From Maribacter polysaccharolyticus (lineage in GTDB: Bacteria > Bacteroidota > Bacteroidia > Flavobacteriales > Flavobacteriaceae), in the NCBI RefSeq assembly GCF_028882255.1, contig NZ_JARBUY010000009.1, positions 1 to 64,000 of the forward strand: a DNA stretch of 64,000 nucleotides, written 5' to 3'. The notes under the pieces are model-generated. The model was given only the letters and a program-made list of their open reading frames with translations. It was not told the DNA's origin and did no database searches. Below, in pieces: positions 1 to 64,000 of the stretch. Each line of letters starts with the position of its first letter. The first letter of the stretch is position 1. Position numbers and translations under genes: made by a program.

Positions 1-210
1 AGTCAAAATAACCTTATTATTTATACGAACTGACTTGTTGATAGGTATAAGTTCTCCATATATAATATCCAATATAGAAGTCTTTCCAGAACCGTTTCTT
101 CCTAAAAGCCCTGTTATTTTGTTGGTTTCACTTTTAATATATACGTTATGTAGTACTAATTTTCTTCCAAATTCTAAAATCACACTATCCAATTCAAGAA
201 TGTTAATCAT
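1..210 (-). CDS. ABC transporter ATP-binding protein, N-terminal part (runs off window)
   Basis: The first 70 residues of an ABC-type ATPase are present; the gene leaves the window at base 1. Residues 37-44 read GRNGSGKT, a Walker A loop, preceded by the usual beta-strand start (ILELDSVILEFG). ATP hydrolysis by such a subunit would drive a membrane partner, which may be the hydrophobic protein encoded just upstream: the stop of that gene and this ATG overlap as ATGA (207-210), showing translational coupling. The base composition is very AT-rich like the rest of the first 10 kb. The substrate cannot be told from this fragment. The ATPase call is firm; the transport role is inferred. Confidence 0.85.
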   Translation of the reverse strand, partial: MINILELDSVILEFGRKLVLHNVYIKSETNKITGLLGRNGSGKTSILDIIYGELIPINKSVRINNKVILT

Positions 211-506
211 CTTATATACAATATTATTGTTAGAATTAATACTGTAATAACTACATCAAAAAGTAAAACTAAAAACCAAAGAGAGTAACCAGAGAGACCT
301 AAGTTCTTATAATATAAAATCTTTTTTCTTTTATACTTTTCAACATAAATTATCGTAAATACATAAGAGAAAATTTTTAATCCAAACATTGAAATTAATA
401 CTTCATATCCTTTTTCATAAACGAAATAAAAATTAGAAATTGATAAGAGAATAATACCAATTCCATAAGAAAAATAAAATGTTGCAATTAATCTCAAAAA
501 TCTCAA
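207..506 (-). CDS. Small hydrophobic membrane protein coupled to ABC ATPase
   Basis: This 99-residue protein is almost entirely hydrophobic, with about three membrane-spanning stretches (roughly residues 8-30, 38-55 and 75-98) separated by a basic loop (EKYKRKK). I do not recognise a family. Its stop overlaps the start of the ABC ATPase by 4 nt, so the two are co-translated and it may be a membrane partner or an accessory of that transporter. It diverges from the gene starting at 657, leaving about 150 bp of AT-rich DNA that must hold both promoters. The coding call is good; the role is a guess from context. Confidence 0.6.
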   Translation of the reverse strand: MRFLRLIATFYFSYGIGIILLSISNFYFVYEKGYEVLISMFGLKIFSYVFTIIYVEKYKRKKILYYKNLGLSGYSLWFLVLLFDVVITVLILTIILYIR

Positions 507-656
507 GGTTTATATTTTTTGAAGAGAAACTTGACTTTATTCAAAATAAGTAAATTTAACTATTTTATTAAAATTTAGTATATTATACTGATACTGGTTA
601 ATATTAAAAATATAATATTTTTTCAACATAAAAAATTGAATATAAGCATTATAATA

Positions 657-2504
657 ATGAAAGCCCAACTAGACTTTATTAATTTATCAAAGCTTATAAT
701 ATTAGGTTTTATATATATTATAATTCCATCACTTTATGATAAGGAATTAGTTCAATCTACCATCGTCACTAAAACAATCTACCTTATTTATGGTCTCTTC
801 CTTCTATTTCTCATTCACTTAATCGGGTATCTCTTGAAAAGAAAAATTGTATTTGTCTTATCTAAGATTGACCTACTAATATTTTTGTTTTCATTTTTTG
901 TTATTATGAATAGATATTTCATCCAAGATGAATATAGTTTTTCCTTATATTTTACGGATTTTATGAGTATAGGTTTATTATACTTCATACTACGTCAATG
1001 TAAATTATGGGAGTTAGTGTTTTTAATGTTATTTATTATTTTGGGTGGGATTATCCAAGCAGTTTATGGTATTATTCAATTATTTGATTGGACTGCATCA
1101 CTAAATTCTAATTTTGATATTAGTGGAAGTTATTTTAATCCTGGTCCTTATTCTGGCCTTTTATCAATTGTTTATTCACTTTCATTAGGGATTTACCTTT
1201 ATAGGGGAAAGATAATTATGATTACTAATTTTCCTGTGGAAAAAAATAGGCTATCAATTTTTTTTCGGTTTTTAACAATATTAGGGATTATCTTAACAAT
1301 TATAACAATATTGGTCACAGAATCGCGTGCAGCTTACTTAGCTGTGATTGCCAGTACCTGTATGTTATTATTTTTTAAAAATAATTTGAATAAGACCTTA
1401 GTTTCATTGAGTAAGTTTAAGAAGTTGGTTATTTTATTATCAATTCTAATATTTTCTGGAATAGGCTTGTACAAATTATATAATTACAAAAAAGCTTCGG
1501 CGGATGGAAGGATTTTAATTTGGAAGGTGTCTTCAGAAATTGTTAAGGAAAATTTTTTCTTTGGAGTCGGCATTGATAGGTTTACTTCACATTACATGAA
1601 CGAACAAGGAAAATATTTTAGAGAAAATCATAATCCGAAGGAGAGCTTAGTTGCTGATAACAATTATTATGCTTTTAACGAACCATTACAATTATTTGTT
1701 GAAAATGGCTTATTTGGGTTTTTGTTAGTTTTTATCACGTGCTGGTTTGTATTGAAAATACAGGTTAAGTTAGAGAATAAACCTTTAAAAATAGTTTGTT
1801 TAGGAATATTATTTGCAACTTTTGTATTTGGTCTTTTTTCTTACCCTTTACAAATTTTACCTATAAAAATGATTGTTATTTTTGGAGTAGTAGTCATGGT
1901 AAATCTGGAAAAAAATAAAACTAATTATACTTTAAATATTTTCAACAAAAACAAGCGTATAAAATGGTACACATTAACATCTTTATTCATAGTTTTTTTC
2001 TTGGTACTTTTCAAAGTATTTGTTTATACTAAAGATGTAAATTTAGGATTCAGAAAGTGGAAAATTGCAATGCAATGCTATAACCATGGCCACTACAATG
2101 ATAGTTTGAAAGAGTTCGAAACTGCATACCAAATATTAAAGTATGAGGGTAATTTTTTAGGTAGTTATGGTAAAACTTTAATAATGGCAGGTAGATATAA
2201 TGATGCTATTGAAATTCTTTTACAAAGTAAAAATTATTTAAATACTTCAATAATTGAAATAAATCTTGGTGATGCATTTAGATTTAACAAAGATTATAAA
2301 AAAGCAGAAGAAGCCTATATAAATTCTGCAAACATGATACCAAGTCGATTTTATCCTCATTATCTATTAGTTTTAACTTATCAAGAATCTGGGCAAACAA
2401 ATCTAGCGAAACAAAAAGCAAAAGAAATTTTAGAAAAGGAGGTCAAAGTTGAATCAACAGCAATAAGAGAAATCATAATTTTAATGAGACAAATATTGAA
2501 ATAA
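657..2504 (+). CDS. O-antigen ligase-like (Wzy_C) membrane protein with C-terminal TPR repeats
   Basis: The protein has about ten transmembrane segments in the first 420 residues and a soluble tail of about 150 residues with TPR-like helices (about residues 470-600, for example KEFETAYQILKYEGNFLGSYG). The loop motif NNYYAFNEPLQLFVENGLFG matches the conserved HNxxLQxxxExGxxG-type signature of the Wzy_C/O-antigen ligase family, which transfers polysaccharide or related chains at the outer face of the inner membrane. I start it at the ATG at 657 rather than an in-frame TTG at 636. The signal peptidase gene follows 66 nt later on the same strand, so they probably form an operon. In Bacteroidota such Wzy_C-TPR proteins also occur near peptide export genes, so a glycan role is not certain. 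Confidence 0.75.
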   Translation: MKAQLDFINLSKLIILGFIYIIIPSLYDKELVQSTIVTKTIYLIYGLFLLFLIHLIGYLLKRKIVFVLSKIDLLIFLFSFFVIMNRYFIQDEYSFSLYFTDFMSIGLLYFILRQCKLWELVFLMLFIILGGIIQAVYGIIQLFDWTASLNSNFDISGSYFNPGPYSGLLSIVYSLSLGIYLYRGKIIMITNFPVEKNRLSIFFRFLTILGIILTIITILVTESRAAYLAVIASTCMLLFFKNNLNKTLVSLSKFKKLVILLSILIFSGIGLYKLYNYKKASADGRILIWKVSSEIVKENFFFGVGIDRFTSHYMNEQGKYFRENHNPKESLVADNNYYAFNEPLQLFVENGLFGFLLVFITCWFVLKIQVKLENKPLKIVCLGILFATFVFGLFSYPLQILPIKMIVIFGVVVMVNLEKNKTNYTLNIFNKNKRIKWYTLTSLFIVFFLVLFKVFVYTKDVNLGFRKWKIAMQCYNHGHYNDSLKEFETAYQILKYEGNFLGSYGKTLIMAGRYNDAIEILLQSKNYLNTSIIEINLGDAFRFNKDYKKAEEAYINSANMIPSRFYPHYLLVLTYQESGQTNLAKQKAKEILEKEVKVESTAIREIIILMRQILK

Positions 2505-2570
2505 TTTTCTGTTGTTATTTGCACTAATTTCTATTGAATAAATTTTTATTGCTTTAAATTGAAAATTTAT

Positions 2571-3818
2571 ATGAAAGGACTTTCTAATTCTTTAATAAAA
2601 ATACTTAAAAGTGTTAATTATATTTTAAATAAACATCGGAGAAATATTTTAATATCTTTATCACTCTTATTTTTAATAGGAAATATTTGGTTCATTCTTT
2701 TATTTATTTGTTTTTTAATTATTTACCTTTTAGGAGCTTCTTTAATAAATAGAATTCGTATAAAATTTGTCTCACTTATTTTCAAAGTATTATACTTATT
2801 TTGTATTGTCTTTGTCGGACTTTTAACATTTAAGTTTACAATCGGGGATGTATTTCTAGTACAAAGTAAGTCTATGGAGAACACTCTTTTTCCTAGTGAT
2901 TTAATTTATGTTAACAAAATATTCTATAGTCTAAAAAGACCACAAATTACCTTTAAAAATTCCTGGTTTAACAATGTTTGTCATCAAAAAATTAATAAAA
3001 TTAAAGATTTATTAAACTATCAGGAAATAACAAGAAAAAGTCGGATTAATAGAGGAGATATTCTTATTCATAGACCTAAAAATGATTATTTTGTGGTTAA
3101 ACGCTGTATAGCTATAAGCGGAGATACCCTTGACATTATTAATGGGTCTATAATTATCAATAGAAAACGATATTATGAACCTGGAACAATAAAGAATGTT
3201 TATTCAATAGAAATTAGCGATAAAAAAAACTTTAAGGTCAAATTAGATTCCATGAAAATTAAGATGTCACATCCTTTAAAACAAGAAGCCAACACGGGAA
3301 ATATTAAAGGAATCTTCTCACATAACGAAAGATTAAAGATTTTAAAAATTCCTGAAGTCAAGTCTTTTAGTGTTAAATTAGATACATTCAATTTAAGTAA
3401 TAATCTTTTCGCAAATCCTGAAAAAACTTTTTGGACATTAGATAATATGAAATCTATAATAATTCCTAAGCAGGGGATGAGAATCGAGCTAAATTCGTTA
3501 AATTTTGAAATATATTCAAAAACGATTAGAAATCATGAAAGAGTTAATCTTGTTAAACTAGATTCAAATTATTATGTAAATGGTATAAAAGTAGATAATT
3601 ATATTTTCAATATGGATTATATTTTCGTAATGGGTGACAATAGAAAGCAATCTGTTGATTCTAGACAAACCGGTTTCGTTCCAGAAAAAAATATAATCGG
3701 AAAAGTAACACACGTTTTATTTTCAAAAAAAAATGGTGAGGTTAAATTAAATAGATTATTTCATGCAATTTCTCAAATAGACAGATATCGAATAGAGAAA
3801 AACAAATTCACAAATTGA
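2571..3818 (+). CDS. lepB: Signal peptidase I (S26 family), long form
   Basis: This is a membrane-bound serine protease that removes signal peptides from exported proteins. Two N-terminal hydrophobic segments (about residues 23-75) are followed by the catalytic region: SMENTL contains the nucleophile (Ser101), VVKRCIAISGD the catalytic lysine (Lys177), and GDNRKQSVDSR is the box E signature near the C terminus. All key residues are present. At 415 residues it is longer than many LepB proteins because of an insertion between boxes D and E (about residues 205-350), which is common in Bacteroidetes. The start is the ATG at 2571; an in-frame TTG lies 12 nt upstream. As a cargo copy beside an ABC transporter and a Wzy_C protein, it may serve a dedicated secreted product. 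Confidence 0.88.
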   Translation: MKGLSNSLIKILKSVNYILNKHRRNILISLSLLFLIGNIWFILLFICFLIIYLLGASLINRIRIKFVSLIFKVLYLFCIVFVGLLTFKFTIGDVFLVQSKSMENTLFPSDLIYVNKIFYSLKRPQITFKNSWFNNVCHQKINKIKDLLNYQEITRKSRINRGDILIHRPKNDYFVVKRCIAISGDTLDIINGSIIINRKRYYEPGTIKNVYSIEISDKKNFKVKLDSMKIKMSHPLKQEANTGNIKGIFSHNERLKILKIPEVKSFSVKLDTFNLSNNLFANPEKTFWTLDNMKSIIIPKQGMRIELNSLNFEIYSKTIRNHERVNLVKLDSNYYVNGIKVDNYIFNMDYIFVMGDNRKQSVDSRQTGFVPEKNIIGKVTHVLFSKKNGEVKLNRLFHAISQIDRYRIEKNKFTN

Positions 3819-4175
3819 GTCGGCATTACTTATTAATAGAATTTACATTTGTTGTTTTAACAGTTTTGTTACTTAAAAAAGGCACTAATTACTAATCATA
3901 ATCGTATTCCTTGAAAAATATATAGAATTCTTTCAGTTTTTAAATGATGATACCGGTTTTGATTTCAAATGCTTAAGAGATAAATTGATATGTTAATGAA
4001 TTTAAATAATTGGAAGAATCAAAATCGAACTTTTAAGAAGATAACAGATATATAGGTACTTTCAGAAGAGGTTTAAATACCTGATATTCAGTTTATTAAT
4101 TCCTATTTTAGATAAAACAAAACCCCGAATATGAGTCTCCAGCTCTAAAAACGGGGTATTATCTTAATTATGTAT
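3819..4175. other. AT-rich intergenic stretch with one hairpin
   Basis: About 350 bp with no convincing gene. It includes a hairpin at 4132-4157 (ACCCCG pairing with CGGGGT, with GAG/CTC inside the loop) followed by an AT-rich tract, which could be a weak terminator. The stretch ends at the IS256-family element and includes the left copy of its target duplication (4168-4175). Confidence 0.4.
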
Positions 4176-5514
4176 GGGTCTGTAAATTAAACTCTGTCCG
4201 TTGTTCCAATTCCTTTGGGGCTAGCCCCAAAGGAATTGGCGTTTAAGACCAGTGGTATCCTCTCCCCAAATTTAATATAAAGTTGTTGAACGGTAAGACT
4301 CCAATTATGTAATGGGCTTGTCCACTTTTTTTCGATGTTCTTTGTGGCCAGGTATACCTGTTTCAACAAGGCCATGTCGTTGGTAAATGCCCCCTTGGTC
4401 TTGGTTACCTTACGAACTTGGCGATGAAAACCTTCCACGGCGTTGGTCGTATAGATGATCTTCCTGATGGGTTCGGTGTACTGGAAGTACTGCGATAACT
4501 GCTCCCAGTTACGCTGCCAGCTCTCGATTACCACAGGGTATTTGTCGCCCCATTTCTCTTCCAAATCCAATAGATTGTCCTCTGCCACTTCCTTGCTGGT
4601 GGCACGATAAACGAGTTTAAGGTCGCGCATGAACTCCTTTTGGTCTTTTGATGCAATGTACTTCAGTGAATTACGGATCTGGTGTACGATGCAGAGCTGG
4701 ACCTGTGCCTTGGGGAACACGCTCAATATCGCATCGGTAAAGCCCCGAAGGTTATCGGTGCAGGCGATAAGGATGTCCTTTAGGCCACGGTTGTTCAGGT
4801 CGGTAAGCACCTGTAACCAGAAGTTCGCCCCTTCGCTCTCGGAAATGTACATGCCCAATATTTCCTTGTAGCCTTCTTTATTGATACCGAGGATATTGTA
4901 CAGGCCCTTGTGCTCGATCTTGCCATCCACTTTGACCTTGTAGTGCATGGCATCGAGCCATACGATACAATATATAGGCTCCAAGGGGCGGTTCTGCCAT
5001 GCTTTTACGTCCGGGATGATCCTATCCGTTATTTGGCTTAGGACGGTATGTGAGATGTCGGTGTCGTACATCTCCTTTATATGGGCGGAGATGTCACGGT
5101 AACTCATGCCAAGACCGTAAAGGCCTATTATTTTGTCGGAGAGGTTGTCGGCCAAAATGGTCTGTCGCTTCTTTACAAGTTCCGGTTCAAAGCTGCTCTG
5201 CCTGTCCTGGGGCGTATCGATGTCGAAGGTGCCGTAGCCGCTCTTGATCGTCTTCTTGCCCTTGCCGTTGCGTTTGTTGCCCTTGGTCCTTTGAACTTCG
5301 TTCAAATGCCCCTCCATCTCGGCCTCAAGGGCCTTTTCGATCACGTTCTTCAGCATTGGGGCGAAAGCACCTCCTTTACCGAAAAGGTTCTTGCCGGACA
5401 TGAACTGGTCAAGCACCTTCTTTTCGAATTCTGTTTGTTCTTCTTTTCTCATGATTCTGTCTGAATAAAATTAATACTTAAATTTATTTCAGACAGAGTT
5501 CAGTTTACACCCTC
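4176..5514 (-). mobile_element. IS256-family insertion sequence, complete
   Basis: The element is 1339 bp. Its ends are imperfect inverted repeats of about 25 bp (4176-4200 against the reverse complement of 5490-5514, about 19 of 25 matching, core ACTCTGTC). It is flanked by an exact 8-bp direct repeat TTATGTAT at 4168-4175 and 5515-5522, the target-site length expected for IS256. It carries one intact transposase gene. The clean duplication and intact gene indicate a fairly recent insertion, immediately upstream of a truncated transposase gene. Confidence 0.93.
4187..5452 (-). CDS. IS256 family transposase (Mutator type)
   Basis: This 421-residue DDE transposase cuts and joins the element ends. 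The N terminus (GKGGAFAPMLKNVIEKALEAEMEGHL) and the core follow the Mutator-type family. Acidic residues occur in the expected contexts: the D of WLDAMHYKVK, the D of ACTDNLRGF and the E of TTNAVEGFHRQVRK. The length matches the family. The gene fills the element between its inverted repeats. It appears intact and has a higher GC content than the surrounding cargo, as expected for an incoming element. Confidence 0.95.
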   Translation of the reverse strand: MRKEEQTEFEKKVLDQFMSGKNLFGKGGAFAPMLKNVIEKALEAEMEGHLNEVQRTKGNKRNGKGKKTIKSGYGTFDIDTPQDRQSSFEPELVKKRQTILADNLSDKIIGLYGLGMSYRDISAHIKEMYDTDISHTVLSQITDRIIPDVKAWQNRPLEPIYCIVWLDAMHYKVKVDGKIEHKGLYNILGINKEGYKEILGMYISESEGANFWLQVLTDLNNRGLKDILIACTDNLRGFTDAILSVFPKAQVQLCIVHQIRNSLKYIASKDQKEFMRDLKLVYRATSKEVAEDNLLDLEEKWGDKYPVVIESWQRNWEQLSQYFQYTEPIRKIIYTTNAVEGFHRQVRKVTKTKGAFTNDMALLKQVYLATKNIEKKWTSPLHNWSLTVQQLYIKFGERIPLVLNANSFGASPKGIGTTDRV

Positions 5515-5520
5515 TTATGT

Positions 5521-5841
5521 ATGTATAATATACGCAGATTCGACAACTTTCAGCACACTTTTTTATTTGCATCTCGCACCGAGCAGTTCGAACTCTTCTT
5601 CGATCACTTTTTGCAGGGGGACCTTGGGAAGATCTATACCGCGGTACCATGGGAGGGACTGGTACGGACCTTTGGTCTGTGCGATGCCCGAAAAGGGCAG
5701 CTATCGATATTCGGTCCCCAAGGGAAACTGGCCCTGATGTTCCTAAAGCATTATGCCGAATGTTCCGACAGGCGTTTGGTGGAGCAGCTCAACGGTAATA
5801 TCGATTACCAGTTCTTCTGGGGCACCATCACTCCGAAATAG
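5521..5841 (+). pseudogene. Transposase remnant (DUF772/IS1182-like N-terminal part)
   Basis: The 106 residues resemble the N-terminal part of IS1182/IS5-type transposases with a DUF772 domain; the stretch KLALMFLKHYAECSDRRLVEQLNGNIDYQFF is characteristic. A full-length enzyme would be about four times longer. Here the frame ends shortly after YQFFWG, and the following AT-rich sequence does not continue the protein. Its start lies at the edge of the IS256 target duplication, so that insertion probably separated it from its promoter. It is inactive in my reading. Confidence 0.75.
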
Positions 5842-5982
5842 CCAGCCCCTAAATAAAATCAAAAGGCATTTTATATTCTATGTATTCTACAAAATTAGGC
5901 TAACTCCTGAAAGTGCCTATATAAAAAATAAATATTTTAGAGAGTATTTCATGTTTCCCATTAAATTTGAAAATATTGACTT

Positions 5983-7896
5983 TTAAGGAAAATTATCAAA
6001 GCCTAACCATTTTTGTTTTCCATTTTCTCCCCAAATAAATACATGTTCCTCAATCCCTTTTGTATTATTTTTTAACCTCAAAAGAGCATTTTGATAAACT
6101 TTGTAAAATAAAACCGTGTCATTTGCTATTTTTTCACCCATAGATATCCATTCTTTGTCCCAGTAAAACAATTCATACTTTTCACCTATATTAATGTGAT
6201 TATCATCGTTCCTTGCCTGAAATTTAATAGACCCTATTACTTGAGGCTGAGTCAATTTTAGTCCTAATTTAAAGTCTATTCCACCAGTAAAGGTCAATTG
6301 ATTATTATCAAAAGCATTTGTTCCTAAAGAATCTATACTTAAATTATCACTAAAAACTTTTCCATTCAATCGTTTTTCATTTTTATCAAAGAAATGGAGC
6401 TTAGCAAGAAATGTTTTTTTACCTTTAGAATTAAACCGAATATATTTAAATTTTTGATTGTTATTTAAAGCTATTTTTTTTTCGTGAGTGCTATTTAAAT
6501 TTGAAACTCGAAATAGTTCTTTGGAATTGTTAAAATTACGATTATTCGAGCCCTCAAATACTCCACCGTTCAAAGATTTAATTCTATTTAATTTGAATTT
6601 TTCTCTTGGAGAAGTTAACCCATACTTTCTTGTTAATATAATGGTTTTTAACGATGATTTATTTGGTCTTAGGTAAACTATTTCTTTATTTTTTTTATTG
6701 AAATAAAAAGGATAATTAATTGGGGCTAATCCAGTTCTAGATTCTGACATTGCGGCAAATAAAATTTCACCATCTATTCCCACATTTATAAATTTAATTC
6801 CTTTTTCTCCCAAAATACCATTATCAACTACAAACCAATCTCTTTTACTATCAAACACACATAATTTAGCATTATCTAGTTTAGATTGAAATTCATTTTT
6901 TACAGTAAAATCAACGGTTTCAAAATATTGATTAGAAATATCCTTGCCTGTTAATGAGAATAAATTATCCCCTTCATATTTATAAGCTGCCCGATAAATT
7001 TTTGGTATTATACTATTAATTTTAAATTTTTCTTTTAGGTTTATCTTACCACCTATATTACAAGCATACTCTTCTTCTCCATATTTTACATATAACCAAG
7101 AGTGACCTAAACTATAATGATTTCCCCAATGTGGAATATAGTCCTTGGAAGAAATAAAGCCCAATGATCGAAATACGTTAACAAAATACATTACAGAATC
7201 GTCACAATTCCCTCTACGTGTTTTTTCTATTTGATCTAAACTAAGTGGTACGGGATAATGTTTATAAATATCTGCTAAAATTTCATATTCAAAGCTCGAG
7301 GTCAAACTATCTACTACGAATTTTAATGATTTCCCTTTTTCAAGATAAGTCATAACCCATTTGTATTGACTATTCAATCTTTTCCTAGATTCAAGGTTAA
7401 AAGGTTCATTAGCTACCTTATAAGGTAAAATATATTGACAAAAATCTTCGAAAGATGCTCTTTTATTCAGTGGAATTTTCCTCCAAACTTCAAATGTAAA
7501 ATCAATATATTTTATAAGATCATTAATATTAATGGTTTCAGCATCAGGCACATATGAATTTTTAGTTTTTATACTTTTTTGATGGACAGAAGTCAATAAT
7601 TTTAAGAGATAAGTACTTCTTTCATTATCAAAGGGATAATTAAGTATGCTATCAAAAACACTTTCAAATTCTTTCTTTTCCTCATAATGTCCATGATAGG
7701 CTATATTTTCTACCAAAAATTTAGAAGCTCTATATTTTAGACTATCTTTAGATTGCTTTCTGTATTCTTCAAATAATTTATTAAATTTATTATGGACAGT
7801 TATTTGATTGGATTTTTTTTTCAGAGAATCATTACATGAATAGTTTGTGATTAATACCAGAATAGTAACTGATATAATTCGAAATATTCTGGTCAT
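5983..7896 (-). CDS. Lipoprotein with transglutaminase-like domain
   Basis: A 637-residue exported lipoprotein. From the ATG at 7896 it begins MTRIFRIISVTILVLITNYSC, a signal peptide ending in a lipobox cysteine; an in-frame ATG 48 nt upstream would place 16 extra residues before the signal. Around residues 220-290 it reads RRGNCDDSVMYFVNVFRSLG, then GHSWLYVKYG and ACNIGGK, giving the Cys and His order of the transglutaminase-like cysteine protease fold. The C-terminal third is beta-rich and looks like a discoidin or carbohydrate-binding domain. The function could be peptide cleavage or crosslinking in the periplasm. It is AT-rich and flanked by transposon debris on both sides, so it is probably part of a broken cargo module. 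Confidence 0.65.
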   Translation of the reverse strand: MTRIFRIISVTILVLITNYSCNDSLKKKSNQITVHNKFNKLFEEYRKQSKDSLKYRASKFLVENIAYHGHYEEKKEFESVFDSILNYPFDNERSTYLLKLLTSVHQKSIKTKNSYVPDAETININDLIKYIDFTFEVWRKIPLNKRASFEDFCQYILPYKVANEPFNLESRKRLNSQYKWVMTYLEKGKSLKFVVDSLTSSFEYEILADIYKHYPVPLSLDQIEKTRRGNCDDSVMYFVNVFRSLGFISSKDYIPHWGNHYSLGHSWLYVKYGEEEYACNIGGKINLKEKFKINSIIPKIYRAAYKYEGDNLFSLTGKDISNQYFETVDFTVKNEFQSKLDNAKLCVFDSKRDWFVVDNGILGEKGIKFINVGIDGEILFAAMSESRTGLAPINYPFYFNKKNKEIVYLRPNKSSLKTIILTRKYGLTSPREKFKLNRIKSLNGGVFEGSNNRNFNNSKELFRVSNLNSTHEKKIALNNNQKFKYIRFNSKGKKTFLAKLHFFDKNEKRLNGKVFSDNLSIDSLGTNAFDNNQLTFTGGIDFKLGLKLTQPQVIGSIKFQARNDDNHINIGEKYELFYWDKEWISMGEKIANDTVLFYKVYQNALLRLKNNTKGIEEHVFIWGENGKQKWLGFDNFP

Positions 7897-8205
7897 TTTT
7901 AATTCGGTGTAAAAAAAAAGATTTTTTTTAATTTTAGACAACATGGGTTTTAGTATTTTTAATTGTCAGGTATAAAACCAAAAAATGTAACTAAATTATT
8001 ACAAGTTATATAAAAAAAAACAAATCAGATATTACTAGAAAAATTAGGAGATTAAATTGATAATTTGATATTGCTATTTAGCAATAATAAAGAAACAAAA
8101 GTTATTTTAAGCGAAACCTACTGACCTCCTCCCGATAAACTGGACAGACTAAAACTAGAGAAAATAGGGCGAATAAATGTTTAACTTTAAATATATTATT
8201 TGCTT

Positions 8206-8472
8206 ATGAAACGATCAAAGTATTCGGAATCGCAGATCGTATTTGCGATCAAACAGGTGGAAACGGGCACCAGTATCCAGGAGGTCTGTCGAAAGATGGG
8301 TATCAGCGAGGCCACCTTTTACAATTGGAAGAAGAAATACGGGGGTCTCGGGGTTTCGGAACTGCGCAGGTTAAAAAACCTAGAGGAGGAGAACTCCCAG
8401 TTGAAGAAACTGGTCGCCGACCTGAGTCTGGACAAACAGATCTTGCAGGACGTTTTGAAAAAAAAGTTCTGA
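8206..8472 (+). CDS. IS3 family transposase OrfA (IS407 group)
   Basis: This is the DNA-binding subunit of the IS3 transposase. The sequence EVCRKMGISEATFYNWKKKYGG is the helix-turn-helix of the IS407 group and is followed by a leucine-zipper-like stretch (RRLKNLEEENSQLKKLVADL). I start at the ATG at 8206; an in-frame TTG precedes it. The gene ends in an A8 run (8458-8465), at which ribosomes are expected to slip back one base to make the OrfAB fusion transposase. It overlaps the orfB frame. Confidence 0.92.
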   Translation: MKRSKYSESQIVFAIKQVETGTSIQEVCRKMGISEATFYNWKKKYGGLGVSELRRLKNLEEENSQLKKLVADLSLDKQILQDVLKKKF

Positions 8473-9329
8473 GACCAGCTCGAAAACGGGAGATGGTCTG
8501 CAACATACGCATGGAGTACAATATCTCCATAAACCGTTGTACCAGCTTGGTGCTGTTGCACAAAAGTGTGTTCTATTATAAAACGCAGGGGAGGAACGAT
8601 GAGCTTCTTCGGATGCGTATGAACGAGATAGCCGCCACAAGGGTCAGATATGGTTTTTGGCGGATCTACATCCTTTTGAGACGTGAGGGTTTCACGGACA
8701 ACCATAAGCGTGTTTACAGGGTCTATTGCGAGGAAGGGCTGAACCTGAGGTCCAAGCGGCCCAAAAGAAACCGTTCTGCAGCACATAGGCAACCAAATGA
8801 AGGCAACGCCTCCAGTTTAAACGAGTGCTGGAGCATGGATTTTGTCTCTGACCAGCTGTACAACGGCAGTAGGTTCAGGGGCTTGACTGTAGTGGATAAT
8901 TATAGTAGAAAATGCCTTGCCATCCATGCGGGCAGGTCCTTAAAAGGAAGTGATGTGGTAAAAGTCATGGAAACCATTACCTTTGGGGGCGAAGTGCTTC
9001 CAAAACGCATAAAAGTGGACAACGGCAGCGAGTTCATCAGCAAGGTATTGGATAAATGGGCTTATGAAAATAAAGTGGAACTGGATTTCTCAAGGCCTGG
9101 AAAACCTACCGACAACCCGTTCATAGAGAGTTTTAATGGCTCCTTTAGGGATGAATGTCTCAATGCCAACTGGTTCTTTTCCCTTGTGGATGCACAGGAA
9201 AAGTTCGATATTTGGAGAAAGGATTATAACGGCTTCAGGCCTCACAGCTCGTTGGGGGACATGTCCCCCAACGAGTATATCGAAAAGAATCAAAATAGCC
9301 CGGATTCTCTACTTTTGACCAGTACATAA
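8463..9329 (+). CDS. IS3 family transposase OrfB, catalytic part
   Basis: This is the integrase-like DDE part of the IS3 transposase. The catalytic acids are visible in SMDFVSDQL (D), KVDNGSEF (D) and PFIESFNGSFRDECL (E, 35 residues later as in D35E enzymes). It is read in the -1 frame relative to OrfA, so it is normally made as an OrfAB fusion by slippage at the A8 run at 8458-8465; I give the coordinates from that point. A stand-alone OrfB could start at the ATG at 8493. The reading frame is open to the end, so the element looks functional. Confidence 0.92.
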   Translation, partial: KVLRPARKREMVCNIRMEYNISINRCTSLVLLHKSVFYYKTQGRNDELLRMRMNEIAATRVRYGFWRIYILLRREGFTDNHKRVYRVYCEEGLNLRSKRPKRNRSAAHRQPNEGNASSLNECWSMDFVSDQLYNGSRFRGLTVVDNYSRKCLAIHAGRSLKGSDVVKVMETITFGGEVLPKRIKVDNGSEFISKVLDKWAYENKVELDFSRPGKPTDNPFIESFNGSFRDECLNANWFFSLVDAQEKFDIWRKDYNGFRPHSSLGDMSPNEYIEKNQNSPDSLLLTST

Positions 9330-9508
9330 TATGGGAGGAGGTCAGGGAAGGCTACAGAATCACGTTGACAATCTTATAACTGAAAAATCAATGACTTGAA
9401 CTTCTCCTGAAAGTTCTTAATTTACTAACTCAAAGAAAAAATAAAAGTGGTATCATCAGCTAGAGATAATTACCTAAAATTATAAATGAATTTTCAATTA
9501 TTAGTTAG

Positions 9509-10360
9509 TCAAAATTCATTCAAAAGCTTACGAAGTTCATTTTTAAAATTGCCAATAAAAATATGGGCATCACTCTCAAATCTACCATTATATCTTATAT
9601 TTCCTTTTGCGAGGATTATTAATTTTGGATAAGAATTAATATCCAAAACCTCGTTTACTTCTTCTTCAGAAGAAGCATAGATAGTAGGAAAATCGTATCC
9701 CAAATTTTCTACTATTGTTACAGTTTTCTTAAAATTGTTGTTTTTAAGAGGCACATTCACTGAATAAAATTGAACACGATTATCATCTTTATAAAGGAGG
9801 AAATTTTTTTCGAAATTTGGAAATTTTTCATAACATATTTTACATGATGTAGTCCAAAAATCAAGAACGATAATTTTTTCTTTATTTAGCTCAATAGTAT
9901 CCCTATTCTTATCTATTAATGTGATTGGTCTATAAACTTTATTAACTCTGGCACCAATGTTAGATGAATAGACAATAACATTCTCTAGAAAAACAAAAGA
10001 AGAAAAAATAAAAATAGATAAAGATACAATTCCAATTACCAAATAAAATCTCGTTTCAGAGAACAATTTTCCCAAAACTACACTTAATGGTATAAATAAA
10101 ATATAACTTATAGAGTATGTGAATCCTACGAAAAAAGAACTTACAGTAAATAAAAGGATTATAGGCAGAACAAAAATTAAAGAGTATTCTACTTTATTTA
10201 AATTAGATTCTTTGTGAAAAAGAAAAAATGAGATTAAAAATGATGTACACAATGTAAACAATAAAATCCATTTATGATTTCCATTAAATATTAGAAATAA
10301 AACAAAATAAAAAATTATTAATAAACAACCCGTCACTACCTTTAAAAAAACAGTTTTCAT
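9509..10360 (-). CDS. Membrane-anchored thioredoxin-like (TlpA/ResA type) protein
   Basis: A 283-residue protein with about five transmembrane helices in the first 135 residues and a C-terminal thioredoxin-like domain from about residue 140. The redox motif is WTTSCKICYEKFP (a CxxC), and the fold continues with the typical FPTIYASSEEEVNEVLDINSYPKLIIL cis-proline region. It would act on disulfides on the outer side of the membrane. It lies in the AT-rich cargo region just downstream of mazEF, 8 nt away but unrelated in function. In Bacteroidota such proteins are often found in loci for secreted peptides or cytochromes. Confidence 0.75.
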   Translation of the reverse strand: MKTVFLKVVTGCLLIIFYFVLFLIFNGNHKWILLFTLCTSFLISFFLFHKESNLNKVEYSLIFVLPIILLFTVSSFFVGFTYSISYILFIPLSVVLGKLFSETRFYLVIGIVSLSIFIFSSFVFLENVIVYSSNIGARVNKVYRPITLIDKNRDTIELNKEKIIVLDFWTTSCKICYEKFPNFEKNFLLYKDDNRVQFYSVNVPLKNNNFKKTVTIVENLGYDFPTIYASSEEEVNEVLDINSYPKLIILAKGNIRYNGRFESDAHIFIGNFKNELRKLLNEF

Positions 10361-10368
10361 ATTATCGT

Positions 10369-10686
10369 TTATTTGAACATTTTTATTAATATGGCTTTTA
10401 TACTTTCAATCGATTTTTGATTAAGTACAGTAATCTTATTGCTCAATCTTGATTTATCGATTGACCTGATTTGGTCCAATGCTACCTGACCCTTTTTTTT
10501 CTTGACCACAACCGTAACCCTGGTGGGATAATTCCTTATGGTAGAAGTCAGAGGGGCAATTATCAAGGTATTAAGGTTATCGTTCATTTCTTTAGGGGAT
10601 ATGACCACACAAGGTCTTTTTTTGCTGATCTCGCTTCCTTTGGTAGGATTTAGGTCAATCCAATAGATTTCAAACTGTTTTACCAT
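10369..10686 (-). CDS. mazF: MazF/PemK-family toxin (endoribonuclease)
   Basis: This is the toxin of a type II toxin-antitoxin pair and is expected to cleave mRNA at short sequence motifs. The start QFEIYWIDLNPTKGSEISKKRPCVVIS contains the family signature (WxDLxPxxGxExxxxRPxxVIS), and APLTST and ALDQIRSIDKSRL follow in the usual order. The 105-residue length matches MazF. I choose the ATG at 10686, which overlaps the end of the antitoxin gene by 7 nt, so the pair is translationally coupled. Toxin-antitoxin pairs help to retain plasmids in the population. Confidence 0.93.
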   Translation of the reverse strand: MVKQFEIYWIDLNPTKGSEISKKRPCVVISPKEMNDNLNTLIIAPLTSTIRNYPTRVTVVVKKKKGQVALDQIRSIDKSRLSNKITVLNQKSIESIKAILIKMFK

Positions 10687-10931
10687 GTCCAATCTTCAAA
10701 GGATTCATCCTCGAAAACATCGGGGATCAATATATCCCTATCATCTTTGGAATTGGCCTTGGCAAATAAAGTGTTCCAATTTTGCCTTATATTTTTTTCG
10801 ACCGGTCCGATAATCAGTTTATTGTCCTTAACATCGATACTTACCTTATTGCTCAATCCAATCAGTTTTAAAAACTTGGAGGGGATGATAATCCCTTTGG
10901 AATTTCCGACTTTTATGATATTTGCTTCCAT
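10680..10931 (-). CDS. mazE: MazE-family antitoxin (AbrB-type DNA-binding)
   Basis: An 83-residue antitoxin. The N terminus (IIKVGNSKGIIIPSKFLKLIG) is the swapped-hairpin AbrB/MazE DNA-binding fold, and the acidic C terminus (DVFEDESFEDWTW) is the part expected to wrap the toxin. It lies upstream of mazF in the usual antitoxin-toxin order. A perfect palindrome TTGTTATAACAA lies 28 bp upstream and is a likely operator for autoregulation. Confidence 0.92.
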   Translation of the reverse strand: MEANIIKVGNSKGIIIPSKFLKLIGLSNKVSIDVKDNKLIIGPVEKNIRQNWNTLFAKANSKDDRDILIPDVFEDESFEDWTW

Positions 10932-10959
10932 TGTTGTTAATTTTCACTAAGTTACAACA

Positions 10960-10971
10960 TTGTTATAACAA
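10960..10971. promoter_or_regulatory. Palindromic operator candidate of mazEF
   Basis: The perfect 12-bp palindrome TTGTTATAACAA lies 28 bp before the mazE start codon, inside the likely promoter region. MazE-type antitoxins repress their own operon by binding such palindromes. The assignment is inferred from position and symmetry. Confidence 0.5.
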
Positions 10972-10974
10972 AAA

Positions 10975-11390
10975 CAATTTTTACTTCAATATTCTTTTAG
11001 GCGAACGAAGTGCTGCAAGCCCAAATACTTACCGGCAGACTTTACCGGCATGGATCCTGTCCCGGATTTTTAGCGTGCCGCCAGCTAAGCGCACAAAATC
11101 CGTGATAGGGCCGGTACCGACCTACTTTATCATAAGTTACCGTTGGTGTTTTGTCCCGGGGCGTAACGCGGTGAAGCACCGGCGGTGAAAGTCCAACGAC
11201 CTATTTTTGGCCGAGGGACTTTCCGAGGCGAACAAACCGTAGGCGAACGGTTCCCGCCCGTCGTAAGCGTGGCGGGTTTAGGTCGCTGAAGGTAAAGGGG
11301 GGCGCACGGAGTGTCCCGAGCATTTGTGGCAGGGATAGGAGTGGTTTACCGTGTAAGGTGTATAGCTCGGCACTTGTGGCCAACATTATT
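10975..11390. other. GC-rich non-coding stretch with many hairpins
   Basis: About 400 bp without a credible gene; the frames that are open here have no protein-like composition. It is much richer in GC than the flanking DNA and full of local complementarity: AACCGT/ACGGTT at 11236-11253, CCCGCC/GGCGGG near 11255-11277, CCGAGC/GCTCGG enclosing about 44 nt near 11315-11370, and a GGATTTT/AAAATCC stem with inner GTGC/GCAC near 11067-11103. It may encode a structured RNA, or may be an attachment or recombination site, since a serine recombinase gene lies next to it. I could not match it to tRNA, RNase P or tmRNA. Confidence 0.4.
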
Positions 11391-11636
11391 TTAAATCGGT
11401 ATGTTCAGGTCAAAGAGCGAAAGGTATCTGTGGAGTGTTTTTCCTTTGCGGAACTGTTTTTTGGACACGATTCTATTGTCCGTTAAATTGTACTTTACTT
11501 CGACATAGAATTCGCCCAGAGCGTAAAGGGCATATTTATATCCGTCCCCTTCGATATGGGTCAAATATGTTCCAAGGTCCCAAAGTTGCTTCCATTGGGC
11601 CGTTTCATCCAGAGTCAGGTATGAGTAAGGTTTCAT
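11391..11636 (-). CDS. Small conserved plasmid protein, paralogue of the gene at 18293
   Basis: An 81-residue protein of unknown function. Its C-terminal half (FYVEVKYNLTDNRIVSKKQF) is clearly related to that of the 78-residue protein at 18293-18529 (FWVEVSYDPLDNKITGMKSF), so the element carries two copies of one small family. The ATG overlaps the stop of the serine recombinase by 4 nt (ATGA), placing both in one operon. There is no signal peptide or membrane segment; a small cytoplasmic accessory protein is most likely. Confidence 0.7.
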   Translation of the reverse strand: MKPYSYLTLDETAQWKQLWDLGTYLTHIEGDGYKYALYALGEFYVEVKYNLTDNRIVSKKQFRKGKTLHRYLSLFDLNIPI

Positions 11637-12313
11637 GGTTTATTGGTGTCTTTGGTCGCTGAATGTTTATCGCAATAGGCACTGTCCAAGGGTTGGTTTT
11701 TGTCCCAGAATATGGTTCGGCATTCAAAACAATTTCTCCTTCCTTCATAGGCCAAGTACTTATACAGGGTCCTTTTTGATCGTACTTCCACCAATTTCAT
11801 TATTTCTTCTACCGTCAGATTATTGTCCTTGTAGTAGCTGGCCGCAAGAATGGCCTTTTTCTTGGCTTCTTTGCCCAGACCTTTTTTTCTTCCTAATTGG
11901 ATTCCCCTTCTCCGGGAGCTTTCCAGACCGGCCCTGGTACGTTCTACAATAAGGTCCCTTTCCAATTGAGCAAAGGCACCAAAAATATTAGTGATAAATT
12001 TTCCGTGTGCCGATGTGGTGTCTATGAAAGGTTCCTGAATGCTCTTGAACCGAACTCCTTTTTTTTGAAAACCATCAAGTAGTTTTACCAAATGGGAAAT
12101 GCTTCGGGCGATCCTGTCCATTTTCCAGACTACTACAATATCATCTTTACGCAGCTGCCCCAATAGCTCATCGAGGCCGGAACGTTGCGATTTAACCCCA
12201 GAAGCGATATCGGAATAAATGTTCTTTACATCTACCCCATTGGATAAAAGTGCGTCCACCTGTAGATCCAACTTTTGGGCCTTGGTACTTACCCTTGCAT
12301 AACCGAACACCAT
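11633..12313 (-). CDS. Serine recombinase (resolvase/invertase family)
   Basis: A 226-residue site-specific recombinase. The N terminus FGYARVSTKAQ carries the catalytic serine, VVWKMDRIARS the conserved DRLxRS-like motif, and ERDLIVERTRAGLESSRRRG the long E helix. The DNA-binding tail ends with a cysteine cluster (CFECRTIF...YCDKH) that could bind zinc, an unusual addition for a resolvase of this size. It probably resolves plasmid multimers or cointegrates. A run of GTAAAC repeats just upstream of its start is a good candidate for its res site and operator. Confidence 0.93.
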   Translation of the reverse strand: MVFGYARVSTKAQKLDLQVDALLSNGVDVKNIYSDIASGVKSQRSGLDELLGQLRKDDIVVVWKMDRIARSISHLVKLLDGFQKKGVRFKSIQEPFIDTTSAHGKFITNIFGAFAQLERDLIVERTRAGLESSRRRGIQLGRKKGLGKEAKKKAILAASYYKDNNLTVEEIMKLVEVRSKRTLYKYLAYEGRRNCFECRTIFWDKNQPLDSAYCDKHSATKDTNKP

Positions 12314-12314
12314 A

Positions 12315-12531
12315 AGTTTACTTTTAGGTTATAAATGTAAACTAAAAAAGTAAACCTGTAAAGTAAACCGAATACGAAAAGATATGGGGTTATTCTGAAA
12401 GAGGTAAAAAAACGGTGGTATTAGTAAACTTAGAATTTTGTAACCCAAAATGAATTTAAAAAGTTTTTTTGGGGATAAAAATGGTAAAAAATTGATGGGA
12501 AATGGTTTACACGATAATTAATAGGGTAAAC
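12315..12531. repeat. Cluster of GTAAAC repeats upstream of the recombinase gene
   Basis: Seven copies of GTAAAC or its complement occur at 12316, 12337, 12350, 12363, 12424, 12505 and 12526. The three copies at 12337, 12350 and 12363 are direct repeats exactly 13 bp apart, and 12505/12526 form an inverted pair. The first lies 2 bp from the recombinase start codon. This fits a res site with several recombinase subsites that also serves as operator. Apart from these, 12314-12650 is AT-rich with no gene. Confidence 0.55.
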
Positions 12532-12649
12532 TGCTCTTTTTATACATCTCTTATTTATTCGGATAAAACTATACTGTGGTGTTCAATATAAACAGGGCCT
12601 GCTTTATTGAATTAAAAAAAAGAAAATACGTTAAGCTTATTAGAATGTG

Positions 12650-12681
12650 TTTGGAATAGATAAAAAATGCGACTATATTTG
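12650..12681 (+). promoter_or_regulatory. Bacteroidetes-type promoter for the gene at 12685
   Basis: TTTG at 12650-12653 and TATATTTG at 12674-12681 are separated by 20 bp, an exact match to the TTTG-N19-21-TAnnTTTG promoter of Bacteroidota. The expected transcription start falls on or next to the ATG at 12685, so the message would be nearly leaderless. Confidence 0.7.
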
Positions 12682-12684
12682 AGT

Positions 12685-12918
12685 ATGCTTGAATCTAAAG
12701 AAAAAATAACGAAACGTATAATTACCTTAAAGCACTCGGACTCCGCTCTTACGAGTAAAAGGGTGAGAATTATTTTAAGTAGTCCTGAAGATTCTGAGAA
12801 TTTGACAAATGCTGTCCGTGCACTACGACATAAGGACGAAGATAATTCCAAGTTCAAACTGACTCCCAGAACGAAGGATCGCATAGATAAAGAGGCACGT
12901 AAACTACATCAAGCATAG
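12685..12918 (+). CDS. Small basic protein of unknown function
   Basis: A 77-residue charged protein (MLESKEKITKRIITLKHSD at the start, LTPRTKDRIDKEARKL at the end) with no signal or membrane segment. I do not recognise the family. I choose the ATG at 12685, because a strong Bacteroidetes promoter ends only 3 bp before it and there is no later methionine. Its stop overlaps the GTG start of the following membrane protein gene (TAGTG), so the two form an operon. Confidence 0.6.
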   Translation: MLESKEKITKRIITLKHSDSALTSKRVRIILSSPEDSENLTNAVRALRHKDEDNSKFKLTPRTKDRIDKEARKLHQA

Positions 12919-13712
12919 TGAATATTGCGCTATCCACAATAGTGCTGTTTTTCCTTCTAATACCGGGAATACTTTTTAGAAGGTTTTATTATTCAGAGGA
13001 GTTTTCTAGAGAATATTTTAAATCAACTTTTTTTGAAGTCTTCATTTCAACTATTCTTCCAAGTCTTATTCTCCAATTGATTTGGTATATTTTTGCGAAA
13101 CTCATATGCCAGCATGTTGATTTAAATATATTGGCGGATTTGGTTTCAGCAAAACCGTCGGAAGAAACTTTTCTCAATATTCAAAACAATTCTGTAAAAA
13201 TAATAGTGTACAATATTTCTTTATTCACTTTTTCCTCCGTTACTGGTTTCTACTGTAAGCAAATAGTTAGAAAATATAAATGGGATAGGCGTTATAAGTA
13301 TTTGAGGTATCAGAATTCTTGGCACTACATTTTGAAAGGAGAATTTTTTGACTTCCCAAGAGCTGATATATCTCTAGAAAAAGATGAAGTAGAGGATATC
13401 GAATTTGTATTTGTAGATGTAATCGTTCAAATTGGTGGAGAGTCATATCTATATGATGGTTTATTGGTAGATTATGAACTTAGTAAGGATGGGGGCCTTG
13501 AAACACTAAGTATCAAAAATGCTCAGAGAAGAAAATTATCGCATGATAGTGAAATAGGAAAGGAACGTGAAAAGTCAGATAATTCGAGTAATTATTATCC
13601 AATTATGGGGCATATTCTTCTTCTCAAATATTCTGAAATGAAAAATCTGAATTTCTCATATTATAGATTAGACCAAACGGCTGATGTATTAAGGCCAAGA
13701 ATGGTTGAATAG
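12918..13712 (+). CDS. Membrane protein of unknown function (DUF6338-like architecture)
   Basis: A 264-residue protein with an N-terminal hydrophobic helix (NIALSTIVLFFLLIPGILFRRF), further membrane segments at about residues 40-62 and 90-112, and a soluble C-terminal domain rich in beta-strand-like sequence (EFVFVDVIVQIGGESYLYDGLLVDYEL). The first-helix motif LLLPGxxFxR and the layout recall the DUF6338 family, but this is from memory and not verified. Translation starts at a GTG overlapping the stop of the previous gene. The pair is one of the few rightward operons in this block and may be a small defence or stress module. Confidence 0.6.
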   Translation: MNIALSTIVLFFLLIPGILFRRFYYSEEFSREYFKSTFFEVFISTILPSLILQLIWYIFAKLICQHVDLNILADLVSAKPSEETFLNIQNNSVKIIVYNISLFTFSSVTGFYCKQIVRKYKWDRRYKYLRYQNSWHYILKGEFFDFPRADISLEKDEVEDIEFVFVDVIVQIGGESYLYDGLLVDYELSKDGGLETLSIKNAQRRKLSHDSEIGKEREKSDNSSNYYPIMGHILLLKYSEMKNLNFSYYRLDQTADVLRPRMVE

Positions 13713-13753
13713 CCAAATGGAGTATGGAAGGGTTTGAGAAAGCTTGCTTGATT

Positions 13754-14047
13754 TCAAAGGTTTTTTGTTTCCCTTTTGGCAAATTCGATAAGGAAGGATT
13801 CCCAATCACAATATTGGTCTTGTTTCGGTAACTTCTTGTTGAGCTTATCTATAAAAGTTTCCCATTCGGTGATATGTCCGAATTTTTCCTCGAACTTTAT
13901 GGCGAGCAGGGATATTCGTTCATGAGTGGCCATTACACCGTTGTTAATGACCTGGTGTAGTTCCTCGAAAAGGTTAATGGCTATCACGGAAGCTGTAAAT
14001 GAAACGTTCTGGAGTAAGTCTGTTGAGGGTTGTGTTGGATAGTTCAT
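13754..14047 (-). CDS. Small accessory protein of unknown function with hairpin leader
   Basis: A 97-residue soluble protein (MNYPTQPSTDLLQNVSF; later HERISLLAIKFEEKFGHITEWETF) with no recognised domain. Its start codon sits at the foot of a long hairpin (14045-14117), as in eight other small genes here, and a conserved 19-bp motif lies about 100 bp upstream. Composition and codon use look normal for the element. It belongs to the leftward accessory block and is probably an entry-phase or host-interaction protein. Confidence 0.65.
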   Translation of the reverse strand: MNYPTQPSTDLLQNVSFTASVIAINLFEELHQVINNGVMATHERISLLAIKFEEKFGHITEWETFIDKLNKKLPKQDQYCDWESFLIEFAKRETKNL

Positions 14048-14117
14048 TTTATTGGATTTTAAGATTAGCGATTGCTTTCATTGGAAAACAAGCGATCGTT
14101 GATCTGGATTCAAATGT
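14045..14117 (-). promoter_or_regulatory. Start-codon hairpin H1
   Basis: GATTAGCGATTGCTT (14063-14077) pairs with AAGCGATCGTTGATC (14090-14104); an outer helix brings CATTT of the start region to CAAATG. The mismatches are T.G wobbles on the + strand and A.C on the mRNA. The unpaired TTTTAA beside the stem is shared with the other copies. Confidence 0.75.
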
Positions 14118-14147
14118 GGGTGCGACTCTGGGATGGACTGAAATAAT

Positions 14148-14166
14148 GGTTCTTGACTTCCCAACC
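14148..14166 (-). promoter_or_regulatory. Conserved intergenic motif, copy 1
   Basis: GGTTCTTGACTTCCCAACC occurs in exactly this form at 14148, 15107 and 19039, each time between the stop of one leftward gene and the start of the next, and each is followed by a tract resembling AAAGCG. It is probably a promoter element or activator site of this small-gene regulon. Confidence 0.6.
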
Positions 14167-14183
14167 AAAAAGCGTAAAGGGAC

Positions 14184-14624
14184 TTAAGAGAAAAAGAGCT
14201 TCTGGACTTCTTCTAGATTCTGTAATTCCGTTGTGGACGTTCGTTTGTTGGCGGAAAAGTACCGGTTTTTATATTGAATGAAGTGTGATGTGATATTGGA
14301 TGTGTAATATTCCGACATCCTGAAGAATTGGGCATTGTGGGACTTTATCCATCTCTCAGGCGGTAAGACTTCCAGGCTTCTGTTATATTGTTCCTCTGTG
14401 ATCTCTTTGAAAGGCCCGGTGTATTTCCGGTCCTCGATGGGCCTTATCAGTTCACAGGCTTCATCCATGGAACACAATATACAGCCTTCCTTCAGGTATT
14501 CATCCACGGTTTTGCCGGTATATATGGATTTCCCGTCCTTTATGAAGGTGGTAACGTTGGTTTCACCCGGTTTATAGATCACGTCCAGTTCTGAAATCTT
14601 GATTTTTTTCTGAGTTGTTTCCAT
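14184..14624 (-). CDS. Accessory protein of unknown function with hairpin leader
   Basis: A 146-residue soluble protein starting METTQKKIKISELDV. I place the start at 14624, the foot of hairpin H2; an in-frame TTG two codons upstream is unlikely. The sequence shows a cysteine pair (EGCILCSMDEACEL) and no membrane segment. The METT start is shared with the next gene downstream (METTCS), probably because the leader sequences are related. The family is not recognised. Confidence 0.65.
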   Translation of the reverse strand: METTQKKIKISELDVIYKPGETNVTTFIKDGKSIYTGKTVDEYLKEGCILCSMDEACELIRPIEDRKYTGPFKEITEEQYNRSLEVLPPERWIKSHNAQFFRMSEYYTSNITSHFIQYKNRYFSANKRTSTTELQNLEEVQKLFFS

Positions 14625-14694
14625 TTTCAAATTGTTTAAGGTTAATAATCACTTTCGCAGAACCATAAGTGGTTATTAACCGGATTTTAAAATG
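14622..14694 (-). promoter_or_regulatory. Start-codon hairpin H2
   Basis: GGTTAATAATCACTT (14640-14654) pairs with AAGTGGTTATTAACC (14667-14681), with one T.G wobble on the + strand. The outer helix pairs CATTTT, which contains the start codon, with AAAATG at 14689-14694. Confidence 0.78.
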
Positions 14695-14725
14695 GAATGA
14701 TCGGAATTTGTGAAACAGAGTCCCG

Positions 14726-15010
14726 TCAAACACCCAAAAGCTGCTTGATCAAAGTTTTTACAGTATTATGGTCGTCCTTGGAATAGATCCTTAAGGTCAG
14801 TGGTTCGTAGGCGTCGATGGCGTAAACGGTAAGGTCCAAATAAACATTCTCGGAACCTGTCTGGAATTGGAATTCAAGGTGATCCGAAATGGTGATTCGC
14901 GGGATTTGGGCAAATTCCTTGCGGTTTGTGATATGTACATCGGTTTTAAGCTTCTGGTTCAATTGTTCAATGGTGAAGTTTTTGAAATCGATACTGCAAG
15001 TAGTTTCCAT
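14726..15010 (-). CDS. Small accessory protein of unknown function with hairpin leader
   Basis: A 94-residue protein starting METTCSIDFKNFTIEQL. The frame is open further upstream, but that extension runs through a palindrome and an intergenic repeat shared with other leaders, so the start at 15010 is preferred. The body looks beta-rich (HLEFQFQTGSENVYLDLTVYAID) with no signal peptide. The family is not recognised. It is part of the leftward small-gene array. Confidence 0.65.
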   Translation of the reverse strand: METTCSIDFKNFTIEQLNQKLKTDVHITNRKEFAQIPRITISDHLEFQFQTGSENVYLDLTVYAIDAYEPLTLRIYSKDDHNTVKTLIKQLLGV

Positions 15011-15081
15011 ATTGAAATAATTTAAGATTAACGATTGCTTACATTGGTAAACAAGCGATCGTTGATCTGGATTCAATTGTG
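15008..15081 (-). promoter_or_regulatory. Start-codon hairpin H3
   Basis: GATTAACGATTGCTT (15026-15040) pairs with AAGCGATCGTTGATC (15053-15067), with two T.G wobbles on the + strand. The outer helix pairs ATTGAA next to the start codon with TTCAAT. The right arm is identical to that of H1. Confidence 0.78.
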
Positions 15082-15106
15082 GTGGTTTGAAAGTATAGAT
15101 AAAAAC

Positions 15107-15125
15107 GGTTCTTGACTTCCCAACC
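15107..15125 (-). promoter_or_regulatory. Conserved intergenic motif, copy 2
   Basis: The second exact copy of GGTTCTTGACTTCCCAACC, here followed by GTAAAGCGG. It lies just after the stop of the gene at 15141 and upstream of hairpin H3. Confidence 0.6.
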
Positions 15126-15140
15126 GTAAAGCGGAACCAT

Positions 15141-15335
15141 TCAATTAAGATGGTGGACGTGGATGAAATCATCTGTTTTACCATCTCGAAGGGTATAGGA
15201 TGTATTGTATCTTTTCCCCTGGCCCATCAATTCTTCTTTCTTATTTTCGAAGGTACTTTGGGTAACTTCTGATTTATCGATAAACCATCTGATGACTTGT
15301 CTTGTGTTTTTGTCCTGGATCTTCATGAATTCCAT
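15141..15335 (-). CDS. Small accessory protein of unknown function with hairpin leader
   Basis: A 64-residue basic protein (MEFMKIQDKNTRQVIRWFID) with no membrane segment or recognised domain. The start at 15335 is anchored by hairpin H4. It is the first gene of a leftward run; the 650 bp upstream is a non-coding region with several terminator-like structures. Confidence 0.6.
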   Translation of the reverse strand: MEFMKIQDKNTRQVIRWFIDKSEVTQSTFENKKEELMGQGKRYNTSYTLRDGKTDDFIHVHHLN

Positions 15336-15407
15336 TTTCGCTTTTTTTAGATTATAGATTCGTTTTCATTCCAAGACGAAACGGATCTATGATCGGTAAT
15401 GAAAATG
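15333..15407 (-). promoter_or_regulatory. Start-codon hairpin H4
   Basis: GATTATAGATTCGTTTTC (15350-15367) pairs with GAAACGGATCTATGATC (15378-15394), with two T.G wobbles on the + strand. CATTTTC at the start codon pairs with GAAAATG at 15401-15407. Confidence 0.78.
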
Positions 15408-15610
15408 CGGTGCAATCCTGAATGGTAAAAGCATAAAGCATTGGTTGGTAGTATTATAAAAGTGAATCCAAAGGGTGGAAATATAATAAATTTCTTAACT
15501 TATTATTGTTGATAAATTCATATATATTTGTATATCAGTTATTTAACTGTATACTACTCAATACTTTATGACTTTTGTCACAATACTATGGTTTGAAAAA
15601 GACGTATCTT

Positions 15611-15674
15611 AGCACCACTGTTAGTTTTCAGTGCATTAGGTCCGATGCCTACTAACGAAAATTGGGTGCTTTTT
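15611..15674 (+). ncRNA. Candidate small structured RNA ending in a terminator
   Basis: AGCACC (15611-15616) pairs with GGTGCT (15665-15670), followed directly by a T run (15670-15674). Inside, GTTAG (15620-15624) pairs with CTAAC (15652-15656) and TAGG with CCTA, giving a stacked, branched fold. The layout is that of a short stand-alone RNA on the + strand. Its promoter is not certain. It lies about 90 nt before a tiny hydrophobic peptide frame. Confidence 0.4.
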
Positions 15675-15701
15675 GAGGTAGTGGACCAACCTTAGATAAG
15701 C

Positions 15702-15743
15702 AACATAAAAAAAGTCAGAGCTCCGAACTCCGACTTTTATGTT
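15702..15743. terminator. Long bidirectional terminator-like hairpin
   Basis: AACATAAAA...GTCAGAG (15702-15720) pairs with CTCCGACTTTTATGTT (15728-15743) around a 7-nt loop. On the - strand the stem is followed by a T run. It lies 17 nt before the ATG of a 21-codon frame, so it could instead be an mRNA leader structure limiting translation. Confidence 0.5.
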
Positions 15744-15760
15744 AACTCTAAACCATTAAT

Positions 15761-15826
15761 ATGGAAGAATTGTTTTTAGTCCTATTTATGGTATACTTGA
15801 TCCTGGAAAGAAAGAGTATACCTTAG
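15761..15826 (+). CDS. Possible 21-residue hydrophobic peptide
   Basis: The frame ATG to TAG encodes MEELFLVLFMVYLILERKSIP, a short membrane-spanning peptide with charged ends, like toxins of type I toxin-antitoxin systems. It is preceded by a long hairpin and followed 8 nt later by a hairpin (15834-15857), so the transcript would be compact and highly structured. No ribosome binding site is obvious, but few genes here have one. A chance open frame of this length cannot be excluded. Confidence 0.35.
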   Translation: MEELFLVLFMVYLILERKSIP

Positions 15827-15833
15827 GTAAATC

Positions 15834-15857
15834 AAAGGCCGCTTAAAAGCGGTCTTT
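15834..15857 (+). terminator. Terminator-like hairpin after the 21-codon frame
   Basis: AAAGGCCGC (15834-15842) pairs with GCGGTCTTT (15849-15857), one G.T pair, loop TTAAAA. It ends the compact unit that begins near 15600. Confidence 0.55.
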
Positions 15858-15989
15858 GTAATTTTATAGGTACAAAAATATACTAAAAAAGGAAATATTC
15901 CTATTTGAGGTTCTTAAAATACAGGTTTCCAATCATGGAATGATATTGGAGCTAACATGATCGCTTAATCGTTTTTGGTATGGACGAAC

Positions 15990-17114
15990 CTATATACCGA
16001 TTGAATTACCTTTTGATACTGCTTGTTCATGTGAAGTTTTGAGACGGTTCTCCTTAATGTGTTCAATGGCGGAATTTATTGCTGAATTTTCGTTCATGGG
16101 TTTTCCTTTACCATCGGAGATTTCCTTGGTAAGTGATGGGTCGGAAAAGATATGGACGCTGCCGTCTTTTGTATTTGTTATTTTGGCTTCAGGGTAATAC
16201 TGCAGTATGGCCCTGGACTTAAGTTGAGGGGAAAGGTATTCCACAGGGCTTTCCTTCATTTTACGAATCTCCTGATTGTCGAGTTTGTATCTGAAAAGGT
16301 TTCCGTCTATGGACTCCCTTATGGACGTCTTGAACTTGTCGATATCGGATCTAAGGTTTTTGAACTGTTGTTTCGCCTCAATTTCGTTTTTTGTCCCAAG
16401 TTCAAAACGCATCATTTTTTTCCTGGTGAAATTGGACAGTGCCTCGGTAACCAGATTTGCGATGGATTTTCTTTGAATGGATGGGTCCATCTGGGCTTCC
16501 AGTTTTTCTGTCAACCTCTGTATATCCCTGTTGGTCGGGGTCCTTGTGTCCACGGCAAAAAGGGCATGTCCCCCTATGACCTCGGTTTTGGGGAATGACA
16601 TTTTCAAGATGGTGGCCGTGGCCACCAGGGTCTCACCGGTGGTAATAACATCATCCACTAGGATGATGGGCTTATTGCTTAAAATCTTGTTCAGGGAATC
16701 CCTTTGTTCATTTCCCTTGAAAGTGATATTGAAGTGGTTGGTGGATCTTTCCTGTGCGGAATAGGCCGAACGTGAGCTTTGTTCCTGCCTCACGTTCATA
16801 TAGTCGTTAAGGTCCACATGTTTCAGTCCTGTTTTTTCAGAAAGAATCTTCGCATATTCACTAGGTAGCACGTTCATGGCCTTTTCCCCTTTTTTGGACG
16901 GAAGGCTTACTATCAATGTCTCTTTTGTGGTATTCTTTTTGAATTTATCAAGTAGCTTATCCGATAGGGATTTGCGTATAAAGTTGTTGGTTTTTTTTTG
17001 AGGAAACCCTAAGGAGCGCAGCTCGTCTTTTTGTTTTCCGATAGCCTTATTGTAAGTTCCGGAAAGAGAGCTTTTAAAACTAACCGGGGTGAGTTGGATA
17101 TCGGTTACTCCCAT
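15990..17114 (-). CDS. Phosphoribosyltransferase-domain protein (ComF-like partner of DprA)
   Basis: A 374-residue soluble protein with a type I phosphoribosyltransferase core. The PRPP-binding loop is clear at about residues 150-165 (IILVDDVITTGETLVA: hydrophobic strand, two acids, then TTG.T). The C-terminal 150 residues are helical and charged (EIRKMKESPVEYLSPQLKSRAILQYYP) and end with an element-style tail. It is the third gene of a leftward operon with the DprA-like gene and a 117-residue protein, 7 nt after the latter. ComF and DprA are both linked to handling of incoming single-stranded DNA in competence, so a role in plasmid establishment or in nucleotide-based conflict is plausible but inferred. 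Confidence 0.75.
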   Translation of the reverse strand: MGVTDIQLTPVSFKSSLSGTYNKAIGKQKDELRSLGFPQKKTNNFIRKSLSDKLLDKFKKNTTKETLIVSLPSKKGEKAMNVLPSEYAKILSEKTGLKHVDLNDYMNVRQEQSSRSAYSAQERSTNHFNITFKGNEQRDSLNKILSNKPIILVDDVITTGETLVATATILKMSFPKTEVIGGHALFAVDTRTPTNRDIQRLTEKLEAQMDPSIQRKSIANLVTEALSNFTRKKMMRFELGTKNEIEAKQQFKNLRSDIDKFKTSIRESIDGNLFRYKLDNQEIRKMKESPVEYLSPQLKSRAILQYYPEAKITNTKDGSVHIFSDPSLTKEISDGKGKPMNENSAINSAIEHIKENRLKTSHEQAVSKGNSIGI

Positions 17115-17121
17115 ATGAATA

Positions 17122-17475
17122 TTACAATTTAACCGTATGTTTTATATTTTGAAGTCCCTTTTCTGACATGAAGTTGTTGAGATATTCAAATTTGTCCAGA
17201 AAATAGGGCAGCTCTTTCGCTGTTAACACCCCGTGTTCGTCCATGACCAAACTTCCGTGTTGCACCATGGTATTTATAAAATGGTCCTTGGAATCAAACC
17301 TTTTTATTTTCTTGGAAAGTTTATCATGGAATACACTAATTGCCACATCCTTGATGTCCTTGCTTGTTTCCGATGGAAGCTTTTGAACGGTCCCGATATC
17401 CAATTGGGGGCTGTCCATTACGATTTCCCCTTCTTCGATATAGAAAAGGATATCTACTTTGATATCATTTGACAT
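17122..17475 (-). CDS. Middle protein of the DprA/phosphoribosyltransferase operon
   Basis: A 117-residue acidic soluble protein (MSNDIKVDILFYIEEGEIVMD; later HDKLSKKIKRFDSKDHFINTMVQHGSLVMDEHG). No family is recognised. It is tightly packed between the DprA-like gene (13 nt) and the phosphoribosyltransferase gene (7 nt), so it is probably a partner of one or both. Confidence 0.65.
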   Translation of the reverse strand: MSNDIKVDILFYIEEGEIVMDSPQLDIGTVQKLPSETSKDIKDVAISVFHDKLSKKIKRFDSKDHFINTMVQHGSLVMDEHGVLTAKELPYFLDKFEYLNNFMSEKGLQNIKHTVKL

Positions 17476-17488
17476 GCTTTTGTTTTTA

Positions 17489-18127
17489 TTATAAAGCTAA
17501 GAAATTAAATGTTAACGTGGAAAGGGGCTGGACTCCCTTGTCCAACAGGGCGTTGGCCCATGGTATTCCGGCATCAAGTACATGTTGTAGTATATAGACC
17601 TTTTTTCCCAGTTTAAGGGCCTCCTGGGCTTGGTGCCTGGTGCCGCTTTTGGAGGTGGCATCGCATATCACGGTGATATCTGAAAGGTAGGCCATCGTGC
17701 GGTTACGTTGAGGGAAGTTGGCGGGCCTGGTCTTGGATCTTATAGGAAACTGGGATACCAAAAGCCCGTTTTCAATCACCCTATTGAAAAGCTCCTTGTT
17801 CTCTTTGGGGTATACCCTGTCTATCGGCGTTCCTATTACGGCCAATGTGCGTCCATTATGGTCCAAGGCCGTTGTATGGGCTATGGTATCTATGCCCAAG
17901 GCCAGGCCACTTACAATGGTATAGTCTCTTTCAATGAAGTGGAGGGTCAATTCACGCGCAGCAGCGGCCCCTAATTCAGTGGGTTTTCGGGAACCTATTA
18001 TGGATACCTTCTTAGTGTCGTCCAAAAGTTCGGGGTTACCCTTGAAGTCCAATCCTTTGGATAGATAGGACGGTACGGTCCCTTTAAGGTATATATGTCC
18101 CTTTTCAATAGTGTTCATCAGTATCAT
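17489..18127 (-). CDS. DprA/Smf-like protein (SLOG fold), short form
   Basis: A 212-residue protein comprising essentially only the Rossmann-like DprA core: VSIIGSRKPTELG, then YTIVSGLALGIDTIAHTTAL and LAVIGTPIDRVYPKENKEL, and FPQRNRTMAYLSD, the family motifs in order. Chromosomal DprA proteins are longer, with N- and C-terminal helical domains; both are missing here. DprA binds single-stranded DNA and loads RecA, while other members of this superfamily bind nucleotides. The start could be 18127 or the ATG three codons later. A large two-stem hairpin (18136-18220) lies directly before the start. It is the first gene of an operon with the 117-residue protein and the phosphoribosyltransferase. 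Confidence 0.85.
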   Translation of the reverse strand: MILMNTIEKGHIYLKGTVPSYLSKGLDFKGNPELLDDTKKVSIIGSRKPTELGAAAARELTLHFIERDYTIVSGLALGIDTIAHTTALDHNGRTLAVIGTPIDRVYPKENKELFNRVIENGLLVSQFPIRSKTRPANFPQRNRTMAYLSDITVICDATSKSGTRHQAQEALKLGKKVYILQHVLDAGIPWANALLDKGVQPLSTLTFNFLAL

Positions 18128-18135
18128 AATAAAGA

Positions 18136-18220
18136 CTTTTTATCGGGCGAAAAAAGCCACATTAAGGGTGCAATAAACATGTGTTTGCAGCTATGTGGCA
18201 AATTTGCCGAGATAAAAAGG
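18136..18220 (-). promoter_or_regulatory. Two-tier hairpin before the dprA-like gene
   Basis: CTTTTTATC (18136-18144) pairs with GATAAAAAG (18211-18219), continued by GGC/GCC, and an inner stem GCCACAT (18156-18162) pairs with ATGTGGC (18193-18199). It begins 9 bp from the start codon, the same placement as the hairpins of the small genes although the sequence is unrelated. It may be a leader control element or a single-strand promoter. Confidence 0.6.
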
Positions 18221-18264
18221 CATGGTTCTGTAACTCTTTGTTGATGTGGTAAATATACATAAAA

Positions 18265-18280
18265 GTACGGAAAACCGTAC
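18265..18280 (-). terminator. Short hairpin after the gene at 18293
   Basis: GTACGG (18265-18270) pairs with CCGTAC (18275-18280), loop AAAA, followed on the - strand by TTTTAT. It lies just downstream of the stop at 18293 and is a probable terminator separating that gene from the dprA operon. Confidence 0.5.
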
Positions 18281-18292
18281 AAATTAAATGTT

Positions 18293-18529
18293 CTAATATG
18301 AATCGGTACTATTCGAATACCTGTCCAGTAACGGACCTGTGGCAAAGCTTTTCATTCCCGTGATCTTATTGTCCAATGGATCGTAACTTACTTCCACCCA
18401 AAAAAGAAACAAAGAGAAAAGGACGAACCTGATATCGCTTTCTATGATATGGTCGATATAGTTACCTTCAGTAAAAACAAGATGGTAACGTTCGTTCTCT
18501 CCGAGTATGTCGAATTCGTCGATGTGCAT
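18293..18529 (-). CDS. Small conserved plasmid protein, paralogue of the gene at 11391
   Basis: A 78-residue protein whose C-terminal half (FWVEVSYDPLDNKITGMKSF) matches that of the 81-residue protein at 11391-11636. The N-terminal halves differ more. The function is unknown and there is no membrane segment apart from a hydrophobic patch (VLFSLFLFW). Upstream, GGGGTTTT at 18553 pairs with AAAACCCC at 18589 around a 28-nt loop. Confidence 0.65.
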   Translation of the reverse strand: MHIDEFDILGENERYHLVFTEGNYIDHIIESDIRFVLFSLFLFWVEVSYDPLDNKITGMKSFATGPLLDRYSNSTDSY

Positions 18530-18625
18530 GAAGCCACAATATAATGAACTTCGGGGTTTTAGTTCGGCCTTTTCATTGCATTACATCGAAAACCCCTTTT
18601 TGGTTTTCAATTTAGATCTGACAGT

Positions 18626-19000
18626 TCATAAATCGAAAAGGGATTTGGGTTCGAAGTGACGATTTATGAGCTGGATCATATCCCCCCAATACGTGAATCG
18701 TCCATGGCAAAATAGATAATTGTCCTTTATGTACCTATAGGCGGCCAGCCTGGCTGTATGATGGGAATCGAATTCCCTTTGAAAAGTACAATGGGTCTTT
18801 TCATTGATTCCTAGGTTGCTATCTATACCATATCCGTAATGCTCGGTTGGGAAAAGGCTCGAATATATCTTTATATAAAAATGTTGGTGTCGGAACTCTA
18901 GGCATTGGTCCGGGTTGTTGTCGATGTAAATGTTGAACTTGATATCCTGGTCGGGGATCAAGATGAAGGTCTTATCGTTGTGGATGATTTCTTCTGCCAT
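18626..19000 (-). CDS. Accessory protein of unknown function
   Basis: A 124-residue soluble protein rich in aromatics and histidine (HQHFYIKIYSSLFPTEHYGYGID; FQREFDSHHTARLAAYRYIKD). The stretch SHHTARLAAYRYIKDN resembles a helix found in small plasmid proteins, but I cannot name the family. It lies 39 bp downstream of the third copy of the conserved 19-bp motif (19039-19057) and lacks the start-codon hairpin. Confidence 0.65.
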   Translation of the reverse strand: MAEEIIHNDKTFILIPDQDIKFNIYIDNNPDQCLEFRHQHFYIKIYSSLFPTEHYGYGIDSNLGINEKTHCTFQREFDSHHTARLAAYRYIKDNYLFCHGRFTYWGDMIQLINRHFEPKSLFDL

Positions 19001-19038
19001 GATGACTATTATGAATTTAAGTTGCTATTAAAACATAC

Positions 19039-19057
19039 GGTTCTTGACTTCCCAACC
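19039..19057 (-). promoter_or_regulatory. Conserved intergenic motif, copy 3
   Basis: The third exact copy of GGTTCTTGACTTCCCAACC, followed by GTAAAGCGTAAA. It lies 39 bp before the gene starting at 19000 and just after the stop at 19075. Confidence 0.6.
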
Positions 19058-19074
19058 GTAAAGCGTAAATAGCG

Positions 19075-19464
19075 TTAGACCTTTGTTACAAGTAACCTAA
19101 CGTTGTTCTTTCTGACACGTTTGCGCCAATCCTCATCGTATTTGGTTGATGGTTCGGGGAGCAGATCAAGGAATTCAACAGGACATTTATCCTCAACTGG
19201 ACCCATCGAAGACGGTATTCCCTTAAAGAATAGTTCGTAGTTGATGATGTCCACCAGGACAACCATGAGGAAAATTTTACCGGTAGGGTGTTTCATGACA
19301 AGGTAGATAACATGGCGGTCGTGCATGGTTCTGGCCTTGTCCAATGAGAATTTCAATATCTCATATCCTTCGGAATTGAATTCTTTCTCACAGAATTCCC
19401 TGGCCTGTTCTTTGGTCCATTTCAGATGTGTTGCGTTTCGGTAATCAAAAGATGTCCATCCCAT
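19075..19464 (-). CDS. Accessory protein of unknown function with hairpin leader
   Basis: A 129-residue soluble protein starting MGWTSFDYRNATHLKWTKEQ. The start at 19464 is set by hairpin H5; an in-frame TTG two codons upstream is not preferred. The N-terminal motif and the segment RDRHVIYLVMKHPTGKIFLMVVLVDI-like core (MHDRHVIYLVMKHPTGKI) recall a small conserved family of mobile elements in Bacteroidota, possibly DUF6927-like, but this is not certain. It is part of the leftward array. Confidence 0.65.
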   Translation of the reverse strand: MGWTSFDYRNATHLKWTKEQAREFCEKEFNSEGYEILKFSLDKARTMHDRHVIYLVMKHPTGKIFLMVVLVDIINYELFFKGIPSSMGPVEDKCPVEFLDLLPEPSTKYDEDWRKRVRKNNVRLLVTKV

Positions 19465-19540
19465 TTTCAAAATTTTAGATTAATGATCCGTTTCGTTTTC
19501 AACCGAAGACGAAACGGATCGTTGATCGGATTGGAAAATG
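19462..19540 (-). promoter_or_regulatory. Start-codon hairpin H5
   Basis: GATTAATGATCCGTTTCGT (19478-19496) pairs with ACGAAACGGATCGTTGATC (19509-19527), 19 bp with two T.G wobbles on the + strand. CATTTTC at the start codon pairs with GGAAAATG at 19533-19540. It has one of the longest stems of the set. Confidence 0.8.
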
Positions 19541-19590
19541 GGATTCCCTCTTTGCCGAAACGTAAAGGACACATAATGGATCAAGTAGTC

Positions 19591-20040
19591 TCATTCTGTA
19601 GGGTGCAATTGAAGGGATAGTTGGAAATCACCGGTGTAACCCAGCTCCTTGCATCTCTTGATGAACCCATCGGGTGTTTTCACATTGTATTTTAGGTCAT
19701 CCAGTACCAGTTGTTCTATATGTCTGTATTGATAAACAATGAACCTTCTGTTGTCGCATCCGAAATTTTCGATTAATTCCTGGTATTCGATATTGGTGAT
19801 ATCTCGTTCATATAGGAAATCCCAACTGTTCTCTATACCGCTTCTTCTGACGGAATTGGGTATGCAATCGATAAAGAACCCTATGTATATACCTTTATGG
19901 CTTTCGGGCTTGTAAATGGCATATTTGGCCTTAAAGGAACTTTTTCTGAGGTGTTTTTTGATAAAGGCGATTTCCTCGGCATTGAATTTATATGATGCCG
20001 GCTTTTTGTAAAGATCCGATATGTCTAATGTCTTGTTCAT
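19591..20040 (-). CDS. Accessory protein of unknown function
   Basis: A 149-residue soluble protein (MNKTLDISDLYKKPASYKFNAEEI; later YERDITNIEYQELIENFGCDNRRFIVYQYRHIEQLV). No domain is recognised. It starts 13 nt after the stop of the 75-residue gene at 20054 and so belongs to the operon that begins with the frameshifted gene at 20504. Confidence 0.62.
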   Translation of the reverse strand: MNKTLDISDLYKKPASYKFNAEEIAFIKKHLRKSSFKAKYAIYKPESHKGIYIGFFIDCIPNSVRRSGIENSWDFLYERDITNIEYQELIENFGCDNRRFIVYQYRHIEQLVLDDLKYNVKTPDGFIKRCKELGYTGDFQLSLQLHPTE

Positions 20041-20053
20041 TGTTCTATGTCTT

Positions 20054-20281
20054 TTATATTAATCGATGGAAAAGCTCGTCCTGATCGACGCCGTGGTCCA
20101 TACAGGCCTCTTCGAACTTATCGAAGGAAAATCCGGGGCGGGAAAGGGAATCCATGAACTGGGCATGGGCCTTTTCCAGATTTGTTTCCCTGGTTTCTTT
20201 TTCTTTTTTGGCCAGCAGGGCATCGTTTTTGATGTTTTCCGTTGCCTGTGACCAATGGATTTCAGTGTTACGAGTTTTCAT
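20054..20281 (-). CDS. Small charged helical protein
   Basis: A 75-residue protein, mainly charged helix (KNDALLAKKEKETRETNLEKAHAQFMDSL), probably a short coiled coil. The function is unknown. It starts 11 nt after the stop of the frameshifted gene and 13 nt before the next gene, so it is the middle cistron of a three-gene unit. Confidence 0.6.
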   Translation of the reverse strand: MKTRNTEIHWSQATENIKNDALLAKKEKETRETNLEKAHAQFMDSLSRPGFSFDKFEEACMDHGVDQDELFHRLI

Positions 20282-20292
20282 GTACTATGTTT

Positions 20293-20504
20293 TTATTGAT
20301 TGATAAGGAAACTGTTGGAATCTTTCGTGTGATCCCTTTTCAGGTATCCCTTGAAAAGAAGGGCATTGAAGGAAAGATCGAAGGACTTGGTCGAAATTGA
20401 TTTTTTCAGTTCTTCATAGGTTTTGGAGGTGGTTGGTGTGATGTGTAGGGAAAGATTATCCAACAACTCCTTTTGGGTTTTGGTTATTTTTTTCTGCGTG
20501 CCAT
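20293..20504 (-). CDS. Small protein read through a -1 frameshift on an A7 run
   Basis: The ATG at 20504, at the foot of hairpin H6, opens MARRKK and then meets TAA after an A7 run (on the + strand T 20487-20493). Slipping back one base on A AAA AAA continues in a 64-codon frame, ITKTQKELLDNLSLHITP through KSFDLSFNALLFKGYLKRD, ending at 20293. That frame has normal composition for the element and stops just 11 nt before the next gene. It may be a programmed frameshift or transcript slippage, a recently broken gene, or a sequencing error in the homopolymer. The family is unknown. Confidence 0.6.
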
Positions 20505-20576
20505 TTCCAAATTGTTTAAGATTAATAATTCGCTTTCAGAGAAAGACGAAGTGAATTATTAATCGAGTTTGGAAAA
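20502..20576 (-). promoter_or_regulatory. Start-codon hairpin H6
   Basis: GATTAATAATTCGCTT (20520-20535) pairs with AAGTGAATTATTAATC (20549-20564), with one G.T wobble on the + strand. The outer CCAAA next to the start codon pairs with TTTGG. Confidence 0.75.
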
Positions 20577-20884
20577 GGTGGTGGTGCGGACAGCGCCGTT
20601 AGGGTCTTGTGTTATAAAAACTAAAAATATGTCGTATTGGACTTTGAATTTGACACACTAAATCGACCTGTAACCCCTAAAAAACAACAATAAAAATCAA
20701 ATGTGACATCTTTTTGTCGTTTTATGACAAATAACTGTCGTTTAATTTGTTGTATTTGGGAAACCTTTATATATTGCACACGATATGTTGAATACAGCAT
20801 AAATAGATATTGAAAAAACAAAGCACTACTAACGTCCATGTAGTGCTTTTTTTGTATCAGGGAAGGGCTATTGTCCAAAGGGTT
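20577..20884. other. Divergent intergenic region with a terminator-capped RNA candidate
   Basis: About 300 bp between the leftward H6 operon and the rightward gene at 20885. It holds an inverted repeat TTTGTC/GACAAA (around 20713-20731) and a perfect terminator at 20821-20853. Since only rightward transcription begins here, the terminator implies a short RNA or a leader attenuator. Confidence 0.45.
20821..20853 (+). terminator. Intrinsic terminator upstream of the gene at 20885
   Basis: AAGCACTAC (20821-20829) pairs perfectly with GTAGTGCTT (20840-20848), loop of 10 nt, followed by seven T. It lies 32 bp before the chosen start codon. It either ends a small RNA made from the AT-rich region before it or works as an attenuator controlling the 20885 gene. 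Confidence 0.75.
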
Positions 20885-21418
20885 ATGAGGAACATCGATA
20901 AAATAGTAAAGGTAAGCGGTCGATCTTTAAGGACTGTCCAGCGGTTCATTGCTGAAATCGGGATCAAGGATATTGATGGTCAGACCAGCGATATTATCAA
21001 CCTGATATGTACTTATTTGCTTATCGATGGTGCAAATAAAAAGACGCTAAGGGATACGATAAAAAGGCAGATAGAATCATTATTGGACAATGTTGAGGAA
21101 AAGTTCGATAGTGATTTCAAGAAGTATCTTTTAAAGGAATCGGACCTTAAGAACGAACTTTTAAGGAACCTATCAAGGACTTTGGAATCGAAGGATGAGG
21201 CAATCTCCAGGATGGGGGATTCCCTTGGCCGGCTTTCCTTGGACCTGGTAAGGTTATTGGACGATATCTCTATGTTGAGGATAGAGGATAAAGGCACTGT
21301 TCAACGGCTTTATGACAAGAACGTACTGGCCGATCTGTTGACCGACCTTTCAGTGGACAGTGAGGCTTACCTCGCGGTAAGGGCACTGTTGGACAGGCTT
21401 AACGATAAGAGGGGTTAG
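20885..21418 (+). CDS. Helical protein with N-terminal HTH-like segment
   Basis: A 177-residue protein. I start it at the ATG at 20885 because the frame upstream runs through a terminator hairpin. The first 25 residues (DKIVKVSGRSLRTVQRFIAEIG) look like a helix-turn-helix recognition region, and the rest is long amphipathic helix, probably coiled coil (KKTLRDTIKRQIESLLDNVEEKF; LARSLDLVRLL-like repeats). It may be a regulator of its neighbours. It is convergent with the 634-residue gene, and the two stop regions overlap by 4 nt (21415-21418). Confidence 0.62.
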   Translation: MRNIDKIVKVSGRSLRTVQRFIAEIGIKDIDGQTSDIINLICTYLLIDGANKKTLRDTIKRQIESLLDNVEEKFDSDFKKYLLKESDLKNELLRNLSRTLESKDEAISRMGDSLGRLSLDLVRLLDDISMLRIEDKGTVQRLYDKNVLADLLTDLSVDSEAYLAVRALLDRLNDKRG

Positions 21419-23319
21419 GCCGTTATCTTCAATAATCTACTGTACTTATTGATTCTTGCACTTATCTCGATTACCTTGTCCGGGTCGTTACCTGTTTGTT
21501 CAATGGGTTCCCTCACTACATGGTCCCTCCAATCTTCTGAATATATTTCCCTGAAGGATAGGTCCATCCTTGAACCATGTTTGGATAATATGGTTTTAAG
21601 CTTGTTGTGTACCGTTTCGGCATCTCCCCGTCTAACGTACAGTGCATCATGTTTGGTAAGGAAAGGCTCTTGAATGTTCAGGGTGCTGTCTACAACGAAC
21701 ATCGAGGCTTCCTTTCTTTGATTGATTACGGAAAGGAGTTTCCATCGATCATAGGAACTATATCCGAACTGTTGATGGTCGAACCCTCGGTTCTTTAGGT
21801 GGGTAAGGGCGAAAATGGTGTTCCTGTAACGATCCGAAAAAGCCTTTACCACGGTATTGTCCTTGTAGAAAAGACGAGGGGTTGGACCGAACAGTACCCA
21901 GGCCAAAAGATCCTTTTTTATCCGTTCATCGGGATAGTCCGGTGAAATCCTTTTTATCAGTACGAGCATTTCTTTGCGGAATTCGGTGGTTCCCATGGAA
22001 AAACGTAAATGTTGGAGTTCGTTGAAGAGACGATCGTACCATTTTTTTGAACTCATGAAAAGTTCCCTAAGATGTCGGTTGAGATAGGTTTCACCATTGT
22101 AATTGATCTCCGGCAATAGATGTAGGTCATGGATTTCCTTTTTGAAATTGATACGATGGTGCTTGAAAACATAAGAGTGCATATCTTCAAGGGTAATTGT
22201 TCGGACCTTGTAATACTTCTTTTGTTTCTTGGCTATTTTGATTTCATTACTTAGGTGTTGGTAGGCTTTTTTATAATATCCCCCTATCCTGAATACCTTT
22301 TCCAGGTAGTCTATTGTGGTGTTCCATTGGGTATTGTTCCCATCTATCTCAACAAGGTTTTCCCCGTCCATCTTAACAAAGGGCATAATGTCCTTTGGTG
22401 TCTCGGTAACAAGAGTAAACAGCCGGTTGGTCTTGCTATCATATGCAAAACGTAGGAAATCATGTTCGCCTCTTGCTATGGCCTCATACTTACTTATGAT
22501 AAGGGACCGGTATTTCCTTTTGAAATATAGTCGCAGTGCGCCCTCTATCCTGGTATAACCATAATCCATGTGATAGGGATCCATTCCAAAGGACCGCATG
22601 ATCCCGGTAATGTTCTTTTTGGTTAAGCGGTTGTTTTTCAAGGTCCTTAAAAAAGCTATCATCCGTTCCTTGCTTCCAACTTGGGACCTGATATACCTGC
22701 TGATGGACAATAGATCCGTGGTTGGGTATTTCATGTCCATATATTCCCATACTTCAGGATTGATGCTGAGTTTCTTTATACATTGATATTGTTTTCGCGC
22801 GGGGCCGAAACTACTCAATACCTTTTCGGAGTAAGTCGCCTGTACCTTATCCAACTTACTTTTTAGGATAGGGTTGGATATGGGAAAGGGGGTTAATTTA
22901 GGCTTTATACCGAATAAATTAGTATTGAGTTTATACCTCTTGGAGTGGCCTTTGAACATGCGCCTTGTTCCGTCCTTGGATTCAATAGTAGTGGTGATCT
23001 TAAAGGTGCCCTTACAATGGAGTATCTGTCTTTTGCCATTTGGTTGTATTAGTGTGAAGTCATAAGGTGCACTTACCGGAATGATGTATTCTGCAGCGAT
23101 AAGGTTATTGATATAAAATGAGTAGACCCCTCCGAAGAGATTGCGTAGAACGGCGCTTGAAAGCTCCACCCCAGTATTCTGGGAGTGGCCGGATATTTTG
23201 TTCTTGTAATATATGATGCCCAATAAGTAAGCATAACGCTCGTGGCATTTGTAAGAATCCCGGATCGAGCGCACCGGCAACGACCCAACGTCCGCCTTTT
23301 CAGGTAGTTGAATGTTCAT
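21415..23319 (-). CDS. Large protein of unknown function
   Basis: A 634-residue soluble, basic protein. I cannot assign a family. One stretch near the middle (LVEIDGNNTQWNTTIDYL) resembles the D-x-x-N-x-Q motif seen in some uncharacterised phage and plasmid proteins of this size, where a replication-related role has been suspected; this is only a resemblance. The protein is rich in aromatic and basic residues and has no membrane segment. Its promoter region contains two copies of a 100-bp repeat (23428-23786), and the ParB-like gene lies upstream on the same strand. Confidence 0.6.
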   Translation of the reverse strand: MNIQLPEKADVGSLPVRSIRDSYKCHERYAYLLGIIYYKNKISGHSQNTGVELSSAVLRNLFGGVYSFYINNLIAAEYIIPVSAPYDFTLIQPNGKRQILHCKGTFKITTTIESKDGTRRMFKGHSKRYKLNTNLFGIKPKLTPFPISNPILKSKLDKVQATYSEKVLSSFGPARKQYQCIKKLSINPEVWEYMDMKYPTTDLLSISRYIRSQVGSKERMIAFLRTLKNNRLTKKNITGIMRSFGMDPYHMDYGYTRIEGALRLYFKRKYRSLIISKYEAIARGEHDFLRFAYDSKTNRLFTLVTETPKDIMPFVKMDGENLVEIDGNNTQWNTTIDYLEKVFRIGGYYKKAYQHLSNEIKIAKKQKKYYKVRTITLEDMHSYVFKHHRINFKKEIHDLHLLPEINYNGETYLNRHLRELFMSSKKWYDRLFNELQHLRFSMGTTEFRKEMLVLIKRISPDYPDERIKKDLLAWVLFGPTPRLFYKDNTVVKAFSDRYRNTIFALTHLKNRGFDHQQFGYSSYDRWKLLSVINQRKEASMFVVDSTLNIQEPFLTKHDALYVRRGDAETVHNKLKTILSKHGSRMDLSFREIYSEDWRDHVVREPIEQTGNDPDKVIEISARINKYSRLLKITA

Positions 23320-23427
23320 AAACTAGATATTTAGAAAGGGTGTCCAGTCCTTCCGTTAGCGTGAAATTAGAAAAAGAAACTAGAAAAAGAAAAAAAATCG
23401 AGGAAAAAGAAAATATTCATTGAGAAC

Positions 23428-23528
23428 ATGGCAACATACCAATCTGGAATTTTCAAAAAAGACATATTAAACCACAGGAAGGCAGGAAGGAACAACCGAC
23501 CAAGGAACCGGCCTTATTATGTTGCCAT
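23428..23528. repeat. 100-bp repeat bounded by an 11-bp inverted repeat, copy 1
   Basis: The unit starts ATGGCAACATA and ends TATGTTGCCAT, which are exact reverse complements. Its interior is nearly identical to copy 2 at 23688-23786. On the + strand this copy opens a 48-codon frame (23428-23574, MATYQSGIFKKDILNHRKAG onward), intact here but shifted in copy 2. Confidence 0.75.
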
Positions 23529-23687
23529 TATTCAAGATCCTTTAAGGACAGTCCTGGAGGCAAGGATAGGATGACGGGGTGTAAGTCGATTGAGAGGTAT
23601 GTCCGATAAAAAAAAGTTATTGAGTTTCCCGAGATTTCAAGAATTGCAATTCCATAGGAAATGAAGAAACCACACGATAAACAAAAT

Positions 23688-23786
23688 ATGGCAACATACC
23701 AATTAGGAATTTTCAAAAAAGACATATTAAACCACAGGAAGGCAGGAAGGAACAACCGACCAGGAAAGGCCTTATTATGTTGCCAT
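23688..23786. repeat. 100-bp repeat bounded by an 11-bp inverted repeat, copy 2
   Basis: The second copy, 260 bp after the first, has the same inverted ends and is 2 bp shorter through a change near CGACCAGGAAAG. The shared coding sense GIFKKDILNHRKAGRNNRP is kept up to that point and then shifts frame. Both copies lie between the stop of the ParB-like gene and the start of the 634-residue gene. They could be partition sites, small mobile repeats or duplicated peptide genes. The rest of 23320-23865 shows nothing else. Confidence 0.75.
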
Positions 23787-23818
23787 TATTTAAATAGGGT
23801 TCTATGGAAGAACATAAA

Positions 23819-23850
23819 AAAATCCGCAAGCCCTAAGGCCTACGGATTTT
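23819..23850 (-). terminator. Terminator of the ParB-like gene
   Basis: AAAATCCG (23819-23826) pairs with CGGATTTT (23843-23850), with an inner GCC/GGC, followed on the - strand by a run of T. It lies 16 nt after the stop at 23866. Confidence 0.75.
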
Positions 23851-23865
23851 CACTTTCCAAGGGGA

Positions 23866-25569
23866 TTATCCCTTTTGGGCGGACAGTTCTTCTTCAAGTT
23901 CTGTAATTCTATCCTGGAGCCGCTTTTCCCTAAGGCTTAATGATTCGGCATAAGAGGCCTCGATAGTCTCTATTTCCTTTTTACAATAATCTTTCAGGGC
24001 GACGTAGAATGAGTTGTTCACCAAGTTGTTGGTATGGTTGCTTTCCCCGAAATGTACGTTTTGGAGCAGCAGTAACCTTATAAGTTTGTTGAAGGTGTCC
24101 TTTTTGAAGTTCTTTTTGAAACGTTGGACGTTTTTGGATACATCCTTCGGTTGGTTCTTGCCATAAAAACCATCAATGAATTTTCGCTTGGTACCATAAC
24201 CGATGGTATTCTCGTATAGTGATATGCAAAAGGCGACCATTTCGTTCTGGGTTAGGGCTTTTTTACTGTTAACATAATCAGATTCACCTATGGCCCGGAC
24301 CATTTCCTCGAACTCTTTGTTTCCTTCTATTTGCTTTTTACGGAGTTCCCTATCCTTGATTTTCTGTATTTTTTCCTTAGGGGTACAATCGTCCATTTTC
24401 TTCTTATCGATGGGAACTGAGTTCTTTTCCTTTGGTGTTTCATTTTCGATTAAAACCAGCACTTCTTTGACTTGATAGGTCCTAGTATTGAACAAAAGTC
24501 CTTTTAAGTAACCTTTTTCTGGTGCATCGTGAAAAGCTTGGAGTTCCTCTGCATATAGGGCCATGGCTTCATTGAATTCTTGTTCGAGTTCTTCTTTGGT
24601 AAAATCCATCCAATGGTTTTCTTCTTCGATCTGTTCCTTGGTTGGGATGACCGGTTGCTCGATGTAGTCTAAATCATCCAGTATGTAGGGAATTAGTCCA
24701 TTCTCCTGAATTATCGACAAAACCAGGGCATTATGGCTACTGTCTATGTTGTATTTATAGATTTCCGGAACCAATAACGTGCCATCGGCCTTCACTTGTT
24801 CGATAAGTTGTAGTAGGGTCTTCGATTTCTTAGCGGTAAAACAACTGGACTTGGTACAGATCTGTTTGTCGTCACCGAAAAGGTTTCCTTGGTTTTTTGA
24901 ATTGAAGGGGCATAGTGCGCAAGGCCCGGCATCAGGAAGTAACTTGGCATCATCCAATTGGAAAGGTGCCTCCTGTAGGTCGAACATTTTATTTGAAATG
25001 GCATTCTCTACGGGATAGCTCCTGAAGCCATCTCCCATTGTATCTAGGAACATTTCCTGGTCTGCCTTGGGGAACATCGCTATTTTGACGGCCAGGGACA
25101 AGGTGAGTTCCTTGCTTTTTACGAACGGTCTGAAGCCTTCTATTAGATTGGCGAGCTTTATCCTGCCATAAATGAACTTCAGTGTACGTCCGATCCGATG
25201 GGATATTTCCTCTGCGGTGTATTTTTCCAGAAGATAGGCTATTGCTTCAGCTTCTTCAAGTGGTTCTACCTCCTGTCGTTGTAGGTTCTCTATTATCTGG
25301 ACTTCTGATATGACGGTACTGTCGAAATCCCGCACGATACAGGGTATCGTCTTAAGGTTGGCAAGTAAGCTGGCGCGGTATCGTCGCTCTCCCATGACAA
25401 TGATGTGCCCATCCTTGTCCGGTCTCACGGTTATGGGCTGTAGCACCCCGAATTTTTCGATACTGAGGGAAAGTTGTCTCAGCTGTTCCTCGTCAAAGGT
25501 TTTACGGGGCTGGTTGGGATCCGGTTTGATTGCTGTCAACTGCAATTCCTGTACGCTTGTGTTTTCCAT
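23866..25569 (-). CDS. ParB/Spo0J-like protein with cysteine cluster
   Basis: A 567-residue ParB-family protein. The N-terminal ParB/Srx domain is clear (DPNQPRKTFDEEQLRQLSLSIEKFGVLQPITV; GERRYRASLLANL; IENLQRQEVEPLEEAEAIAYLL), followed by the HTH segment (TAEEISHRIGRTLKFIYGRI). A cysteine cluster follows (CALCPFNSKN...QICTKSSCF), probably zinc binding, then a long helical tail with a C-terminal coiled coil. It is far longer than the ParB proteins of simple partition loci and is not beside parA, so it may be a ParB-like nuclease or regulator carried by conjugative elements rather than the partition protein. Confidence 0.82.
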   Translation of the reverse strand: MENTSVQELQLTAIKPDPNQPRKTFDEEQLRQLSLSIEKFGVLQPITVRPDKDGHIIVMGERRYRASLLANLKTIPCIVRDFDSTVISEVQIIENLQRQEVEPLEEAEAIAYLLEKYTAEEISHRIGRTLKFIYGRIKLANLIEGFRPFVKSKELTLSLAVKIAMFPKADQEMFLDTMGDGFRSYPVENAISNKMFDLQEAPFQLDDAKLLPDAGPCALCPFNSKNQGNLFGDDKQICTKSSCFTAKKSKTLLQLIEQVKADGTLLVPEIYKYNIDSSHNALVLSIIQENGLIPYILDDLDYIEQPVIPTKEQIEEENHWMDFTKEELEQEFNEAMALYAEELQAFHDAPEKGYLKGLLFNTRTYQVKEVLVLIENETPKEKNSVPIDKKKMDDCTPKEKIQKIKDRELRKKQIEGNKEFEEMVRAIGESDYVNSKKALTQNEMVAFCISLYENTIGYGTKRKFIDGFYGKNQPKDVSKNVQRFKKNFKKDTFNKLIRLLLLQNVHFGESNHTNNLVNNSFYVALKDYCKKEIETIEASYAESLSLREKRLQDRITELEEELSAQKG

Positions 25570-25934
25570 TTTAAATGATTTTTAGTTAAACATTATTTGT
25601 GCGGAACACAAACGGAAGACAAAATTTTGGAGCGTAAAGGAAACGGAATAAAAGAGAGGAACGAACGGTTTATGCCGTCCCTTTCACCGATAAACATTTT
25701 GCGAGTTTACCTTAGTACAAATATTGATTCAACATCTCTGTTTTCTGCTCTTGGTTATTACTGGCAGTGTATTTATAAATTAAAGGAAGTGAAAATAAGG
25801 CTGGAATAATTGAACGGGGCATTTTGTCCTATTTTTGGTATAAAGCCATTTATATGTATAATAATAAAGAAAATATAGTTAATATAGTTAACTATTAAGA
25901 ACAAAAGGAAACATTCATCCTCAGGTCATTCTAC
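25570..25934. other. Intergenic region with AT-rich operator-like repeat
   Basis: 365 bp with no gene. It contains TTGTG/ACACAA near the parB start, ACGG/CCGT around 25668-25678, and near 25877-25895 the motif TATAGTTAATATAGTT, also found before parA (about 38150) and in related form before rep and at 39970. It separates the accessory block from the peptide locus. Confidence 0.45.
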
Positions 25935-28013
25935 TTATAGTTCTTTATCGAAGAATAACATTGCCGAAAAACCTTCATTTGGAACATAATGACCTTCATC
26001 CTCGTAAACATCCAAAAGATAAGTGCGTTTTGGGTCGGGGCAGTAATTCTGCAACAATGCTATATACTTGGCCGTATTGTACAGAGGTATTTGTTCGTCC
26101 AATGCTCCTGACATCATCAACGTACTTGGGTAAACCGTGTTCTTTTTGAAATTAACCACCGGGTCAAGTGCCATGAGTGATTTGAATCCCTCAATGGTCT
26201 TTAAATTACCGAAATCATATTCATGGTTACTGGCGTCAAAGTTTTTTTGATATCCCAATCTTAAAGGATTCAAAGTAGGGACTGCCCCTACAAATGCCTT
26301 GAACATATCAGGATTTTCGTTAACCGCCATTCCCGCGGTAATGCCCCCTGCACTGGAACACCACACTCCCAATCTGTCTTTGTCGACATAACCTTGGTCC
26401 TTTAAATATTGGGAGCACCACAAGAGATCCTTCCAAGAATTGAATTTTTTTTCCTTGATTCCGTCTTTATACCATTTCAGTCCTTTTTCCGCCCCGCCCC
26501 TTACATGGGCAACAGCGAAAACATTTCCCTTGGAAACGAAATCCAAAATGGAAATATCGTAAAAAGGTTCTACTGAGAAACCATAAGCCCCATAGGCATA
26601 AACGACTCCCTTACCTTTGCTGTCCTGTTTATTCTCCCGGTTTCTGATTATGGTCATTGGGACCATAGTACCATCATGGGATTCTACCTCTATGATCTCC
26701 GTAATGATATCGTTAAAGGAATCAGGGGTTTGTCTGGTTAGATTATCAAGGGGCTTTATCTCCAATGAATCGTTGATACTTAAAAAGGAAAGGTCGTATT
26801 TCCAATCGTTCTTTGTTACGGTTATTTCATTTGATGTGGTGGATGTATGGTAAAATTGAATATCGGAAATAGGATAATCCAGATCTATTATTTCCGATTT
26901 TCCTTGGTTATCGACATAATATAAAGTCTCATCCGTCCCGTTTCTTGAAGTAATGACATAAACATTGTTTTCTGAAATGGCATAATCGGTAATGACCACA
27001 TCTTCTATTTCGGGTCTGTAAAGAACCACGTCCTTGGTGGGGTCGCCCATTGATTTCAAGGTTGATCGCACCAATGTCTTTTTTCCTCCGTTATATCTTA
27101 GGAAATACATACTGGTATCCCTTTGTTTGGGCCAATATAGTATGCTGTCTTTTTGATCATATATATGTTCCCAAACATAATCCGATTCAATATTGGAAAT
27201 ATCCGCGCTATATCCAGTAAAATGTTCGCTTGCCGTAATGACAAATACCTGTAGTTTGTTCGATCCGACGGATATGTCCGGGCGTAAAAAATCCTCGTGA
27301 TCATAATCTTTGACCTGACTCCCGTCGAATATGACCTTTATGGCCCCGGTTCGGATATTGGCCATGGCTATATAGGAATCCCTGGAACCTTCTTGGTTCG
27401 GCCATCCGGTAAATGCGATATGCTCGCTCGATGCCCATACGGCCCAAGAGGCCTGCTCCATGTTCATGTCCTTGTCCGTTTCGAATAATATATTGCCGCT
27501 TTCGGTGGAAATCACCTTTAAAAAATCCCCGTTCTCATCACTGATGAAAAGTATGAATTTGGAACCGTCGGGGTGGGGGGAATAAAAATGGACGGTATTG
27601 TCCATTGAGGTTGAAAAAACCGGTATTTCGCCCTTTCCCGAAGAATCACTTTTAAAAAGAATCTGTGTACTATCGTTGTCCAGCCAATGAAAACTATGCT
27701 CTTTATAGGATTTGTACCAGTAAGGTTCGTAATAATCCCCTAGATGAAGGTCGTTTAAATGTTTCGCTGCACCCTTTCTGTCCACTGATTTATAGTAATC
27801 GGCCACAATACTGTCTTGTTTCAGTAACCAATTTTGGTTAACTTCTTTTTTGATGTCTTCCAAATTGGAGTAGTCATTATTGTACTTGATACCGAACTCT
27901 TCAATAGTTGTTCTGTTGTTGTCTAGCTGAGGATAACTTAATGTTTTTGAAATTTCTTGTGAACAGGACAATAGAAATGAGAATGAAAGGATAACAAAAC
28001 AACTGTATTTCAT
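25935..28013 (-). CDS. Prolyl oligopeptidase (S9A) lipoprotein
   Basis: A 692-residue serine peptidase of the prolyl oligopeptidase family that cleaves short peptides after proline. The start MKYSCFVILSFSFLLSCSQ is a lipoprotein signal, so it acts outside the cytoplasm. A beta-propeller fills residues 60-420 and the hydrolase domain follows, with the catalytic Ser in CSSAGGITAG, Asp in GALDEQIPLYNTAKY and His in DEGHYVPNEGF. The length and triad are complete. It is the last gene of a leftward set with a peptide exporter and a 48-residue peptide whose predicted mature form contains two Gly-Pro sites, so it may mature, activate or destroy that peptide. A terminator separates it from the peptide gene. 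Confidence 0.92.
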   Translation of the reverse strand: MKYSCFVILSFSFLLSCSQEISKTLSYPQLDNNRTTIEEFGIKYNNDYSNLEDIKKEVNQNWLLKQDSIVADYYKSVDRKGAAKHLNDLHLGDYYEPYWYKSYKEHSFHWLDNDSTQILFKSDSSGKGEIPVFSTSMDNTVHFYSPHPDGSKFILFISDENGDFLKVISTESGNILFETDKDMNMEQASWAVWASSEHIAFTGWPNQEGSRDSYIAMANIRTGAIKVIFDGSQVKDYDHEDFLRPDISVGSNKLQVFVITASEHFTGYSADISNIESDYVWEHIYDQKDSILYWPKQRDTSMYFLRYNGGKKTLVRSTLKSMGDPTKDVVLYRPEIEDVVITDYAISENNVYVITSRNGTDETLYYVDNQGKSEIIDLDYPISDIQFYHTSTTSNEITVTKNDWKYDLSFLSINDSLEIKPLDNLTRQTPDSFNDIITEIIEVESHDGTMVPMTIIRNRENKQDSKGKGVVYAYGAYGFSVEPFYDISILDFVSKGNVFAVAHVRGGAEKGLKWYKDGIKEKKFNSWKDLLWCSQYLKDQGYVDKDRLGVWCSSAGGITAGMAVNENPDMFKAFVGAVPTLNPLRLGYQKNFDASNHEYDFGNLKTIEGFKSLMALDPVVNFKKNTVYPSTLMMSGALDEQIPLYNTAKYIALLQNYCPDPKRTYLLDVYEDEGHYVPNEGFSAMLFFDKEL

Positions 28014-28035
28014 AATGTGAATTAAGATTAAAAAA

Positions 28036-28054
28036 AGCCCCTTTAATTGGGGCT
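28036..28054 (-). terminator. Terminator after the 48-residue peptide gene
   Basis: AGCCCC (28036-28041) pairs with GGGGCT (28049-28054), followed on the - strand by a run of T (28035-28030). It lies between the peptide gene and the prolyl oligopeptidase gene and would give a strong short peptide message with some readthrough into the peptidase gene. Confidence 0.75.
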
Positions 28055-28082
28055 AATAAAAATAGCTATAGAAAATTACCTA

Positions 28083-28229
28083 TTAAAAAATAGGACCAGA
28101 TTTTTTCTTTTCACCTCCTTTTTTAAGGACGTCCTTTTTATCGGTTACGGGGCCTCCATTTCCTCCAATAGTGTTCTTTTTTAAGGATTCGCTTAAGGTT
28201 TTTCCTAAATTAAATGTACTTTTTTTCAT
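28083..28229 (-). CDS. Small secreted peptide precursor with double-glycine motif
   Basis: A 48-codon gene, ATG at 28229. The first 18 residues, MKKSTFNLGKTLSESLKK, followed by NTIGG, resemble a leader ending in a double glycine, the site cut by C39 peptidase exporters. The remainder is 25 residues, starts NGGPVTDKK, is very basic in the middle (KKGGEKKK) and ends SGPIF. The peptidase-containing ABC exporter, its HlyD partner and a TPR-AraC sensor lie directly upstream, a terminator lies just downstream, and a prolyl oligopeptidase follows. I infer a secreted signal or bacteriocin-like peptide. Other GG pairs (NGG, KKGG) leave the exact cut uncertain, and the hydrophobic residue is at -3 rather than the usual -4. 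Confidence 0.65.
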   Translation of the reverse strand: MKKSTFNLGKTLSESLKKNTIGGNGGPVTDKKDVLKKGGEKKKSGPIF

Positions 28230-28323
28230 AGTGGTTCTGTTATTAAAGTTATACGTTTTGTGTGTATAAATATAAAAAAGTATTATTATTATACCATAAC
28301 AATATGATAATCAACGACGCAAT

Positions 28324-30042
28324 TTACGTATTGCGTTTGATGATTTCGTCCATATACATGGAAGGCGTTATGTTATTGTTCTTCAGTTTATTTTTTAGTG
28401 CCCTACTAAAGGTATCTTTGGAATTGAAGCCGAACTCTTGAATGATACTGTTTATGCTCTTTTTTTTATAATCGAAGTTTTCACTTGTGGTTGTAATGAA
28501 GTCTTCGATTCTTAGGTCCGTTATATAGACTCGAAATGATTTTTCTTTATAGATGTTTATGGCTTTTGAAATATAGGTCCTATTGGTCTTTAGGATACTT
28601 GACAATTCGTTCAAATCTACATTTTTATCCCTATATCCCTTATTATCCTCCCATGCGTTCAACTTGTGGAGTGCTATTTGGATTGAAGGTTCTATATCAT
28701 CGGTATTTTTCTTTGGTTTCTTAACCAAGGTGGATGTAGGTGAATTTGAAAGATTGTCAAGATAATCAGTTAACGTGCTTTTTGCTTTTCTGTATTTATA
28801 ATAGTAATATACAAGTATGGATATCACAATGGTGATAATAGTGCCGAGAAATAGGGATAGATGTGATTTATTTTCGTTCTCCTTGATTAATCCTGCCCTT
28901 TCATTTCTCAATTCCTGTATGGAATATCCAGGAACGTCAACGATCTGTGATAATTTCCTGTTTTTTGTAATAAAACTATCCACAAATCGTATACTTTTCA
29001 AATATTCCATCTGTTCGGATACGTTCTCTTCTTGTATAGCTATTTCCATTAAATGGATAAGTACTTCTTTACTTTCTAATCCAGGTGGCAATTCGTGCAG
29101 TTTTGAAATAGAGTCGTACCTCCTAAAATATTTCGTTTTCGATTCCTGATGTCCCAATTCACCTTCTATAACACCTAAATTATAATATACATCCATCAAT
29201 TTTTGTCCCTTTATATAAGGCACGGTTTTTTTGAGTGCAACTAGAGCCGAATCAAATTGGTTTTTGAACATTGCCAGTTTACCACTCCAAATATTCATTT
29301 GGACAGGGTCACTTATTTCTATGTCTTTATTGATGTCTTTTAATTTTTGTAGATAGTGATCCAGGGAGTCCGGTTTTTTATGGTTTATATAAAATGTAAT
29401 GAAACTTTCCAATATTGTGCCCTCCAATTCGTTTTTTAATTGGCTGTCCTTTTCTTCCCACTTTTGTGTTTTTATCAATTTAAGGACATCATGGTATATT
29501 TTAATGGATTCGTCCGATCCGGTTTGTTCACCTTTAACGGTTGCTATCCATATCAACGAACGTATTTCTATTTCAAAGTTTTTACTTCTGACGGCCAGGT
29601 CGTGGCTTTTTTCGAACTGACGGATAGCCTTCAAAGGTTCTTCTTGGTTATAATAGACAAAACCTTTTATCAAATCCGCTTCATAATAATAGAAATCTTC
29701 TGGGTTTTGGCTGATATTTATTAATGAATCGGCATACATCAAACCATAGGGTTTTTCCGCCCTATATGCCATGGCCGCGTAAACCTTGGAGAGATTGATG
29801 GAATCATTCTCAAATTTTGCCTTTTCAGATAGTTTCAATGCCAATTGCAGAGCACAAATACTGGGCCCTTCATAATAAATAAAGGCCGACGCTAATTCGG
29901 ATATGGGAAGGCTATCTATAACCTTATCATTATTTTTACATTGATCCTGTGGGTATATAGGATGAATTACTCCTAAACAAACCACTAGACTTGTTGCAAT
30001 GAATGATAATCTAATTATTGGTTTGAACATTGTTCTCATCAA
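28324..30042 (-). CDS. Membrane protein with periplasmic TPRs and cytoplasmic AraC-type HTH
   Basis: A 572-residue sensor-regulator. An N-terminal export signal (SFIATSLVVCLGVIHPI) is followed by a long helical TPR region (about 60-370), one transmembrane segment (about 395-415, LSLFLGTIITIVISILVYYYYKYRK) and a C-terminal AraC/XylS DNA-binding domain (about 470-570; LSSILKTNRTYISKAIN and INSIIQEFGFNSKDTFSRALKNK). Such a layout lets an external ligand directly control DNA binding. Its ATG overlaps the stop of the HlyD gene (ATGA), coupling it to the exporter. The TPR domain is a good candidate receptor for the exported peptide, by analogy with TPR peptide receptors of Firmicutes; that is inference. 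Confidence 0.85.
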   Translation of the reverse strand: MMRTMFKPIIRLSFIATSLVVCLGVIHPIYPQDQCKNNDKVIDSLPISELASAFIYYEGPSICALQLALKLSEKAKFENDSINLSKVYAAMAYRAEKPYGLMYADSLINISQNPEDFYYYEADLIKGFVYYNQEEPLKAIRQFEKSHDLAVRSKNFEIEIRSLIWIATVKGEQTGSDESIKIYHDVLKLIKTQKWEEKDSQLKNELEGTILESFITFYINHKKPDSLDHYLQKLKDINKDIEISDPVQMNIWSGKLAMFKNQFDSALVALKKTVPYIKGQKLMDVYYNLGVIEGELGHQESKTKYFRRYDSISKLHELPPGLESKEVLIHLMEIAIQEENVSEQMEYLKSIRFVDSFITKNRKLSQIVDVPGYSIQELRNERAGLIKENENKSHLSLFLGTIITIVISILVYYYYKYRKAKSTLTDYLDNLSNSPTSTLVKKPKKNTDDIEPSIQIALHKLNAWEDNKGYRDKNVDLNELSSILKTNRTYISKAINIYKEKSFRVYITDLRIEDFITTTSENFDYKKKSINSIIQEFGFNSKDTFSRALKNKLKNNNITPSMYMDEIIKRNT

Positions 30043-31328
30043 GATTGTATGTTTTTTCTTAGGTTGAACATTATCCTTTCGAATAGACTAAGTTCATTCA
30101 ATAAAATATAGGCCTGGCCGTTCATGTTCTGTTTGAACTGGAGTTCTTTACCGAAAGTGGTCGTTAGACCGTTAATGGAAACATCTACCAGATAATACGG
30201 TATGGTTTCGGATTTGGGTACGTCCGATAGGGATTTTACCCTACCCTCCAAGGCCCCCCATTGGGAAAAAGGATAGCTTTCTATATGTATCAACACTTTT
30301 TGGCCCTTTTCCAACTCACCGGTGTTTTGGACAGGGACCTTGCATTTGGCGAAAATATGGTTATTTTCCATCGGCACTATGGTGAATATGTTCTCGCCTT
30401 CTTCGACCTCTTGGTTGGTGGACCAAGAGTCATAGGTCGAGATCTTTCCGTCAATGGGGCTAATGAAGAGGTATTGTTCCTTCCAATTCTCTATTTCCGA
30501 TATTAAGGATTGTCGGTGTAATTGGAGAGTGGAGAGGCTCATCACCGAATTACGGGTCAAATGGGACTGTGAGCTCTTTGCCCGGTTGGATATGTCGGAA
30601 AGGGAAATCCGTAAGGATTCAAGTTCCTCCTGATCCTTGTTCTTTTGGCTCAAGAGATCCAGGTACTCCCTTTTTTTTATATCCATTTCGTTTTCGGAAA
30701 ACACCCCTTTTTCATAGAGTTCCCTATACTTCTTTAGGTTCTTTGCACCGGTGGTAAGCTTGTCCATGGAATTTCTCAATTGTTGTCTTTTCGCCGCTAT
30801 CTGGTTGTAAGTGGACGATTTGCGTTCCTGTAGGCTTTCTATATTGCCTTGCTCTATTTCCAGGCTTTGCAAAAGGATATGGGATAGGTAGGATTCTACG
30901 AAGGTTGTATAAGCGGTCTGTATTGAAGGTCCGAGCTTCAGGTCTGTAGGGTAGAAATCCAACAACCCATCCACGGTCAGGTCCGTGGAATTATCAATAT
31001 TAAGGGTACTGTCCAGATAAATAATGTCCCTGAAATCCCCAGGGGATTTCAGGACGGCCAGTATTTCCCCTCTTTCCACATGGTCGCCGGAGGTAATGTT
31101 TATGGAACGTATGGTTCCGTTGGTCCTGGCCAATAATGTGGCCGGGGGCGGATTGCTCGTTATGAGGGCCTCTGCAGTGATGGTCTGGTCGAAAGAAACG
31201 AAAAAACCGAATATCAATAAAAAGGCAACCGTAAACAGGCTTATGGCGTTGCCATAGGTCAGTACCCTTTTCGAGGTCTTGCCTATAAATTCCTCCGAAC
31301 CGTTAACGAATTCTATTTCATCAGACAT
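30039..31328 (-). CDS. HlyD-family periplasmic adaptor of the peptide exporter
   Basis: A 429-residue membrane fusion protein. A single N-terminal transmembrane helix (residues 27-48) is followed by a lipoyl-like half (ARTNGTIRSINITSGDHVERGEILAVLKSPGD), a long coiled-coil hairpin (about 150-290) and the second lipoyl half and barrel (YLFISPIDGKISTYDSWSTNQEVEEGENIFTIVP). It links the inner-membrane ABC exporter to an outer-membrane channel. It overlaps the exporter gene by 8 nt and the TPR-AraC gene by 4 nt. No TolC-like gene is seen nearby, so a host channel is probably used. Confidence 0.92.
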   Translation of the reverse strand: MSDEIEFVNGSEEFIGKTSKRVLTYGNAISLFTVAFLLIFGFFVSFDQTITAEALITSNPPPATLLARTNGTIRSINITSGDHVERGEILAVLKSPGDFRDIIYLDSTLNIDNSTDLTVDGLLDFYPTDLKLGPSIQTAYTTFVESYLSHILLQSLEIEQGNIESLQERKSSTYNQIAAKRQQLRNSMDKLTTGAKNLKKYRELYEKGVFSENEMDIKKREYLDLLSQKNKDQEELESLRISLSDISNRAKSSQSHLTRNSVMSLSTLQLHRQSLISEIENWKEQYLFISPIDGKISTYDSWSTNQEVEEGENIFTIVPMENNHIFAKCKVPVQNTGELEKGQKVLIHIESYPFSQWGALEGRVKSLSDVPKSETIPYYLVDVSINGLTTTFGKELQFKQNMNGQAYILLNELSLFERIMFNLRKNIQS

Positions 31329-33519
31329 TTCCCAGTTGGTTTTTTATTAGTCGGGAATAGCTTCCCTGGTTTCTCATCAATTCAGTATGGCTTCCCTTTT
31401 CTATGACCTTACCCTTGTCCAATACTATTATCTGGTCGGCATTGACGACCGTTGATAGCCTATGGGCTATGATTACCACGGTCTTGTCCTTGGTAAGGCC
31501 ATTGAGGTTGTTCTGTATCTCGGTCTCGTTTATGGAATCTAGGGCGGACGTGGCCTCATCCATAAGTAAAAAATCCGGATCCTTGTACAATGCCCGTGCT
31601 ATAAGGACCTTTTGTGTTTCCCCTCCGGATAATCTTATGCCCCTTTCCCCTACCCTTGAATTAAGACCGTTCGGCATCTCAGGTATTAATTCGTCAAGTT
31701 TCGTGCATTTCAACACGGCCTTTAGATGCTTTTGGTCCAGTTTTTCATTCGATTTGGATTCCGTTATGTTTCTCAGGATGGTATCGTCGAAAATCTTTCC
31801 GTCCTGCAGTACGGTTCCACATCGCTTTCTCCATTCAGATATGTTGACCTGGCCCAGGTTTTCTCCTCCCAATGTTATTTGTCCCTTTGTCGGTTCCCTG
31901 AAGCCCAATATTAATTTGAACAATGTGGTCTTTCCCGATCCGGAAGGCCCGACTATTGCCGTTGTGCGTCCACTTGGTATTGTTAGGTCAAGATCTTTGA
32001 AAATGGAACCCTCCTTCCCCATGTACCCGAATGATACGTTCTTGAAAACAATATCCATGGGACCTTGGTCCAATGATAGGACATCTTGGTTTTCGTCCTC
32101 GGATTCCTCTTTGAATACTTCGGACAGCCTGGTCAATGCGAGATTGGTTTCCTGGAGTTCCAACATGAAATCCACGCTCCTACTTAAGGGAACACTCGTT
32201 TGGGCCAAAATGAACTGGATGGCCAGCATGGAACCTAGGGTCATCGTACCTTCGACCACTGCGAGGGACGATACCAAAAGAATGACGATGTTGCCACTAC
32301 TTCGTATGATTTCTGCAAGGTTCTCCTGTGTATTCTGAAGTTTCAGCTCCTTGCTCTTTACCTTGATCACCTTCAATTGGTTCTCGTACCATTCCTTCTT
32401 TCTCCTTTTTTCCGAACCACTGGTCTTTATATCGGCAATGTTATCGATCAGTTGGAGCTCCAATCCCTGTCCTTTTGACTTAAGGGCAAAGGACTGATGG
32501 TCCAAAATGGCCCTTTTCTTCATAAAAAGCGATACCCATAAAACGTATAGAAAACTTCCCATCAGGAAAATTCCGAAAATCTTAGGGCTATATACGAACA
32601 ACAATAAAGAAAGGACAATTAGGATGGTCGAATCATAAAGGGAGTCCAAAAGGTATCTGGTAAGGAACGATTCTATGCGGTCACTATCATTGATCCTGTT
32701 TATTATATCCCCTTTTGACCTTCTTTGTAAAAATGAAATGGGCAATGAAAGTAACTTGCCCAAATAAGAATCCAATAACTGCAGGTTCAATCGCATGGAA
32801 AGGAAAAGTAAGATCCATTTCCTTATTATCTCAACGAAAAAAGCGATAAGCAGGAAGAACAACTGTCCTATCACAAGAATCCATATCAAGCTTTTGTCCT
32901 GGAAGAATATCCCTTGATCCACGATGGATTGGGTCATTATGGGCAATAGGGTCTGCAGGATACCGGCTACCACCAGTCCAAAGATCAGGGAAAACAATAC
33001 TTTTTTTTCACGTAATAAACCCTTTAATAAGGAGCGGTATATGAACGAATTGCTTTTTTTTCCCTGACTTATATATTCTTTGTCAACGAACCCGTTGGGT
33101 TCCAAGAGCATGGCGATACCCTCCGCCTGGTCTTTTTCCTTCGGGTTTTGGGTCCATCCCTCCAGAAAATCCCGGTAGCTCAATTTATATTTTCCCTTGG
33201 CCGGATCGGAGATATGGACATTTCCCTTTTTTATGGCGTGGACCACCAGGAAATGGTTTTGTTCCCAATGGCAGATACAGGGCAACGGTGCCCGGTCTTT
33301 CAGATCCTTGAAGGTAAGTATGATGGAATGGTGTTCAAAACCTATTTTTTCAGCAGCGGATTCGAGCATGGCCAAGTTGATACCGATCCGTTCGAAATCA
33401 AGTTCCTCCCTTATTCTTTCCAGGTCGATTTCATGGCCATAATGCCGTGCCACGATTTTCAGGCAGGTCGGCCCACAGTCCCATGAATCGAGTTGTTTAT
33501 AGTAAGGGAATCCTCTCAT
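31321..33519 (-). CDS. Peptidase-containing ABC transporter (C39 peptidase, PCAT)
   Basis: A 732-residue bacteriocin or peptide exporter. The N-terminal C39 cysteine peptidase has its nucleophile in QLDSWDCGPTCLK, the histidine in NHFLVVHAI and the aspartate in ISDPAKGKYKLSY. Six membrane helices (about 165-450) and an ATPase domain follow, with Walker A GPSGSGKTT, signature LSGGETQKVLIARAL and Walker B LLMDEATSALD. Such proteins cut leader peptides after Gly-Gly and export the cargo. It is the first gene of the locus, and the peptide gene at 28083 is its likely substrate. Confidence 0.95.
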   Translation of the reverse strand: MRGFPYYKQLDSWDCGPTCLKIVARHYGHEIDLERIREELDFERIGINLAMLESAAEKIGFEHHSIILTFKDLKDRAPLPCICHWEQNHFLVVHAIKKGNVHISDPAKGKYKLSYRDFLEGWTQNPKEKDQAEGIAMLLEPNGFVDKEYISQGKKSNSFIYRSLLKGLLREKKVLFSLIFGLVVAGILQTLLPIMTQSIVDQGIFFQDKSLIWILVIGQLFFLLIAFFVEIIRKWILLFLSMRLNLQLLDSYLGKLLSLPISFLQRRSKGDIINRINDSDRIESFLTRYLLDSLYDSTILIVLSLLLFVYSPKIFGIFLMGSFLYVLWVSLFMKKRAILDHQSFALKSKGQGLELQLIDNIADIKTSGSEKRRKKEWYENQLKVIKVKSKELKLQNTQENLAEIIRSSGNIVILLVSSLAVVEGTMTLGSMLAIQFILAQTSVPLSRSVDFMLELQETNLALTRLSEVFKEESEDENQDVLSLDQGPMDIVFKNVSFGYMGKEGSIFKDLDLTIPSGRTTAIVGPSGSGKTTLFKLILGFREPTKGQITLGGENLGQVNISEWRKRCGTVLQDGKIFDDTILRNITESKSNEKLDQKHLKAVLKCTKLDELIPEMPNGLNSRVGERGIRLSGGETQKVLIARALYKDPDFLLMDEATSALDSINETEIQNNLNGLTKDKTVVIIAHRLSTVVNADQIIVLDKGKVIEKGSHTELMRNQGSYSRLIKNQLGNV

Positions 33520-33712
33520 TTATTATTAAGTGATCCTAAAAATATAAAGAAAAGGGCAACTCTCATAAATAAACGTTAACATTCGTTAAATGGTCAATTA
33601 CAATGGATTATAAACGCAATTTATAAATTGAGCAGCGATTGATCAATTGCGATCGCACCAACATTGCGGTATTGTGGTATTATTACAATATTGCTTTATC
33701 AAATAAAAAACC

Positions 33713-33859
33713 ATGAAAAACAGAATCAACGTAAACGATGTCACCGGCGAGGGTATCTCTTTGAACAGTTACTTGGAATCCATGTACATCAGGGAACTGG
33801 TCGTGGTCCATATTGCAGATGAGACCATGCTTAGGTCATCCAATGGGGCGGTGGCATAG
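33713..33859 (+). CDS. Possible 48-residue peptide, unknown
   Basis: A 48-codon frame divergent from the exporter gene: MKNRINVNDVTGEGISLNSY at the start, then a hydrophobic ELVVVHIAD segment. It has no double glycine, so an export link is not supported by sequence. It starts 193 bp from the exporter and ends just before the first iteron of the replication origin. It may be a real small gene or a chance frame; its codon use looks like that of the neighbouring genes. Confidence 0.3.
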   Translation: MKNRINVNDVTGEGISLNSYLESMYIRELVVVHIADETMLRSSNGAVA

Positions 33860-33894
33860 GCACCTTTCGTTATAATCGAAAGGATGGACAAATA

Positions 33895-34898
33895 GAGAAA
33901 GGACAAATTCTCGGCATTACATAAACAACTGTTTTATAGCTGTTTATGTTTATTTAAATGCTTAGAAAGGACACTATCTCGGTAATATTGATGGCCATTC
34001 ACATGTGAATTCCCCAAGGTTTCGCTCTTAAAAGATGTCCTTGAAAATATAATAATATCATAATATTATAGAAAGGACAAATTCTCGGTATTACATAATC
34101 CATTGTTATACAGTAGTTTAAGTGCATTTAAGTATAGAGATAGGACACTATCTCGGTATTGCAGGCATCGTTCTGTTTATATACCTTCCATGGATCATAT
34201 CTTTCCAACCATTTGGTTTTTAAATATGATAATATCATAATATAATAGAAAGGACAGGTTCTCGGCATTACGCTATAGGCTGGAAACCATGCTGTTAAAT
34301 GGTTTCTCTATACCTAGAAGGGACACATGTTCGGTATGTAACGGTTCTTTGTAGCTTACCTACGGTAAAAATATGATAATATGGCAATATCATAGAAAGG
34401 ACAGGTTCTCGGCATGACGTACCTTATTGGAATTGTGCGTGTTAACCGGTTTTAAGTCCATAGAAAGGACACTATCTCGGTCGGTAATAAAATCGGATTT
34501 TACCTGAACAGTAGTTAAATATTCTAAAAAACGGAGTTATCAACAGTCGATGTTTTGTATAAGAAACGGAATATCAGCAACTTCCATAGGGATAGGACAC
34601 CTTCTCGGCATATGATGAAAAGGTTTTTTCCTTTTTTTTGTTTTAGGGGCCTATTTGGATGATTTTTGGTTAAAAAAATCAGCAAATAGTGAAAAAACTA
34701 CCTTTTAATGTGTATTTAAATGTTTTGCTCTGATATTTATTTATAAGGGTTTTTATTTAAAAGATAATTTAAGGGGCATATAAATAATCCAGTATCCCCT
34801 ACCCTACTTAGGGTTGCAGCGACCCCCTTAGGACACCGTCTCGGCAAGATAGGACGTTATGTCGGCGTTTTGGGGGCCTACTAAGGACACCTTATCGG
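33895..34898. other. Replication origin with twelve iterons
   Basis: Twelve copies of GGACAnnnTCTCGG (three or four with one or two changes) begin at 33901, 33969, 34075, 34143, 34252, 34321, 34399, 34467, 34595, 34831, 34852 and 34885, all in the same direction. The first eight form four pairs spaced 68 or 69 bp. AT-rich tracts with TATGATAATATCATAA-like sequence precede the third, fifth and seventh iterons. The replication initiator gene follows within 15 bp of the last copy. This is the expected layout of an iteron-controlled plasmid origin. Confidence 0.9.
34537..34545 (+). promoter_or_regulatory. DnaA box candidate in the origin
   Basis: TTATCAACA differs by one base from the consensus DnaA box TTATCCACA and lies inside the iteron region, between the eighth and ninth iterons, beside a very AT-rich stretch (34620-34800) that could be the melting region. 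Confidence 0.5.
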
Positions 34899-34911
34899 TG
34901 AAACCGTGATT

Positions 34912-35970
34912 TTAGAATCCTTTGTTGCCCCTTTCGGTTTTTTCCTTTCTGATTATCTTGTTAAGGGCATCAAGGAATTCCCTCCCCTCGAATTTTTTCA
35001 ATGACTTCCGGTTGTCCACTTCTAGGTTTGAGACGTAAAGGTATCCGTGATATCGTATCGTTCCATAAAGCATGACTTTTTCTTCCTCGGTAAGTTTGTA
35101 CCTTGGTTTGATCTTTAATAGCCATTTATTGGTTTCCTTGTGTTCGAAGCTGTCGAGGCTATAGGTCTTGGTGTTCTTATGGTTTTGATAGAAACTTATC
35201 GTAATCTTGTCCACGGTCTTTCCCCGGATAGGCCTTTGGGGGTCCCTAGCGGTCCCGTCCGTGTACAATATCGTATAATTGAAGCTCTTGTCGCTCAACC
35301 TGTCCAATTCCTGTTTTATGGGCCTTAAAATACGGGATTCTATTTTTGAGACATTATAGGTTTTGGGAATACCGAATTCTTTCTTGAAACTGTTCATTTT
35401 CAAAGTCCTTCCCCCTTGTTTGAACCAATGGCTAATGAATTGGTAGAACTTGACGGTTTCCAGTCTGGAGCATTGGAAGGCAATATTGGATACATAGGGT
35501 GTGTAGCCGTGTACCAGGTCCGTAAGGAAGTGGAACCAGTCGGAACTTATATGGAATTGCACGTAGGAATTGTTCTTGGCATAAATGGGGTCTTCGATAA
35601 GGGCCGAGAACTTTTCCCCGGGAATGGATTTTTTGACACCTTTCTCGTATATCTCCATCACCACGTCCTGGGCGATGGATTTGTCCCTAAGGTTCTTTAT
35701 GGCCTCCCGGACCTTGTCGTGGTTCTTGTGTCCGTCAACCATAAAAGCACTTACCGGGTATTGGAACTGTACCCTGTTGTCAAGTTCCAATTGTGCCCCT
35801 TGGTCGGTGAATTGGTGTTTCTTTATCATCTCCAGTATACGGAATACGATGCGCAATTCATGGATGGAATAATCGAAACTTTGTAATTGTCTTGTCAGGC
35901 TGTAGGGTTGGTTGATGTTCTTGGGTGCCGTTTTGGGGTTGTAGACCTGTAGTTGCTTTTCTTTGCTCAT
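34912..35970 (-). CDS. Plasmid replication initiator (Rep_3/RepB superfamily)
   Basis: A 352-residue initiator with two winged-helix domains. The start (NQPYSLTRQLQSFDYSIHELRIVFRILEMI) and the second-domain region (RLETVKFYQFISHWFKQGGRTLKMNSFKKEFGIP; RILRPIKQELDRLSDKSFNYTI) follow the Rep_3 family. It binds the iterons next to its 3' end and opens the origin. The AT-rich region upstream of its start (36014-36070) shares a 24-bp identical block with 39980-40003, suggesting common regulation. Its presence argues that the element replicates as a plasmid. Confidence 0.9.
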   Translation of the reverse strand: MSKEKQLQVYNPKTAPKNINQPYSLTRQLQSFDYSIHELRIVFRILEMIKKHQFTDQGAQLELDNRVQFQYPVSAFMVDGHKNHDKVREAIKNLRDKSIAQDVVMEIYEKGVKKSIPGEKFSALIEDPIYAKNNSYVQFHISSDWFHFLTDLVHGYTPYVSNIAFQCSRLETVKFYQFISHWFKQGGRTLKMNSFKKEFGIPKTYNVSKIESRILRPIKQELDRLSDKSFNYTILYTDGTARDPQRPIRGKTVDKITISFYQNHKNTKTYSLDSFEHKETNKWLLKIKPRYKLTEEEKVMLYGTIRYHGYLYVSNLEVDNRKSLKKFEGREFLDALNKIIRKEKTERGNKGF

Positions 35971-36013
35971 GACATTATTTTGTTTGGAACCATTATCCTT
36001 GTACCGATTTTTT

Positions 36014-36066
36014 TAACTATAAATACTATATTAACTATATAAATAAAGTATATAAATATAATATAC
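36014..36066. promoter_or_regulatory. AT-rich operator-like region before rep
   Basis: It contains AACTATAAATACTATATT, and from 36042 to 36065 a 24-bp block that recurs without change at 39980-40003. Related TATAGTTAATA motifs occur before parA, at 36655 and at 25877. It is probably the binding site of a shared plasmid regulator. Confidence 0.5.
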
Positions 36067-36071
36067 GATTA

Positions 36072-36590
36072 TCAATCAACTTCGTAAACCCCTTTGGTCC
36101 TACGTTCCCTTTCCACCATTTCCCTTAGTTGGTTGGGGAAACCCTTGTCATTGGATATGCCGTCCAGGGATATCCGTCTGTTGAACTTATCGGAGGTTAT
36201 CAAGATAAGGTCCATAGTACCTATCAACCTTGAGCTGAAGGATCTGAACCGTTTAAGGTCCTTTATCCTGTAATATTGCACGTAATCGTTCTCAATGGAA
36301 AAAACCCCTTTGGTAATCTCCAGGTGTTCATCCTTGAACAGGTACCTGGTGTTGTACAGGTAGATGACCTTATAAGCATAGATGAGCAAAGTAAGGACGA
36401 AGCCAATCGTTGCTAAAAAGGAAAGTGCCCAATTGTCACCTAGGCCCGAAACGGGGATATAGGGAATCGCCAATTTTACTAACAACCCTATGATGGGCCA
36501 ATGGACAAACTTCAACATGGCGTAATGCAGTTGTGGCCTATGTAGCCTTTCAGTGGATGTTGAATCGTTGATGTTCATTAGATTTTCCAT
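36072..36590 (-). CDS. Membrane protein with bacterial PH domain, paralogue of 40067
   Basis: A 172-residue protein with two membrane helices (about residues 28-50 and 57-80) and a C-terminal PH-like domain (EHLEITKGVFSIENDYVQYYRIKDLKRFRS), as in bPH_2/YdbS proteins. It ends RTKGVYEVD, nearly identical to the end of the paralogue at 40067-40579 (RQRKGVYEID). It lies between parA/partner and rep. Function on plasmids is unknown; a link between replication or partition and the membrane, or entry exclusion, is possible. Confidence 0.7.
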   Translation of the reverse strand: MENLMNINDSTSTERLHRPQLHYAMLKFVHWPIIGLLVKLAIPYIPVSGLGDNWALSFLATIGFVLTLLIYAYKVIYLYNTRYLFKDEHLEITKGVFSIENDYVQYYRIKDLKRFRSFSSRLIGTMDLILITSDKFNRRISLDGISNDKGFPNQLREMVERERRTKGVYEVD

Positions 36591-36676
36591 AATGCTTATG
36601 CCTGGAGTTTGGATGCCCCTCGCTATAAAACGGGGCTTCTAAACTATAGGGATATAGTTAATAAATATTATATACA

Positions 36677-37333
36677 TTAAATAGATTTATATCGTTCGAC
36701 GATGGCGGTAAGGTCGTTCTCGACCATATCCACGAAATCGTAGAGAAAGAACTTCGTACTTAGGTTCTCGTTCATGGTGTCCCCGTCCATAAGGGCATGG
36801 CTATAGATGATGTTAATATAATCCTGATAGGTATTGGAATCGAGCTCGATTACCAATTTCTCCTTGTCCCCACCTTTGGGATACCTGTCGGAGGCCGGTC
36901 TTTTACCCCTTCGTTGTATATAACGCACGAATTCCTCTCCCGCTATATTGTAAGTACCCTCTTCACTCATTCTTTCCACATAGAAGGCCACGCACAAACG
37001 GAAGAAATCCTTTTTATGGTATTTGAAATCCGCCATTCCCCTCAATAGGTCCAAAGCCAAGTTGTTGAATCTGTTTTTCAAGTTGCGATGGACTTCCCAA
37101 TTGAAGAGCTTACTGTCCTTTGCTTTGGCCTTGGTTCCTGTGGTGCTTTTCACCGCTCTTTTTGTGTCCTCTCCCTTTTCCAAAGTCCTGCTCCGATCTT
37201 TTGGTAATTCAATGACCACCTTTTCTTCATAACCCTTGTCCGCCGGATTTTTCCGTTGCCTTGCCCTTTCCACGTTCCCCAAGGGAAGTGTGAACTCCTC
37301 GTTACTAATTCCTTGTTTCGCTGATTTAGCCAT
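36677..37333 (-). CDS. Probable ParA partner, centromere-binding type
   Basis: A 218-residue basic protein whose ATG overlaps the end of parA by 8 nt. The first 90 residues are low-complexity and charged, the rest helical (FNWEVHRNLKNRFNNLALDLLRGMADFKYHKKDFFRLCVAFYVER). It does not have the ParB/Spo0J signature, so I take it as an adaptor of a type Ib-like partition system from position only. No separate centromere was identified, but the AT-rich repeats around 38073-38229 and 36591-36676 are candidates. Confidence 0.55.
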   Translation of the reverse strand: MAKSAKQGISNEEFTLPLGNVERARQRKNPADKGYEEKVVIELPKDRSRTLEKGEDTKRAVKSTTGTKAKAKDSKLFNWEVHRNLKNRFNNLALDLLRGMADFKYHKKDFFRLCVAFYVERMSEEGTYNIAGEEFVRYIQRRGKRPASDRYPKGGDKEKLVIELDSNTYQDYINIIYSHALMDGDTMNENLSTKFFLYDFVDMVENDLTAIVERYKSI

Positions 37334-38072
37334 AATTCTCCATTTTTTCTAATAATTCCGTTATAAGCCTATTGTAATCCTGCCCTGCCCTTGAATGTGG
37401 CCTGTGTTGGAATATCGTAAGGCCTTTTTCCACGGCCTTTTCGATTTCCACGTCCGTTCTTATGAAATTCTTGAACAACAGGTCGCCGGCACCCTTGTCC
37501 AACATTTCCCTGTATTTGGTGATGCCCTTTCGTGTAACCAGTACATTGGTAAAAAAGAAACCCAGGAACTTAAGCTCCGGATTGTGCTTTTCGATATGGT
37601 CGAAAACACTTCCCAAGAAAGAATTGGCGTTCTTGACCGGATATGCTTTTGCTTCAATGGGTATCAAAAAATAATCGCAGGCCAAAAGGGCTATTTCCGC
37701 CGGGGTCAATTCCATACTGTTGATAGTCGCCGGTGGCGTATCGATCATGATGTAATCGAAATGTTCCTTTAAGGGCTCTATGGCCTCTTTCAGGATTGCA
37801 CGGTCATATCTAGAGGCGATGAAATCGGAAGACCCAGGAAGTACGTGAAAACCCATGGCTTTTTGCCTTAGTTTAAGGTTCCCCGTTCCCTTTAGAAAAT
37901 CCTCGACGTTATAGGAATATTCACGAATGCCTGTACCAAAGGTAAGGTCGCATTGGGGATCCAGGTCTATCATCAGTACCTTTTTCCCGCTCTGGGCAAG
38001 TCCCGCACCAATATGGATGGTGTTGGTGGTCTTTCCCACACCACCCTTCCTGTTCACTACTGCTAATACCAT
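37326..38072 (-). CDS. parA: ParA-family partition ATPase
   Basis: A 248-residue Walker-type partition ATPase. The deviant Walker A is NRKGGVGKTTNTIHIGAGLA, A' is VLMIDLDPQCDLTFG and Walker B is YIMIDTPPATINSM. There is no N-terminal HTH, as in small type Ib ParA proteins. It moves plasmid copies over the nucleoid with its partner, encoded just downstream. The region upstream (38073-38229) is extremely AT-rich with repeated TATAGTTAATATAGTT-like motifs. Confidence 0.92.
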   Translation of the reverse strand: MVLAVVNRKGGVGKTTNTIHIGAGLAQSGKKVLMIDLDPQCDLTFGTGIREYSYNVEDFLKGTGNLKLRQKAMGFHVLPGSSDFIASRYDRAILKEAIEPLKEHFDYIMIDTPPATINSMELTPAEIALLACDYFLIPIEAKAYPVKNANSFLGSVFDHIEKHNPELKFLGFFFTNVLVTRKGITKYREMLDKGAGDLLFKNFIRTDVEIEKAVEKGLTIFQHRPHSRAGQDYNRLITELLEKMENYG

Positions 38073-38229
38073 AATTAAGTTTATTTATAAAGATTATATA
38101 GTACAAATATATTATAAAGATAATAAAGTATATAAAGTTATTAAAGCAAATATAGTTAATATAGTTCAAAGTAATATATAGTAATTATATATTTTTTATT
38201 ACTTTGGATTGAATTTATACACTTATTAT

Positions 38230-39060
38230 ATGAAAACTATTTTCTTGTCACTTCTTTTGTTCGTGGGATTTTCCGTCTTTTCCCAAGTGGATGAGGACCC
38301 CTGGAGCGATTTTGAGGACGACCCAACCGATGAGACCGCTCCTGAAATCGAACCCGATGTCGACCAGGATACGAGGGATCGGCTTTATTATTTGGCGGCC
38401 AACGAGAACACCAGTGGTTACGAAATAACTCCCGAGGCAGTTGATTATCTACTAGAACATGGGATAAGCCCTTTTGTCATGGAACAATATTTGGCAGGGG
38501 AGGCACCCTTGGCCATTAACGACATCATAGAGGACCATCTCTATGATTACGAACGCCAGGTGGCGGACCAGGTCTTCGAGGACATCACCGATGGTGACGA
38601 CACCTTTGATTTCGAATTGTTGGAGCATCTGAATCCTGAGGACATGGAGGAGGCCCAATCGGCCATGGACGAATTTATCTCTTCGGTCGAGGCACCAAAC
38701 ATCGACCCCATGAAAATGGACGCAACCTATATAAAGGAACGTTTTCTGGTCTTCATAGAGGCAAATAAGAAATATATTTTGAGACATGCCGAGTATATAG
38801 TGGTGTTCAACCTGATATTGGATCTTGTGAACAATGATGTCAATATAGCCGAGCTCATGAGAATCGCACAGCTTCCGGACACTTCGATTCTGGGCAATCC
38901 TTTGGAACGCACCTATGACCGACATATTACCGAACACCTGGAACATTTCAAGAATGCCATTCCAGGTGAAAGATTGGAGCAACTCAGCATTTCATTTGAG
39001 AACGGGATACTGGAGAATTTCGACCCCAAATTATCCGAAATCATATTAAATGAATACTAA
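38230..39060 (+). CDS. Exported acidic protein of unknown function
   Basis: A 276-residue protein with an N-terminal signal peptide (MKTIFLSLLLFVGFSVFSQ), followed by a very acidic mature protein (DEDPWSDFEDDPTDETAPEIEPDVD). It contains a helical repeat-like region (ITPEAVDYLLEHGISPFVMEQYL), similar to helix-hairpin segments found in Bacteroidota exported proteins. I start it at the ATG at 38230, where the signal begins. It overlaps the next gene by 11 nt and is divergent from parA. It may belong to the transfer apparatus. Confidence 0.65.
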   Translation: MKTIFLSLLLFVGFSVFSQVDEDPWSDFEDDPTDETAPEIEPDVDQDTRDRLYYLAANENTSGYEITPEAVDYLLEHGISPFVMEQYLAGEAPLAINDIIEDHLYDYERQVADQVFEDITDGDDTFDFELLEHLNPEDMEEAQSAMDEFISSVEAPNIDPMKMDATYIKERFLVFIEANKKYILRHAEYIVVFNLILDLVNNDVNIAELMRIAQLPDTSILGNPLERTYDRHITEHLEHFKNAIPGERLEQLSISFENGILENFDPKLSEIILNEY

Positions 39061-39511
39061 ACTCATTCTAAGGCCCCTTATGGGCCTCGTATTTCTTACG
39101 ACCGTCAATGTATGGTCTCAACAGGATAAAGGCCCTGAAGAGGCCCTATTCGACTTATATCGCGAGAATATCGAGCAATGGAAGGGTTCTAAGGAGGTCC
39201 GCGATCTGGTAGAGCGTTATCCTGACCTGGAAAAGGTCGTTGATAAATTGGATCATGAACAACTCGATCAAAGTGACAATTATGCAGTGATGGGCTTTAT
39301 GGAAATGTTGGTGGACGAAAGGCTTTTGGATGATCAGATCGATATGTTGGTCGAGGTACTGAGTCCGGAGAACGTTTCTTTTATCGAGGACCTGTACTGG
39401 AGGATTATAGAATCCCCCAGTTCTAAAAAAGTCGCCGACCTTTTAGTTGAGCACCTTTTGGACGCCAAGGAGAAGTTGGAAATAGAAATACAAGGCCTGG
39501 AACGTAATTAA
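39050..39511 (+). CDS. Exported helical protein of unknown function
   Basis: A 153-residue protein with a signal peptide (MNTKLILRPLMGLVFLTTVNVWSQ) and an acidic helical body (LFDLYRENIEQWKGSKEVRDLVERYPDLEKVVDKL). It forms an overlapping operon with the previous gene and is convergent with the lipoprotein gene at 39508, with a 4-nt overlap of the ends. The family is not recognised. Confidence 0.62.
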   Translation: MNTKLILRPLMGLVFLTTVNVWSQQDKGPEEALFDLYRENIEQWKGSKEVRDLVERYPDLEKVVDKLDHEQLDQSDNYAVMGFMEMLVDERLLDDQIDMLVEVLSPENVSFIEDLYWRIIESPSSKKVADLLVEHLLDAKEKLEIEIQGLERN

Positions 39512-39954
39512 TAATCAGCGGGATCTAGATCAAAAGTTTCTATTTTGGGTTCGCCATCCTCTGTTTGCTGGATAATTCTCTCCCAAATGGTTTCCCCGTC
39601 CAGTTGGATCTTGATCTCCAATGTCATTTCCCCTGCAGTGACCAGTCCGATTTTCATATCTCCAACCCGAACACTTCCGGAAAGTTGGGTGGCCTTATCG
39701 GTAGATTTCAAGCTGCAGCTTTCAAAGTCATTCAATAGATAATTGACGAGCAGGTCCTGGGTCTGGCCCGAACAATCGATAAAATCACTGTCCGTCATGT
39801 TACCTGCGATTATACATCGATAGGATTGGTAGTCACCGGTCTGTGTAATATTGATGGTGAAGAGCCCACTATCGATTTCCTGGGATGGGGAATCGTTATC
39901 GGAACAGGCGTTTAAGCTGATGATGGCGGCTAGGCCTAGAATAAGTTTCTTCAT
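39508..39954 (-). CDS. Small lipoprotein of unknown function
   Basis: A 148-residue lipoprotein: MKKLILGLAAIISLNAC gives a signal with lipobox LNAC. The mature part is beta-rich with two further cysteines (YRCIIAG; DCSGQTQDLL) and a third (ESCSLKS), probably disulfide bonded. The promoter region contains the 24-bp block shared with the rep region (39980-40003). It may be a surface or entry-exclusion protein; this is only suggested by context. Confidence 0.62.
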   Translation of the reverse strand: MKKLILGLAAIISLNACSDNDSPSQEIDSGLFTINITQTGDYQSYRCIIAGNMTDSDFIDCSGQTQDLLVNYLLNDFESCSLKSTDKATQLSGSVRVGDMKIGLVTAGEMTLEIKIQLDGETIWERIIQQTEDGEPKIETFDLDPADY

Positions 39955-39979
39955 GATTGTAATGTATAATAATATAGTT

Positions 39980-40003
39980 AATAAAGTATATAAATATAAT
40001 ATA
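39980..40003. repeat. 24-bp block identical to 36042-36065
   Basis: It starts AATAAAGTATATAAATATAA and is identical over 24 bp to the copy upstream of rep. Both copies lie just after the 3' end of paralogous PH-domain genes, so it may be the remnant of a duplicated segment as well as an operator. Confidence 0.6.
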
Positions 40004-40066
40004 GTAAATCTTGTTTTCGATGTATGAACAATTTACGTATCCAATGGGGTCTAAGGTTTTTTGTGT

Positions 40067-40579
40067 TCAATCTATTTCATAAACACCTTTTCGCTGTCGG
40101 TTCTTCTCGACCAGTTCCCGCAACACTTCATGTATATTGGAGTAGGGGATGGCGAACATCAATAAAACCGGATGGGACTTGTCAGAGGTGATAAGGGAAA
40201 GGTTCTGTGCTATAAGCAACCTGATCAAAAAAGGTCGTTTTATCATAAGGTCCTTTACCCTATACAATTCGACAAAATCTGAATTCACGCTGAAAACACC
40301 CCTGACATATTCTATTTGCTCATGGGTGATGTTGAATCGATGTGATAGGATATACAGTACCTTATAAATATAATAGACGAATGCTAAAACCCCGATGCCA
40401 AGGGCGTAGGGGTAGAGTTCTGTTAAGTCGTAGGTTGACCAAAGGAGGTCCGTTTTCTGAAGGTGGTCCGCCCCGATGAAAAGTATGATCAGAATGCACC
40501 ATGTGAACATCAGTGGCATTATGGGTTTTAAGATCGCGTAAAACTTAACGGGGCTCAAGGTGATGGTTTTCTGTCGCAT
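40067..40579 (-). CDS. Membrane protein with bacterial PH domain, paralogue of 36072
   Basis: A 170-residue protein with two membrane helices (about 18-38 and 50-72) and a PH-like C-terminal part (EQIEYVRGVFSVNSDFVELYRVKDLMIKRP). It is aligned with the 172-residue protein near rep along most of its length. It overlaps the previous gene by 25 nt, so it is co-expressed with the small cluster 40555-42028. Its role is unknown. Confidence 0.7.
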   Translation of the reverse strand: MRQKTITLSPVKFYAILKPIMPLMFTWCILIILFIGADHLQKTDLLWSTYDLTELYPYALGIGVLAFVYYIYKVLYILSHRFNITHEQIEYVRGVFSVNSDFVELYRVKDLMIKRPFLIRLLIAQNLSLITSDKSHPVLLMFAIPYSNIHEVLRELVEKNRQRKGVYEID

Positions 40580-41256
40580 AATATTTTTTTAAATGATTTT
40601 TGTTTCAATGTGGGTTTCTGCGTTGTTGGGCCCTTCCCATATCTTCCCCCGAAAAAATCCCGTACCAGGCCTCTAAGGGAAAAATGTTCGTAGTACTTCG
40701 ATTTTCCCCTATCGTTTACCACCTTGATGCCCTGAAGTCCATAAGATATCTTGACTTTTTTATCTCTATTGGTGTACAGAAGGTAATATTGAGCATCCTG
40801 TAGGGCAGCTAATTGTCCGTTCCCGAAACAACAGATCGGTCTGGCCGAAGGATAATAGGCGCGTACCATTTCCACATGGCAAGAGGTAAAGGTCTTGGGC
40901 AGGACTACGATAGAGGTGAAACAGTCAATTGGGCCGTTTAACTCTATATAGGCCAAGGCCTCAAGCGGTTCGTTGAAAACAATGACCTTTGAAACGATAT
41001 GGAGGAGTCTATCGGATGTCCACATGATTCCCGCTATATTGACGTCATAATGGACTAACCGCTCGAATTCCGAGTTCATTTTAAGTTTATGCCCGATCTT
41101 TCCGGATATCGGATCCACAAATGAAAAAAGGATGTTGATTATCCCTCTCTCGTCGGATTCAAGTTCTATGAACCTAACAAAGTAATCCAAGGATCTTTCG
41201 GTTAAGCCGATTGACCTTAAAAAAGGGTGTTGGGGTATATCAATATTGCATTGCAT
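40555..41256 (-). CDS. Protein of unknown function
   Basis: A 233-residue soluble protein (QHPFLRSIGLTERSLDYFVRFIELESDERGIINILFSFVDP). No domain is recognised. It overlaps the genes on both sides (17 nt upstream, 25 nt downstream), so it belongs to a tight operon with a DUF4099-like protein and the PH-domain protein, beside the transfer genes. Confidence 0.6.
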   Translation of the reverse strand: MQCNIDIPQHPFLRSIGLTERSLDYFVRFIELESDERGIINILFSFVDPISGKIGHKLKMNSEFERLVHYDVNIAGIMWTSDRLLHIVSKVIVFNEPLEALAYIELNGPIDCFTSIVVLPKTFTSCHVEMVRAYYPSARPICCFGNGQLAALQDAQYYLLYTNRDKKVKISYGLQGIKVVNDRGKSKYYEHFSLRGLVRDFFGGRYGKGPTTQKPTLKQKSFKKILCDRKPSP

Positions 41257-42028
41257 TGTTCGTGCTTGATTGGATCGCCATATCCTTTTGTGCCCCCTGT
41301 TTCATAATAGAGGAAAGGTTTTCCTTTGAAATGTCGATGGTCTTACCGGGTTCGTTCTTTTCGGCAATGGACACCATACCGTCGTCTTTTATGTTCTTGA
41401 TCACATAATCACCGCTCTTTTGTGAAATACTGAAGGTCATGCCAACGTGTAGTGGCGTTTTCCTTTCTGATCTTTCCTGCTCCCGTAAATTATTTTGGCC
41501 CATCGAAGGGGATAGATATCCCTTGGATTGGCTAAGATCTATAAGTATGTCATTACCAACGACCCGGATGGCTTCGGACTTTCTGACCTTGTTCAGTTCT
41601 TCCTTTGTCAAGGGGAAATTGAGGTCCTTCACCGAGACCTTCAACAGTTCGTTGGTCTGTTTGTCCCTTTGAAGGATATGTTTGGAAAGTTCTCCTTTAT
41701 TGTCGACCATTTCCTTGACCACAGTACCGCCCCTAACAAGTTTGTTATATTCATTGGTTGTAAGGTGGTCCACCCTTTGAAGTTCTTTTCTTATCGGGTG
41801 TATCTGTAGAGCATAGGTGTTGTCCTTCCTCAAAATGTTCGATAGTGAGAGTTTGACCATTTGGCTTTTGGTGCTTCCGTCGGGCAATGTCATATGCACC
41901 GGTAACAGGCTACTTCTTTTTCCAGACAATAGGGTAACGAGTAATTCCCTGTTCTGCAGTAGTTCCTTTTCTTTGAAACCTAAGCTTTGTAACTCTTTTG
42001 TCGGTAATTGATTTAAGGCTTTTATCAC
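41240..42028 (-). CDS. DUF4099/DUF3945-like mobile-element protein
   Basis: A 262-residue soluble protein. The start (LPTKELQSLGFKEKELLQNRELLVTLLSGKRSSLLPV) and the later NEYNKLVRGGTVVKEM and LNFPLTKEELNKVRKSEAIRV stretches are typical of DUF4099/DUF3945 proteins found on Bacteroidetes conjugative elements, usually larger and beside topoisomerase or tra genes. The function is unknown. It is the first gene of a three-gene overlapping operon. Confidence 0.7.
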   Translation of the reverse strand: MIKALNQLPTKELQSLGFKEKELLQNRELLVTLLSGKRSSLLPVHMTLPDGSTKSQMVKLSLSNILRKDNTYALQIHPIRKELQRVDHLTTNEYNKLVRGGTVVKEMVDNKGELSKHILQRDKQTNELLKVSVKDLNFPLTKEELNKVRKSEAIRVVGNDILIDLSQSKGYLSPSMGQNNLREQERSERKTPLHVGMTFSISQKSGDYVIKNIKDDGMVSIAEKNEPGKTIDISKENLSSIMKQGAQKDMAIQSSTNNAMQY

Positions 42029-42083
42029 TTTATTATATATTTAGGTGCTTATTTATTTACTAAATATAGTATTTTTATATATT

Positions 42084-42656
42084 ATGATAAAGTTTTATGT
42101 GATAATTTTATTGTCAACCTCTCTTTGCAGTGCCCAGTTCAATACGGTGAAACCAAGCAGGTCAATGGTCCTGGTACCAAATCTCTCGGTTGGGGAGAAT
42201 CGGGCAAGCATGGAAGATCAAATAGGGGAGGGGGATGTTTTTGACCCCTATTTTGCTTTGCCCTTGGATACTATAAGAGTCAATAGTGGTTATGGGTTCA
42301 GGGTGCATCCGATTTCCGGTGTCCATAAGAAGCACCAAGGGATAGACCTATATTCCAACGGTTCCATGGTCTATTCCGTGATCGATGGGGTAGTGGGCCG
42401 ATTGGGTTACGAAAAAGGTTATGGCCTTCATATAAAGGTCGAGGGTCTAGGTTTTTCTTTCCTTTACGCCCATCTTTCCCAGGTATATGTGTCTGAAGGG
42501 GATGTCCTAGAAGCTGGTCAGTTGATTGCCAAAACCGGTAGTACCGGCTCCTCGACCGGTGACCATCTTCATTTTGAGGTTCTTTTCGACAATGAGCACC
42601 TGGATCCGGTAAGGTTCATAAGGAATCTTCTTCGGATGAACGTATTGAATCCGTGA
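42084..42656 (+). CDS. M23-family peptidoglycan endopeptidase of the transfer system
   Basis: A 190-residue exported zinc peptidase. The ATG at 42084 begins a clean signal peptide (MIKFYVIILLSTSLCSAQ); an upstream ATG at 42045 would add 13 residues. The zinc ligands of the M23/LytM fold are present: HQGIDLY (H, D) and GDHLHFEV (HxH). It cuts peptide crosslinks so that the secretion channel can cross the wall. It is convergent with the HTH gene, with 41 nt of overlap. Confidence 0.88.
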   Translation: MIKFYVIILLSTSLCSAQFNTVKPSRSMVLVPNLSVGENRASMEDQIGEGDVFDPYFALPLDTIRVNSGYGFRVHPISGVHKKHQGIDLYSNGSMVYSVIDGVVGRLGYEKGYGLHIKVEGLGFSFLYAHLSQVYVSEGDVLEAGQLIAKTGSTGSSTGDHLHFEVLFDNEHLDPVRFIRNLLRMNVLNP

Positions 42657-42984
42657 TACGGTCGATTTTTTCGGACAGATCATTTTTCAGATCGATCAAT
42701 TGTCTTGTGGTAATGGCATTGTGGAGGCTCATCCTATCCTTTTCGTCCTTGATCTGTACCACGGTAAAATTGTCCGTTAAGAGATTGTCCAAATGGAAAT
42801 GCTCGGAAAAATAATTGACCAGGCTTATAAAGGTATCGACCGAGAATTGGGCCTTTGTTTCCATAAGGGATATGGTATTCTGGTTGGTCGCCCCGATTAT
42901 CTTTGCCAGTTCCGCTTGGCTAATACCCAAGGTTTTTCTGAAATGAAGCATTCTTTGAGCTATCTTCTCCCTATCTATCGGCAT
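42616..42984 (-). CDS. XRE-family helix-turn-helix protein
   Basis: A 122-residue regulator: REKIAQRMLHFRKTLGISQAELAKIIGATNQNTISLMETKAQ is a Cro/C1-type HTH at residues 4-55. The tail is a coiled coil (IDLKNDLSEKIDRITDSIRSSE). I choose the ATG at 42984; an in-frame ATG at 43020 is possible. It overlaps the end of the coupling-protein gene and is co-transcribed with the tra operon, making it a candidate regulator of transfer. Confidence 0.8.
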   Translation of the reverse strand: MPIDREKIAQRMLHFRKTLGISQAELAKIIGATNQNTISLMETKAQFSVDTFISLVNYFSEHFHLDNLLTDNFTVVQIKDEKDRMSLHNAITTRQLIDLKNDLSEKIDRITDSIRSSEEDSL

Positions 42985-44965
42985 GTGTCGTTGTTGTATA
43001 TTGCTGTACAATATAATCAACTTCGTGCCTAATATTCAACATATTCTTCATTAAAATTGAATTTTTAGTGCTTTCATTCTCGAAATCGTAATATTTCGGA
43101 AGTTCACGGTAGGAACTTTCCTCTTTTGCGACCTCTTTGGGATCGATGAGGATTTTGCATCTATAGGTGTTCGGATTCTCGTTGGTCTTCGATGCGGTGT
43201 TGAAACCGAAGGCCAGTTTAGCTACGACTTCTCCGGTCCTCAGGTCGGCGATTTTACTGGAAGGAATTAAGTTGTCCATTTGTTCCCTGATACTGGTCGT
43301 GGTTTCCTTTCTTGAAATACTGATGCCTTTTGCCAATTGCCGGCTTTTCCCGAATAGTCGCTCCAACCACATCAGTGTGTCCTTGTTCTTTACCCCTCCG
43401 GATACGACGTTTCCCACCACACTGGTTATTGTATCGGCTATCTGCTTGCCGTAGCCCTCGACCAATTGGGGCAATTCCTGGAAGCCCAACATAACGGCCA
43501 CTTTATTGCTCCTGGCCGTTGCTATGAGGTTCTGAATCTTATAGAAGAATATGGTGGGCAGCTCGTCAATTATCACCGCACAGGGAAGGTTCCCCTTTGT
43601 GTTGATCTGCTTTGTCAAGGTATTCAACAATAAGGAGTTGATCGTTGAATTGGTTGCTTCCGTTTTAGGGGAGTTCGCTATTACGAAAACACTTGGAGTA
43701 CCGTGGTTGGATATTTGGAGGTCCACATCATTGGAAGAGAAAACCCATGCGGCCTCCTTGGTGTTGAGCTTGCCCAGATGTATCCTTAACGTTCCCAATT
43801 GACCTTCAAGCTGTTGATAGGTCTTGGTCTTATGTGCGGAGATGAATGGTGCCAATAAGGATTCCAGTTCCGGTTCGCTCATAAGGACATCGAATATTTC
43901 ATCGTATTCCTTGTTCAAAAAGGACAGCACATGGGGCAGGGTAGAATATTTTCCTTCCTCGTGCTTTGAAAAAAAGAAAAGAGTGGCGGAAAGGAAGTTG
44001 ATCGCCGATTGTGAAAAGAACTGTTGGGCACCGCCCTCTGATGCCTCGGAACGTTTCTGCAGCGAATTCACCAGGGCCCCTGCGGTCTCGATCGCGGCGG
44101 CCAGGGAATCGATGTACTTTGGCATTAAGGGATTTACCCTCCTACTGTATTCCACCTTGTCAAGGTTGACAACATGGAAGGACAGGTTCTTTATGCCGTT
44201 GTTTTTTTTCTTGTTCTTCAGATAATGGTAATAAGAGATCTCGGTGAGATCCGGATATTTATAATCATAGACAAGGGCGGTGAAGTTCTTGGCCAGCGTT
44301 TGACGGATAAAGGGCATTATAATCGAATAGGACTTTCCGCTTTCGGGTGTTCCGATAACTATGGTTCCCCTGAAGGGGTTGGTAAGGTTGAACCACCCTT
44401 TCCTGTGTTTTCCCTTGAAATAATATTCCATCGGTAGGTTCATCGAATACTGGTTGGACATCAGTACCTTGTTCTGCTTGAAGGACTCGTTCTCGTCATT
44501 GAATTTGTCCCCTCCGAGCTTGAAGTTGATGATTTTGCTCAGGTTGTCGAATCCCACATGTAGCACGATTATCCCCAGTAATGATCCTATCATATAGGCG
44601 ATCCCCCATACATTGAAGGGTTCGGCACCTTGGGAAGGATCCCAAATATAGGCGAAAGTGGCACCTAAGGTTATTGCAAGGCCCAATAGGACCGGAACGA
44701 CAATGTACCGTCCTGTTTTGATATCCACCTTTTTTCTTGGTTTCGTCCCTATCGTGGTTATCACCAATAGCCCAAGTGTAAAGAGTTTGGAATAAGCGAT
44801 ATGGTTGTAGATGGAAAGGTTGCCCATTTTATGGAAGACCATGTTCAAAGGGCCGAACAAGGGATGGTTGAAGAGTTGGAACATAATGATTTCCAAAAGG
44901 ATGCTGAAGTATACAGCACCCTGCAGAAGTGCGAACAACTTATATAACCCTTTGTTGTCTTCCAT
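42971..44965 (-). CDS. VirD4-like type IV coupling protein
   Basis: A 664-residue coupling ATPase that brings the relaxase-DNA complex to the secretion channel. Four N-terminal membrane helices (about 10-150) precede the ATPase domain with Walker A GTPESGKSYSIIMPFI and Walker B CAVIIDELPTIF. The C-terminal region includes SVVGNVVSGGVKNKDTLMWLERLFG, as in TraG/VirD4 proteins. It overlaps the upstream gene by 1 nt as the last large gene of the tra operon. Confidence 0.92.
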   Translation of the reverse strand: MEDNKGLYKLFALLQGAVYFSILLEIIMFQLFNHPLFGPLNMVFHKMGNLSIYNHIAYSKLFTLGLLVITTIGTKPRKKVDIKTGRYIVVPVLLGLAITLGATFAYIWDPSQGAEPFNVWGIAYMIGSLLGIIVLHVGFDNLSKIINFKLGGDKFNDENESFKQNKVLMSNQYSMNLPMEYYFKGKHRKGWFNLTNPFRGTIVIGTPESGKSYSIIMPFIRQTLAKNFTALVYDYKYPDLTEISYYHYLKNKKKNNGIKNLSFHVVNLDKVEYSRRVNPLMPKYIDSLAAAIETAGALVNSLQKRSEASEGGAQQFFSQSAINFLSATLFFFSKHEEGKYSTLPHVLSFLNKEYDEIFDVLMSEPELESLLAPFISAHKTKTYQQLEGQLGTLRIHLGKLNTKEAAWVFSSNDVDLQISNHGTPSVFVIANSPKTEATNSTINSLLLNTLTKQINTKGNLPCAVIIDELPTIFFYKIQNLIATARSNKVAVMLGFQELPQLVEGYGKQIADTITSVVGNVVSGGVKNKDTLMWLERLFGKSRQLAKGISISRKETTTSIREQMDNLIPSSKIADLRTGEVVAKLAFGFNTASKTNENPNTYRCKILIDPKEVAKEESSYRELPKYYDFENESTKNSILMKNMLNIRHEVDYIVQQYTTTTHADR

Positions 44966-45423
44966 TATATAGGGAATTTGATTGCGGCCAATAGGCCGTG
45001 TCGGAAGGGTTTGTCAGCTCCGAAAACCAATTTGGTGTCCTGTTGTACCGACAGTATGATGTTCCCCTTCAGGACGAAGGACAGTTCGATTCCCGCCCCT
45101 GCGGCCATGGCGAATTCCTGTTGTTGGCTTCCTGCCAGTACCCCGAACCTAAGGTTGGAGAGTACGTCCTTCTTCCTGAAGAGCAAAGGTTCGAAGTACA
45201 GCCCTGCCAGATAGGCCTCCTGGGAATCTTCGCTTTTGTCCAAGGTGGCTTCGAAGACCATTTCCCATCCCTCGTAATATCTATTGTTGTATTCGACACC
45301 CAAGCGTACCATGGTGGATTCCCCCAGTGTAAGTCCTGCAGATGGTATCAAATAGGTGTATCCTGATTGGGCCATTGAGAAAAGTGGCCATAGGGCGATT
45401 ATGGTTAATAAGGTTTTTTTCAT
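44965..45423 (-). CDS. traO: Conjugal transfer outer-membrane-like protein (TraO position)
   Basis: A 152-residue exported protein (MKKTLLTIIALWPLFSMAQ signal) with alternating beta-strands and a C-terminal phenylalanine-free end typical of small beta-barrels (YEGWEMVFEATLDKSED; GLYFEPLLFRKKDVLSNLRFGVLAGS). It occupies the place of TraO in Bacteroidetes transfer operons, after TraN. The gene name is by position and general character, not by strong sequence match. Confidence 0.6.
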   Translation of the reverse strand: MKKTLLTIIALWPLFSMAQSGYTYLIPSAGLTLGESTMVRLGVEYNNRYYEGWEMVFEATLDKSEDSQEAYLAGLYFEPLLFRKKDVLSNLRFGVLAGSQQQEFAMAAGAGIELSFVLKGNIILSVQQDTKLVFGADKPFRHGLLAAIKFPI

Positions 45424-45428
45424 GTCTG

Positions 45429-46235
45429 TTAGCTTTTGAAGGAGTTCGCATTAAGAAGGTCCGAATAGGCTATGTCCAAACGGATTTCCCTACCCGAGAT
45501 CTGGTCCTCGGCAACATTGATCGTAAAATATTTATTGTCCGGGAAGGTGAATTTTTTGAAAACAACGATGTTCCTATGCTCACCAAGGAACATTTCTTCC
45601 TTTTGATGTGTATACTCAGGCCGCACTTCAACATCCTGGTTGCTCCTTTTCCTTCTAACCTTCTTGTCGCTGATCTTATAACGTATCTCATCGATGCTAT
45701 ATGGGATGTTCGTGTTATTGGATAGTGCGTAATCCACGAAAATGTAGTCCTTGATAACCCATATATTGTTCAATTTGAGTTTTTGCCTGTTCTTTTTGCT
45801 GACAACTGCGTTTATCGAAGGGCCCCGTTCCATCATCTGCTGGGCAAGATCTTTGATGGCAACTGAATTAAGGGTTTCGTCAAGATTGTTGAAGGTGGTG
45901 TTGGCCTCTATGGAAATTCGTATCGTTTTATCCGCCTTTTGGCTGTCGTCCACGTAGATCAATCGATATTGTCGATATTCGGTCTCGGTAATAATTGTCA
46001 CTACCCCTAGATCCATATTGGTACGTTGTTTCGGTTTTATCCTTAGGACGTTCTTAAGCGGGAAATCCCCCACCACATGGTTTGTGGAAATGTCCATATA
46101 TTCCAGTTCATAGTCACTTATGAAATGGGTGGATATGTTCTCGTTTACACGTACTACGGGTATGTCCCCTTGTGCGAGTCCCCTATGCATAAAGGAGATG
46201 ATTAAAAAGGCGATTAAAAATGCTGATTTTTTCAT
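45429..46235 (-). CDS. traN: TraN-like conjugal transfer protein (VirB9-like, DUF4138)
   Basis: A 268-residue exported protein (signal MKKSAFLIAFLIISFMHRGLAQ) rich in beta-strands, with NISTHFISDYELEYMDISTNHVVGDFPLKNVLRIKP in the N-terminal domain, as in TraN/DUF4138 proteins. It is expected to form the outer-membrane core ring with TraM. It lies 16 nt after traM. Confidence 0.85.
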   Translation of the reverse strand: MKKSAFLIAFLIISFMHRGLAQGDIPVVRVNENISTHFISDYELEYMDISTNHVVGDFPLKNVLRIKPKQRTNMDLGVVTIITETEYRQYRLIYVDDSQKADKTIRISIEANTTFNNLDETLNSVAIKDLAQQMMERGPSINAVVSKKNRQKLKLNNIWVIKDYIFVDYALSNNTNIPYSIDEIRYKISDKKVRRKRSNQDVEVRPEYTHQKEEMFLGEHRNIVVFKKFTFPDNKYFTINVAEDQISGREIRLDIAYSDLLNANSFKS

Positions 46236-46251
46236 TTGATTAGTGATTATG

Positions 46252-47373
46252 TTATTCGTTGATTAAATATACCTGTGTGTTGTACTTGAGAAAGGCCTTG
46301 TTCTTTTTAAGCGCTTTTGCCATGGCCTTGGTTGCACTGTTGATGGATCTGGAGACCGACCTGTATAATTGTTGACTTGTTGTTCCCGAACCTTGACCTA
46401 TGTTGTTTCCCATGGTACTTGAACTTTGGGTCGCCCCGACACCAAGGTCCGAAACGAAGTCCCTAAATTGGCTATCGGGAACATATATCCCCCTAATGCC
46501 ATCATTGTCGTAAAGGGATATTTTTACGGGTACTATGGAGTCGGCCACCATGATGGAGTTTATCTTGACTTCGACCCTTTGTGATTTGAATCCACTTACC
46601 TGTCCATAGAGGTGTTTTCCTTTTTTAAGTAGATAATCCTCGATGAAGGTGTCCTGTAATAATCGGATCCTTACCCTGGATCCGTCGTAAACCTTTATTC
46701 CCTCGTCCAATAGCGCCGTTATATGGGTTTCGTTCATGTTCTTTTTTACGGTGTTGAAGTAATCCGCATCACTATTGGGGTTCAAGGATATCTTTTGAAT
46801 TTTGGGAACTTCCTTCTGGATAGAATCGGCGTGGTTTGCGGTTCTGTACTTTTCAGGGTTCTGTATGGAATCTATTATCCTCATTTGTTCTATAAAAGCC
46901 TCCTTCTCCGATTTCTCCTTGTTGCCTTGTTTTGAGGTTTCCCTCGGGTATGGGGAGCTTCTTGAGGTCTGCTGCGCTTTGGTTTTTGTTTTAGAGGTCC
47001 TTGGTTGTCTTGACCGGTATGAGGTCTTGCGCTCGGCGATGACCTTTTGAAGGGAGTCTATCTTTCTTTGTTCTTCAGGGGAAATGACCTCGTTCTTTGT
47101 CTTTTTTTCAAGCTCCTCACCGATGACCATTGTTCTTGAGTACTTCCTTTTTTCCAATAGTTCGTCCCTGAAGGCCTCCAATTTGTTCTTGGGTTCCTTC
47201 TTTTCGAGCATGGGGTTAGGTATTTCGGAGTTGATGCCGGCGGTGGTTTGGAGGTCATCGTTGGCCATTTCATCCGGTGAGATCATGCGGTAAACGAAAA
47301 AGAAAAGGATCAGAAAGGGCAATACTATCATTGGTAGTATGTACTTGGGCTGTTTTATATCAATTTTTGCCAT
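46252..47373 (-). CDS. traM: TraM-like conjugal transfer protein (VirB10-like)
   Basis: A 373-residue protein. One N-terminal membrane helix (KYILPMIVLPFLILFFFVYRMI) is followed by a long charged, proline-poor linker (residues 60-190) and a C-terminal beta-domain (VRIRLLQDTFIEDYLLKKGKHLYGQVSGFKSQRVEVKI) typical of TraM/VirB10. It spans the periplasm and connects inner and outer complexes. It overlaps the traL end by 14 nt. Confidence 0.9.
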   Translation of the reverse strand: MAKIDIKQPKYILPMIVLPFLILFFFVYRMISPDEMANDDLQTTAGINSEIPNPMLEKKEPKNKLEAFRDELLEKRKYSRTMVIGEELEKKTKNEVISPEEQRKIDSLQKVIAERKTSYRSRQPRTSKTKTKAQQTSRSSPYPRETSKQGNKEKSEKEAFIEQMRIIDSIQNPEKYRTANHADSIQKEVPKIQKISLNPNSDADYFNTVKKNMNETHITALLDEGIKVYDGSRVRIRLLQDTFIEDYLLKKGKHLYGQVSGFKSQRVEVKINSIMVADSIVPVKISLYDNDGIRGIYVPDSQFRDFVSDLGVGATQSSSTMGNNIGQGSGTTSQQLYRSVSRSINSATKAMAKALKKNKAFLKYNTQVYLINE

Positions 47374-47722
47374 GGTATTCTATTTTTTTGATTTTGTCTT
47401 CTAATTGTTTCAGTTTTATGGTGTCCAGGTTTTCTGCCTTGAGAAGTTTTTCAAGTTCTTTTTCCGCATCCATTAATTCCATCAGGTTGGATAGGTCGTT
47501 ACCGAAACCATGGACGGTGTCTTTCTTGAAGTTTCCCAGGGCCTTTTGAAAATGTGCATTGTCCTGGGTCCTAACTATTTCCGGATCACTTAAGTAACCA
47601 TCATGGATATGGAATAAGGCCCCAAGTCCTAAAAGTAACATCATCACCAGGAAGGTGTGTTTCGGGTTCTTCCTTATTCGACCTATCAAAGGGTTTTCGT
47701 CGGTTTTATTTTCCTTTTCCAT
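47360..47722 (-). CDS. traL: TraL-like small membrane protein
   Basis: A 120-residue protein with one membrane helix (HTFLVMMLLLGLGALFHIHDGYL) and a helical tail (AEKELEKLLKAENLDTIKLKQLEDKIKKIEY). I start at the ATG at 47722, which overlaps the stop of traK as TAATG; a start 54 nt earlier would lie inside traK. Its position between traK and traM matches TraL. Confidence 0.75.
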   Translation of the reverse strand: MEKENKTDENPLIGRIRKNPKHTFLVMMLLLGLGALFHIHDGYLSDPEIVRTQDNAHFQKALGNFKKDTVHGFGNDLSNLMELMDAEKELEKLLKAENLDTIKLKQLEDKIKKIEYHGKN

Positions 47723-48333
47723 TAGAAGTTGCTTTTTGATTTGTTCTCTATGTCTTTGTTCTCGACCGTTCGCCAATCGGTTATCAGTACGCCGTGCGGA
47801 TTGTTCTCGGAACGGAGGATTTCCTTAAGGTTGCCGTTGGTATGGAGGGTGCGATAGATCAAGCTGGATTTCCTGTCTATGCGCTGTTTTCCGTAATAAT
47901 TGAAATTTAAGGTTACTGGGTCTACAAGAACGCTGTCCGTTATGATGGACAGGACTGCAGATGAACTCAAAATTTGGTTGTAAAAACCCCTTTCCCTTAA
48001 GTTGTTGTATTCCTTGAGTCCGGAATCATCAATAAGGTACATGGACTGTTCGATGTTTTTTTTGATGAAATCGTTATCGGGCGGTACGGTAAAGAACAAA
48101 TGGTGGAAAAGGTTGATATGGCTTTTGTATTCGACCATTCGGTTTTCCTGTACCTGTGTCCTTTTTATCAGTATGGGGACCCCGTTATCGAGCACATAGA
48201 TCTTTTGTCTCTCTTCCTGTGAGTTTACATAGCTTATGTATATGGCCCCAAGTGCTATGATGATCGCCGCCACGAAGCTGAGAATGCTCGTTAGCATTGT
48301 TATCTTTATTTTGTTCTCAATGTTTTTTATCAT
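47722..48333 (-). CDS. traK: TraK-like conjugal transfer protein (VirB8-like)
   Basis: A 203-residue bitopic protein: a membrane helix near the N terminus (ITMLTSILSFVAAIIIALGAIYISYV) and a periplasmic domain (SQEERQKIYVLDNGVPILIKRTQ; HINLFHHLFFTVPPDNDFIKKNI), typical of TraK. VirB8-like proteins nucleate the inner-membrane complex. It lies 13 nt after traJ. Confidence 0.92.
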   Translation of the reverse strand: MIKNIENKIKITMLTSILSFVAAIIIALGAIYISYVNSQEERQKIYVLDNGVPILIKRTQVQENRMVEYKSHINLFHHLFFTVPPDNDFIKKNIEQSMYLIDDSGLKEYNNLRERGFYNQILSSSAVLSIITDSVLVDPVTLNFNYYGKQRIDRKSSLIYRTLHTNGNLKEILRSENNPHGVLITDWRTVENKDIENKSKSNF

Positions 48334-48346
48334 GGTGGTGTTTGTT

Positions 48347-49363
48347 TTATATTACTGTTTTGATTGCTGTAGTTCCTGCTTTTTTAGCGCTGTTCATTGC
48401 TTTTCCGCCCAATGCTGCAGAAGATCCCATTGAAATGATCCAATTGCTCACTATGGGAATGGAGAGCATTCCGAAAGCTCCTACTATCATTGCAACGATT
48501 AGACTTGACTCTGAATAATTGGGCATGGTGACATAAGAGACGAATGCTGCATTTGGACCGTTTATAACTGTTTCGATTATATTGGCTTCCCTGATTAAGG
48601 CATTGTTCACGAATAGCATAGCCGTGTTTATTGCCAAATGGCCCAATAGTCCGTAAAGTAGAACGCTTACGAAACGTGATATCCATTTAAGGTAGGCGTC
48701 CTTGAAACCCGGGACTATGCTCACGGCAAAGGCGAACGGGCCAAGGGCCACTAAGAACCCCCCTATTAAGGCCTTTAGATAGAATATGAAATACATGCAG
48801 GCCTTGAAAAGAGCAAGGACTATCCATTCAAGCACGGAGAACATCAGATATTTGAGTTTGGCCTGTATCATTACCCGAAGGGATGCCATTCTCATTTCAA
48901 GCTCTTCCAATCCCCCTATTACCATATCCCACCAATCATTGTCCTCTGAATTCTCCATATCGGTTTCAAGGACATCTGCGTCTTGGTTTATCCTATTGAT
49001 CAACCTTATATAGGCAAGCTCCCGTTGTTGGAAAAGTTCATTGGTCTGGTTGATCGTCCTGGTGGAGATGTCTTCCCCTGTCTTTTCAATGGCCTTTAAG
49101 GGCACTTCCAAGAGGTTGACGAAAGGCCCCCAGAAGAGTATGACCAATAGTAATGCGAAAGGTCGCGCCAAGGGCAATATGTCCACATCGGTATCACCGA
49201 CCATGATCCCGTATCCCTTAACGGAAAAGTACATGACCATCAATAGGGCCACAAGGGAACGGGCATGGACCAGGAAATTACCCGCCATGGCCTTCATCGT
49301 ATTGTAAAGGGTGTTTATATCGTTGAATATTGCACCGTCCAATAATTTTAGTAGTTCATCCAT
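48347..49363 (-). CDS. traJ: TraJ-like polytopic membrane protein (VirB6-like)
   Basis: A 338-residue protein with about six membrane helices, including MVMYFSVKGYGIMVGDTDVDILPLARPFALLLVILFWGPFV and a cluster at 180-300. The layout and MPNYSESSLIVAMIVGAFGMLSIPIVSNWIISMGSS-type C-terminal region fit TraJ of Bacteroidetes systems. It forms part of the inner-membrane channel. Confidence 0.9.
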   Translation of the reverse strand: MDELLKLLDGAIFNDINTLYNTMKAMAGNFLVHARSLVALLMVMYFSVKGYGIMVGDTDVDILPLARPFALLLVILFWGPFVNLLEVPLKAIEKTGEDISTRTINQTNELFQQRELAYIRLINRINQDADVLETDMENSEDNDWWDMVIGGLEELEMRMASLRVMIQAKLKYLMFSVLEWIVLALFKACMYFIFYLKALIGGFLVALGPFAFAVSIVPGFKDAYLKWISRFVSVLLYGLLGHLAINTAMLFVNNALIREANIIETVINGPNAAFVSYVTMPNYSESSLIVAMIVGAFGMLSIPIVSNWIISMGSSAALGGKAMNSAKKAGTTAIKTVI

Positions 49364-49378
49364 TGTTCATTTTGTTTA

Positions 49379-49990
49379 TTATGGTTCCGTAATTTCGAAT
49401 TCACTTACAGGGAGCCGTTTTAAGGTGTTTAGGACTTTGATGAAATCATCCAGATCCTTTAGGTAGGTGTTTATGGCCTCTGATTTTTCGGCATCCCCGA
49501 TATAGGAATCCTCCACTATCTGTATTTTCTCGCGCTGCATGAAAAACAGGTTTTCTATTTTTAGGATGTCAGCTGTTCCCCAACCTTCCTCCATGAGTTC
49601 GGTGATAATGGTATCTATATAGCCATACCTCTCCAGTACCCTTTCCTCGTCGAACATTATCCATCGTTTTTGGAGGACCCTGTCCACGGCCACGTTTACC
49701 TTCTGTCTGAAAAGGGTGTCAATACTTTTTTTTTGGTTGTCCGCATAGTCCCTTGTAATGGCCGTCGTTGCCATGATGGGGGCGAGTTGAAGTACGTTCC
49801 TTCTGTCCTCGTCGTCGTATTTCCTATATACGATCTTGAACCACCACCAAGGACGGAACCGGTTCCATCTCTGATAGACCACCCTCTCGAAAGCATATTG
49901 GGAGTTTTTTCGCTGTGCCTGTACTTCCTCGATCGGAATTATGGCAAGGAGGAAGAATAATGTCAGAATAGATTTTTTAAAGTTTCCCAT
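49379..49990 (-). CDS. Exported protein of the transfer operon, unknown family
   Basis: A 203-residue protein with a signal peptide (KKSILTLFFLLAIIPIEEVQAQ), an unusual aromatic stretch (RFRPWWWFKIVYRKY) and a helical C-terminal half. It lies between the TraI-position protein and traJ and overlaps the former by one nucleotide, so it is part of the transfer apparatus. I cannot assign a Tra letter. Confidence 0.65.
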   Translation of the reverse strand: MGNFKKSILTLFFLLAIIPIEEVQAQRKNSQYAFERVVYQRWNRFRPWWWFKIVYRKYDDEDRRNVLQLAPIMATTAITRDYADNQKKSIDTLFRQKVNVAVDRVLQKRWIMFDEERVLERYGYIDTIITELMEEGWGTADILKIENLFFMQREKIQIVEDSYIGDAEKSEAINTYLKDLDDFIKVLNTLKRLPVSEFEITEP

Positions 49991-50661
49991 CAGTTGTTTA
50001 TAAAAGTTTCTATGGCTTCCTTTCTTAATTGGTCTATTCCTTCCCAGTCCACATCAATCTCGATGGAAAGGATGTCGGCAACTTCATCGAATACTTCAAT
50101 ACCTTCGGCCATTTCAAGCCTTTTCATCAATGAATAGGTCAAACTCCTAAGATGCGTCATGCGTTCAAGGATATGGTGTAAAAGATCCATACGTTCCTTG
50201 TTGTTCATTAAGTTGGCATCGCCACCCAACACGGCAAACGAAATCTCAAGAAGGAGATTGGCACTTTGTTCGACCAGATAGGCCTCTGCCCTCAAGGCTA
50301 TGATAAGGAGCTCTGGGTCGTCGGCAACGATTTCGGCGGTCCTGGTCTGGTATTCCGCGATCTGCTCCCCCGCAATTGTTATCTCACGTATGGTCTGGGC
50401 ATCGTTGATGAATGCCTGAACGGTGGCCATGCTCTGATAGAGTTTCTTCTCCAGTTCCTTGATGGCGTATGTCTCTTCGGCTATTACCGTTTGTAAAGCC
50501 GAAATCTCGGCTTCATGGTTCCTTATTTTTTTAAGGTTCTCGTTCTCGACGTAGTGGCCGAGACTAACGGCTGCGACTATGGCCGCATCACCAGCGCTCT
50601 GGGCCCGGGTAAAATATCCCAAGAGCAAACATAGAATGGATAATAGTTTGAGTTTTTTCAT
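49990..50661 (-). CDS. Exported helical protein in TraI/VirB5-like position
   Basis: A 223-residue protein with a signal peptide (MKKLKLLSILCLLLGYFTRAQ) and a long helical body (EAEISALQTVIAEETYAIKELEKKLYQSMATVQAFI), the character of VirB5/TrbJ-type proteins and of TraI (DUF4141) in Bacteroidetes operons. It overlaps the VirB4-like gene by one nucleotide. The name TraI is plausible but not proven by motif. Confidence 0.68.
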   Translation of the reverse strand: MKKLKLLSILCLLLGYFTRAQSAGDAAIVAAVSLGHYVENENLKKIRNHEAEISALQTVIAEETYAIKELEKKLYQSMATVQAFINDAQTIREITIAGEQIAEYQTRTAEIVADDPELLIIALRAEAYLVEQSANLLLEISFAVLGGDANLMNNKERMDLLHHILERMTHLRSLTYSLMKRLEMAEGIEVFDEVADILSIEIDVDWEGIDQLRKEAIETFINN

Positions 50662-53117
50662 TAGATAGCTTCTTTTATAGGGTTAATGGGTTGTCCTTGG
50701 GATGATTCCATCAGGACTTTTTTCACGAAATCAGGCAAGGTCAGCCCGGAGGTCTCCATGTCCTTGACGAAATAAGTAAGCCCGTCGACGAAATTGCCAT
50801 AGGCGTGTACATAAAGGTCCCTTGCGTCTTTTTCCTTCCGTTCGGTGGTGTAAGTCAGGTATTCCTCCAAGGATACCTCGATACCATAAACCTCCCCGGT
50901 TGACCCTCTTTTGATATAGACTTCCTTGAACTTTCCCCTACCGGAACGGTTGTCCAGGTTGTTTATCGTGAAGATCTTTCTTTGTTCCGTTTCGCTCAGG
51001 GATAAAAGGTTGGATACTTCATCAAAATTATCCTTGAACTTACTTTGGTCAAGTAGTATCAAGGTATCCGAGTTGTTGATAATGGAGTTCTTGACGATTG
51101 AATTACCTATGATATCCTCAAGGTCCTGGGTAACAACAACGGCCTCCCCCCAAAATTTCCTAACGGTTTTGTACACATAGAGGATATACCCTGCCATCAT
51201 CGGTGACGAAATGGCCTTCCAGGCCTCTTCTATGATCAATGCCTTGCGTTTTTTCTTATGGCGCATTTTTTGGATGAACACATCCATGATTATGATCGTG
51301 GTGATAGGGAAAAGGATCTCGTTGTCCTTGATGTTGTCTATTTCGAACACGATGAAGCTCTCATCGAACAATGAATGGTCCATTGGACTGTTCAAGGTGT
51401 GCTCGTATTCACCACCTTTATAGAATTTCTTGAGGATATATGCATAACCGTTGACGTCGATATCGATTTTTTCACTTGTACTGATCTCGTTTAACTTCCT
51501 TATGGAGTATTCATAAAATGTGTTGAATGAGAAATGGAACTCCCCTTTGGATTTAAAGCCTTCGTGGTAGTAAGCGGAAATGACCTCTATAAGTGCACTG
51601 GATTCGACTTGGGAGATCGAGCCATTGGTGCCTTTCCATAATACGGCTATCAAGGATTTCAGGAAATCCCTCTTTTCCTCGTTGTATTCCTTTTTGTCAA
51701 AAAGGAAAGGGTTCATCGTAATGGGCTGTTCATCGGTATAAGTGATATAGGTGCCCCCGTAATATTCGCAAAGTCCTGAATAGGAATGCCCCGTATCGAT
51801 AAGGACGATATCGGTTTCCTGTTGGAAGTACTGTTTGATTAGGTTGTTCATACAAAAGGATTTCCCGCTTCCCGATGGTCCAAGGACGAACTTGTTCCGG
51901 TTGTTTATCCTTCCGGTTTCCATGGGCAGTTCTGATGTGTCTATGGCTATGGGTATTCCGGCCCTGTCCGTCATGTAGATATTGAAATCCGACTTTTCGT
52001 TCTTTTGGTTGGTTTCCTTATAGAAAAGCGAAAGGGCAGGGGATGATGTGGTAAAGAATTTGTCATAATGCTTCAGGCTCAAAGAATGGCCGGGAAACAT
52101 GGATTTATAGAGTTCCAGCTGATTATAGCAGTTGCCGCTCGGAATGATCCCCACCTTGAAGAGCTCTGCCTCAATATGGTTTATGGATTTATGTATCTGG
52201 TCCCTGTCCCCATATAAATGCAGGTTGAAATGGGAATATACAAGAAGTTCGTTTTCCCGGGCTATCAAGGCCAATACGTCATCGATATCGCGTACTGCCA
52301 GGTCATTGGCAGGATCGGGCATCGAAGTATGTTTCTTTTTTTTTGCCTCAAGTTTGATGATCTCCTTTTTCTGGTAGGGAATCTGTATGTACTGGTGGTA
52401 TATCAAATGGTCGAATCCGGGTGTCTCGTAAATGAAGCTGAATAGGTCCTGTGGGTATTCAAACCCTATATTTACGGTGGTAAAAGGGGTAATGTTCACC
52501 GGCATATGGACTTCGTCTATATTGATAAGGCTCAAGGATTTTGCGAACTTGTTCCCCACCGATAACCCTTCAGGTTCGCTTTTGAAGTTTTTAAGGCTGA
52601 AATGGTCCTTATCGAATTCGAAACCAAGGAACCTGGATATTAAGGATTGTATTTCATCCTCTTTTAGGATCTGGGGGGTGAATCCATTACCTTGGAGTAT
52701 TTCTTTTACCTTGTCTATTTTTTTAAGGAAAGTGTCGAATTCCCTCTGGTTGAACTGGTAAAAAGTTGTCTTGGTAACGTTCTTTGTGATGCAGAAGTAT
52801 GTTTCGGTATCACGGAACGGTCTACCTTTGAAATGTTCGAAATAACATTTTGAAAGAAAGTCCTTTCCCTCAGTGTTCTTTATGAAAAGCTTTTTTGTGA
52901 TGATATCCAATTTTTGGATACTGTAACCTTCGCCCAATATCTTGACGATATTGCTCATAACGTTATGATAATCGTAATACAGATCCTTTTTCGAGGAAAA
53001 CTGTATGATTGGGTTGGTGATCTTTAAAAGAGTGGAATAATCCCCTAATTGATGATAGATAATAGGGTGTTTGGCCTCTTCGGATATACCCATGTAATCC
53101 AGTTTGAATGTTTTCAT
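50661..53117 (-). CDS. traG: TraG-like conjugation ATPase (VirB4-like)
   Basis: An 818-residue ATPase that energises pilus assembly or substrate transfer. Walker A is VLGPSGSGKSFCMNNLI (about residue 410), Walker B is KALIIEEAWKA, and ETDIVLIDTGHSYSGLCEYYGG follows Walker A as in the Bacteroidetes TraG family. The N-terminal 400 residues form the usual non-catalytic domain. The length matches TraG. Gene naming follows the Bacteroidetes convention, in which TraG is VirB4. Confidence 0.93.
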   Translation of the reverse strand: MKTFKLDYMGISEEAKHPIIYHQLGDYSTLLKITNPIIQFSSKKDLYYDYHNVMSNIVKILGEGYSIQKLDIITKKLFIKNTEGKDFLSKCYFEHFKGRPFRDTETYFCITKNVTKTTFYQFNQREFDTFLKKIDKVKEILQGNGFTPQILKEDEIQSLISRFLGFEFDKDHFSLKNFKSEPEGLSVGNKFAKSLSLINIDEVHMPVNITPFTTVNIGFEYPQDLFSFIYETPGFDHLIYHQYIQIPYQKKEIIKLEAKKKKHTSMPDPANDLAVRDIDDVLALIARENELLVYSHFNLHLYGDRDQIHKSINHIEAELFKVGIIPSGNCYNQLELYKSMFPGHSLSLKHYDKFFTTSSPALSLFYKETNQKNEKSDFNIYMTDRAGIPIAIDTSELPMETGRINNRNKFVLGPSGSGKSFCMNNLIKQYFQQETDIVLIDTGHSYSGLCEYYGGTYITYTDEQPITMNPFLFDKKEYNEEKRDFLKSLIAVLWKGTNGSISQVESSALIEVISAYYHEGFKSKGEFHFSFNTFYEYSIRKLNEISTSEKIDIDVNGYAYILKKFYKGGEYEHTLNSPMDHSLFDESFIVFEIDNIKDNEILFPITTIIIMDVFIQKMRHKKKRKALIIEEAWKAISSPMMAGYILYVYKTVRKFWGEAVVVTQDLEDIIGNSIVKNSIINNSDTLILLDQSKFKDNFDEVSNLLSLSETEQRKIFTINNLDNRSGRGKFKEVYIKRGSTGEVYGIEVSLEEYLTYTTERKEKDARDLYVHAYGNFVDGLTYFVKDMETSGLTLPDFVKKVLMESSQGQPINPIKEAI

Positions 53118-53180
53118 ATGTAGTAGATTATGGTTTCTAGATAATCAGGGCTCTCAATTGGTCTTCATGTGATCGGTTCG

Positions 53181-53501
53181 CTATTCTGTGGTGATACCCT
53201 TTCTTTTTCTTGTCCTTATTCGGTGTTCGGGAGTGTAATCATGGTATTCCTTGGTTTTTGAATACATTCCCGCTTTTTGCTTTACGGACAGGAAATAAAG
53301 CCCGGTACCTAGGTAAACGAGCATGAACAAGATCCCGACCACTATATGGATGGTCACCACAAGTATTGTTGCAAGGATAAAGGATGATAAAAGCAGACCA
53401 AGCCCCCAATAGATGTACCTTCCCTTGAAACCTTTGAGAACAAGGGGCATTTGCAGCCCCTTGTACACTAAAAAGGATTTTGTTTCTTCTTTCATGGCCA
53501 A
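53181..53501 (-). CDS. traF: TraF-like protein (VirB3-like, DUF4133)
   Basis: A 106-residue protein with two adjacent membrane helices (YIYWGLGLLLSSFILATILVVTIHIVVGILFMLVYLGTG) and a basic tail (HRIRTRKRKGITTE). GLQMPLVLKGFKGRYIYW is typical of DUF4133. It lies 3 nt after traE and 63 nt before traG. Confidence 0.9.
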   Translation of the reverse strand: MAMKEETKSFLVYKGLQMPLVLKGFKGRYIYWGLGLLLSSFILATILVVTIHIVVGILFMLVYLGTGLYFLSVKQKAGMYSKTKEYHDYTPEHRIRTRKRKGITTE

Positions 53502-53504
53502 TGT

Positions 53505-53831
53505 CTAAACACCGAAGAAAGCGTTTATCACGGCTCCCGAAAGCACAAGGAACAAACATGCTCCCAACCATCCCATGATTTTTTTGGTCACATCTTGGTC
53601 CCCGTTGTTCCAGGCGATGTATACACGTATGGCCCCGATCAAGCCGACTACGGCTCCTATGGCCAATATCAGGTTTCCCACGGATTCGACATAGGTTCGT
53701 ATTTCCGCGTCTGCCGCGTTGATCCCTTCAAGTCCCTGGGCCTGTCCCATGGCGAACGCAAATAGGGCAAAACCAAAGAGGATCCTCTTTTTTAGATAAT
53801 TTTTCCTTGTTTTCAAATTGTTTGTTCTCAT
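53505..53831 (-). CDS. traE: TraE-like protein (VirB2 pilin-like, DUF4134), second copy
   Basis: A 108-residue protein with a signal-like N terminus ending ALFAFAMGQAQG and two membrane helices: VGNLILAIGAVVGLIGAIRVYIAWNNGDQDVTKKIMGWLGACLFLVLSGAVI is a near-textbook DUF4134/TraE signature. It is the presumed pilin subunit. It follows a related gene at 53858, so the operon carries two TraE-like proteins in tandem. Confidence 0.93.
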   Translation of the reverse strand: MRTNNLKTRKNYLKKRILFGFALFAFAMGQAQGLEGINAADAEIRTYVESVGNLILAIGAVVGLIGAIRVYIAWNNGDQDVTKKIMGWLGACLFLVLSGAVINAFFGV

Positions 53832-53857
53832 AATAAAGATTTAAATGGTTACTAATT

Positions 53858-54223
53858 TTAAGTGAATATTGCCTTTAGGACCAATCCCATTACCAGGATG
53901 AACAGTCCCCCACCGAATAGGTTGGTGATTTTTCTTTCTATGTGGCCGACCCCGAGGTGCCACTGGTTATAGACCTTGATTGAACCGAAAAGGGCTAGGA
54001 AGCCCCCGATCGCGATTGTAAGGTCGATCATCGGTGAAAAATAAGGGTAGAAGGCACCGCCCTCGATGCCCCATGCTTTAACGTGGCTAACTGTTGTCGG
54101 TTCCCCCTCGTCGTTTACCTTGATGTCCTCCTGCCCACGAACGGTCATGGTCAGGAGGCTCAAGGCGAGATAAACGAACAACCCCTGTCTAACTAAATGT
54201 CTTTGCGCTTTTTTCAACTGCAT
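53858..54223 (-). CDS. TraE-like protein (DUF4134), first copy, divergent
   Basis: A 121-residue exported membrane protein. IDLTIAIGGFLALFGSIKVYNQWHLGVGHIERKITNLFGGGLFILVMGLVLKAIF has the same helix-loop-helix plan as the next gene (GA.xVY..W..G......I..W.G...F). The sequence before it (KVNDEGEPTTVSHVKAWGIEGG) is unlike pilins and may be a processed segment. It could be a second pilin or a pilin-like channel component. Confidence 0.8.
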   Translation of the reverse strand: MQLKKAQRHLVRQGLFVYLALSLLTMTVRGQEDIKVNDEGEPTTVSHVKAWGIEGGAFYPYFSPMIDLTIAIGGFLALFGSIKVYNQWHLGVGHIERKITNLFGGGLFILVMGLVLKAIFT

Positions 54224-54310
54224 ATTGTAAAAATGATTTAATGTCCATTCCTTCTCCTTGGATATTCGATATGGTCGGTTCCATGTTCTTTTCTTTTGGT
54301 GTCTCTATGG

Positions 54311-54523
54311 TCAGGAATCTGCCATTATCTTTTTTTTTTCGGTCCCGGATTCCCTTACCATGACCGGCTGTTCACCTTCATCCTCGAAATCGTCAATTGA
54401 ATAGGTGTTATCGTCGATACCTTTTTTACCGACCCCGCCCTTTAACAGGTCGACTATTAGTACTACAGAATAATAGGCCACATAGACCAATCCGATTATC
54501 AGTATGAATTTTGAGAATGCCAT
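54311..54523 (-). CDS. Small membrane protein of the transfer operon
   Basis: A 70-residue protein with one N-terminal membrane helix (KFILIIGLVYVAYYSVVLIVDLL) and an acidic, hydrophilic tail. It starts 1 nt after the stop of the 101-residue gene and matches the place of the small membrane TraC/TraD-like proteins. There are 87 nt between it and the first TraE-like gene. Confidence 0.68.
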   Translation of the reverse strand: MAFSKFILIIGLVYVAYYSVVLIVDLLKGGVGKKGIDDNTYSIDDFEDEGEQPVMVRESGTEKKKIMADS

Positions 54524-54524
54524 A

Positions 54525-54830
54525 TTAAATGAATTTGTTCTTTTTGGTTAATGATTTGATGTCCTCCTGGTTTTCCAGAAGCCATCTTTCCCCCAGGTAA
54601 CTGAAAAGATCCCCTACGTTTAGGCCAAAATGGTCCTTGATGTGTTTGAAGGCTCCGTGGACATCCTCATCTACATACGCCACGGACACTTTGGAATAGT
54701 TCTTTCCCGCCAGTTCCAAACGGAGTTCGTTGAAGGGTTTGTCATCTGCAGGGACCACCTTGAAACTGGTTTTAGGTGCGGTATTGTTGTCCCCGTTGAT
54801 CTGTCTTATGATGTTTTCTGCTTTACTCAT
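54525..54830 (-). CDS. Small TraB-position protein
   Basis: A 101-residue soluble protein (VVPADDKPFNELRLELAGKNYSKVSVAYVDEDVHGAFKHIKDHFG) located directly after the ParA-like TraA homologue, as the small accessory gene in Bacteroidetes tra operons. The C-terminal part looks like a ribbon or helix motif for DNA binding, but this is uncertain. It may be the partner of the ParA-like ATPase. Confidence 0.65.
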   Translation of the reverse strand: MSKAENIIRQINGDNNTAPKTSFKVVPADDKPFNELRLELAGKNYSKVSVAYVDEDVHGAFKHIKDHFGLNVGDLFSYLGERWLLENQEDIKSLTKKNKFI

Positions 54831-54832
54831 AG

Positions 54833-54870
54833 TTCAATAATATACTATTATTATATATTTTACAACTAAT
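54833..54870 (-). promoter_or_regulatory. AT-rich motif shared with the ssb promoter
   Basis: ATTATTATATATTTTA at 54847-54862 recurs exactly at 58025-58040 upstream of ssb. It is probably an operator for co-regulation of the transfer operon and ssb. Confidence 0.5.
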
Positions 54871-55503
54871 TTATATAGTTATTATATAATTTAGTAAAAA
54901 AAACTTAAAGAAGTCCTCGAAATTTTCTTTTTGGATTTTGCTCATACCCCTTGTGCTTATGCGGTCCATATCCACCCTGTCATATATGGTATAGGGGGAA
55001 ATTTCTCCGAATTGTCTAAGTTCCGTATCCACTTTTTCCTTGAGTTCCGCCTTTGCCGCCTTTTTTATCCTGTTCGGCAGGAACAAAAGGGGGATATTCG
55101 GGTTGATGTGTTTGGCCACTTGGACATAGACCAGGGTGGATTCGAATGTCTTTTTCTCATAGGCGAAGGGTACGATTATAACGTCCACGTTGGCCAGCAT
55201 TTTGAGAATATCGGGATTGTCGAGATTGCCCGGGCTATCGATCAAATAATCGTATTCAGGGTCGTCCTTGATTTCAGGAAGTAGCCTTCCCACGTCCGAA
55301 AGTTCGCATTTGATTACTTTGTAAGGTGGATCCCCGTCCATGATCTGGTTTTCCGTTTCCCATTGATGGAAGAAACTTTGTTGAAAATCAAGGTCGATCG
55401 CCACGACGTTCCTTTTTTCTATAATGCTCATGTAGTTGCATAACAATATGGACAGGGTTGATTTGCCCACACCGCCTTTTTGGTTTCCTATTAATATTCT
55501 CAT
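54871..55503 (-). CDS. traA: TraA-like ParA-family ATPase
   Basis: A 210-residue Walker ATPase: GNQKGGVGKSTLSILLCNY (deviant Walker A), NVVAIDLDFQQSFFHQW and YDYLIDSPGNLDNPD. It has the ParA/MinD fold without an HTH and lies at the head of the tra operon, like TraA of Bacteroidetes conjugative elements. It overlaps the relaxase stop by 4 nt (ATGA). It is distinct from the partition ParA near rep. Its exact role in transfer is not known. Confidence 0.85.
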   Translation of the reverse strand: MRILIGNQKGGVGKSTLSILLCNYMSIIEKRNVVAIDLDFQQSFFHQWETENQIMDGDPPYKVIKCELSDVGRLLPEIKDDPEYDYLIDSPGNLDNPDILKMLANVDVIIVPFAYEKKTFESTLVYVQVAKHINPNIPLLFLPNRIKKAAKAELKEKVDTELRQFGEISPYTIYDRVDMDRISTRGMSKIQKENFEDFFKFFLLNYIITI

Positions 55504-57074
55504 ATCGATTGATTAAGGTTTCTTTTTTTCTTTTTCCCCTTTTTATTCGAAGCAGAGTTCTCTTCATCGTCCTCACCTGCAGCACCACTGCTGAACATCA
55601 ATTGTTCGAAAAGGCTCGTCTGTTTACCTTGGTTGTGATAGGTGCTGTGGTCATCCGGCCTTTGGTTGGCCATAAAAGGGGTTTGGATCCTTTCCTGCTC
55701 CATGTGTTCGTCCTTGAAACGGTTGAGCGTCCTAAGGTCCTCGCCCAACAAAACCGCGATGTTGTTCTTTCTGTCATATAATAATTGGTCCGAAGCCACC
55801 GGATGGACGGTGATATCCCTTTCTTCAAGGAATTGTTTGGTGCCGCCTTTGGAATGGTGGATGGCAATGGCCACCAGGTTGCTGTAATGTAGGCTGTCTA
55901 TCTGGGGGTCGATTCGGGCCGCCCCTTCATGTACATTGAGGATATGCGCTATTGCGGATGCGCTTTTTACCGACATGGCCGCTGTGTTCTTAAGGGTGTT
56001 GGTATTGTGGTTCTTCCATAAGGAAGAGACCGTTTCCCTGTTCAGCCTTGCAACTATTTCATTGGACACCTTTAAATAGACGTTCCCTTTCCGGTCGGCC
56101 CTTGCCCCGATTGTGGCCATGTCCCCTTGGATGGTGTTCCAATCTTTTCCCTTGAAGTCCATTTCCCTTAGCAATCTGGGGATGGCCTCTTTTACTTGTT
56201 CAATTTCCTTGCCCATGAGCAATGCCTTTATAGGTAACAGTTCACTTCCTTTGAAAACTGTTTTTTCACGATGGTCGATAAGGGTGTACCCATAAGGGGC
56301 ATCTTTCCCCTTGGCGGTGTGGGTCACCAGTTCCATTCCCATTTTTCCATGGAGATATTGTTTCAGTTCGGGAAGTTCCATGGAACGGGAATATTTTTTT
56401 ATTTTCTCCTTTGTCTTGATTCTTTTGCCTTCAAGGGATTTGCTTTCCTTTATCAATGGGATATCCACAAGGGCCAATTTGGTGTGCGTGGTTCCTTTGA
56501 AATATATGTTAAGTTGGTCGTCCTTGATGCTGGAATTTATACCCTTGGATTCCAAAAGGGTTATGAACTGGCCATGGGTGGATATACCGTAGCCTTTTGC
56601 CCAGTCGATATCGGAGGGTATGTTCTTTCCGTACTCCACGCCAAAGCCCCGGAGTATCTCCTGAGATTTCAGTTTTTCGAAGGAATCGTCTATTTTTTTC
56701 CCATCAGGGCCGATACGTGTGGATACCATATGGACGTGGTTGTTGTCCGTATCGTTGTGGAAATATATTAGATAGGGGTTCTTGCCGTAGCCCATTTCAT
56801 TGAGGTATTTCTTGGCATACCCCACCAGCTCTTGGGGACTGTGTTCCTGTCCCTTTGCGGATATAACGGCATGGAACTGTTTGGCCTTTACCCTGTCATT
56901 GGTGGAGCTATGGTATTTAAGGTAATTGATGTAATCCGCTTTTGAGGGTTTCATCCCCTCTGGGAATATGAAGTTCTCCGCGACCAGGCCTTCCGATTTT
57001 CCCTCGTTTATTTTGTCCTCGTTATAGCTGACCCCACGAAAACTGGATTGGCTGCCTAATATTTTTATAATCAT
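55500..57074 (-). CDS. mobB: Relaxase (MOB family, mobilisation nuclease)
   Basis: A 524-residue relaxase that nicks the transfer origin and pilots the strand. The metal-binding three-histidine motif is HNDTDNNHVHMVSTRI (about residues 105-120) and the N-terminal FRGVSYNEDKINEGKSE segment is typical of Bacteroidetes MobB/BmgA-type (MOBP) relaxases. The catalytic tyrosine is probably Y18 in VSYNEDK. The C-terminal part is helical and ends in a lysine-rich tail. The mobilisation accessory gene lies 98 bp upstream, with the oriT candidate before that. Confidence 0.92.
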   Translation of the reverse strand: MIIKILGSQSSFRGVSYNEDKINEGKSEGLVAENFIFPEGMKPSKADYINYLKYHSSTNDRVKAKQFHAVISAKGQEHSPQELVGYAKKYLNEMGYGKNPYLIYFHNDTDNNHVHMVSTRIGPDGKKIDDSFEKLKSQEILRGFGVEYGKNIPSDIDWAKGYGISTHGQFITLLESKGINSSIKDDQLNIYFKGTTHTKLALVDIPLIKESKSLEGKRIKTKEKIKKYSRSMELPELKQYLHGKMGMELVTHTAKGKDAPYGYTLIDHREKTVFKGSELLPIKALLMGKEIEQVKEAIPRLLREMDFKGKDWNTIQGDMATIGARADRKGNVYLKVSNEIVARLNRETVSSLWKNHNTNTLKNTAAMSVKSASAIAHILNVHEGAARIDPQIDSLHYSNLVAIAIHHSKGGTKQFLEERDITVHPVASDQLLYDRKNNIAVLLGEDLRTLNRFKDEHMEQERIQTPFMANQRPDDHSTYHNQGKQTSLFEQLMFSSGAAGEDDEENSASNKKGKKKKRNLNQSI

Positions 57075-57172
57075 GTATTATGGGATTAATATATTGTGTT
57101 AATAGTGCAATAAGATTATATGGCAATAAGGGAAAGGGTAATGGTATAATGTGATAAAGGCTCCTTCCATTC

Positions 57173-57550
57173 CTAAGACCTGTATAGTTTCTGTACGGCA
57201 AGGACCATTTCGCTCTTCACCGTTACATATTCCCTGATCAATTCGGTAAGTTTCCCCTGTAGGCCGCCCGGATCGTTGGTCCTTTCTTTCTTTCCTATAT
57301 GTTCCAATATCCTATCGAATTTATCCGCAATGGACACCGAAACCTTGTTCAAGTCCGCCAGTTCCTTCAGTACGTCCCTTGGGTTGGCCCTAAGGTGGTT
57401 TTGGTCATCACCGGTCAATTGTTGCCTTGCCCATTCCGAAAAGTCGTTCTTGCCGCTTATTTGCATTTTTTCCTCTACGAGTTCCCTTTCCTTGATATTC
57501 ATGAAGACCTTATAGGCCTTTCGCTTGTTTTCTACTTGTGGTCTTGCCAT
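57173..57550 (-). CDS. mobC: Mobilisation accessory protein (MobC/MobA-like ribbon-helix-helix)
   Basis: A 125-residue protein: RPQVENKRKAYKVFMNIKERELVEEKMQISGKNDFSEWARQQLTG is the N-terminal ribbon-helix-helix part of relaxosome accessory proteins, which bind near oriT and help the relaxase. A helical C-terminal part follows (VKSEMVLAVQKLYRS). It lies between the oriT candidate and the relaxase gene, the standard order. Confidence 0.88.
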   Translation of the reverse strand: MARPQVENKRKAYKVFMNIKERELVEEKMQISGKNDFSEWARQQLTGDDQNHLRANPRDVLKELADLNKVSVSIADKFDRILEHIGKKERTNDPGGLQGKLTELIREYVTVKSEMVLAVQKLYRS

Positions 57551-57648
57551 GAGTTTGTTTTTTTATGGAGTTGCGACAATCTACCCGGTTGGGCCGGGCA
57601 AGAGGTAAAGAGGGTCCTCTTTACACATCTTGCCTGTATCGCGTCACG
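57551..57648. other. Transfer origin (oriT) candidate
   Basis: The 98 bp between ssb and the mobilisation gene hold a nested inverted repeat: GGCAAGA (57597-57603) pairs with TCTTGCC (57628-57634), and inside it GTAAAGAGG (57605-57613) pairs with CCTCTTTAC (57616-57624). Just before it is CCGGTTGGGCCGG. Position next to relaxosome genes and the symmetry make it the best oriT candidate. A terminator for ssb is an alternative, but no T run follows the stem on the - strand. Confidence 0.65.
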
Positions 57649-57990
57649 TTATTCACTCTTGGAGTCCAGTAAAAGGAAGGTGTCCACCAGGATTTCACAT
57701 TCCCTGTTCTTTTTCCCTTCTTTGTCCTCCCATGTCCTATAGGTAAGTTTCCCTTCTATGGCCACATGGCTTCCTGAATGGGTAAGACCGTCAAGAAGTT
57801 CCGCTGTCCTTCCCCAGGCCACAAGTCTATGCCAGGAAGTGTTATTGATTTTTTCCCCTTTCTCATTGGTAAAGGCTTCGTTCGTGGCCAATGAAAAGTT
57901 CAGTACCTTTTTTTTGGATTCAAGTTCCTTCAGTTCCGGTTCCTGGCCTATATGGCCAATCAACCTTACCGTGTTCCTAAGATTTTTCAT
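57649..57990 (-). CDS. ssb: Single-stranded DNA-binding protein
   Basis: A 113-residue SSB with one OB fold: KNLRNTVRLIGHIGQEPELKEL, VLNFSLATNEAFTNEKGEK and TSWHRLVAWGRTAELLDGLTHSGSHVAIEGKLTYRTWEDKEG are the family motifs in order. It is shorter than chromosomal SSB and lacks the acidic C-terminal tip used to recruit partners, a common feature of plasmid SSBs. It is the first gene after the oriT candidate, as in the leading region of many conjugative plasmids, where SSB protects the incoming strand. Confidence 0.93.
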   Translation of the reverse strand: MKNLRNTVRLIGHIGQEPELKELESKKKVLNFSLATNEAFTNEKGEKINNTSWHRLVAWGRTAELLDGLTHSGSHVAIEGKLTYRTWEDKEGKKNRECEILVDTFLLLDSKSE

Positions 57991-58023
57991 AGTTCTGTTC
58001 TTAAAATTTCAACTAATATATAT

Positions 58024-58069
58024 AATTATTATATATTTTAATTCAATTATATACAATTATTATATATTT
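58024..58069 (-). promoter_or_regulatory. Direct repeats in the ssb promoter region
   Basis: AATTATTATATATTT occurs at 58024-58038 and again at 58055-58069, 31 bp apart. The first copy extends to the 16-mer shared with the traA leader at 54847. A regulator binding site is likely. Confidence 0.5.
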
Positions 58070-58182
58070 AAGGACAAAAAAACAGTAAGGTTTTTTTCTT
58101 TAGGGGCAAAACAAGAAAACCTCATGAATGAGGTCTTTGCTAATGGTGTGAATGTATTGAAGTTGTCTTATGGAATGGTTCC

Positions 58183-58449
58183 TCAGGTACGGTTGGTGAA
58201 GCGTGTCCTTAGGAGCATGACTTCCAGTATGATCAGGCCTATCAAAGGTATGAAGGTGATTAGGCAAAGAACGCTACTGTTGAAGATAATGCCGATTAGG
58301 TAGACAATTGTTGCCGATAGGGTGAAATGCTTCTCGTAATTATGGTATGGTCTTTCCCATTCCGGCATGTTCTTCCTTTGGGTGGACAATAATGTCTTGA
58401 CCACAAAAATAAAAAGCACTAGACCTATGTCGAAATAAAAACGTTCCAT
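58183..58449 (-). CDS. Small membrane protein of unknown function
   Basis: An 88-residue protein with a first hydrophobic helix (FDIGLVLFIFVVKTLLS) and two more at 47-78 (LSATIVYLIGIIFNSSVLCLITFIPLIGLIILEVMLL). It is located in the presumed leading region between ssb and the gene at 58610. No family is recognised. Confidence 0.6.
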   Translation of the reverse strand: MERFYFDIGLVLFIFVVKTLLSTQRKNMPEWERPYHNYEKHFTLSATIVYLIGIIFNSSVLCLITFIPLIGLIILEVMLLRTRFTNRT

Positions 58450-58609
58450 TGTTATAATCGTTTAATGTACTAAAGATACAAAACTATAATATAGTAATGT
58501 GGTAAGCTCACTATTTGGGTTTTGAAGGATTATTTTTCAATCCATTTCCGGAAGTGTGAAAATTGGATTATGAAGGTCTAAAAAAAAATATAATTATTAA
58601 ATTGGTACT

Positions 58610-58780
58610 ATGGAAAAAGTTAATCTAAGCCTTAGGCAATCGATAAAGTATGAGCGTTTGCTCGTTGAGGCAAAAATAAAGAAATGTGGGCACAAGCATC
58701 TTTTCTCACATATATACGGTCCACTAGAGAAAGGGGAACGGGATGGATGTATGGTTTGCGATAATGACGTTCCAGAATGA
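58610..58780 (+). CDS. Small protein with Cys/His pattern
   Basis: A 56-codon gene: MEKVNLSLRQSIKYERLLVE at the start, then KKCGHKHLFSHIYG and DGCMVCDND. The cysteines and histidines (C-x-H-x-H, CxxC) suggest a small zinc-binding protein. It has a strong terminator directly after its stop, which supports a real transcription unit. It is one of the few rightward genes in this block. Confidence 0.6.
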   Translation: MEKVNLSLRQSIKYERLLVEAKIKKCGHKHLFSHIYGPLEKGERDGCMVCDNDVPE

Positions 58781-58783
58781 AAA

Positions 58784-58805
58784 AAAAGGGGGTCACCCCC
58801 CTTTT
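58784..58805. terminator. Bidirectional terminator
   Basis: AAAAGGGGG (58784-58792) pairs perfectly with CCCCCTTTT (58797-58805), loop TCAC, with A and T runs on the two sides. It separates the convergent genes 58610 and 58807. Confidence 0.88.
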
Positions 58806-58806
58806 C

Positions 58807-59253
58807 CTAAGAGGATATTTCTTTTTTGAACTCCAGGAGATCGTCCTCGAACATTTCTAGTACTTGGTTCACTTCCTTGAGTAGGACCTCTGCGAATCTT
58901 TTGACCACAATCGGTGAGGCCAGTGTGAATATGGTCTCTGTCGAATTGTAGTTTTTCTTGGTAAGTTGTACCTTAAAGGGGAATTCGGTTGTCTCTTCAT
59001 TTTCGCTATAGTCGGATATTCCCGTGAAATCTTCTATCAAGGTATGGGCCTCTATCAGTTTTGTGCGTTTTTCATCCAACTTACGGTAGCGGGCCTTGAG
59101 TTTTTCGAGTTTCTCCACTTTATCCAGGAAATCATTGAAGACTTCTTTACCTGATTTTCCCTTTGTTTGGGACTCGACCACCGCTATACTGGCATTTGTT
59201 GGGTTTGCCTTGGCGATGGCTTTGTTGGACGGTGCTTTTTTAGTTGTACTCAT
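58807..59253 (-). CDS. Coiled-coil protein of unknown function
   Basis: A 148-residue lysine-rich protein; after a disordered N terminus (KKAPSNKAIAKANPTNASIAVV) comes a coiled coil (FNDFLDKVEKLEKLKARYRKLDEKRTKLIEAH) and a beta-like segment (FPFKVQLTKKNYNSTETIFTLAS). Similar small proteins occur widely in Bacteroidota mobile elements. The function is unknown. Its upstream region holds a cloverleaf-like structure (59320-59386). Confidence 0.65.
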   Translation of the reverse strand: MSTTKKAPSNKAIAKANPTNASIAVVESQTKGKSGKEVFNDFLDKVEKLEKLKARYRKLDEKRTKLIEAHTLIEDFTGISDYSENEETTEFPFKVQLTKKNYNSTETIFTLASPIVVKRFAEVLLKEVNQVLEMFEDDLLEFKKEISS

Positions 59254-59319
59254 TTTCTATAAATATTTAATTAAACAATGGCCATGGTTCAATGGACGGT
59301 AAGCGTAGCGATGTGGAGG

Positions 59320-59386
59320 GTCAAGGTGGAATTAGGGTGCTCGCACCCGGTCAAAAAACAATATGTTTTTTTAAATCGACCTTGAC
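59320..59386. other. Cloverleaf-like inverted repeat structure
   Basis: GTCAAGGT (59320-59327) pairs with ACCTTGAC (59379-59386) and encloses two perfect hairpins: GGGTGC/GCACCC (59335-59348, loop TC) and AAAAAAC/GTTTTTT (59353-59371, loop AATAT). The three stems form a branched structure in 67 nt. It lies in the presumed leading region and could be a single-strand initiation site or promoter, or a structured RNA. Confidence 0.6.
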
Positions 59387-59492
59387 TGGGCAAAGGCGGC
59401 TCCATTACCTTTGGTCATCTGTTGAATGATAATAAAATATATGTGCGGAACGGACTAAGGATCGTGTGGGAATCGGAAAAGTGAAGTCAGTT

Positions 59493-60173
59493 TCAGGGTT
59501 TCATCTTCGTATTACACTTTAGGCACGAGATTTCAAGACCGGCCTTTCCCCAAACATTGGAACATCCGCAGCTGTACTTGATGGTGGAATTCTTTTTGGG
59601 TTTGCCAGCTCCCTCATAGGAAAGGGTCATGTCCTTTATCTGATCGAATAGGTCTTCGTCCAGATTGATTTCCTCCACCATATCAGGGTAAATTTCCAGG
59701 AATAGGCCCTCGAATACGTTTCCGTTGAACAACTCCTTGGTAGATCTGTCGAAGGGTCCGTCCTCAATCGAATAATCGGCCATTTTTTGGCCAACTCGTT
59801 TTCCCCCGGGCAAACCGGTGTTGCTGGGCATCAATCCAACGGATTCCATCTTATCGGCCCACTCCTTGTTGTGGTAGGTCCTTCGGGAGGGCTTTCCGAA
59901 ATTGAATTGCCATCCATGGCACATTTCATGGACGATGGTCTGACAGAGCTCCTTTAAGGGGTGCTTGCATATCATACTCGGGTTGATGGCAAGTTCATCC
60001 GTTTCGTGGTCTTGGGTGGAGAACCATCTTTTCGGTGCATAATGTCCGAAAACATTGTTTTTCCTACTGATCACTATTATGCAGTCATTGAGTTGTCCAT
60101 TGAAGAGGGTGGCGTTATAAAAATCGAAAATATGTTGGAAAAGCGAATAGAACTTCGTGGTCGGCTTTGTCAT
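59493..60173 (-). CDS. SprT-like metallopeptidase-domain protein
   Basis: A 226-residue protein with the zinc-metalloprotease motif in LCQTIVHEMCHGWQFNFG (HExxH) and a C-terminal zinc ribbon (YSCGCSNVWGKAG...ISCLKC). The order SprT domain then ribbon matches SprT-family proteins, whose eukaryotic relatives (Spartan) degrade proteins crosslinked to DNA. On a conjugative element, a role in removing relaxase-DNA adducts or other DNA-bound proteins after entry is an attractive inference. A perfect 26-bp palindrome lies 12 bp before its start. Confidence 0.85.
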   Translation of the reverse strand: MTKPTTKFYSLFQHIFDFYNATLFNGQLNDCIIVISRKNNVFGHYAPKRWFSTQDHETDELAINPSMICKHPLKELCQTIVHEMCHGWQFNFGKPSRRTYHNKEWADKMESVGLMPSNTGLPGGKRVGQKMADYSIEDGPFDRSTKELFNGNVFEGLFLEIYPDMVEEINLDEDLFDQIKDMTLSYEGAGKPKKNSTIKYSCGCSNVWGKAGLEISCLKCNTKMKP

Positions 60174-60185
60174 ATGGGCACGTTT

Positions 60186-60211
60186 AAATATGTATCTTAA
60201 GATACATATTT
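60186..60211. promoter_or_regulatory. Perfect 26-bp palindrome before the SprT-like gene
   Basis: The half-site AAATATGTATCTT is followed directly by its reverse complement AAGATACATATTT. It lies 12 bp before the start codon at 60173. It is probably an operator for a dimeric repressor, or a cruciform-type control site. Confidence 0.75.
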
Positions 60212-60280
60212 TATTTTAACAAAAAAAATGAAACCGTGGAAATCAAGGGATTTACTTTTCTGATAGTGTATGAAGGGGGT

Positions 60281-60313
60281 GTGGCGTGTGTTTTTGACCA
60301 AAAACCATGACAC
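60281..60313 (-). repeat. 33-bp hairpin repeat, copy 1
   Basis: It starts GTGGCGTGTGTTTTTGACC and ends CATGACAC; the identical 33 bp recur at 60897-60929. TTTTTG and CAAAAA pair inside, GTGT and ACAC outside. Both copies lie 15-25 bp after the stop of a leftward gene, so they may be terminators or promoter sites of the next gene. Confidence 0.65.
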
Positions 60314-60338
60314 TATGGAAAGAATATTGAGGTAAACC

Positions 60339-60752
60339 TCAATATTCACTCGGAAGCAGCAGCACCGAATTGGTGAAGTACATTGTTAGGGCCGGGGCTT
60401 TTTTATCGGGCTCTCCATCTCGTTTGATTACCTGGTCGTTAAGGGGAAAATCAGTGCAGCTGTAAGGAATGGTTTGGAGGATATTGTTGTTCCCGTCCTC
60501 GAAGACAACCCTGCAGCTGTTTTCCGTTGGTGATTTGTGCAATTTGATGGTGATAAAAGGATGATGTGAAAGAAGTTTGCAATTGGCCAGGACATCTATA
60601 AGGAGCCAATTGGCATTACAGGTCTCGTACATTGCGATAATACCCTCGGTGTAATGGATTCCCTTGAACAGGGGGTGGTGGTAAAGGTGTTCGGAGCCAA
60701 TGTTATGGGCCAGTTCATTTCTGATTTCGGTTTCTTTTGCGGTATTTTCCAT
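60339..60752 (-). CDS. Accessory protein of unknown function with hairpin leader
   Basis: A 137-residue soluble protein (ELAHNIGSEHLYHHPLFKGIHYTEGIIAMYETCNANWLLIDVLAN). The stretch YTEGIIAMYETCNANWLLIDVLA with the later ITIKLHKSP resembles DUF6876-like proteins found on Bacteroidota elements, in my recollection. The start is fixed by hairpin H7. It is part of the second small-gene cluster, in the presumed leading region. Confidence 0.65.
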   Translation of the reverse strand: MENTAKETEIRNELAHNIGSEHLYHHPLFKGIHYTEGIIAMYETCNANWLLIDVLANCKLLSHHPFITIKLHKSPTENSCRVVFEDGNNNILQTIPYSCTDFPLNDQVIKRDGEPDKKAPALTMYFTNSVLLLPSEY

Positions 60753-60825
60753 TTTTCGATTTTAAACGTTAATGATCCGTTCTTTTCGTAGGGACGGAAT
60801 GGATCATTAAGTTGATCGGGAAATG
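60750..60825 (-). promoter_or_regulatory. Start-codon hairpin H7
   Basis: TTAATGATCCGTTC (60769-60782) pairs with GGAATGGATCATTAA (60796-60810), with one G.T wobble on the + strand. The outer CATTTTTCGAT, with the start codon, pairs with ATCGGGAAATG. Confidence 0.78.
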
Positions 60826-60896
60826 GAACCGCACAAGGGACCGAATATTTAACGGAAGGGGGGTGTTGGTTCCAAAAGCGCGCGGGGCCTGCCCCA

Positions 60897-60929
60897 GTGG
60901 CGTGTGTTTTTGACCAAAAACCATGACAC
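60897..60929 (-). repeat. 33-bp hairpin repeat, copy 2
   Basis: Identical to 60281-60313. It lies 15 bp after the stop of the gene at 60944. A diverged third copy with compensating changes (GGCGCATATTTTTGTGTC, TTGTGACAC) lies at 63005-63038. Confidence 0.65.
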
Positions 60930-60943
60930 GTTGGAAAGGGGAA

Positions 60944-61198
60944 CTATGTCCCCGGTATGATGTCGTCCTCTTCGAGCTCGTACTCGATAAGGTTGCAATG
61001 GTCCCTTAAGGTTTCCAGGGTTATCCTCACCCTGACGTTGTTGCGAATGGTTGAATAATACCCTTGATTGGAAAATCCCATCTTCCATTTATCGAATTGG
61101 GCCCATGCCTGTTCCGGTGTTTGGAAATCATCGGGGCTTATGGGAAATTTGTCCGGGCTTAGAACACAATATGTAATTTTGTTGGATGGTCTGTTCAT
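60944..61198 (-). CDS. Small accessory protein of unknown function with hairpin leader
   Basis: An 84-residue protein starting MNRPSNKITYCVLSPDKFPI. The frame is open for 36 more codons upstream, but they lie within hairpin H8, so the ATG at 61198 is the start. The body (TPEQAWAQFDKWKMGFSNQGYYST) recalls a small conserved protein family of these elements with an FxxWxxxFxxQGYYS motif. The acidic C terminus is ELEEDDIIPGT. The function is unknown. Confidence 0.68.
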   Translation of the reverse strand: MNRPSNKITYCVLSPDKFPISPDDFQTPEQAWAQFDKWKMGFSNQGYYSTIRNNVRVRITLETLRDHCNLIEYELEEDDIIPGT

Positions 61199-61270
61199 TT
61201 TTTCGAGTTTTAGGGTTAACGATCCGTTCTTTTCGCAGGGACGGAATGGATCGTTGATCCGATCGAAAAA
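61196..61270 (-). promoter_or_regulatory. Start-codon hairpin H8
   Basis: GGTTAACGATCCGTTC (61214-61229) pairs with GGAATGGATCGTTGATCC (61243-61260), with all exceptions G.T on the + strand. The outer TTTTTTCGA beside the start codon pairs with TCGAAAAAA (61263-61271). The loop and arms are close to those of H7. Confidence 0.8.
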
Positions 61271-61308
61271 ATACCATTGAACCAAATTACGCTTATCCAG
61301 GGACAACT

Positions 61309-61566
61309 ATGGGGAATCGAATATTCATAAACAAAGGCAAAGGGGCCATTAGGGAACTACTGAAGGAAATTGGGCCTTACAGGTTCGAAAGGGCACTTGA
61401 GGAAATGAAACTGGAGAGGCCGGGTAGAATGGAGGGTTTCTATCTGGAGGCACGGCCGGAATGTATATTTCTGTGTTTTAGGTACAGGTGGGGTACGAGA
61501 AGGATAATGAAAGTGGAAAGATATGGCATGCCGCATGAGGGATGGGAACTGTACTATGAGGAATAG
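61309..61566 (+). CDS. Small basic protein of unknown function
   Basis: An 85-residue protein on the + strand (MGNRIFINKGKGAIRELLKEI; later GFYLEARPECIFLCFRYRWG), divergent from the H8 gene and ending 1 bp before the stop of the convergent gene at 61568. Its composition looks protein-like and codon use is normal, but the family is not recognised. It is unusual in being rightward in this block. Confidence 0.5.
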   Translation: MGNRIFINKGKGAIRELLKEIGPYRFERALEEMKLERPGRMEGFYLEARPECIFLCFRYRWGTRRIMKVERYGMPHEGWELYYEE

Positions 61567-61567
61567 T

Positions 61568-61816
61568 TCAGGGTTCGGCGTGTAAGGGGATGTCAAGACA
61601 TATCCTGGTGGGATGTAGGGATAGTGGCCGGATCGTAATGTTATTCTGCAAATGGTCATTGATTTGCCTGCAGTAATCTTGGGCTTCGGATAGGTGCTCG
61701 AATTCGGTTTCCTCCAATGAGATGTCCTTTACCATGACCCAATGTCCATGGATGTCCTGATAGAATTTCAGGCTACCGTTCTTAATGGGAATTTCCTTGA
61801 TGTCGGGTTCTTTCAT
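61568..61816 (-). CDS. Small accessory protein of unknown function with hairpin leader
   Basis: An 82-residue soluble protein (MKEPDIKEIPIKNGSLKFYQ, then HLSEAQDYCRQINDHLQN). The start at 61816 is set by hairpin H9. It is part of the second small-gene cluster. The family is not recognised. Confidence 0.63.
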   Translation of the reverse strand: MKEPDIKEIPIKNGSLKFYQDIHGHWVMVKDISLEETEFEHLSEAQDYCRQINDHLQNNITIRPLSLHPTRICLDIPLHAEP

Positions 61817-61883
61817 AATCTATTGTTTTAAGTATATGGTGCGTTCTTTTTTAAAGACGGAACGTACCATATACTTAAATATA
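61814..61883 (-). promoter_or_regulatory. Start-codon hairpin H9
   Basis: TTTAAGTATATGGTGCGTTC (61827-61846) pairs with GGAACGTACCATATACTTAA (61859-61878), about 20 bp with one G.T pair on the + strand. The stem sequence is unrelated to that of the other copies, while its position relative to the start codon is conserved. Confidence 0.78.
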
Positions 61884-61951
61884 GGCAATCTATGGATAAG
61901 TTCCACATCCAAAATTCCCTGGTAGATGGATAGTTCACCGGCTCCATGGCA

Positions 61952-62176
61952 TCATTCGAACATGGAGAGTTGTCCCTGGGTCTCGTTTTCGAGCATCTTT
62001 TCATAGTAGATTACGTGGTTGGCCAACAAAGGGCAGCGGTTGAGATAGAAATCCGCATCGTACCCCAAACGGAGGTCGTACTTGTTAATGGCTTCGTTGC
62101 CCCGTTCCTGGACGTCCTTTAAACGTGCCTTGGCTTCTTCGAGTTTGGCCCTGATTTGGGTTGTGGTGAGTTTCAT
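61952..62176 (-). CDS. Small coiled-coil protein of unknown function
   Basis: A 74-residue helical protein (MKLTTTQIRAKLEEAKARLK; later YEKMLENETQGQLSMFE). The C-terminal QLSMFE resembles a clamp-binding motif (QLxMF), a consensus for binding the DNA polymerase beta clamp; if real, it could bring the protein to replication forks. This is an inference from five residues. Confidence 0.58.
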   Translation of the reverse strand: MKLTTTQIRAKLEEAKARLKDVQERGNEAINKYDLRLGYDADFYLNRCPLLANHVIYYEKMLENETQGQLSMFE

Positions 62177-62201
62177 ATTCTTGTTTTTAGATGTTAATGA
62201 A

Positions 62202-62226
62202 AAAGCCCTCTTTTTTGGAGGGCTTT
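62202..62226 (-). terminator. Terminator between the genes at 62264 and 62176
   Basis: AAAGCCCTC (62202-62210) pairs with GAGGGCTTT (62218-62226), followed on the - strand by T residues. Confidence 0.8.
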
Positions 62227-62263
62227 GGATTTTTACCTTGACTTAGGCAGATAGCCTTTTCGG

Positions 62264-62470
62264 CTATTTCTCGTTTTTGTTGAATGGAAAGAGGTTCACC
62301 CAAACTTCGCCTTTTTCATTTGGAAGTGGAAGCGCGTTGAGTTTTAGGCTTAAATGGCCGTTGTCCTTCTCGATTACCACACCTAGGTCCACATAGGAGT
62401 TCTTTTTTTCGCCTTCTTTGTTTGTGTAGGAACCGGTTGCTTGTGCTGCTTTGAATTTTACTTGTGACAT
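62264..62470 (-). CDS. Small conserved plasmid protein of unknown function
   Basis: A 68-residue protein: GSYTNKEGEKKNSYVDLGVVIEKDNGHLSLKLNALPLPNEKGEVWVNLFPF. The pattern Y.xK.GexK..xv.xGvv.e..ghlslkl.alP is found in small proteins of diverse plasmids and may form a minimal OB-like or beta-barrel fold. It ends a single-gene unit with the terminator at 62202. A 65-nt two-tier hairpin lies upstream (62539-62603). Confidence 0.68.
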   Translation of the reverse strand: MSQVKFKAAQATGSYTNKEGEKKNSYVDLGVVIEKDNGHLSLKLNALPLPNEKGEVWVNLFPFNKNEK

Positions 62471-62538
62471 GAGATAAAGATTTTTTTGTTAAACAATTTT
62501 TACATGGCATGTATTAAAGGCGTTCCGGCGTATGTTCC

Positions 62539-62603
62539 CCTTATGAGAAGCTTGCGACCTTGCCAAAAAATTTCCTGTAAAGTGAAAATTTTTGGTCATA
62601 AGG
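62539..62603 (-). promoter_or_regulatory. Two-tier hairpin upstream of the gene at 62470
   Basis: CCTTATGA (62539-62546) pairs with TCATAAGG (62596-62603), and CCAAAAAATTT (62563-62573) pairs with AAATTTTTGG (62586-62595); the two right-hand arms are contiguous and the left-hand arms are separated by a 16-nt bulge. It lies 69 bp before the start. It may be a leader structure or single-strand promoter. Confidence 0.55.
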
Positions 62604-62752
62604 AATAGGAGCATTAAGCCCAGCCTGAAAATTTGCTGTGTATATAATTGTTTTTTTGCAAAAGAATCCTTGGTCTTCTCATGCCAAAAGAACAGGGCGG
62701 CCATGACGGTCTTAAAGGGCAAAGGTGGAAAAAAGTGGCCATGGGGCTATGA

Positions 62753-62956
62753 TCAATCGAGTGGGATGAAGGTGTTTACCGAGAACTCCATTTCACAGTT
62801 CTCGTCCAGATAATCACGGAATTTGTGTGCCTGGTCCGGGCAATCGAAAATGGTGGCCTCGGATATACTGTCAGAAAGCACGAGGGTTCCGATAAGGAAT
62901 TCAACAAAGTAGGTGCCTTTTGCGGACATCAGAACGAATTGCTCAGAGGTGTTCAT
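62753..62956 (-). CDS. Small accessory protein of unknown function
   Basis: A 67-residue protein starting MNTSEQFVLMSAKGTYFVEF. The frame is open further upstream, but that part is proline- and serine-rich non-coding-like sequence after the 63005 hairpin, so the ATG at 62956 is chosen. The segment TIFDCPDQAHKFRDYLDENC suggests a small alpha/beta protein. The family is unknown. Confidence 0.58.
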   Translation of the reverse strand: MNTSEQFVLMSAKGTYFVEFLIGTLVLSDSISEATIFDCPDQAHKFRDYLDENCEMEFSVNTFIPLD

Positions 62957-63004
62957 GTGCAAATCGCTTTGGGGATACGGTAAAGTCGGTGTAAGGGATG
63001 GCGA

Positions 63005-63038
63005 GTGGCGCATATTTTTGTGTCAAAAATTGTGACAC
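63005..63038 (-). repeat. Diverged hairpin repeat, copy 3
   Basis: Related to the 33-bp repeat at 60281 and 60897 (shares GTGGCG, TTTTTG, CAAAAA and TGACAC) with several changes. It lies 48 bp upstream of the gene starting at 62956. Confidence 0.55.
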
Positions 63039-63105
63039 GGGGTATCGGGAGGGGAGGGTCTTGCCGCTGTCGGTTACGGTTTTCATGGTCGGGGAATCAA
63101 AAAAA

Positions 63106-63125
63106 AATAGCCGTTGACGGCTATT
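63106..63125 (-). terminator. Terminator of the gene at 63121
   Basis: AATAGCCGT (63106-63114) pairs with ACGGCTATT (63117-63125), loop TG, followed on the - strand by eight or nine T. It overlaps the stop codon. Confidence 0.85.
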
Positions 63126-63363
63126 CTATGAACTTTAAAGTGGTTATCAATATGCTCAAAATGGTAAAGGACACGCCTATTGTCCATAAGAGCATCTTGA
63201 ACTGTGTGTCCATTTTGCTTTCCAGCCTTTTCTCGATGTTCTCAATCTTTAGAAGTACCTTGTCCATATCGCTTTCAACTTTATCGTCGATTATATCAAA
63301 GATAGCGAATTTATAGGTTTTTGGCAATTTTTCGGCTTGTTCCGCAATACGTCGTGTTCTCAT
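63121..63363 (-). CDS. Small coiled-coil membrane protein
   Basis: An 80-residue protein with a coiled coil (residues 30-52, KVESDMDKVLLKIENIEKRLESK) followed by one C-terminal membrane helix (MLLWTIGVSFTILSILITTLKFI). This Bdr-like tail-anchored layout is common in small phage and plasmid proteins. The function is unknown. Confidence 0.62.
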   Translation of the reverse strand: MRTRRIAEQAEKLPKTYKFAIFDIIDDKVESDMDKVLLKIENIEKRLESKMDTQFKMLLWTIGVSFTILSILITTLKFIE

Positions 63364-63798
63364 GTGAATAATGGTTTTGGATTTAACAAATGTTTTGCTG
63401 AAAACCCACCTGTTTATAATTTCATCTCAAAAGGAATCGGAATAAATAGGAGGGAGGTACGAGCCCGGTTTATGCCGAAGTCTTTTGAAGGGAACATTCT
63501 ATGGGTGGAAATTGGCGGAACAATTGATATCTCCGTGAGCGCAGCGAACACCGAACAGGCTTTTTGCCACTTTGGAAGAAAAAGTGGTGGTCTTGCCGAA
63601 GTTCGATACAAGGAAAGGCCAGATCGACGGGGAGGCAACTCCATTGGGTGAGTTTTTGCGAACCCCGATGGTGTTGCCAGGTGGACGAGGGGGTTGTGCC
63701 CAGGTGAGGCAAAGAGGACCGTGGTTGGTCCGGCATAGCGGACCTTTAACGGGTTGATGCAGTGAGCCGGTACAACTACCGCAGTCCTGTGGACTTGG
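63364..63798. other. GC-rich non-coding stretch
   Basis: About 435 bp without a credible gene. Short hairpins such as CCACTTT/AAAGTGG (about 63567-63583) are visible, and the GC content is above that of the neighbouring genes. Like 10975-11390 it could encode a structured RNA or a control site. I do not recognise it. Confidence 0.35.
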
Positions 63799-64000
63799 TC
63801 ATTCCGCATCCAAAGGGGTATACCCGTATTCGGAGAGATGCCTTTCCAGGGCATCGTAATGTTTACCGGGAAGGTCCCTCCTTTCTTTGATGAAGTGTCT
63901 GAGCGTGTCCTTTGTGATGCCACATTTGGCTTCCAGGCAAGTAATGGATAGGCATTGGTGTTCCAGGAGCCATTTGCGTAGATGTGCGTATTTGTAGTCC
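63799..64000 (-). CDS. Small HTH-like protein, C-terminal part (runs off window)
   Basis: 67 codons to a TGA at 63799; the start is beyond the window. HLRKWLLEHQCLSITCLEAK followed by CGITKDTLRHFIKERRDLPGKHYDALERHLSEYGY has the plan of a short helix-turn-helix domain (xxLExxxGITKxTLxxFxxxxRxLPxKHxxxLxxxLxxYGY) known from small Flavobacteriia proteins. It may be a plasmid regulator. Confidence 0.72.
   Translation of the reverse strand, partial: DYKYAHLRKWLLEHQCLSITCLEAKCGITKDTLRHFIKERRDLPGKHYDALERHLSEYGYTPLDAE

Follow-up and report, generated by a model that had tools for sequence, protein, structure and literature searches.

Hairpins at the start codons of small genes on a Bacteroidota plasmid: candidate promoters on the predicted transferred strand

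What is a long hairpin doing at the start codons of nine small, leftward genes of a Maribacter polysaccharolyticus plasmid, and on which strand does it fold? The window analysed here (64,000 nucleotides of contig NZ_JARBUY010000009.1) is part of an 82.7-kb plasmid contig (82,724 bases), probably circular. The whole contig was scanned de novo for stems, with no locations supplied, and 13 strong ones were found. Nine of them were the hairpins H1 to H9 reported in a preliminary description, each at a leftward start codon, and all nine were thus recovered. The same scan of five dinucleotide-shuffled copies of the contig gave 0, 2, 2, 0, and 2 stems. The preliminary description had placed each hairpin by the first base of CAT, which is also the last base of the leftward ATG. 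In the list below, core pairs are Watson-Crick (WC), G·T (GT), or A·C (AC), and the bit scores are those of the model R2, for which all nine hairpins were training copies.

14045..14117, + strand (template strand): hairpin H1; 62.9 bits; 13 WC, 3 GT, 0 AC; at the start of gene 13754..14047 (- strand), 97 aa, no Pfam or NCBIfam match
14622..14694, + strand: hairpin H2; 62.0 bits; 14 WC, 1 GT, 0 AC; at the start of gene 14184..14624 (- strand), 146 aa, DUF1419 (Pfam PF07215, E 3.3e-07)
15008..15080, + strand: hairpin H3; 60.1 bits; 14 WC, 2 GT, 0 AC; at the start of gene 14726..15010 (- strand), 94 aa, no Pfam or NCBIfam match
15332..15407, + strand: hairpin H4; 77.2 bits; 14 WC, 2 GT, 0 AC; at the start of gene 15141..15335 (- strand), 64 aa, no Pfam or NCBIfam match above cut-off
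19462..19540, + strand: hairpin H5; 66.7 bits; 20 WC, 3 GT, 0 AC; at the start of gene 19075..19464 (- strand), 129 aa, 57% identity to a protein of Flavobacterium sp. ASW18X and 47% to an Aquimarina plasmid protein
20502..20577, + strand: hairpin H6; 81.5 bits; 15 WC, 1 GT, 0 AC; start codon at 20504
60749..60825, + strand: hairpin H7; 71.8 bits; 13 WC, 1 GT, 0 AC; at the start of gene 60339..60752 (- strand), 137 aa, DUF6876 (Pfam PF21781, E 3.7e-23)
61196..61272, + strand: hairpin H8; 75.1 bits; 14 WC, 3 GT, 0 AC; at the start of gene 60944..61198 (- strand), 84 aa, 47% identity to an ASW18X protein
61813..61888, + strand: hairpin H9; 63.5 bits; 19 WC, 1 GT, 0 AC; at the start of gene 61568..61816 (- strand), 82 aa, no Pfam or NCBIfam match above cut-off

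The frame that opens at the H6 start codon meets a stop after 6 codons, and the ATGs of H3 and H8 are internal to longer mechanical ORFs.

Three further copies were found elsewhere, also at start codons. A related plasmid, from Flavobacterium sp. ASW18X, has two of them: F1 is at the homologue of the H7 gene and F2 at that of the H5 gene. The third, G1, is on a chromosomal contig from the same genus as the window. The anchoring to start codons proposed for the window thus extends beyond it; the distance from the base of the core stem to the start codon was 10-16 nt in all 11 of H1-H9, F1, and F2. The core stems of H1-H9 have 14-23 pairs and the loops 12-14 nt, except for H5, which pairs further into its loop and leaves 4 nt. 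A TTTTAA-like patch is common to the nine window hairpins, and the loop ends in GACG in six of them, in 8 of 11 with F1 and F2 added, and also in G1. An outer helix that includes the start codon had been ascribed to every copy. We observed it in the minimum-free-energy folds of six (H2, H4, H5, H6, H7, and H8, with a partly more distant partner in H4 and H8), while it was absent from those of H1, H3, and H9. The fold energy was better than in 200 of 200 shuffles for six of the nine hairpins; the native value was reached by 1, 4, and 23 of 200 shuffles for H2, H4, and H1, respectively.

The pairing has a pronounced strand preference. Over the twelve copies (the nine in the window, F1, F2, and G1) the core pairs on the template strand comprised 179 Watson-Crick, 25 G·T, and no A·C pairs. 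The first 11 hairpins contributed 166, 21, and 0, with G·T and A·C scored alike, and G1, found later with the model, contributed 13, 4, and 0. The template strand folded better than the sense strand in all nine window copies; for F2, folded over 85 nt, it did no better (-13.4 vs -13.5). Two-sided changes were seen at 13 of 14 core positions among the first 11 copies. With the arms cut back to the 14 loop-proximal pairs, and H5 given an 18-nt loop, the covariation score was 0.522 compared to a shuffled mean of 0.255, and none of 500 shuffles scored as high, which bears out the covariation expected by the preliminary description. Its phrase "structure rather than sequence" was nevertheless too strong, since the mean column identity is 62% in the nine copies (59% with the two ASW18X copies added). 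The presence of G·T without A·C on the template strand, together with the two-sided changes, indicates that it is the template strand, not the mRNA, in which the structure is maintained, though C-to-T change on exposed ssDNA alone could favour G·T over A·C. Counting G·T against A·C is a cheap general approach to strand-specific ssDNA structures. The better pairing of the template strand, the main point of this analysis, was absent from the preliminary description.

Is the template strand also the strand that is transferred in conjugation? The following features bear on this question.

57587..57640, + strand: predicted oriT, an inverted repeat followed by ACACATCTTG|CC, with the predicted nic after 57632
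55500..57074, - strand: relaxase (MobA/VirD2-like), Pfam PF03432, E 1.8e-21; NCBIfam Bacteroid_MobB, E 3.5e-32, below its cut-off
57173..57550, - strand: putative MobC/NikA-like accessory protein, from its position and a weak match to Pfam PF21983 (E 0.0038, below cut-off)
57649..57990, - strand: single-strand-binding protein (SSB), Pfam PF00436, E 9.2e-29; the first gene past the predicted nic
23866..25569, - strand: ParB-like protein, Pfam PF02195, E 6.3e-28; 46% identity to ASW18X

Ten regions with relaxase genes were examined, and in 7 of them the motif GCAAGATG, or GCAGGATG on the opposite strand, lies before these genes. We take the predicted nic at 57,632 to be of the MOBP type, from the MOBP nic consensus; with this nic the + strand would be the T-strand and would leave rightwards. 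The template strand of all nine hairpins is therefore predicted, from sequence, to be the transferred strand. The orientation corresponds in ASW18X, where both copies are on the template strand and an oriT-like motif is shared with the Aquimarina plasmid. The distances from the predicted nic are 3.1-4.2 kb for H7-H9 and 39-45.5 kb for H1-H6; in ASW18X, F1 and F2 are 35 kb and 25 kb from the oriT-like motif. The SSB, ParB-like, SprT-like, DprA-like, ArdC-N, and DUF4942 genes are on the same strand, with one or more methylase-like genes alongside, and a similar set (SSB, ParB-family, methylase, and antirestriction genes) is present in the leading region of F. The link to conjugation, ssb, and the relaxase, earlier a hint, is thus supported.

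We think that the hairpins probably serve this conjugative Bacteroidota plasmid as compact ssDNA promoters on its transferred strand. From this arrangement we infer transcription from the hairpins, as well as RNA polymerase recruitment, timing, shut-off, priming, and gene functions. In conjugation the + strand would arrive in the recipient as ssDNA. Each hairpin would then mimic duplex DNA just upstream of the start codon (most copies include the start codon itself), and RNA polymerase would initiate there with the T-strand as template, perhaps together with a special sigma factor or a plasmid-borne factor able to recognise the conserved loop. Each small gene would be expressed ahead of the second strand, whose synthesis the short RNAs could additionally prime. 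Once the DNA became double-stranded the hairpin would be lost and expression would drop. In this way the hairpins may let a recipient switch on nine small genes before the incoming DNA is double-stranded.

A canonical sigma-70 promoter was rejected; its -35 and -10 boxes do not stand out against shuffles. The best TTGACA/TATAAT pair in the 11 hairpins, read both as a duplex and along the 3' arm, was equalled by at least 18% of shuffles in 21 of 22 readings, the exception being the H5 duplex (2.5%). No TAnnTTTG was found upstream of any of the 11 hairpins; this absence says little, given that the motif precedes just 2 of the 95 other ORFs. The TTTTAA-like patch need not be a -10 box. Its complement is A(-12)/A(-13), described as a Flavobacterium translation signal (PMC8710568), and A occupies -12 in 11 of 12 copies. 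If the patch is in the mRNA, the transcript would start inside or above the core stem, a poorer fit to a hairpin promoter. Also weighing against the promoter reading are the distances of H1-H6, F1, and F2 from the predicted nic or the oriT-like motif, the homologues of the H5, H7, and H8 genes that have no convincing copy, and the chromosomal setting of G1.

The preliminary description knew of no named element of this kind and overlooked the ssDNA promoters (Frpo/ssi). Frpo is a precedent; as described in the papers cited here, ssDNA promoters carry the usual promoter boxes and have been studied best in enterobacterial plasmids (PMC9849209, PMC11541004, PMC7690428). The Frpo/ssi hairpins of F-like and IncI plasmids are upstream of leading-region genes templated by the T-strand; the hairpins considered here are upstream of genes that the predicted T-strand would template. 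We observed that the 480 bases upstream of F ssb fold at -119.2 on the T-strand vs -111.6 on the other strand and have 89% identity to another stretch, in line with the description of Frpo2/Frpo1. The strongest stem of this region has 15 Watson-Crick, 1 G·T, and no A·C pairs, and the next one 13, 1, and 2. On the other hand, Frpo is given as 328 bp (PMC7690428) and its fold is described as reconstituting the -35 and -10 boxes (PMC9849209), while the hairpins here are about 75 nt long, have the start codon at the foot and no outstanding boxes, and come one per gene, nine on the plasmid. In F, 45-69 kb, there was neither an R2 match nor a blastn-short match (E <= 0.01) to the hairpins. The Frpo' and Frpo* candidates of Samuel et al. 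(2024) are likewise candidate ssDNA promoters upstream of leading-region ORFs, and are described as detected by similarity or by the TTGACA/TATAAT consensus (PMC11541004); such a search would probably miss these hairpins. The string "Bacteroid" does not occur in the main text of that paper.

Tentatively, and as a possibility rather than an expectation, Bacteroidota plasmids may have evolved, independently of Frpo, compact ssDNA start signals without -35 and -10 boxes, each of them a hairpin that has the start codon at its foot. There would be one per gene and nine per plasmid, their stem and conserved loop would be read by a sigma factor or a plasmid protein, and they would be active only as long as the plasmid is single-stranded after entering a new host. 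Such a second, unrelated design would imply repeated evolution of early expression from the incoming strand. It would also offer a route to early-acting (often anti-defence) genes in Bacteroidota plasmids, and it raises the question of what recognises a promoter hairpin without -35 and -10 boxes.

Several other roles have to be weighed. T-strand hairpins could work without any part in mRNA synthesis, as ssi/sso-like second-strand priming sites or as sites where a plasmid-encoded ssDNA-binding protein recognises the loop. The same strand evidence applies to this role, as do the single-stranded loop with its GACG end and the lack of outstanding promoter boxes, and Frpo is described as also priming (PMC7690428). 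We nevertheless hold it to be rather unlikely: priming does not need start codons, yet all 11 core stems keep their short distance from the ATG, and nine sites exceed what priming should need. If the hairpin acted in + strand RNA, antisense over each start codon, G·U in RNA would be as good as G·T in ssDNA, so that the pair counts and covariation do not separate the two. Such an RNA is very unlikely; it has no Rfam family at gathering score and would not account for the match between hairpin strand and predicted T-strand in both plasmids.

Hairpins near gene starts are a common control device, and the location at start codons would suit a leader structure of the sense transcript (attenuator, riboswitch, or translational hairpin), as would some sizeable matches of the first model to the reverse strand, which reached 42.9 bits, at H5. 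On the sense strand, however, G·T turns into A·C, and 25 of 25 wobbles favour the template strand. The reverse strand reached at best 28.4 bits with R2, compared to 52.5-81.5 bits for the copies. A known structured RNA family was rejected, as the window, L006, and L106 had no Rfam match at gathering score. We give a leader very little credence. Nearly as improbable is a regulator-bound palindrome, either a double-stranded operator or a cruciform: common sequence and inverted symmetry would fit, but nothing in a duplex operator would favour G·T over A·C, and two other repeated motifs nearby are more operator-like. Integron attC sites are strand-specific ssDNA hairpins near small genes, with the box consensus RYYYAAC/GTTRRRY. 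The hairpins here are also strand-specific, and small unrelated genes, each with such a hairpin, resemble cassettes. Yet the RYYYAAC...GTTRRRY pair is present in none of the 12 copies on either strand, and the hairpins are at gene starts, not ends; single-strand recombination sites, of attC or other gene-cassette ends, are hardly credible here.

The element looks rare; the many matches once predicted in Bacteroidota plasmids were not found in those scanned. R2 at E <= 5 had no match in whole plasmids of Aquimarina, Flagellimonas, Arenibacter, Bacteroides (pBF9343), and one of two Persicobacter plasmids, nor in parts of plasmids of the second Persicobacter, Pontibacter, Mucilaginibacter (two), Adhaeribacter, Tunicatimonas, Hymenobacter (two), and Haliscomenobacter. 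Except for the last three genera, R1 was run on the same plasmids and gave weak matches (E 0.08 to 1.7) that were gone with R2. The H7-gene homologues on the Aquimarina, Flagellimonas, and Arenibacter plasmids and the Aquimarina H5-gene homologue had no convincing model match, and the chromosomal DUF6876 loci of the own genome had no hairpin copy. A stem scan of these plasmids showed some strong stems near ORF starts, on either strand, judged not to be copies because the model had no match there. A plasmid sequence search with the H5 hairpin gave matches at chance level. In viral contigs, searches for the relaxase, H5-gene, and H2-gene proteins gave nothing useful, a short pattern gave 16 stretches, none with a model match at E <= 2, and a longer pattern gave none.

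Among genomes, R1 matched only the own genome in 299 of the same family (15 candidates scored per genome). R2 matched seven of 397, including the own genome (E <= 0.05, 12 scored per genome), and, in 40 relatives (12 of the own genus, including the own genome), only the own genome and G757. Seven other R2 loci were inspected and none was counted as a member; five are near-perfect palindromes away from starts and one lacks a hairpin. The eighth row of the same-family list is the reverse strand of the first. The candidate in G007 is on the template strand at a start codon, but with a fold of -12.8 vs -13.4 it was, less certainly, not counted. Two ASW18X matches, F3 (23795-23869 on the template strand, R1 21.7 bits), which precedes a 46-codon ORF, and one of 21.4 bits on a different contig, were dropped before the counts because R2 had neither at E <= 5. 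The G1 copy begins at CAT and adjoins an apparently broken gene. In ASW18X genes of both window clusters are in one block, at 25-35 kb from the oriT-like motif, and the start of the H8-gene homologue has a terminator-like hairpin instead of the element.

Folding of the + strand reproduced a hairpin at each of the nine sites (H1–H9) where the preliminary description had placed one at the start codon of a small leftward gene. A scan for stems along the entire contig, with equal penalties for G·T and A·C pairs, retained 13 stems, nine of which were H1–H9, while five shuffled contigs produced 0–2 stems apiece. None of the other four stems was positioned 6–22 nt upstream of an ATG that opens an ORF of at least 45 aa; one of them, A/T-rich, was located 28 nt before the SSB gene. 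Compared side by side, H1–H9 share an order of parts: CAT (the complement of the start codon), an unpaired TTTTAA-like patch, the core (the inner stem), the loop and, in some, an outer helix. The distance from the core base to the start codon was 10–16 nt in all nine window hairpins, the core had 14–23 pairs, and the loop had 12–14 nt except in H5. The 3' end of the loop was GACG in six of the nine and its start was TCA in three, while minimum free energy folding gave an outer helix including the start codon in 6/9. The frame opened by the H6 start codon (window 20480-20504) runs for six codons and closes where seven A stand in a row; a sequencing slip or slippage could explain this early closure, as could a broken gene.

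The contig, whose bases 1–64000 make up the window, has 82,724 bases and is very probably a circular plasmid, since the same 77 bases stand at both of its ends. Relatives of its genes place the plasmid in Bacteroidota. It carries genes of a Rep3-type initiator, ParB, a TraG-type ATPase, a coupling protein, a MobA/VirD2-like relaxase and SSB. A scan of the species genome collection with a pattern that fits four of the nine window copies gave a single match, in Flavobacterium sp. ASW18X, on a contig (NZ_SWKK01000024.1, 59,961 bases) that is probably circular because its ends match. At E <= 1e-4, among the hairpin genes compared (all but H6, whose frame is too short), only those of H5, H7 and H8 had an ASW18X homologue, and two of these three homologues bear a hairpin. 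A search of 12 same-genus genomes, including the plasmid's own, with the covariance model R2 (built from 11 copies; R1 is its predecessor) added one further copy, in genome G757.

Hairpin copies outside the window
F1: ASW18X DUF6876 gene, 43% identical to the H7 gene; 46.8 bits with R1
F2: ASW18X homologue of the H5 gene, 57% identical; 30.2 bits with R1
G757 copy: L133 1501-1577 = G757:C11:115037-115113, chromosomal contig, start of a 19-codon ORF; 61.8 bits with R2, E 1.3e-9

The 19-codon ORF looks like a remnant, and the G757 copy, itself well formed, stands beside what appears to be a frame-broken small gene; an integrated plasmid may have left it behind. Across 1.16 Mb from 44 sources, only the 11 training copies scored above 30 bits with R2, and each of them was on the template strand. 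The element seems rare, and on other plasmids the homologous genes lack it; the large genome searches, which scored 12–15 candidates in each genome, may have overlooked members.

In ASW18X a single block (42–56 kb) corresponds to the plasmid gene clusters at 60–70 kb and 15–25 kb; about 26 kb of the circle, including a transposase gene and a resolvase gene, separates the two clusters. A trio of genes for a DprA-like protein, a small protein and a phosphoribosyltransferase-like protein is conserved between window 15990-18127 and ASW18X 52149-54061. The last of the three proteins matches the PADLOC ShosT profile (E 1e-08), and in a Tunicatimonas plasmid the phosphoribosyltransferase gene adjoins the DprA gene.

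The hairpin structure is maintained on one strand, the template strand. With strand-neutral scoring, the cores of 11 hairpins (nine from the window and two from ASW18X) had on this strand 166 Watson-Crick, 21 G·T and 0 A·C pairs; the twelfth, found later by the model, had 13, 4 and 0, respectively. By design, a transversion mismatch ended a stem, and the scoring made no distinction between G·T and A·C. The ratio of G·T to A·C was 25 to 0 in the 12 hairpins (p = 6e-8 if independent) and 17 to 0 in the window copies alone (p = 1.5e-5 if independent); the counts are not fully independent because H1 and H3 are close copies of each other. Part of the G·T excess might come from C-to-T change on exposed ssDNA, a contribution that would itself mean that the strand is single-stranded at times.

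The earlier claim that paired arms change together between copies held as well. In the MAFFT alignment A5, 90.1% of 172 cells were paired, with two-sided changes in 12 of 16 pairs. The covariation score was 0.522, compared to 0.255 for shuffles (0/500 equally high) and 0.075–0.206 for slid structures, although the structure was derived from the same sequences, which favours it; the number of further pair types (22) was equalled by 12 of 500 shuffles. For the 14 loop-proximal core pairs of 11 hairpins, own arms paired at 154/154 positions, as the stem definition requires, and swapped arms at 1053/1540; two-sided changes occurred at 13 of the 14 positions. Between H7 and F1, whose outer helix spans the start codon, three of 14 core pairs differ, all on both sides; between H5 and F2, 12 of 14 differ, nine of those on both sides.

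The transferred strand was predicted from an oriT-like region:

Window 57587-57640, + strand: inverted repeat followed by ACACATCTTGCC (motif also given as CATCTTGC), before the mobC/relaxase genes

Matches to GCAAGATG or GCAGGATG in equal orientation relative to the relaxase were present in seven of the 10 regions examined (window, pBF9343 of Bacteroides, Pontibacter, Adhaeribacter, one of two Mucilaginibacter plasmids, G270 and Persicobacter) and absent from ASW18X, the second Mucilaginibacter plasmid and Aquimarina. By comparison with MOBP nic sequences, nic is predicted to lie after 57,632; the + strand would therefore exit rightwards, SSB first. The predicted T-strand (the strand transferred in conjugation) is then also the template for all nine genes, with H7–H9 at 3.1–4.2 kb and H1–H6 at 39–45.5 kb from the predicted nic. 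ASW18X has a different motif, common to the Aquimarina plasmid, before mobC in the corresponding orientation; therefore, the hairpin strand is the predicted T-strand there too (F2 at 25 kb and F1 at 35 kb from the motif).

As outlined in passages of PMC9849209, PMC11541004 and PMC7690428, the ssDNA of Frpo, the single-stranded-DNA promoter of F, folds and rebuilds -10 and -35 boxes, and leading genes are expressed early from it. The best reading is that the hairpins work like Frpo, since they agree with it in strand, gene context and partly place; transcription from ssDNA would be expected by analogy. Membership in Frpo was rejected: nothing similar was found in the F leading region, no TTGACA/TATAAT pair stood out above background in the hairpins except in the H5 duplex reading, and the hairpins are far shorter (~75 nt vs 328). 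A transcript beginning at the start codon would place the patch near -10, and the core top with the loop near -35. However, the patch corresponds in the mRNA to A(-12)/A(-13), a translation signal in Flavobacterium according to PMC8710568, and such a role would require the transcript to start higher up; A was present at -12 in 11/12 copies and at -13 in 9/12, compared to fractions of 0.45 and 0.47 in 92 other ORFs.

A literature search of partial coverage found no work joining Frpo with Bacteroidota, which is weak evidence of absence, and among the matches listed for plasmid and Flavobacterium none had the term 'single-stranded DNA promoter'. Among the matches listed, one paper, PMC9024699, mentions Frpo, leading region and Bacteroidetes, in unrelated places, and the passages of PMC12826799, a BLAST-based Frpo survey of plasmids, are without the word 'Bacteroid'.

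Two repeats were observed near the hairpin genes; TTTTTGACCAAAAACCATGACAC, an inverted repeat before small genes, is perhaps a duplex operator.

Window 60291-60313 and 60907-60929: exact copies of TTTTTGACCAAAAACCATGACAC; a looser third copy at ~62990-63035, by eye
Window 14153-14166, 15112-15125 and 19044-19057: exact copies of TTGACTTCCCAACC, upstream of the H1, H3 and 18626-19000 genes
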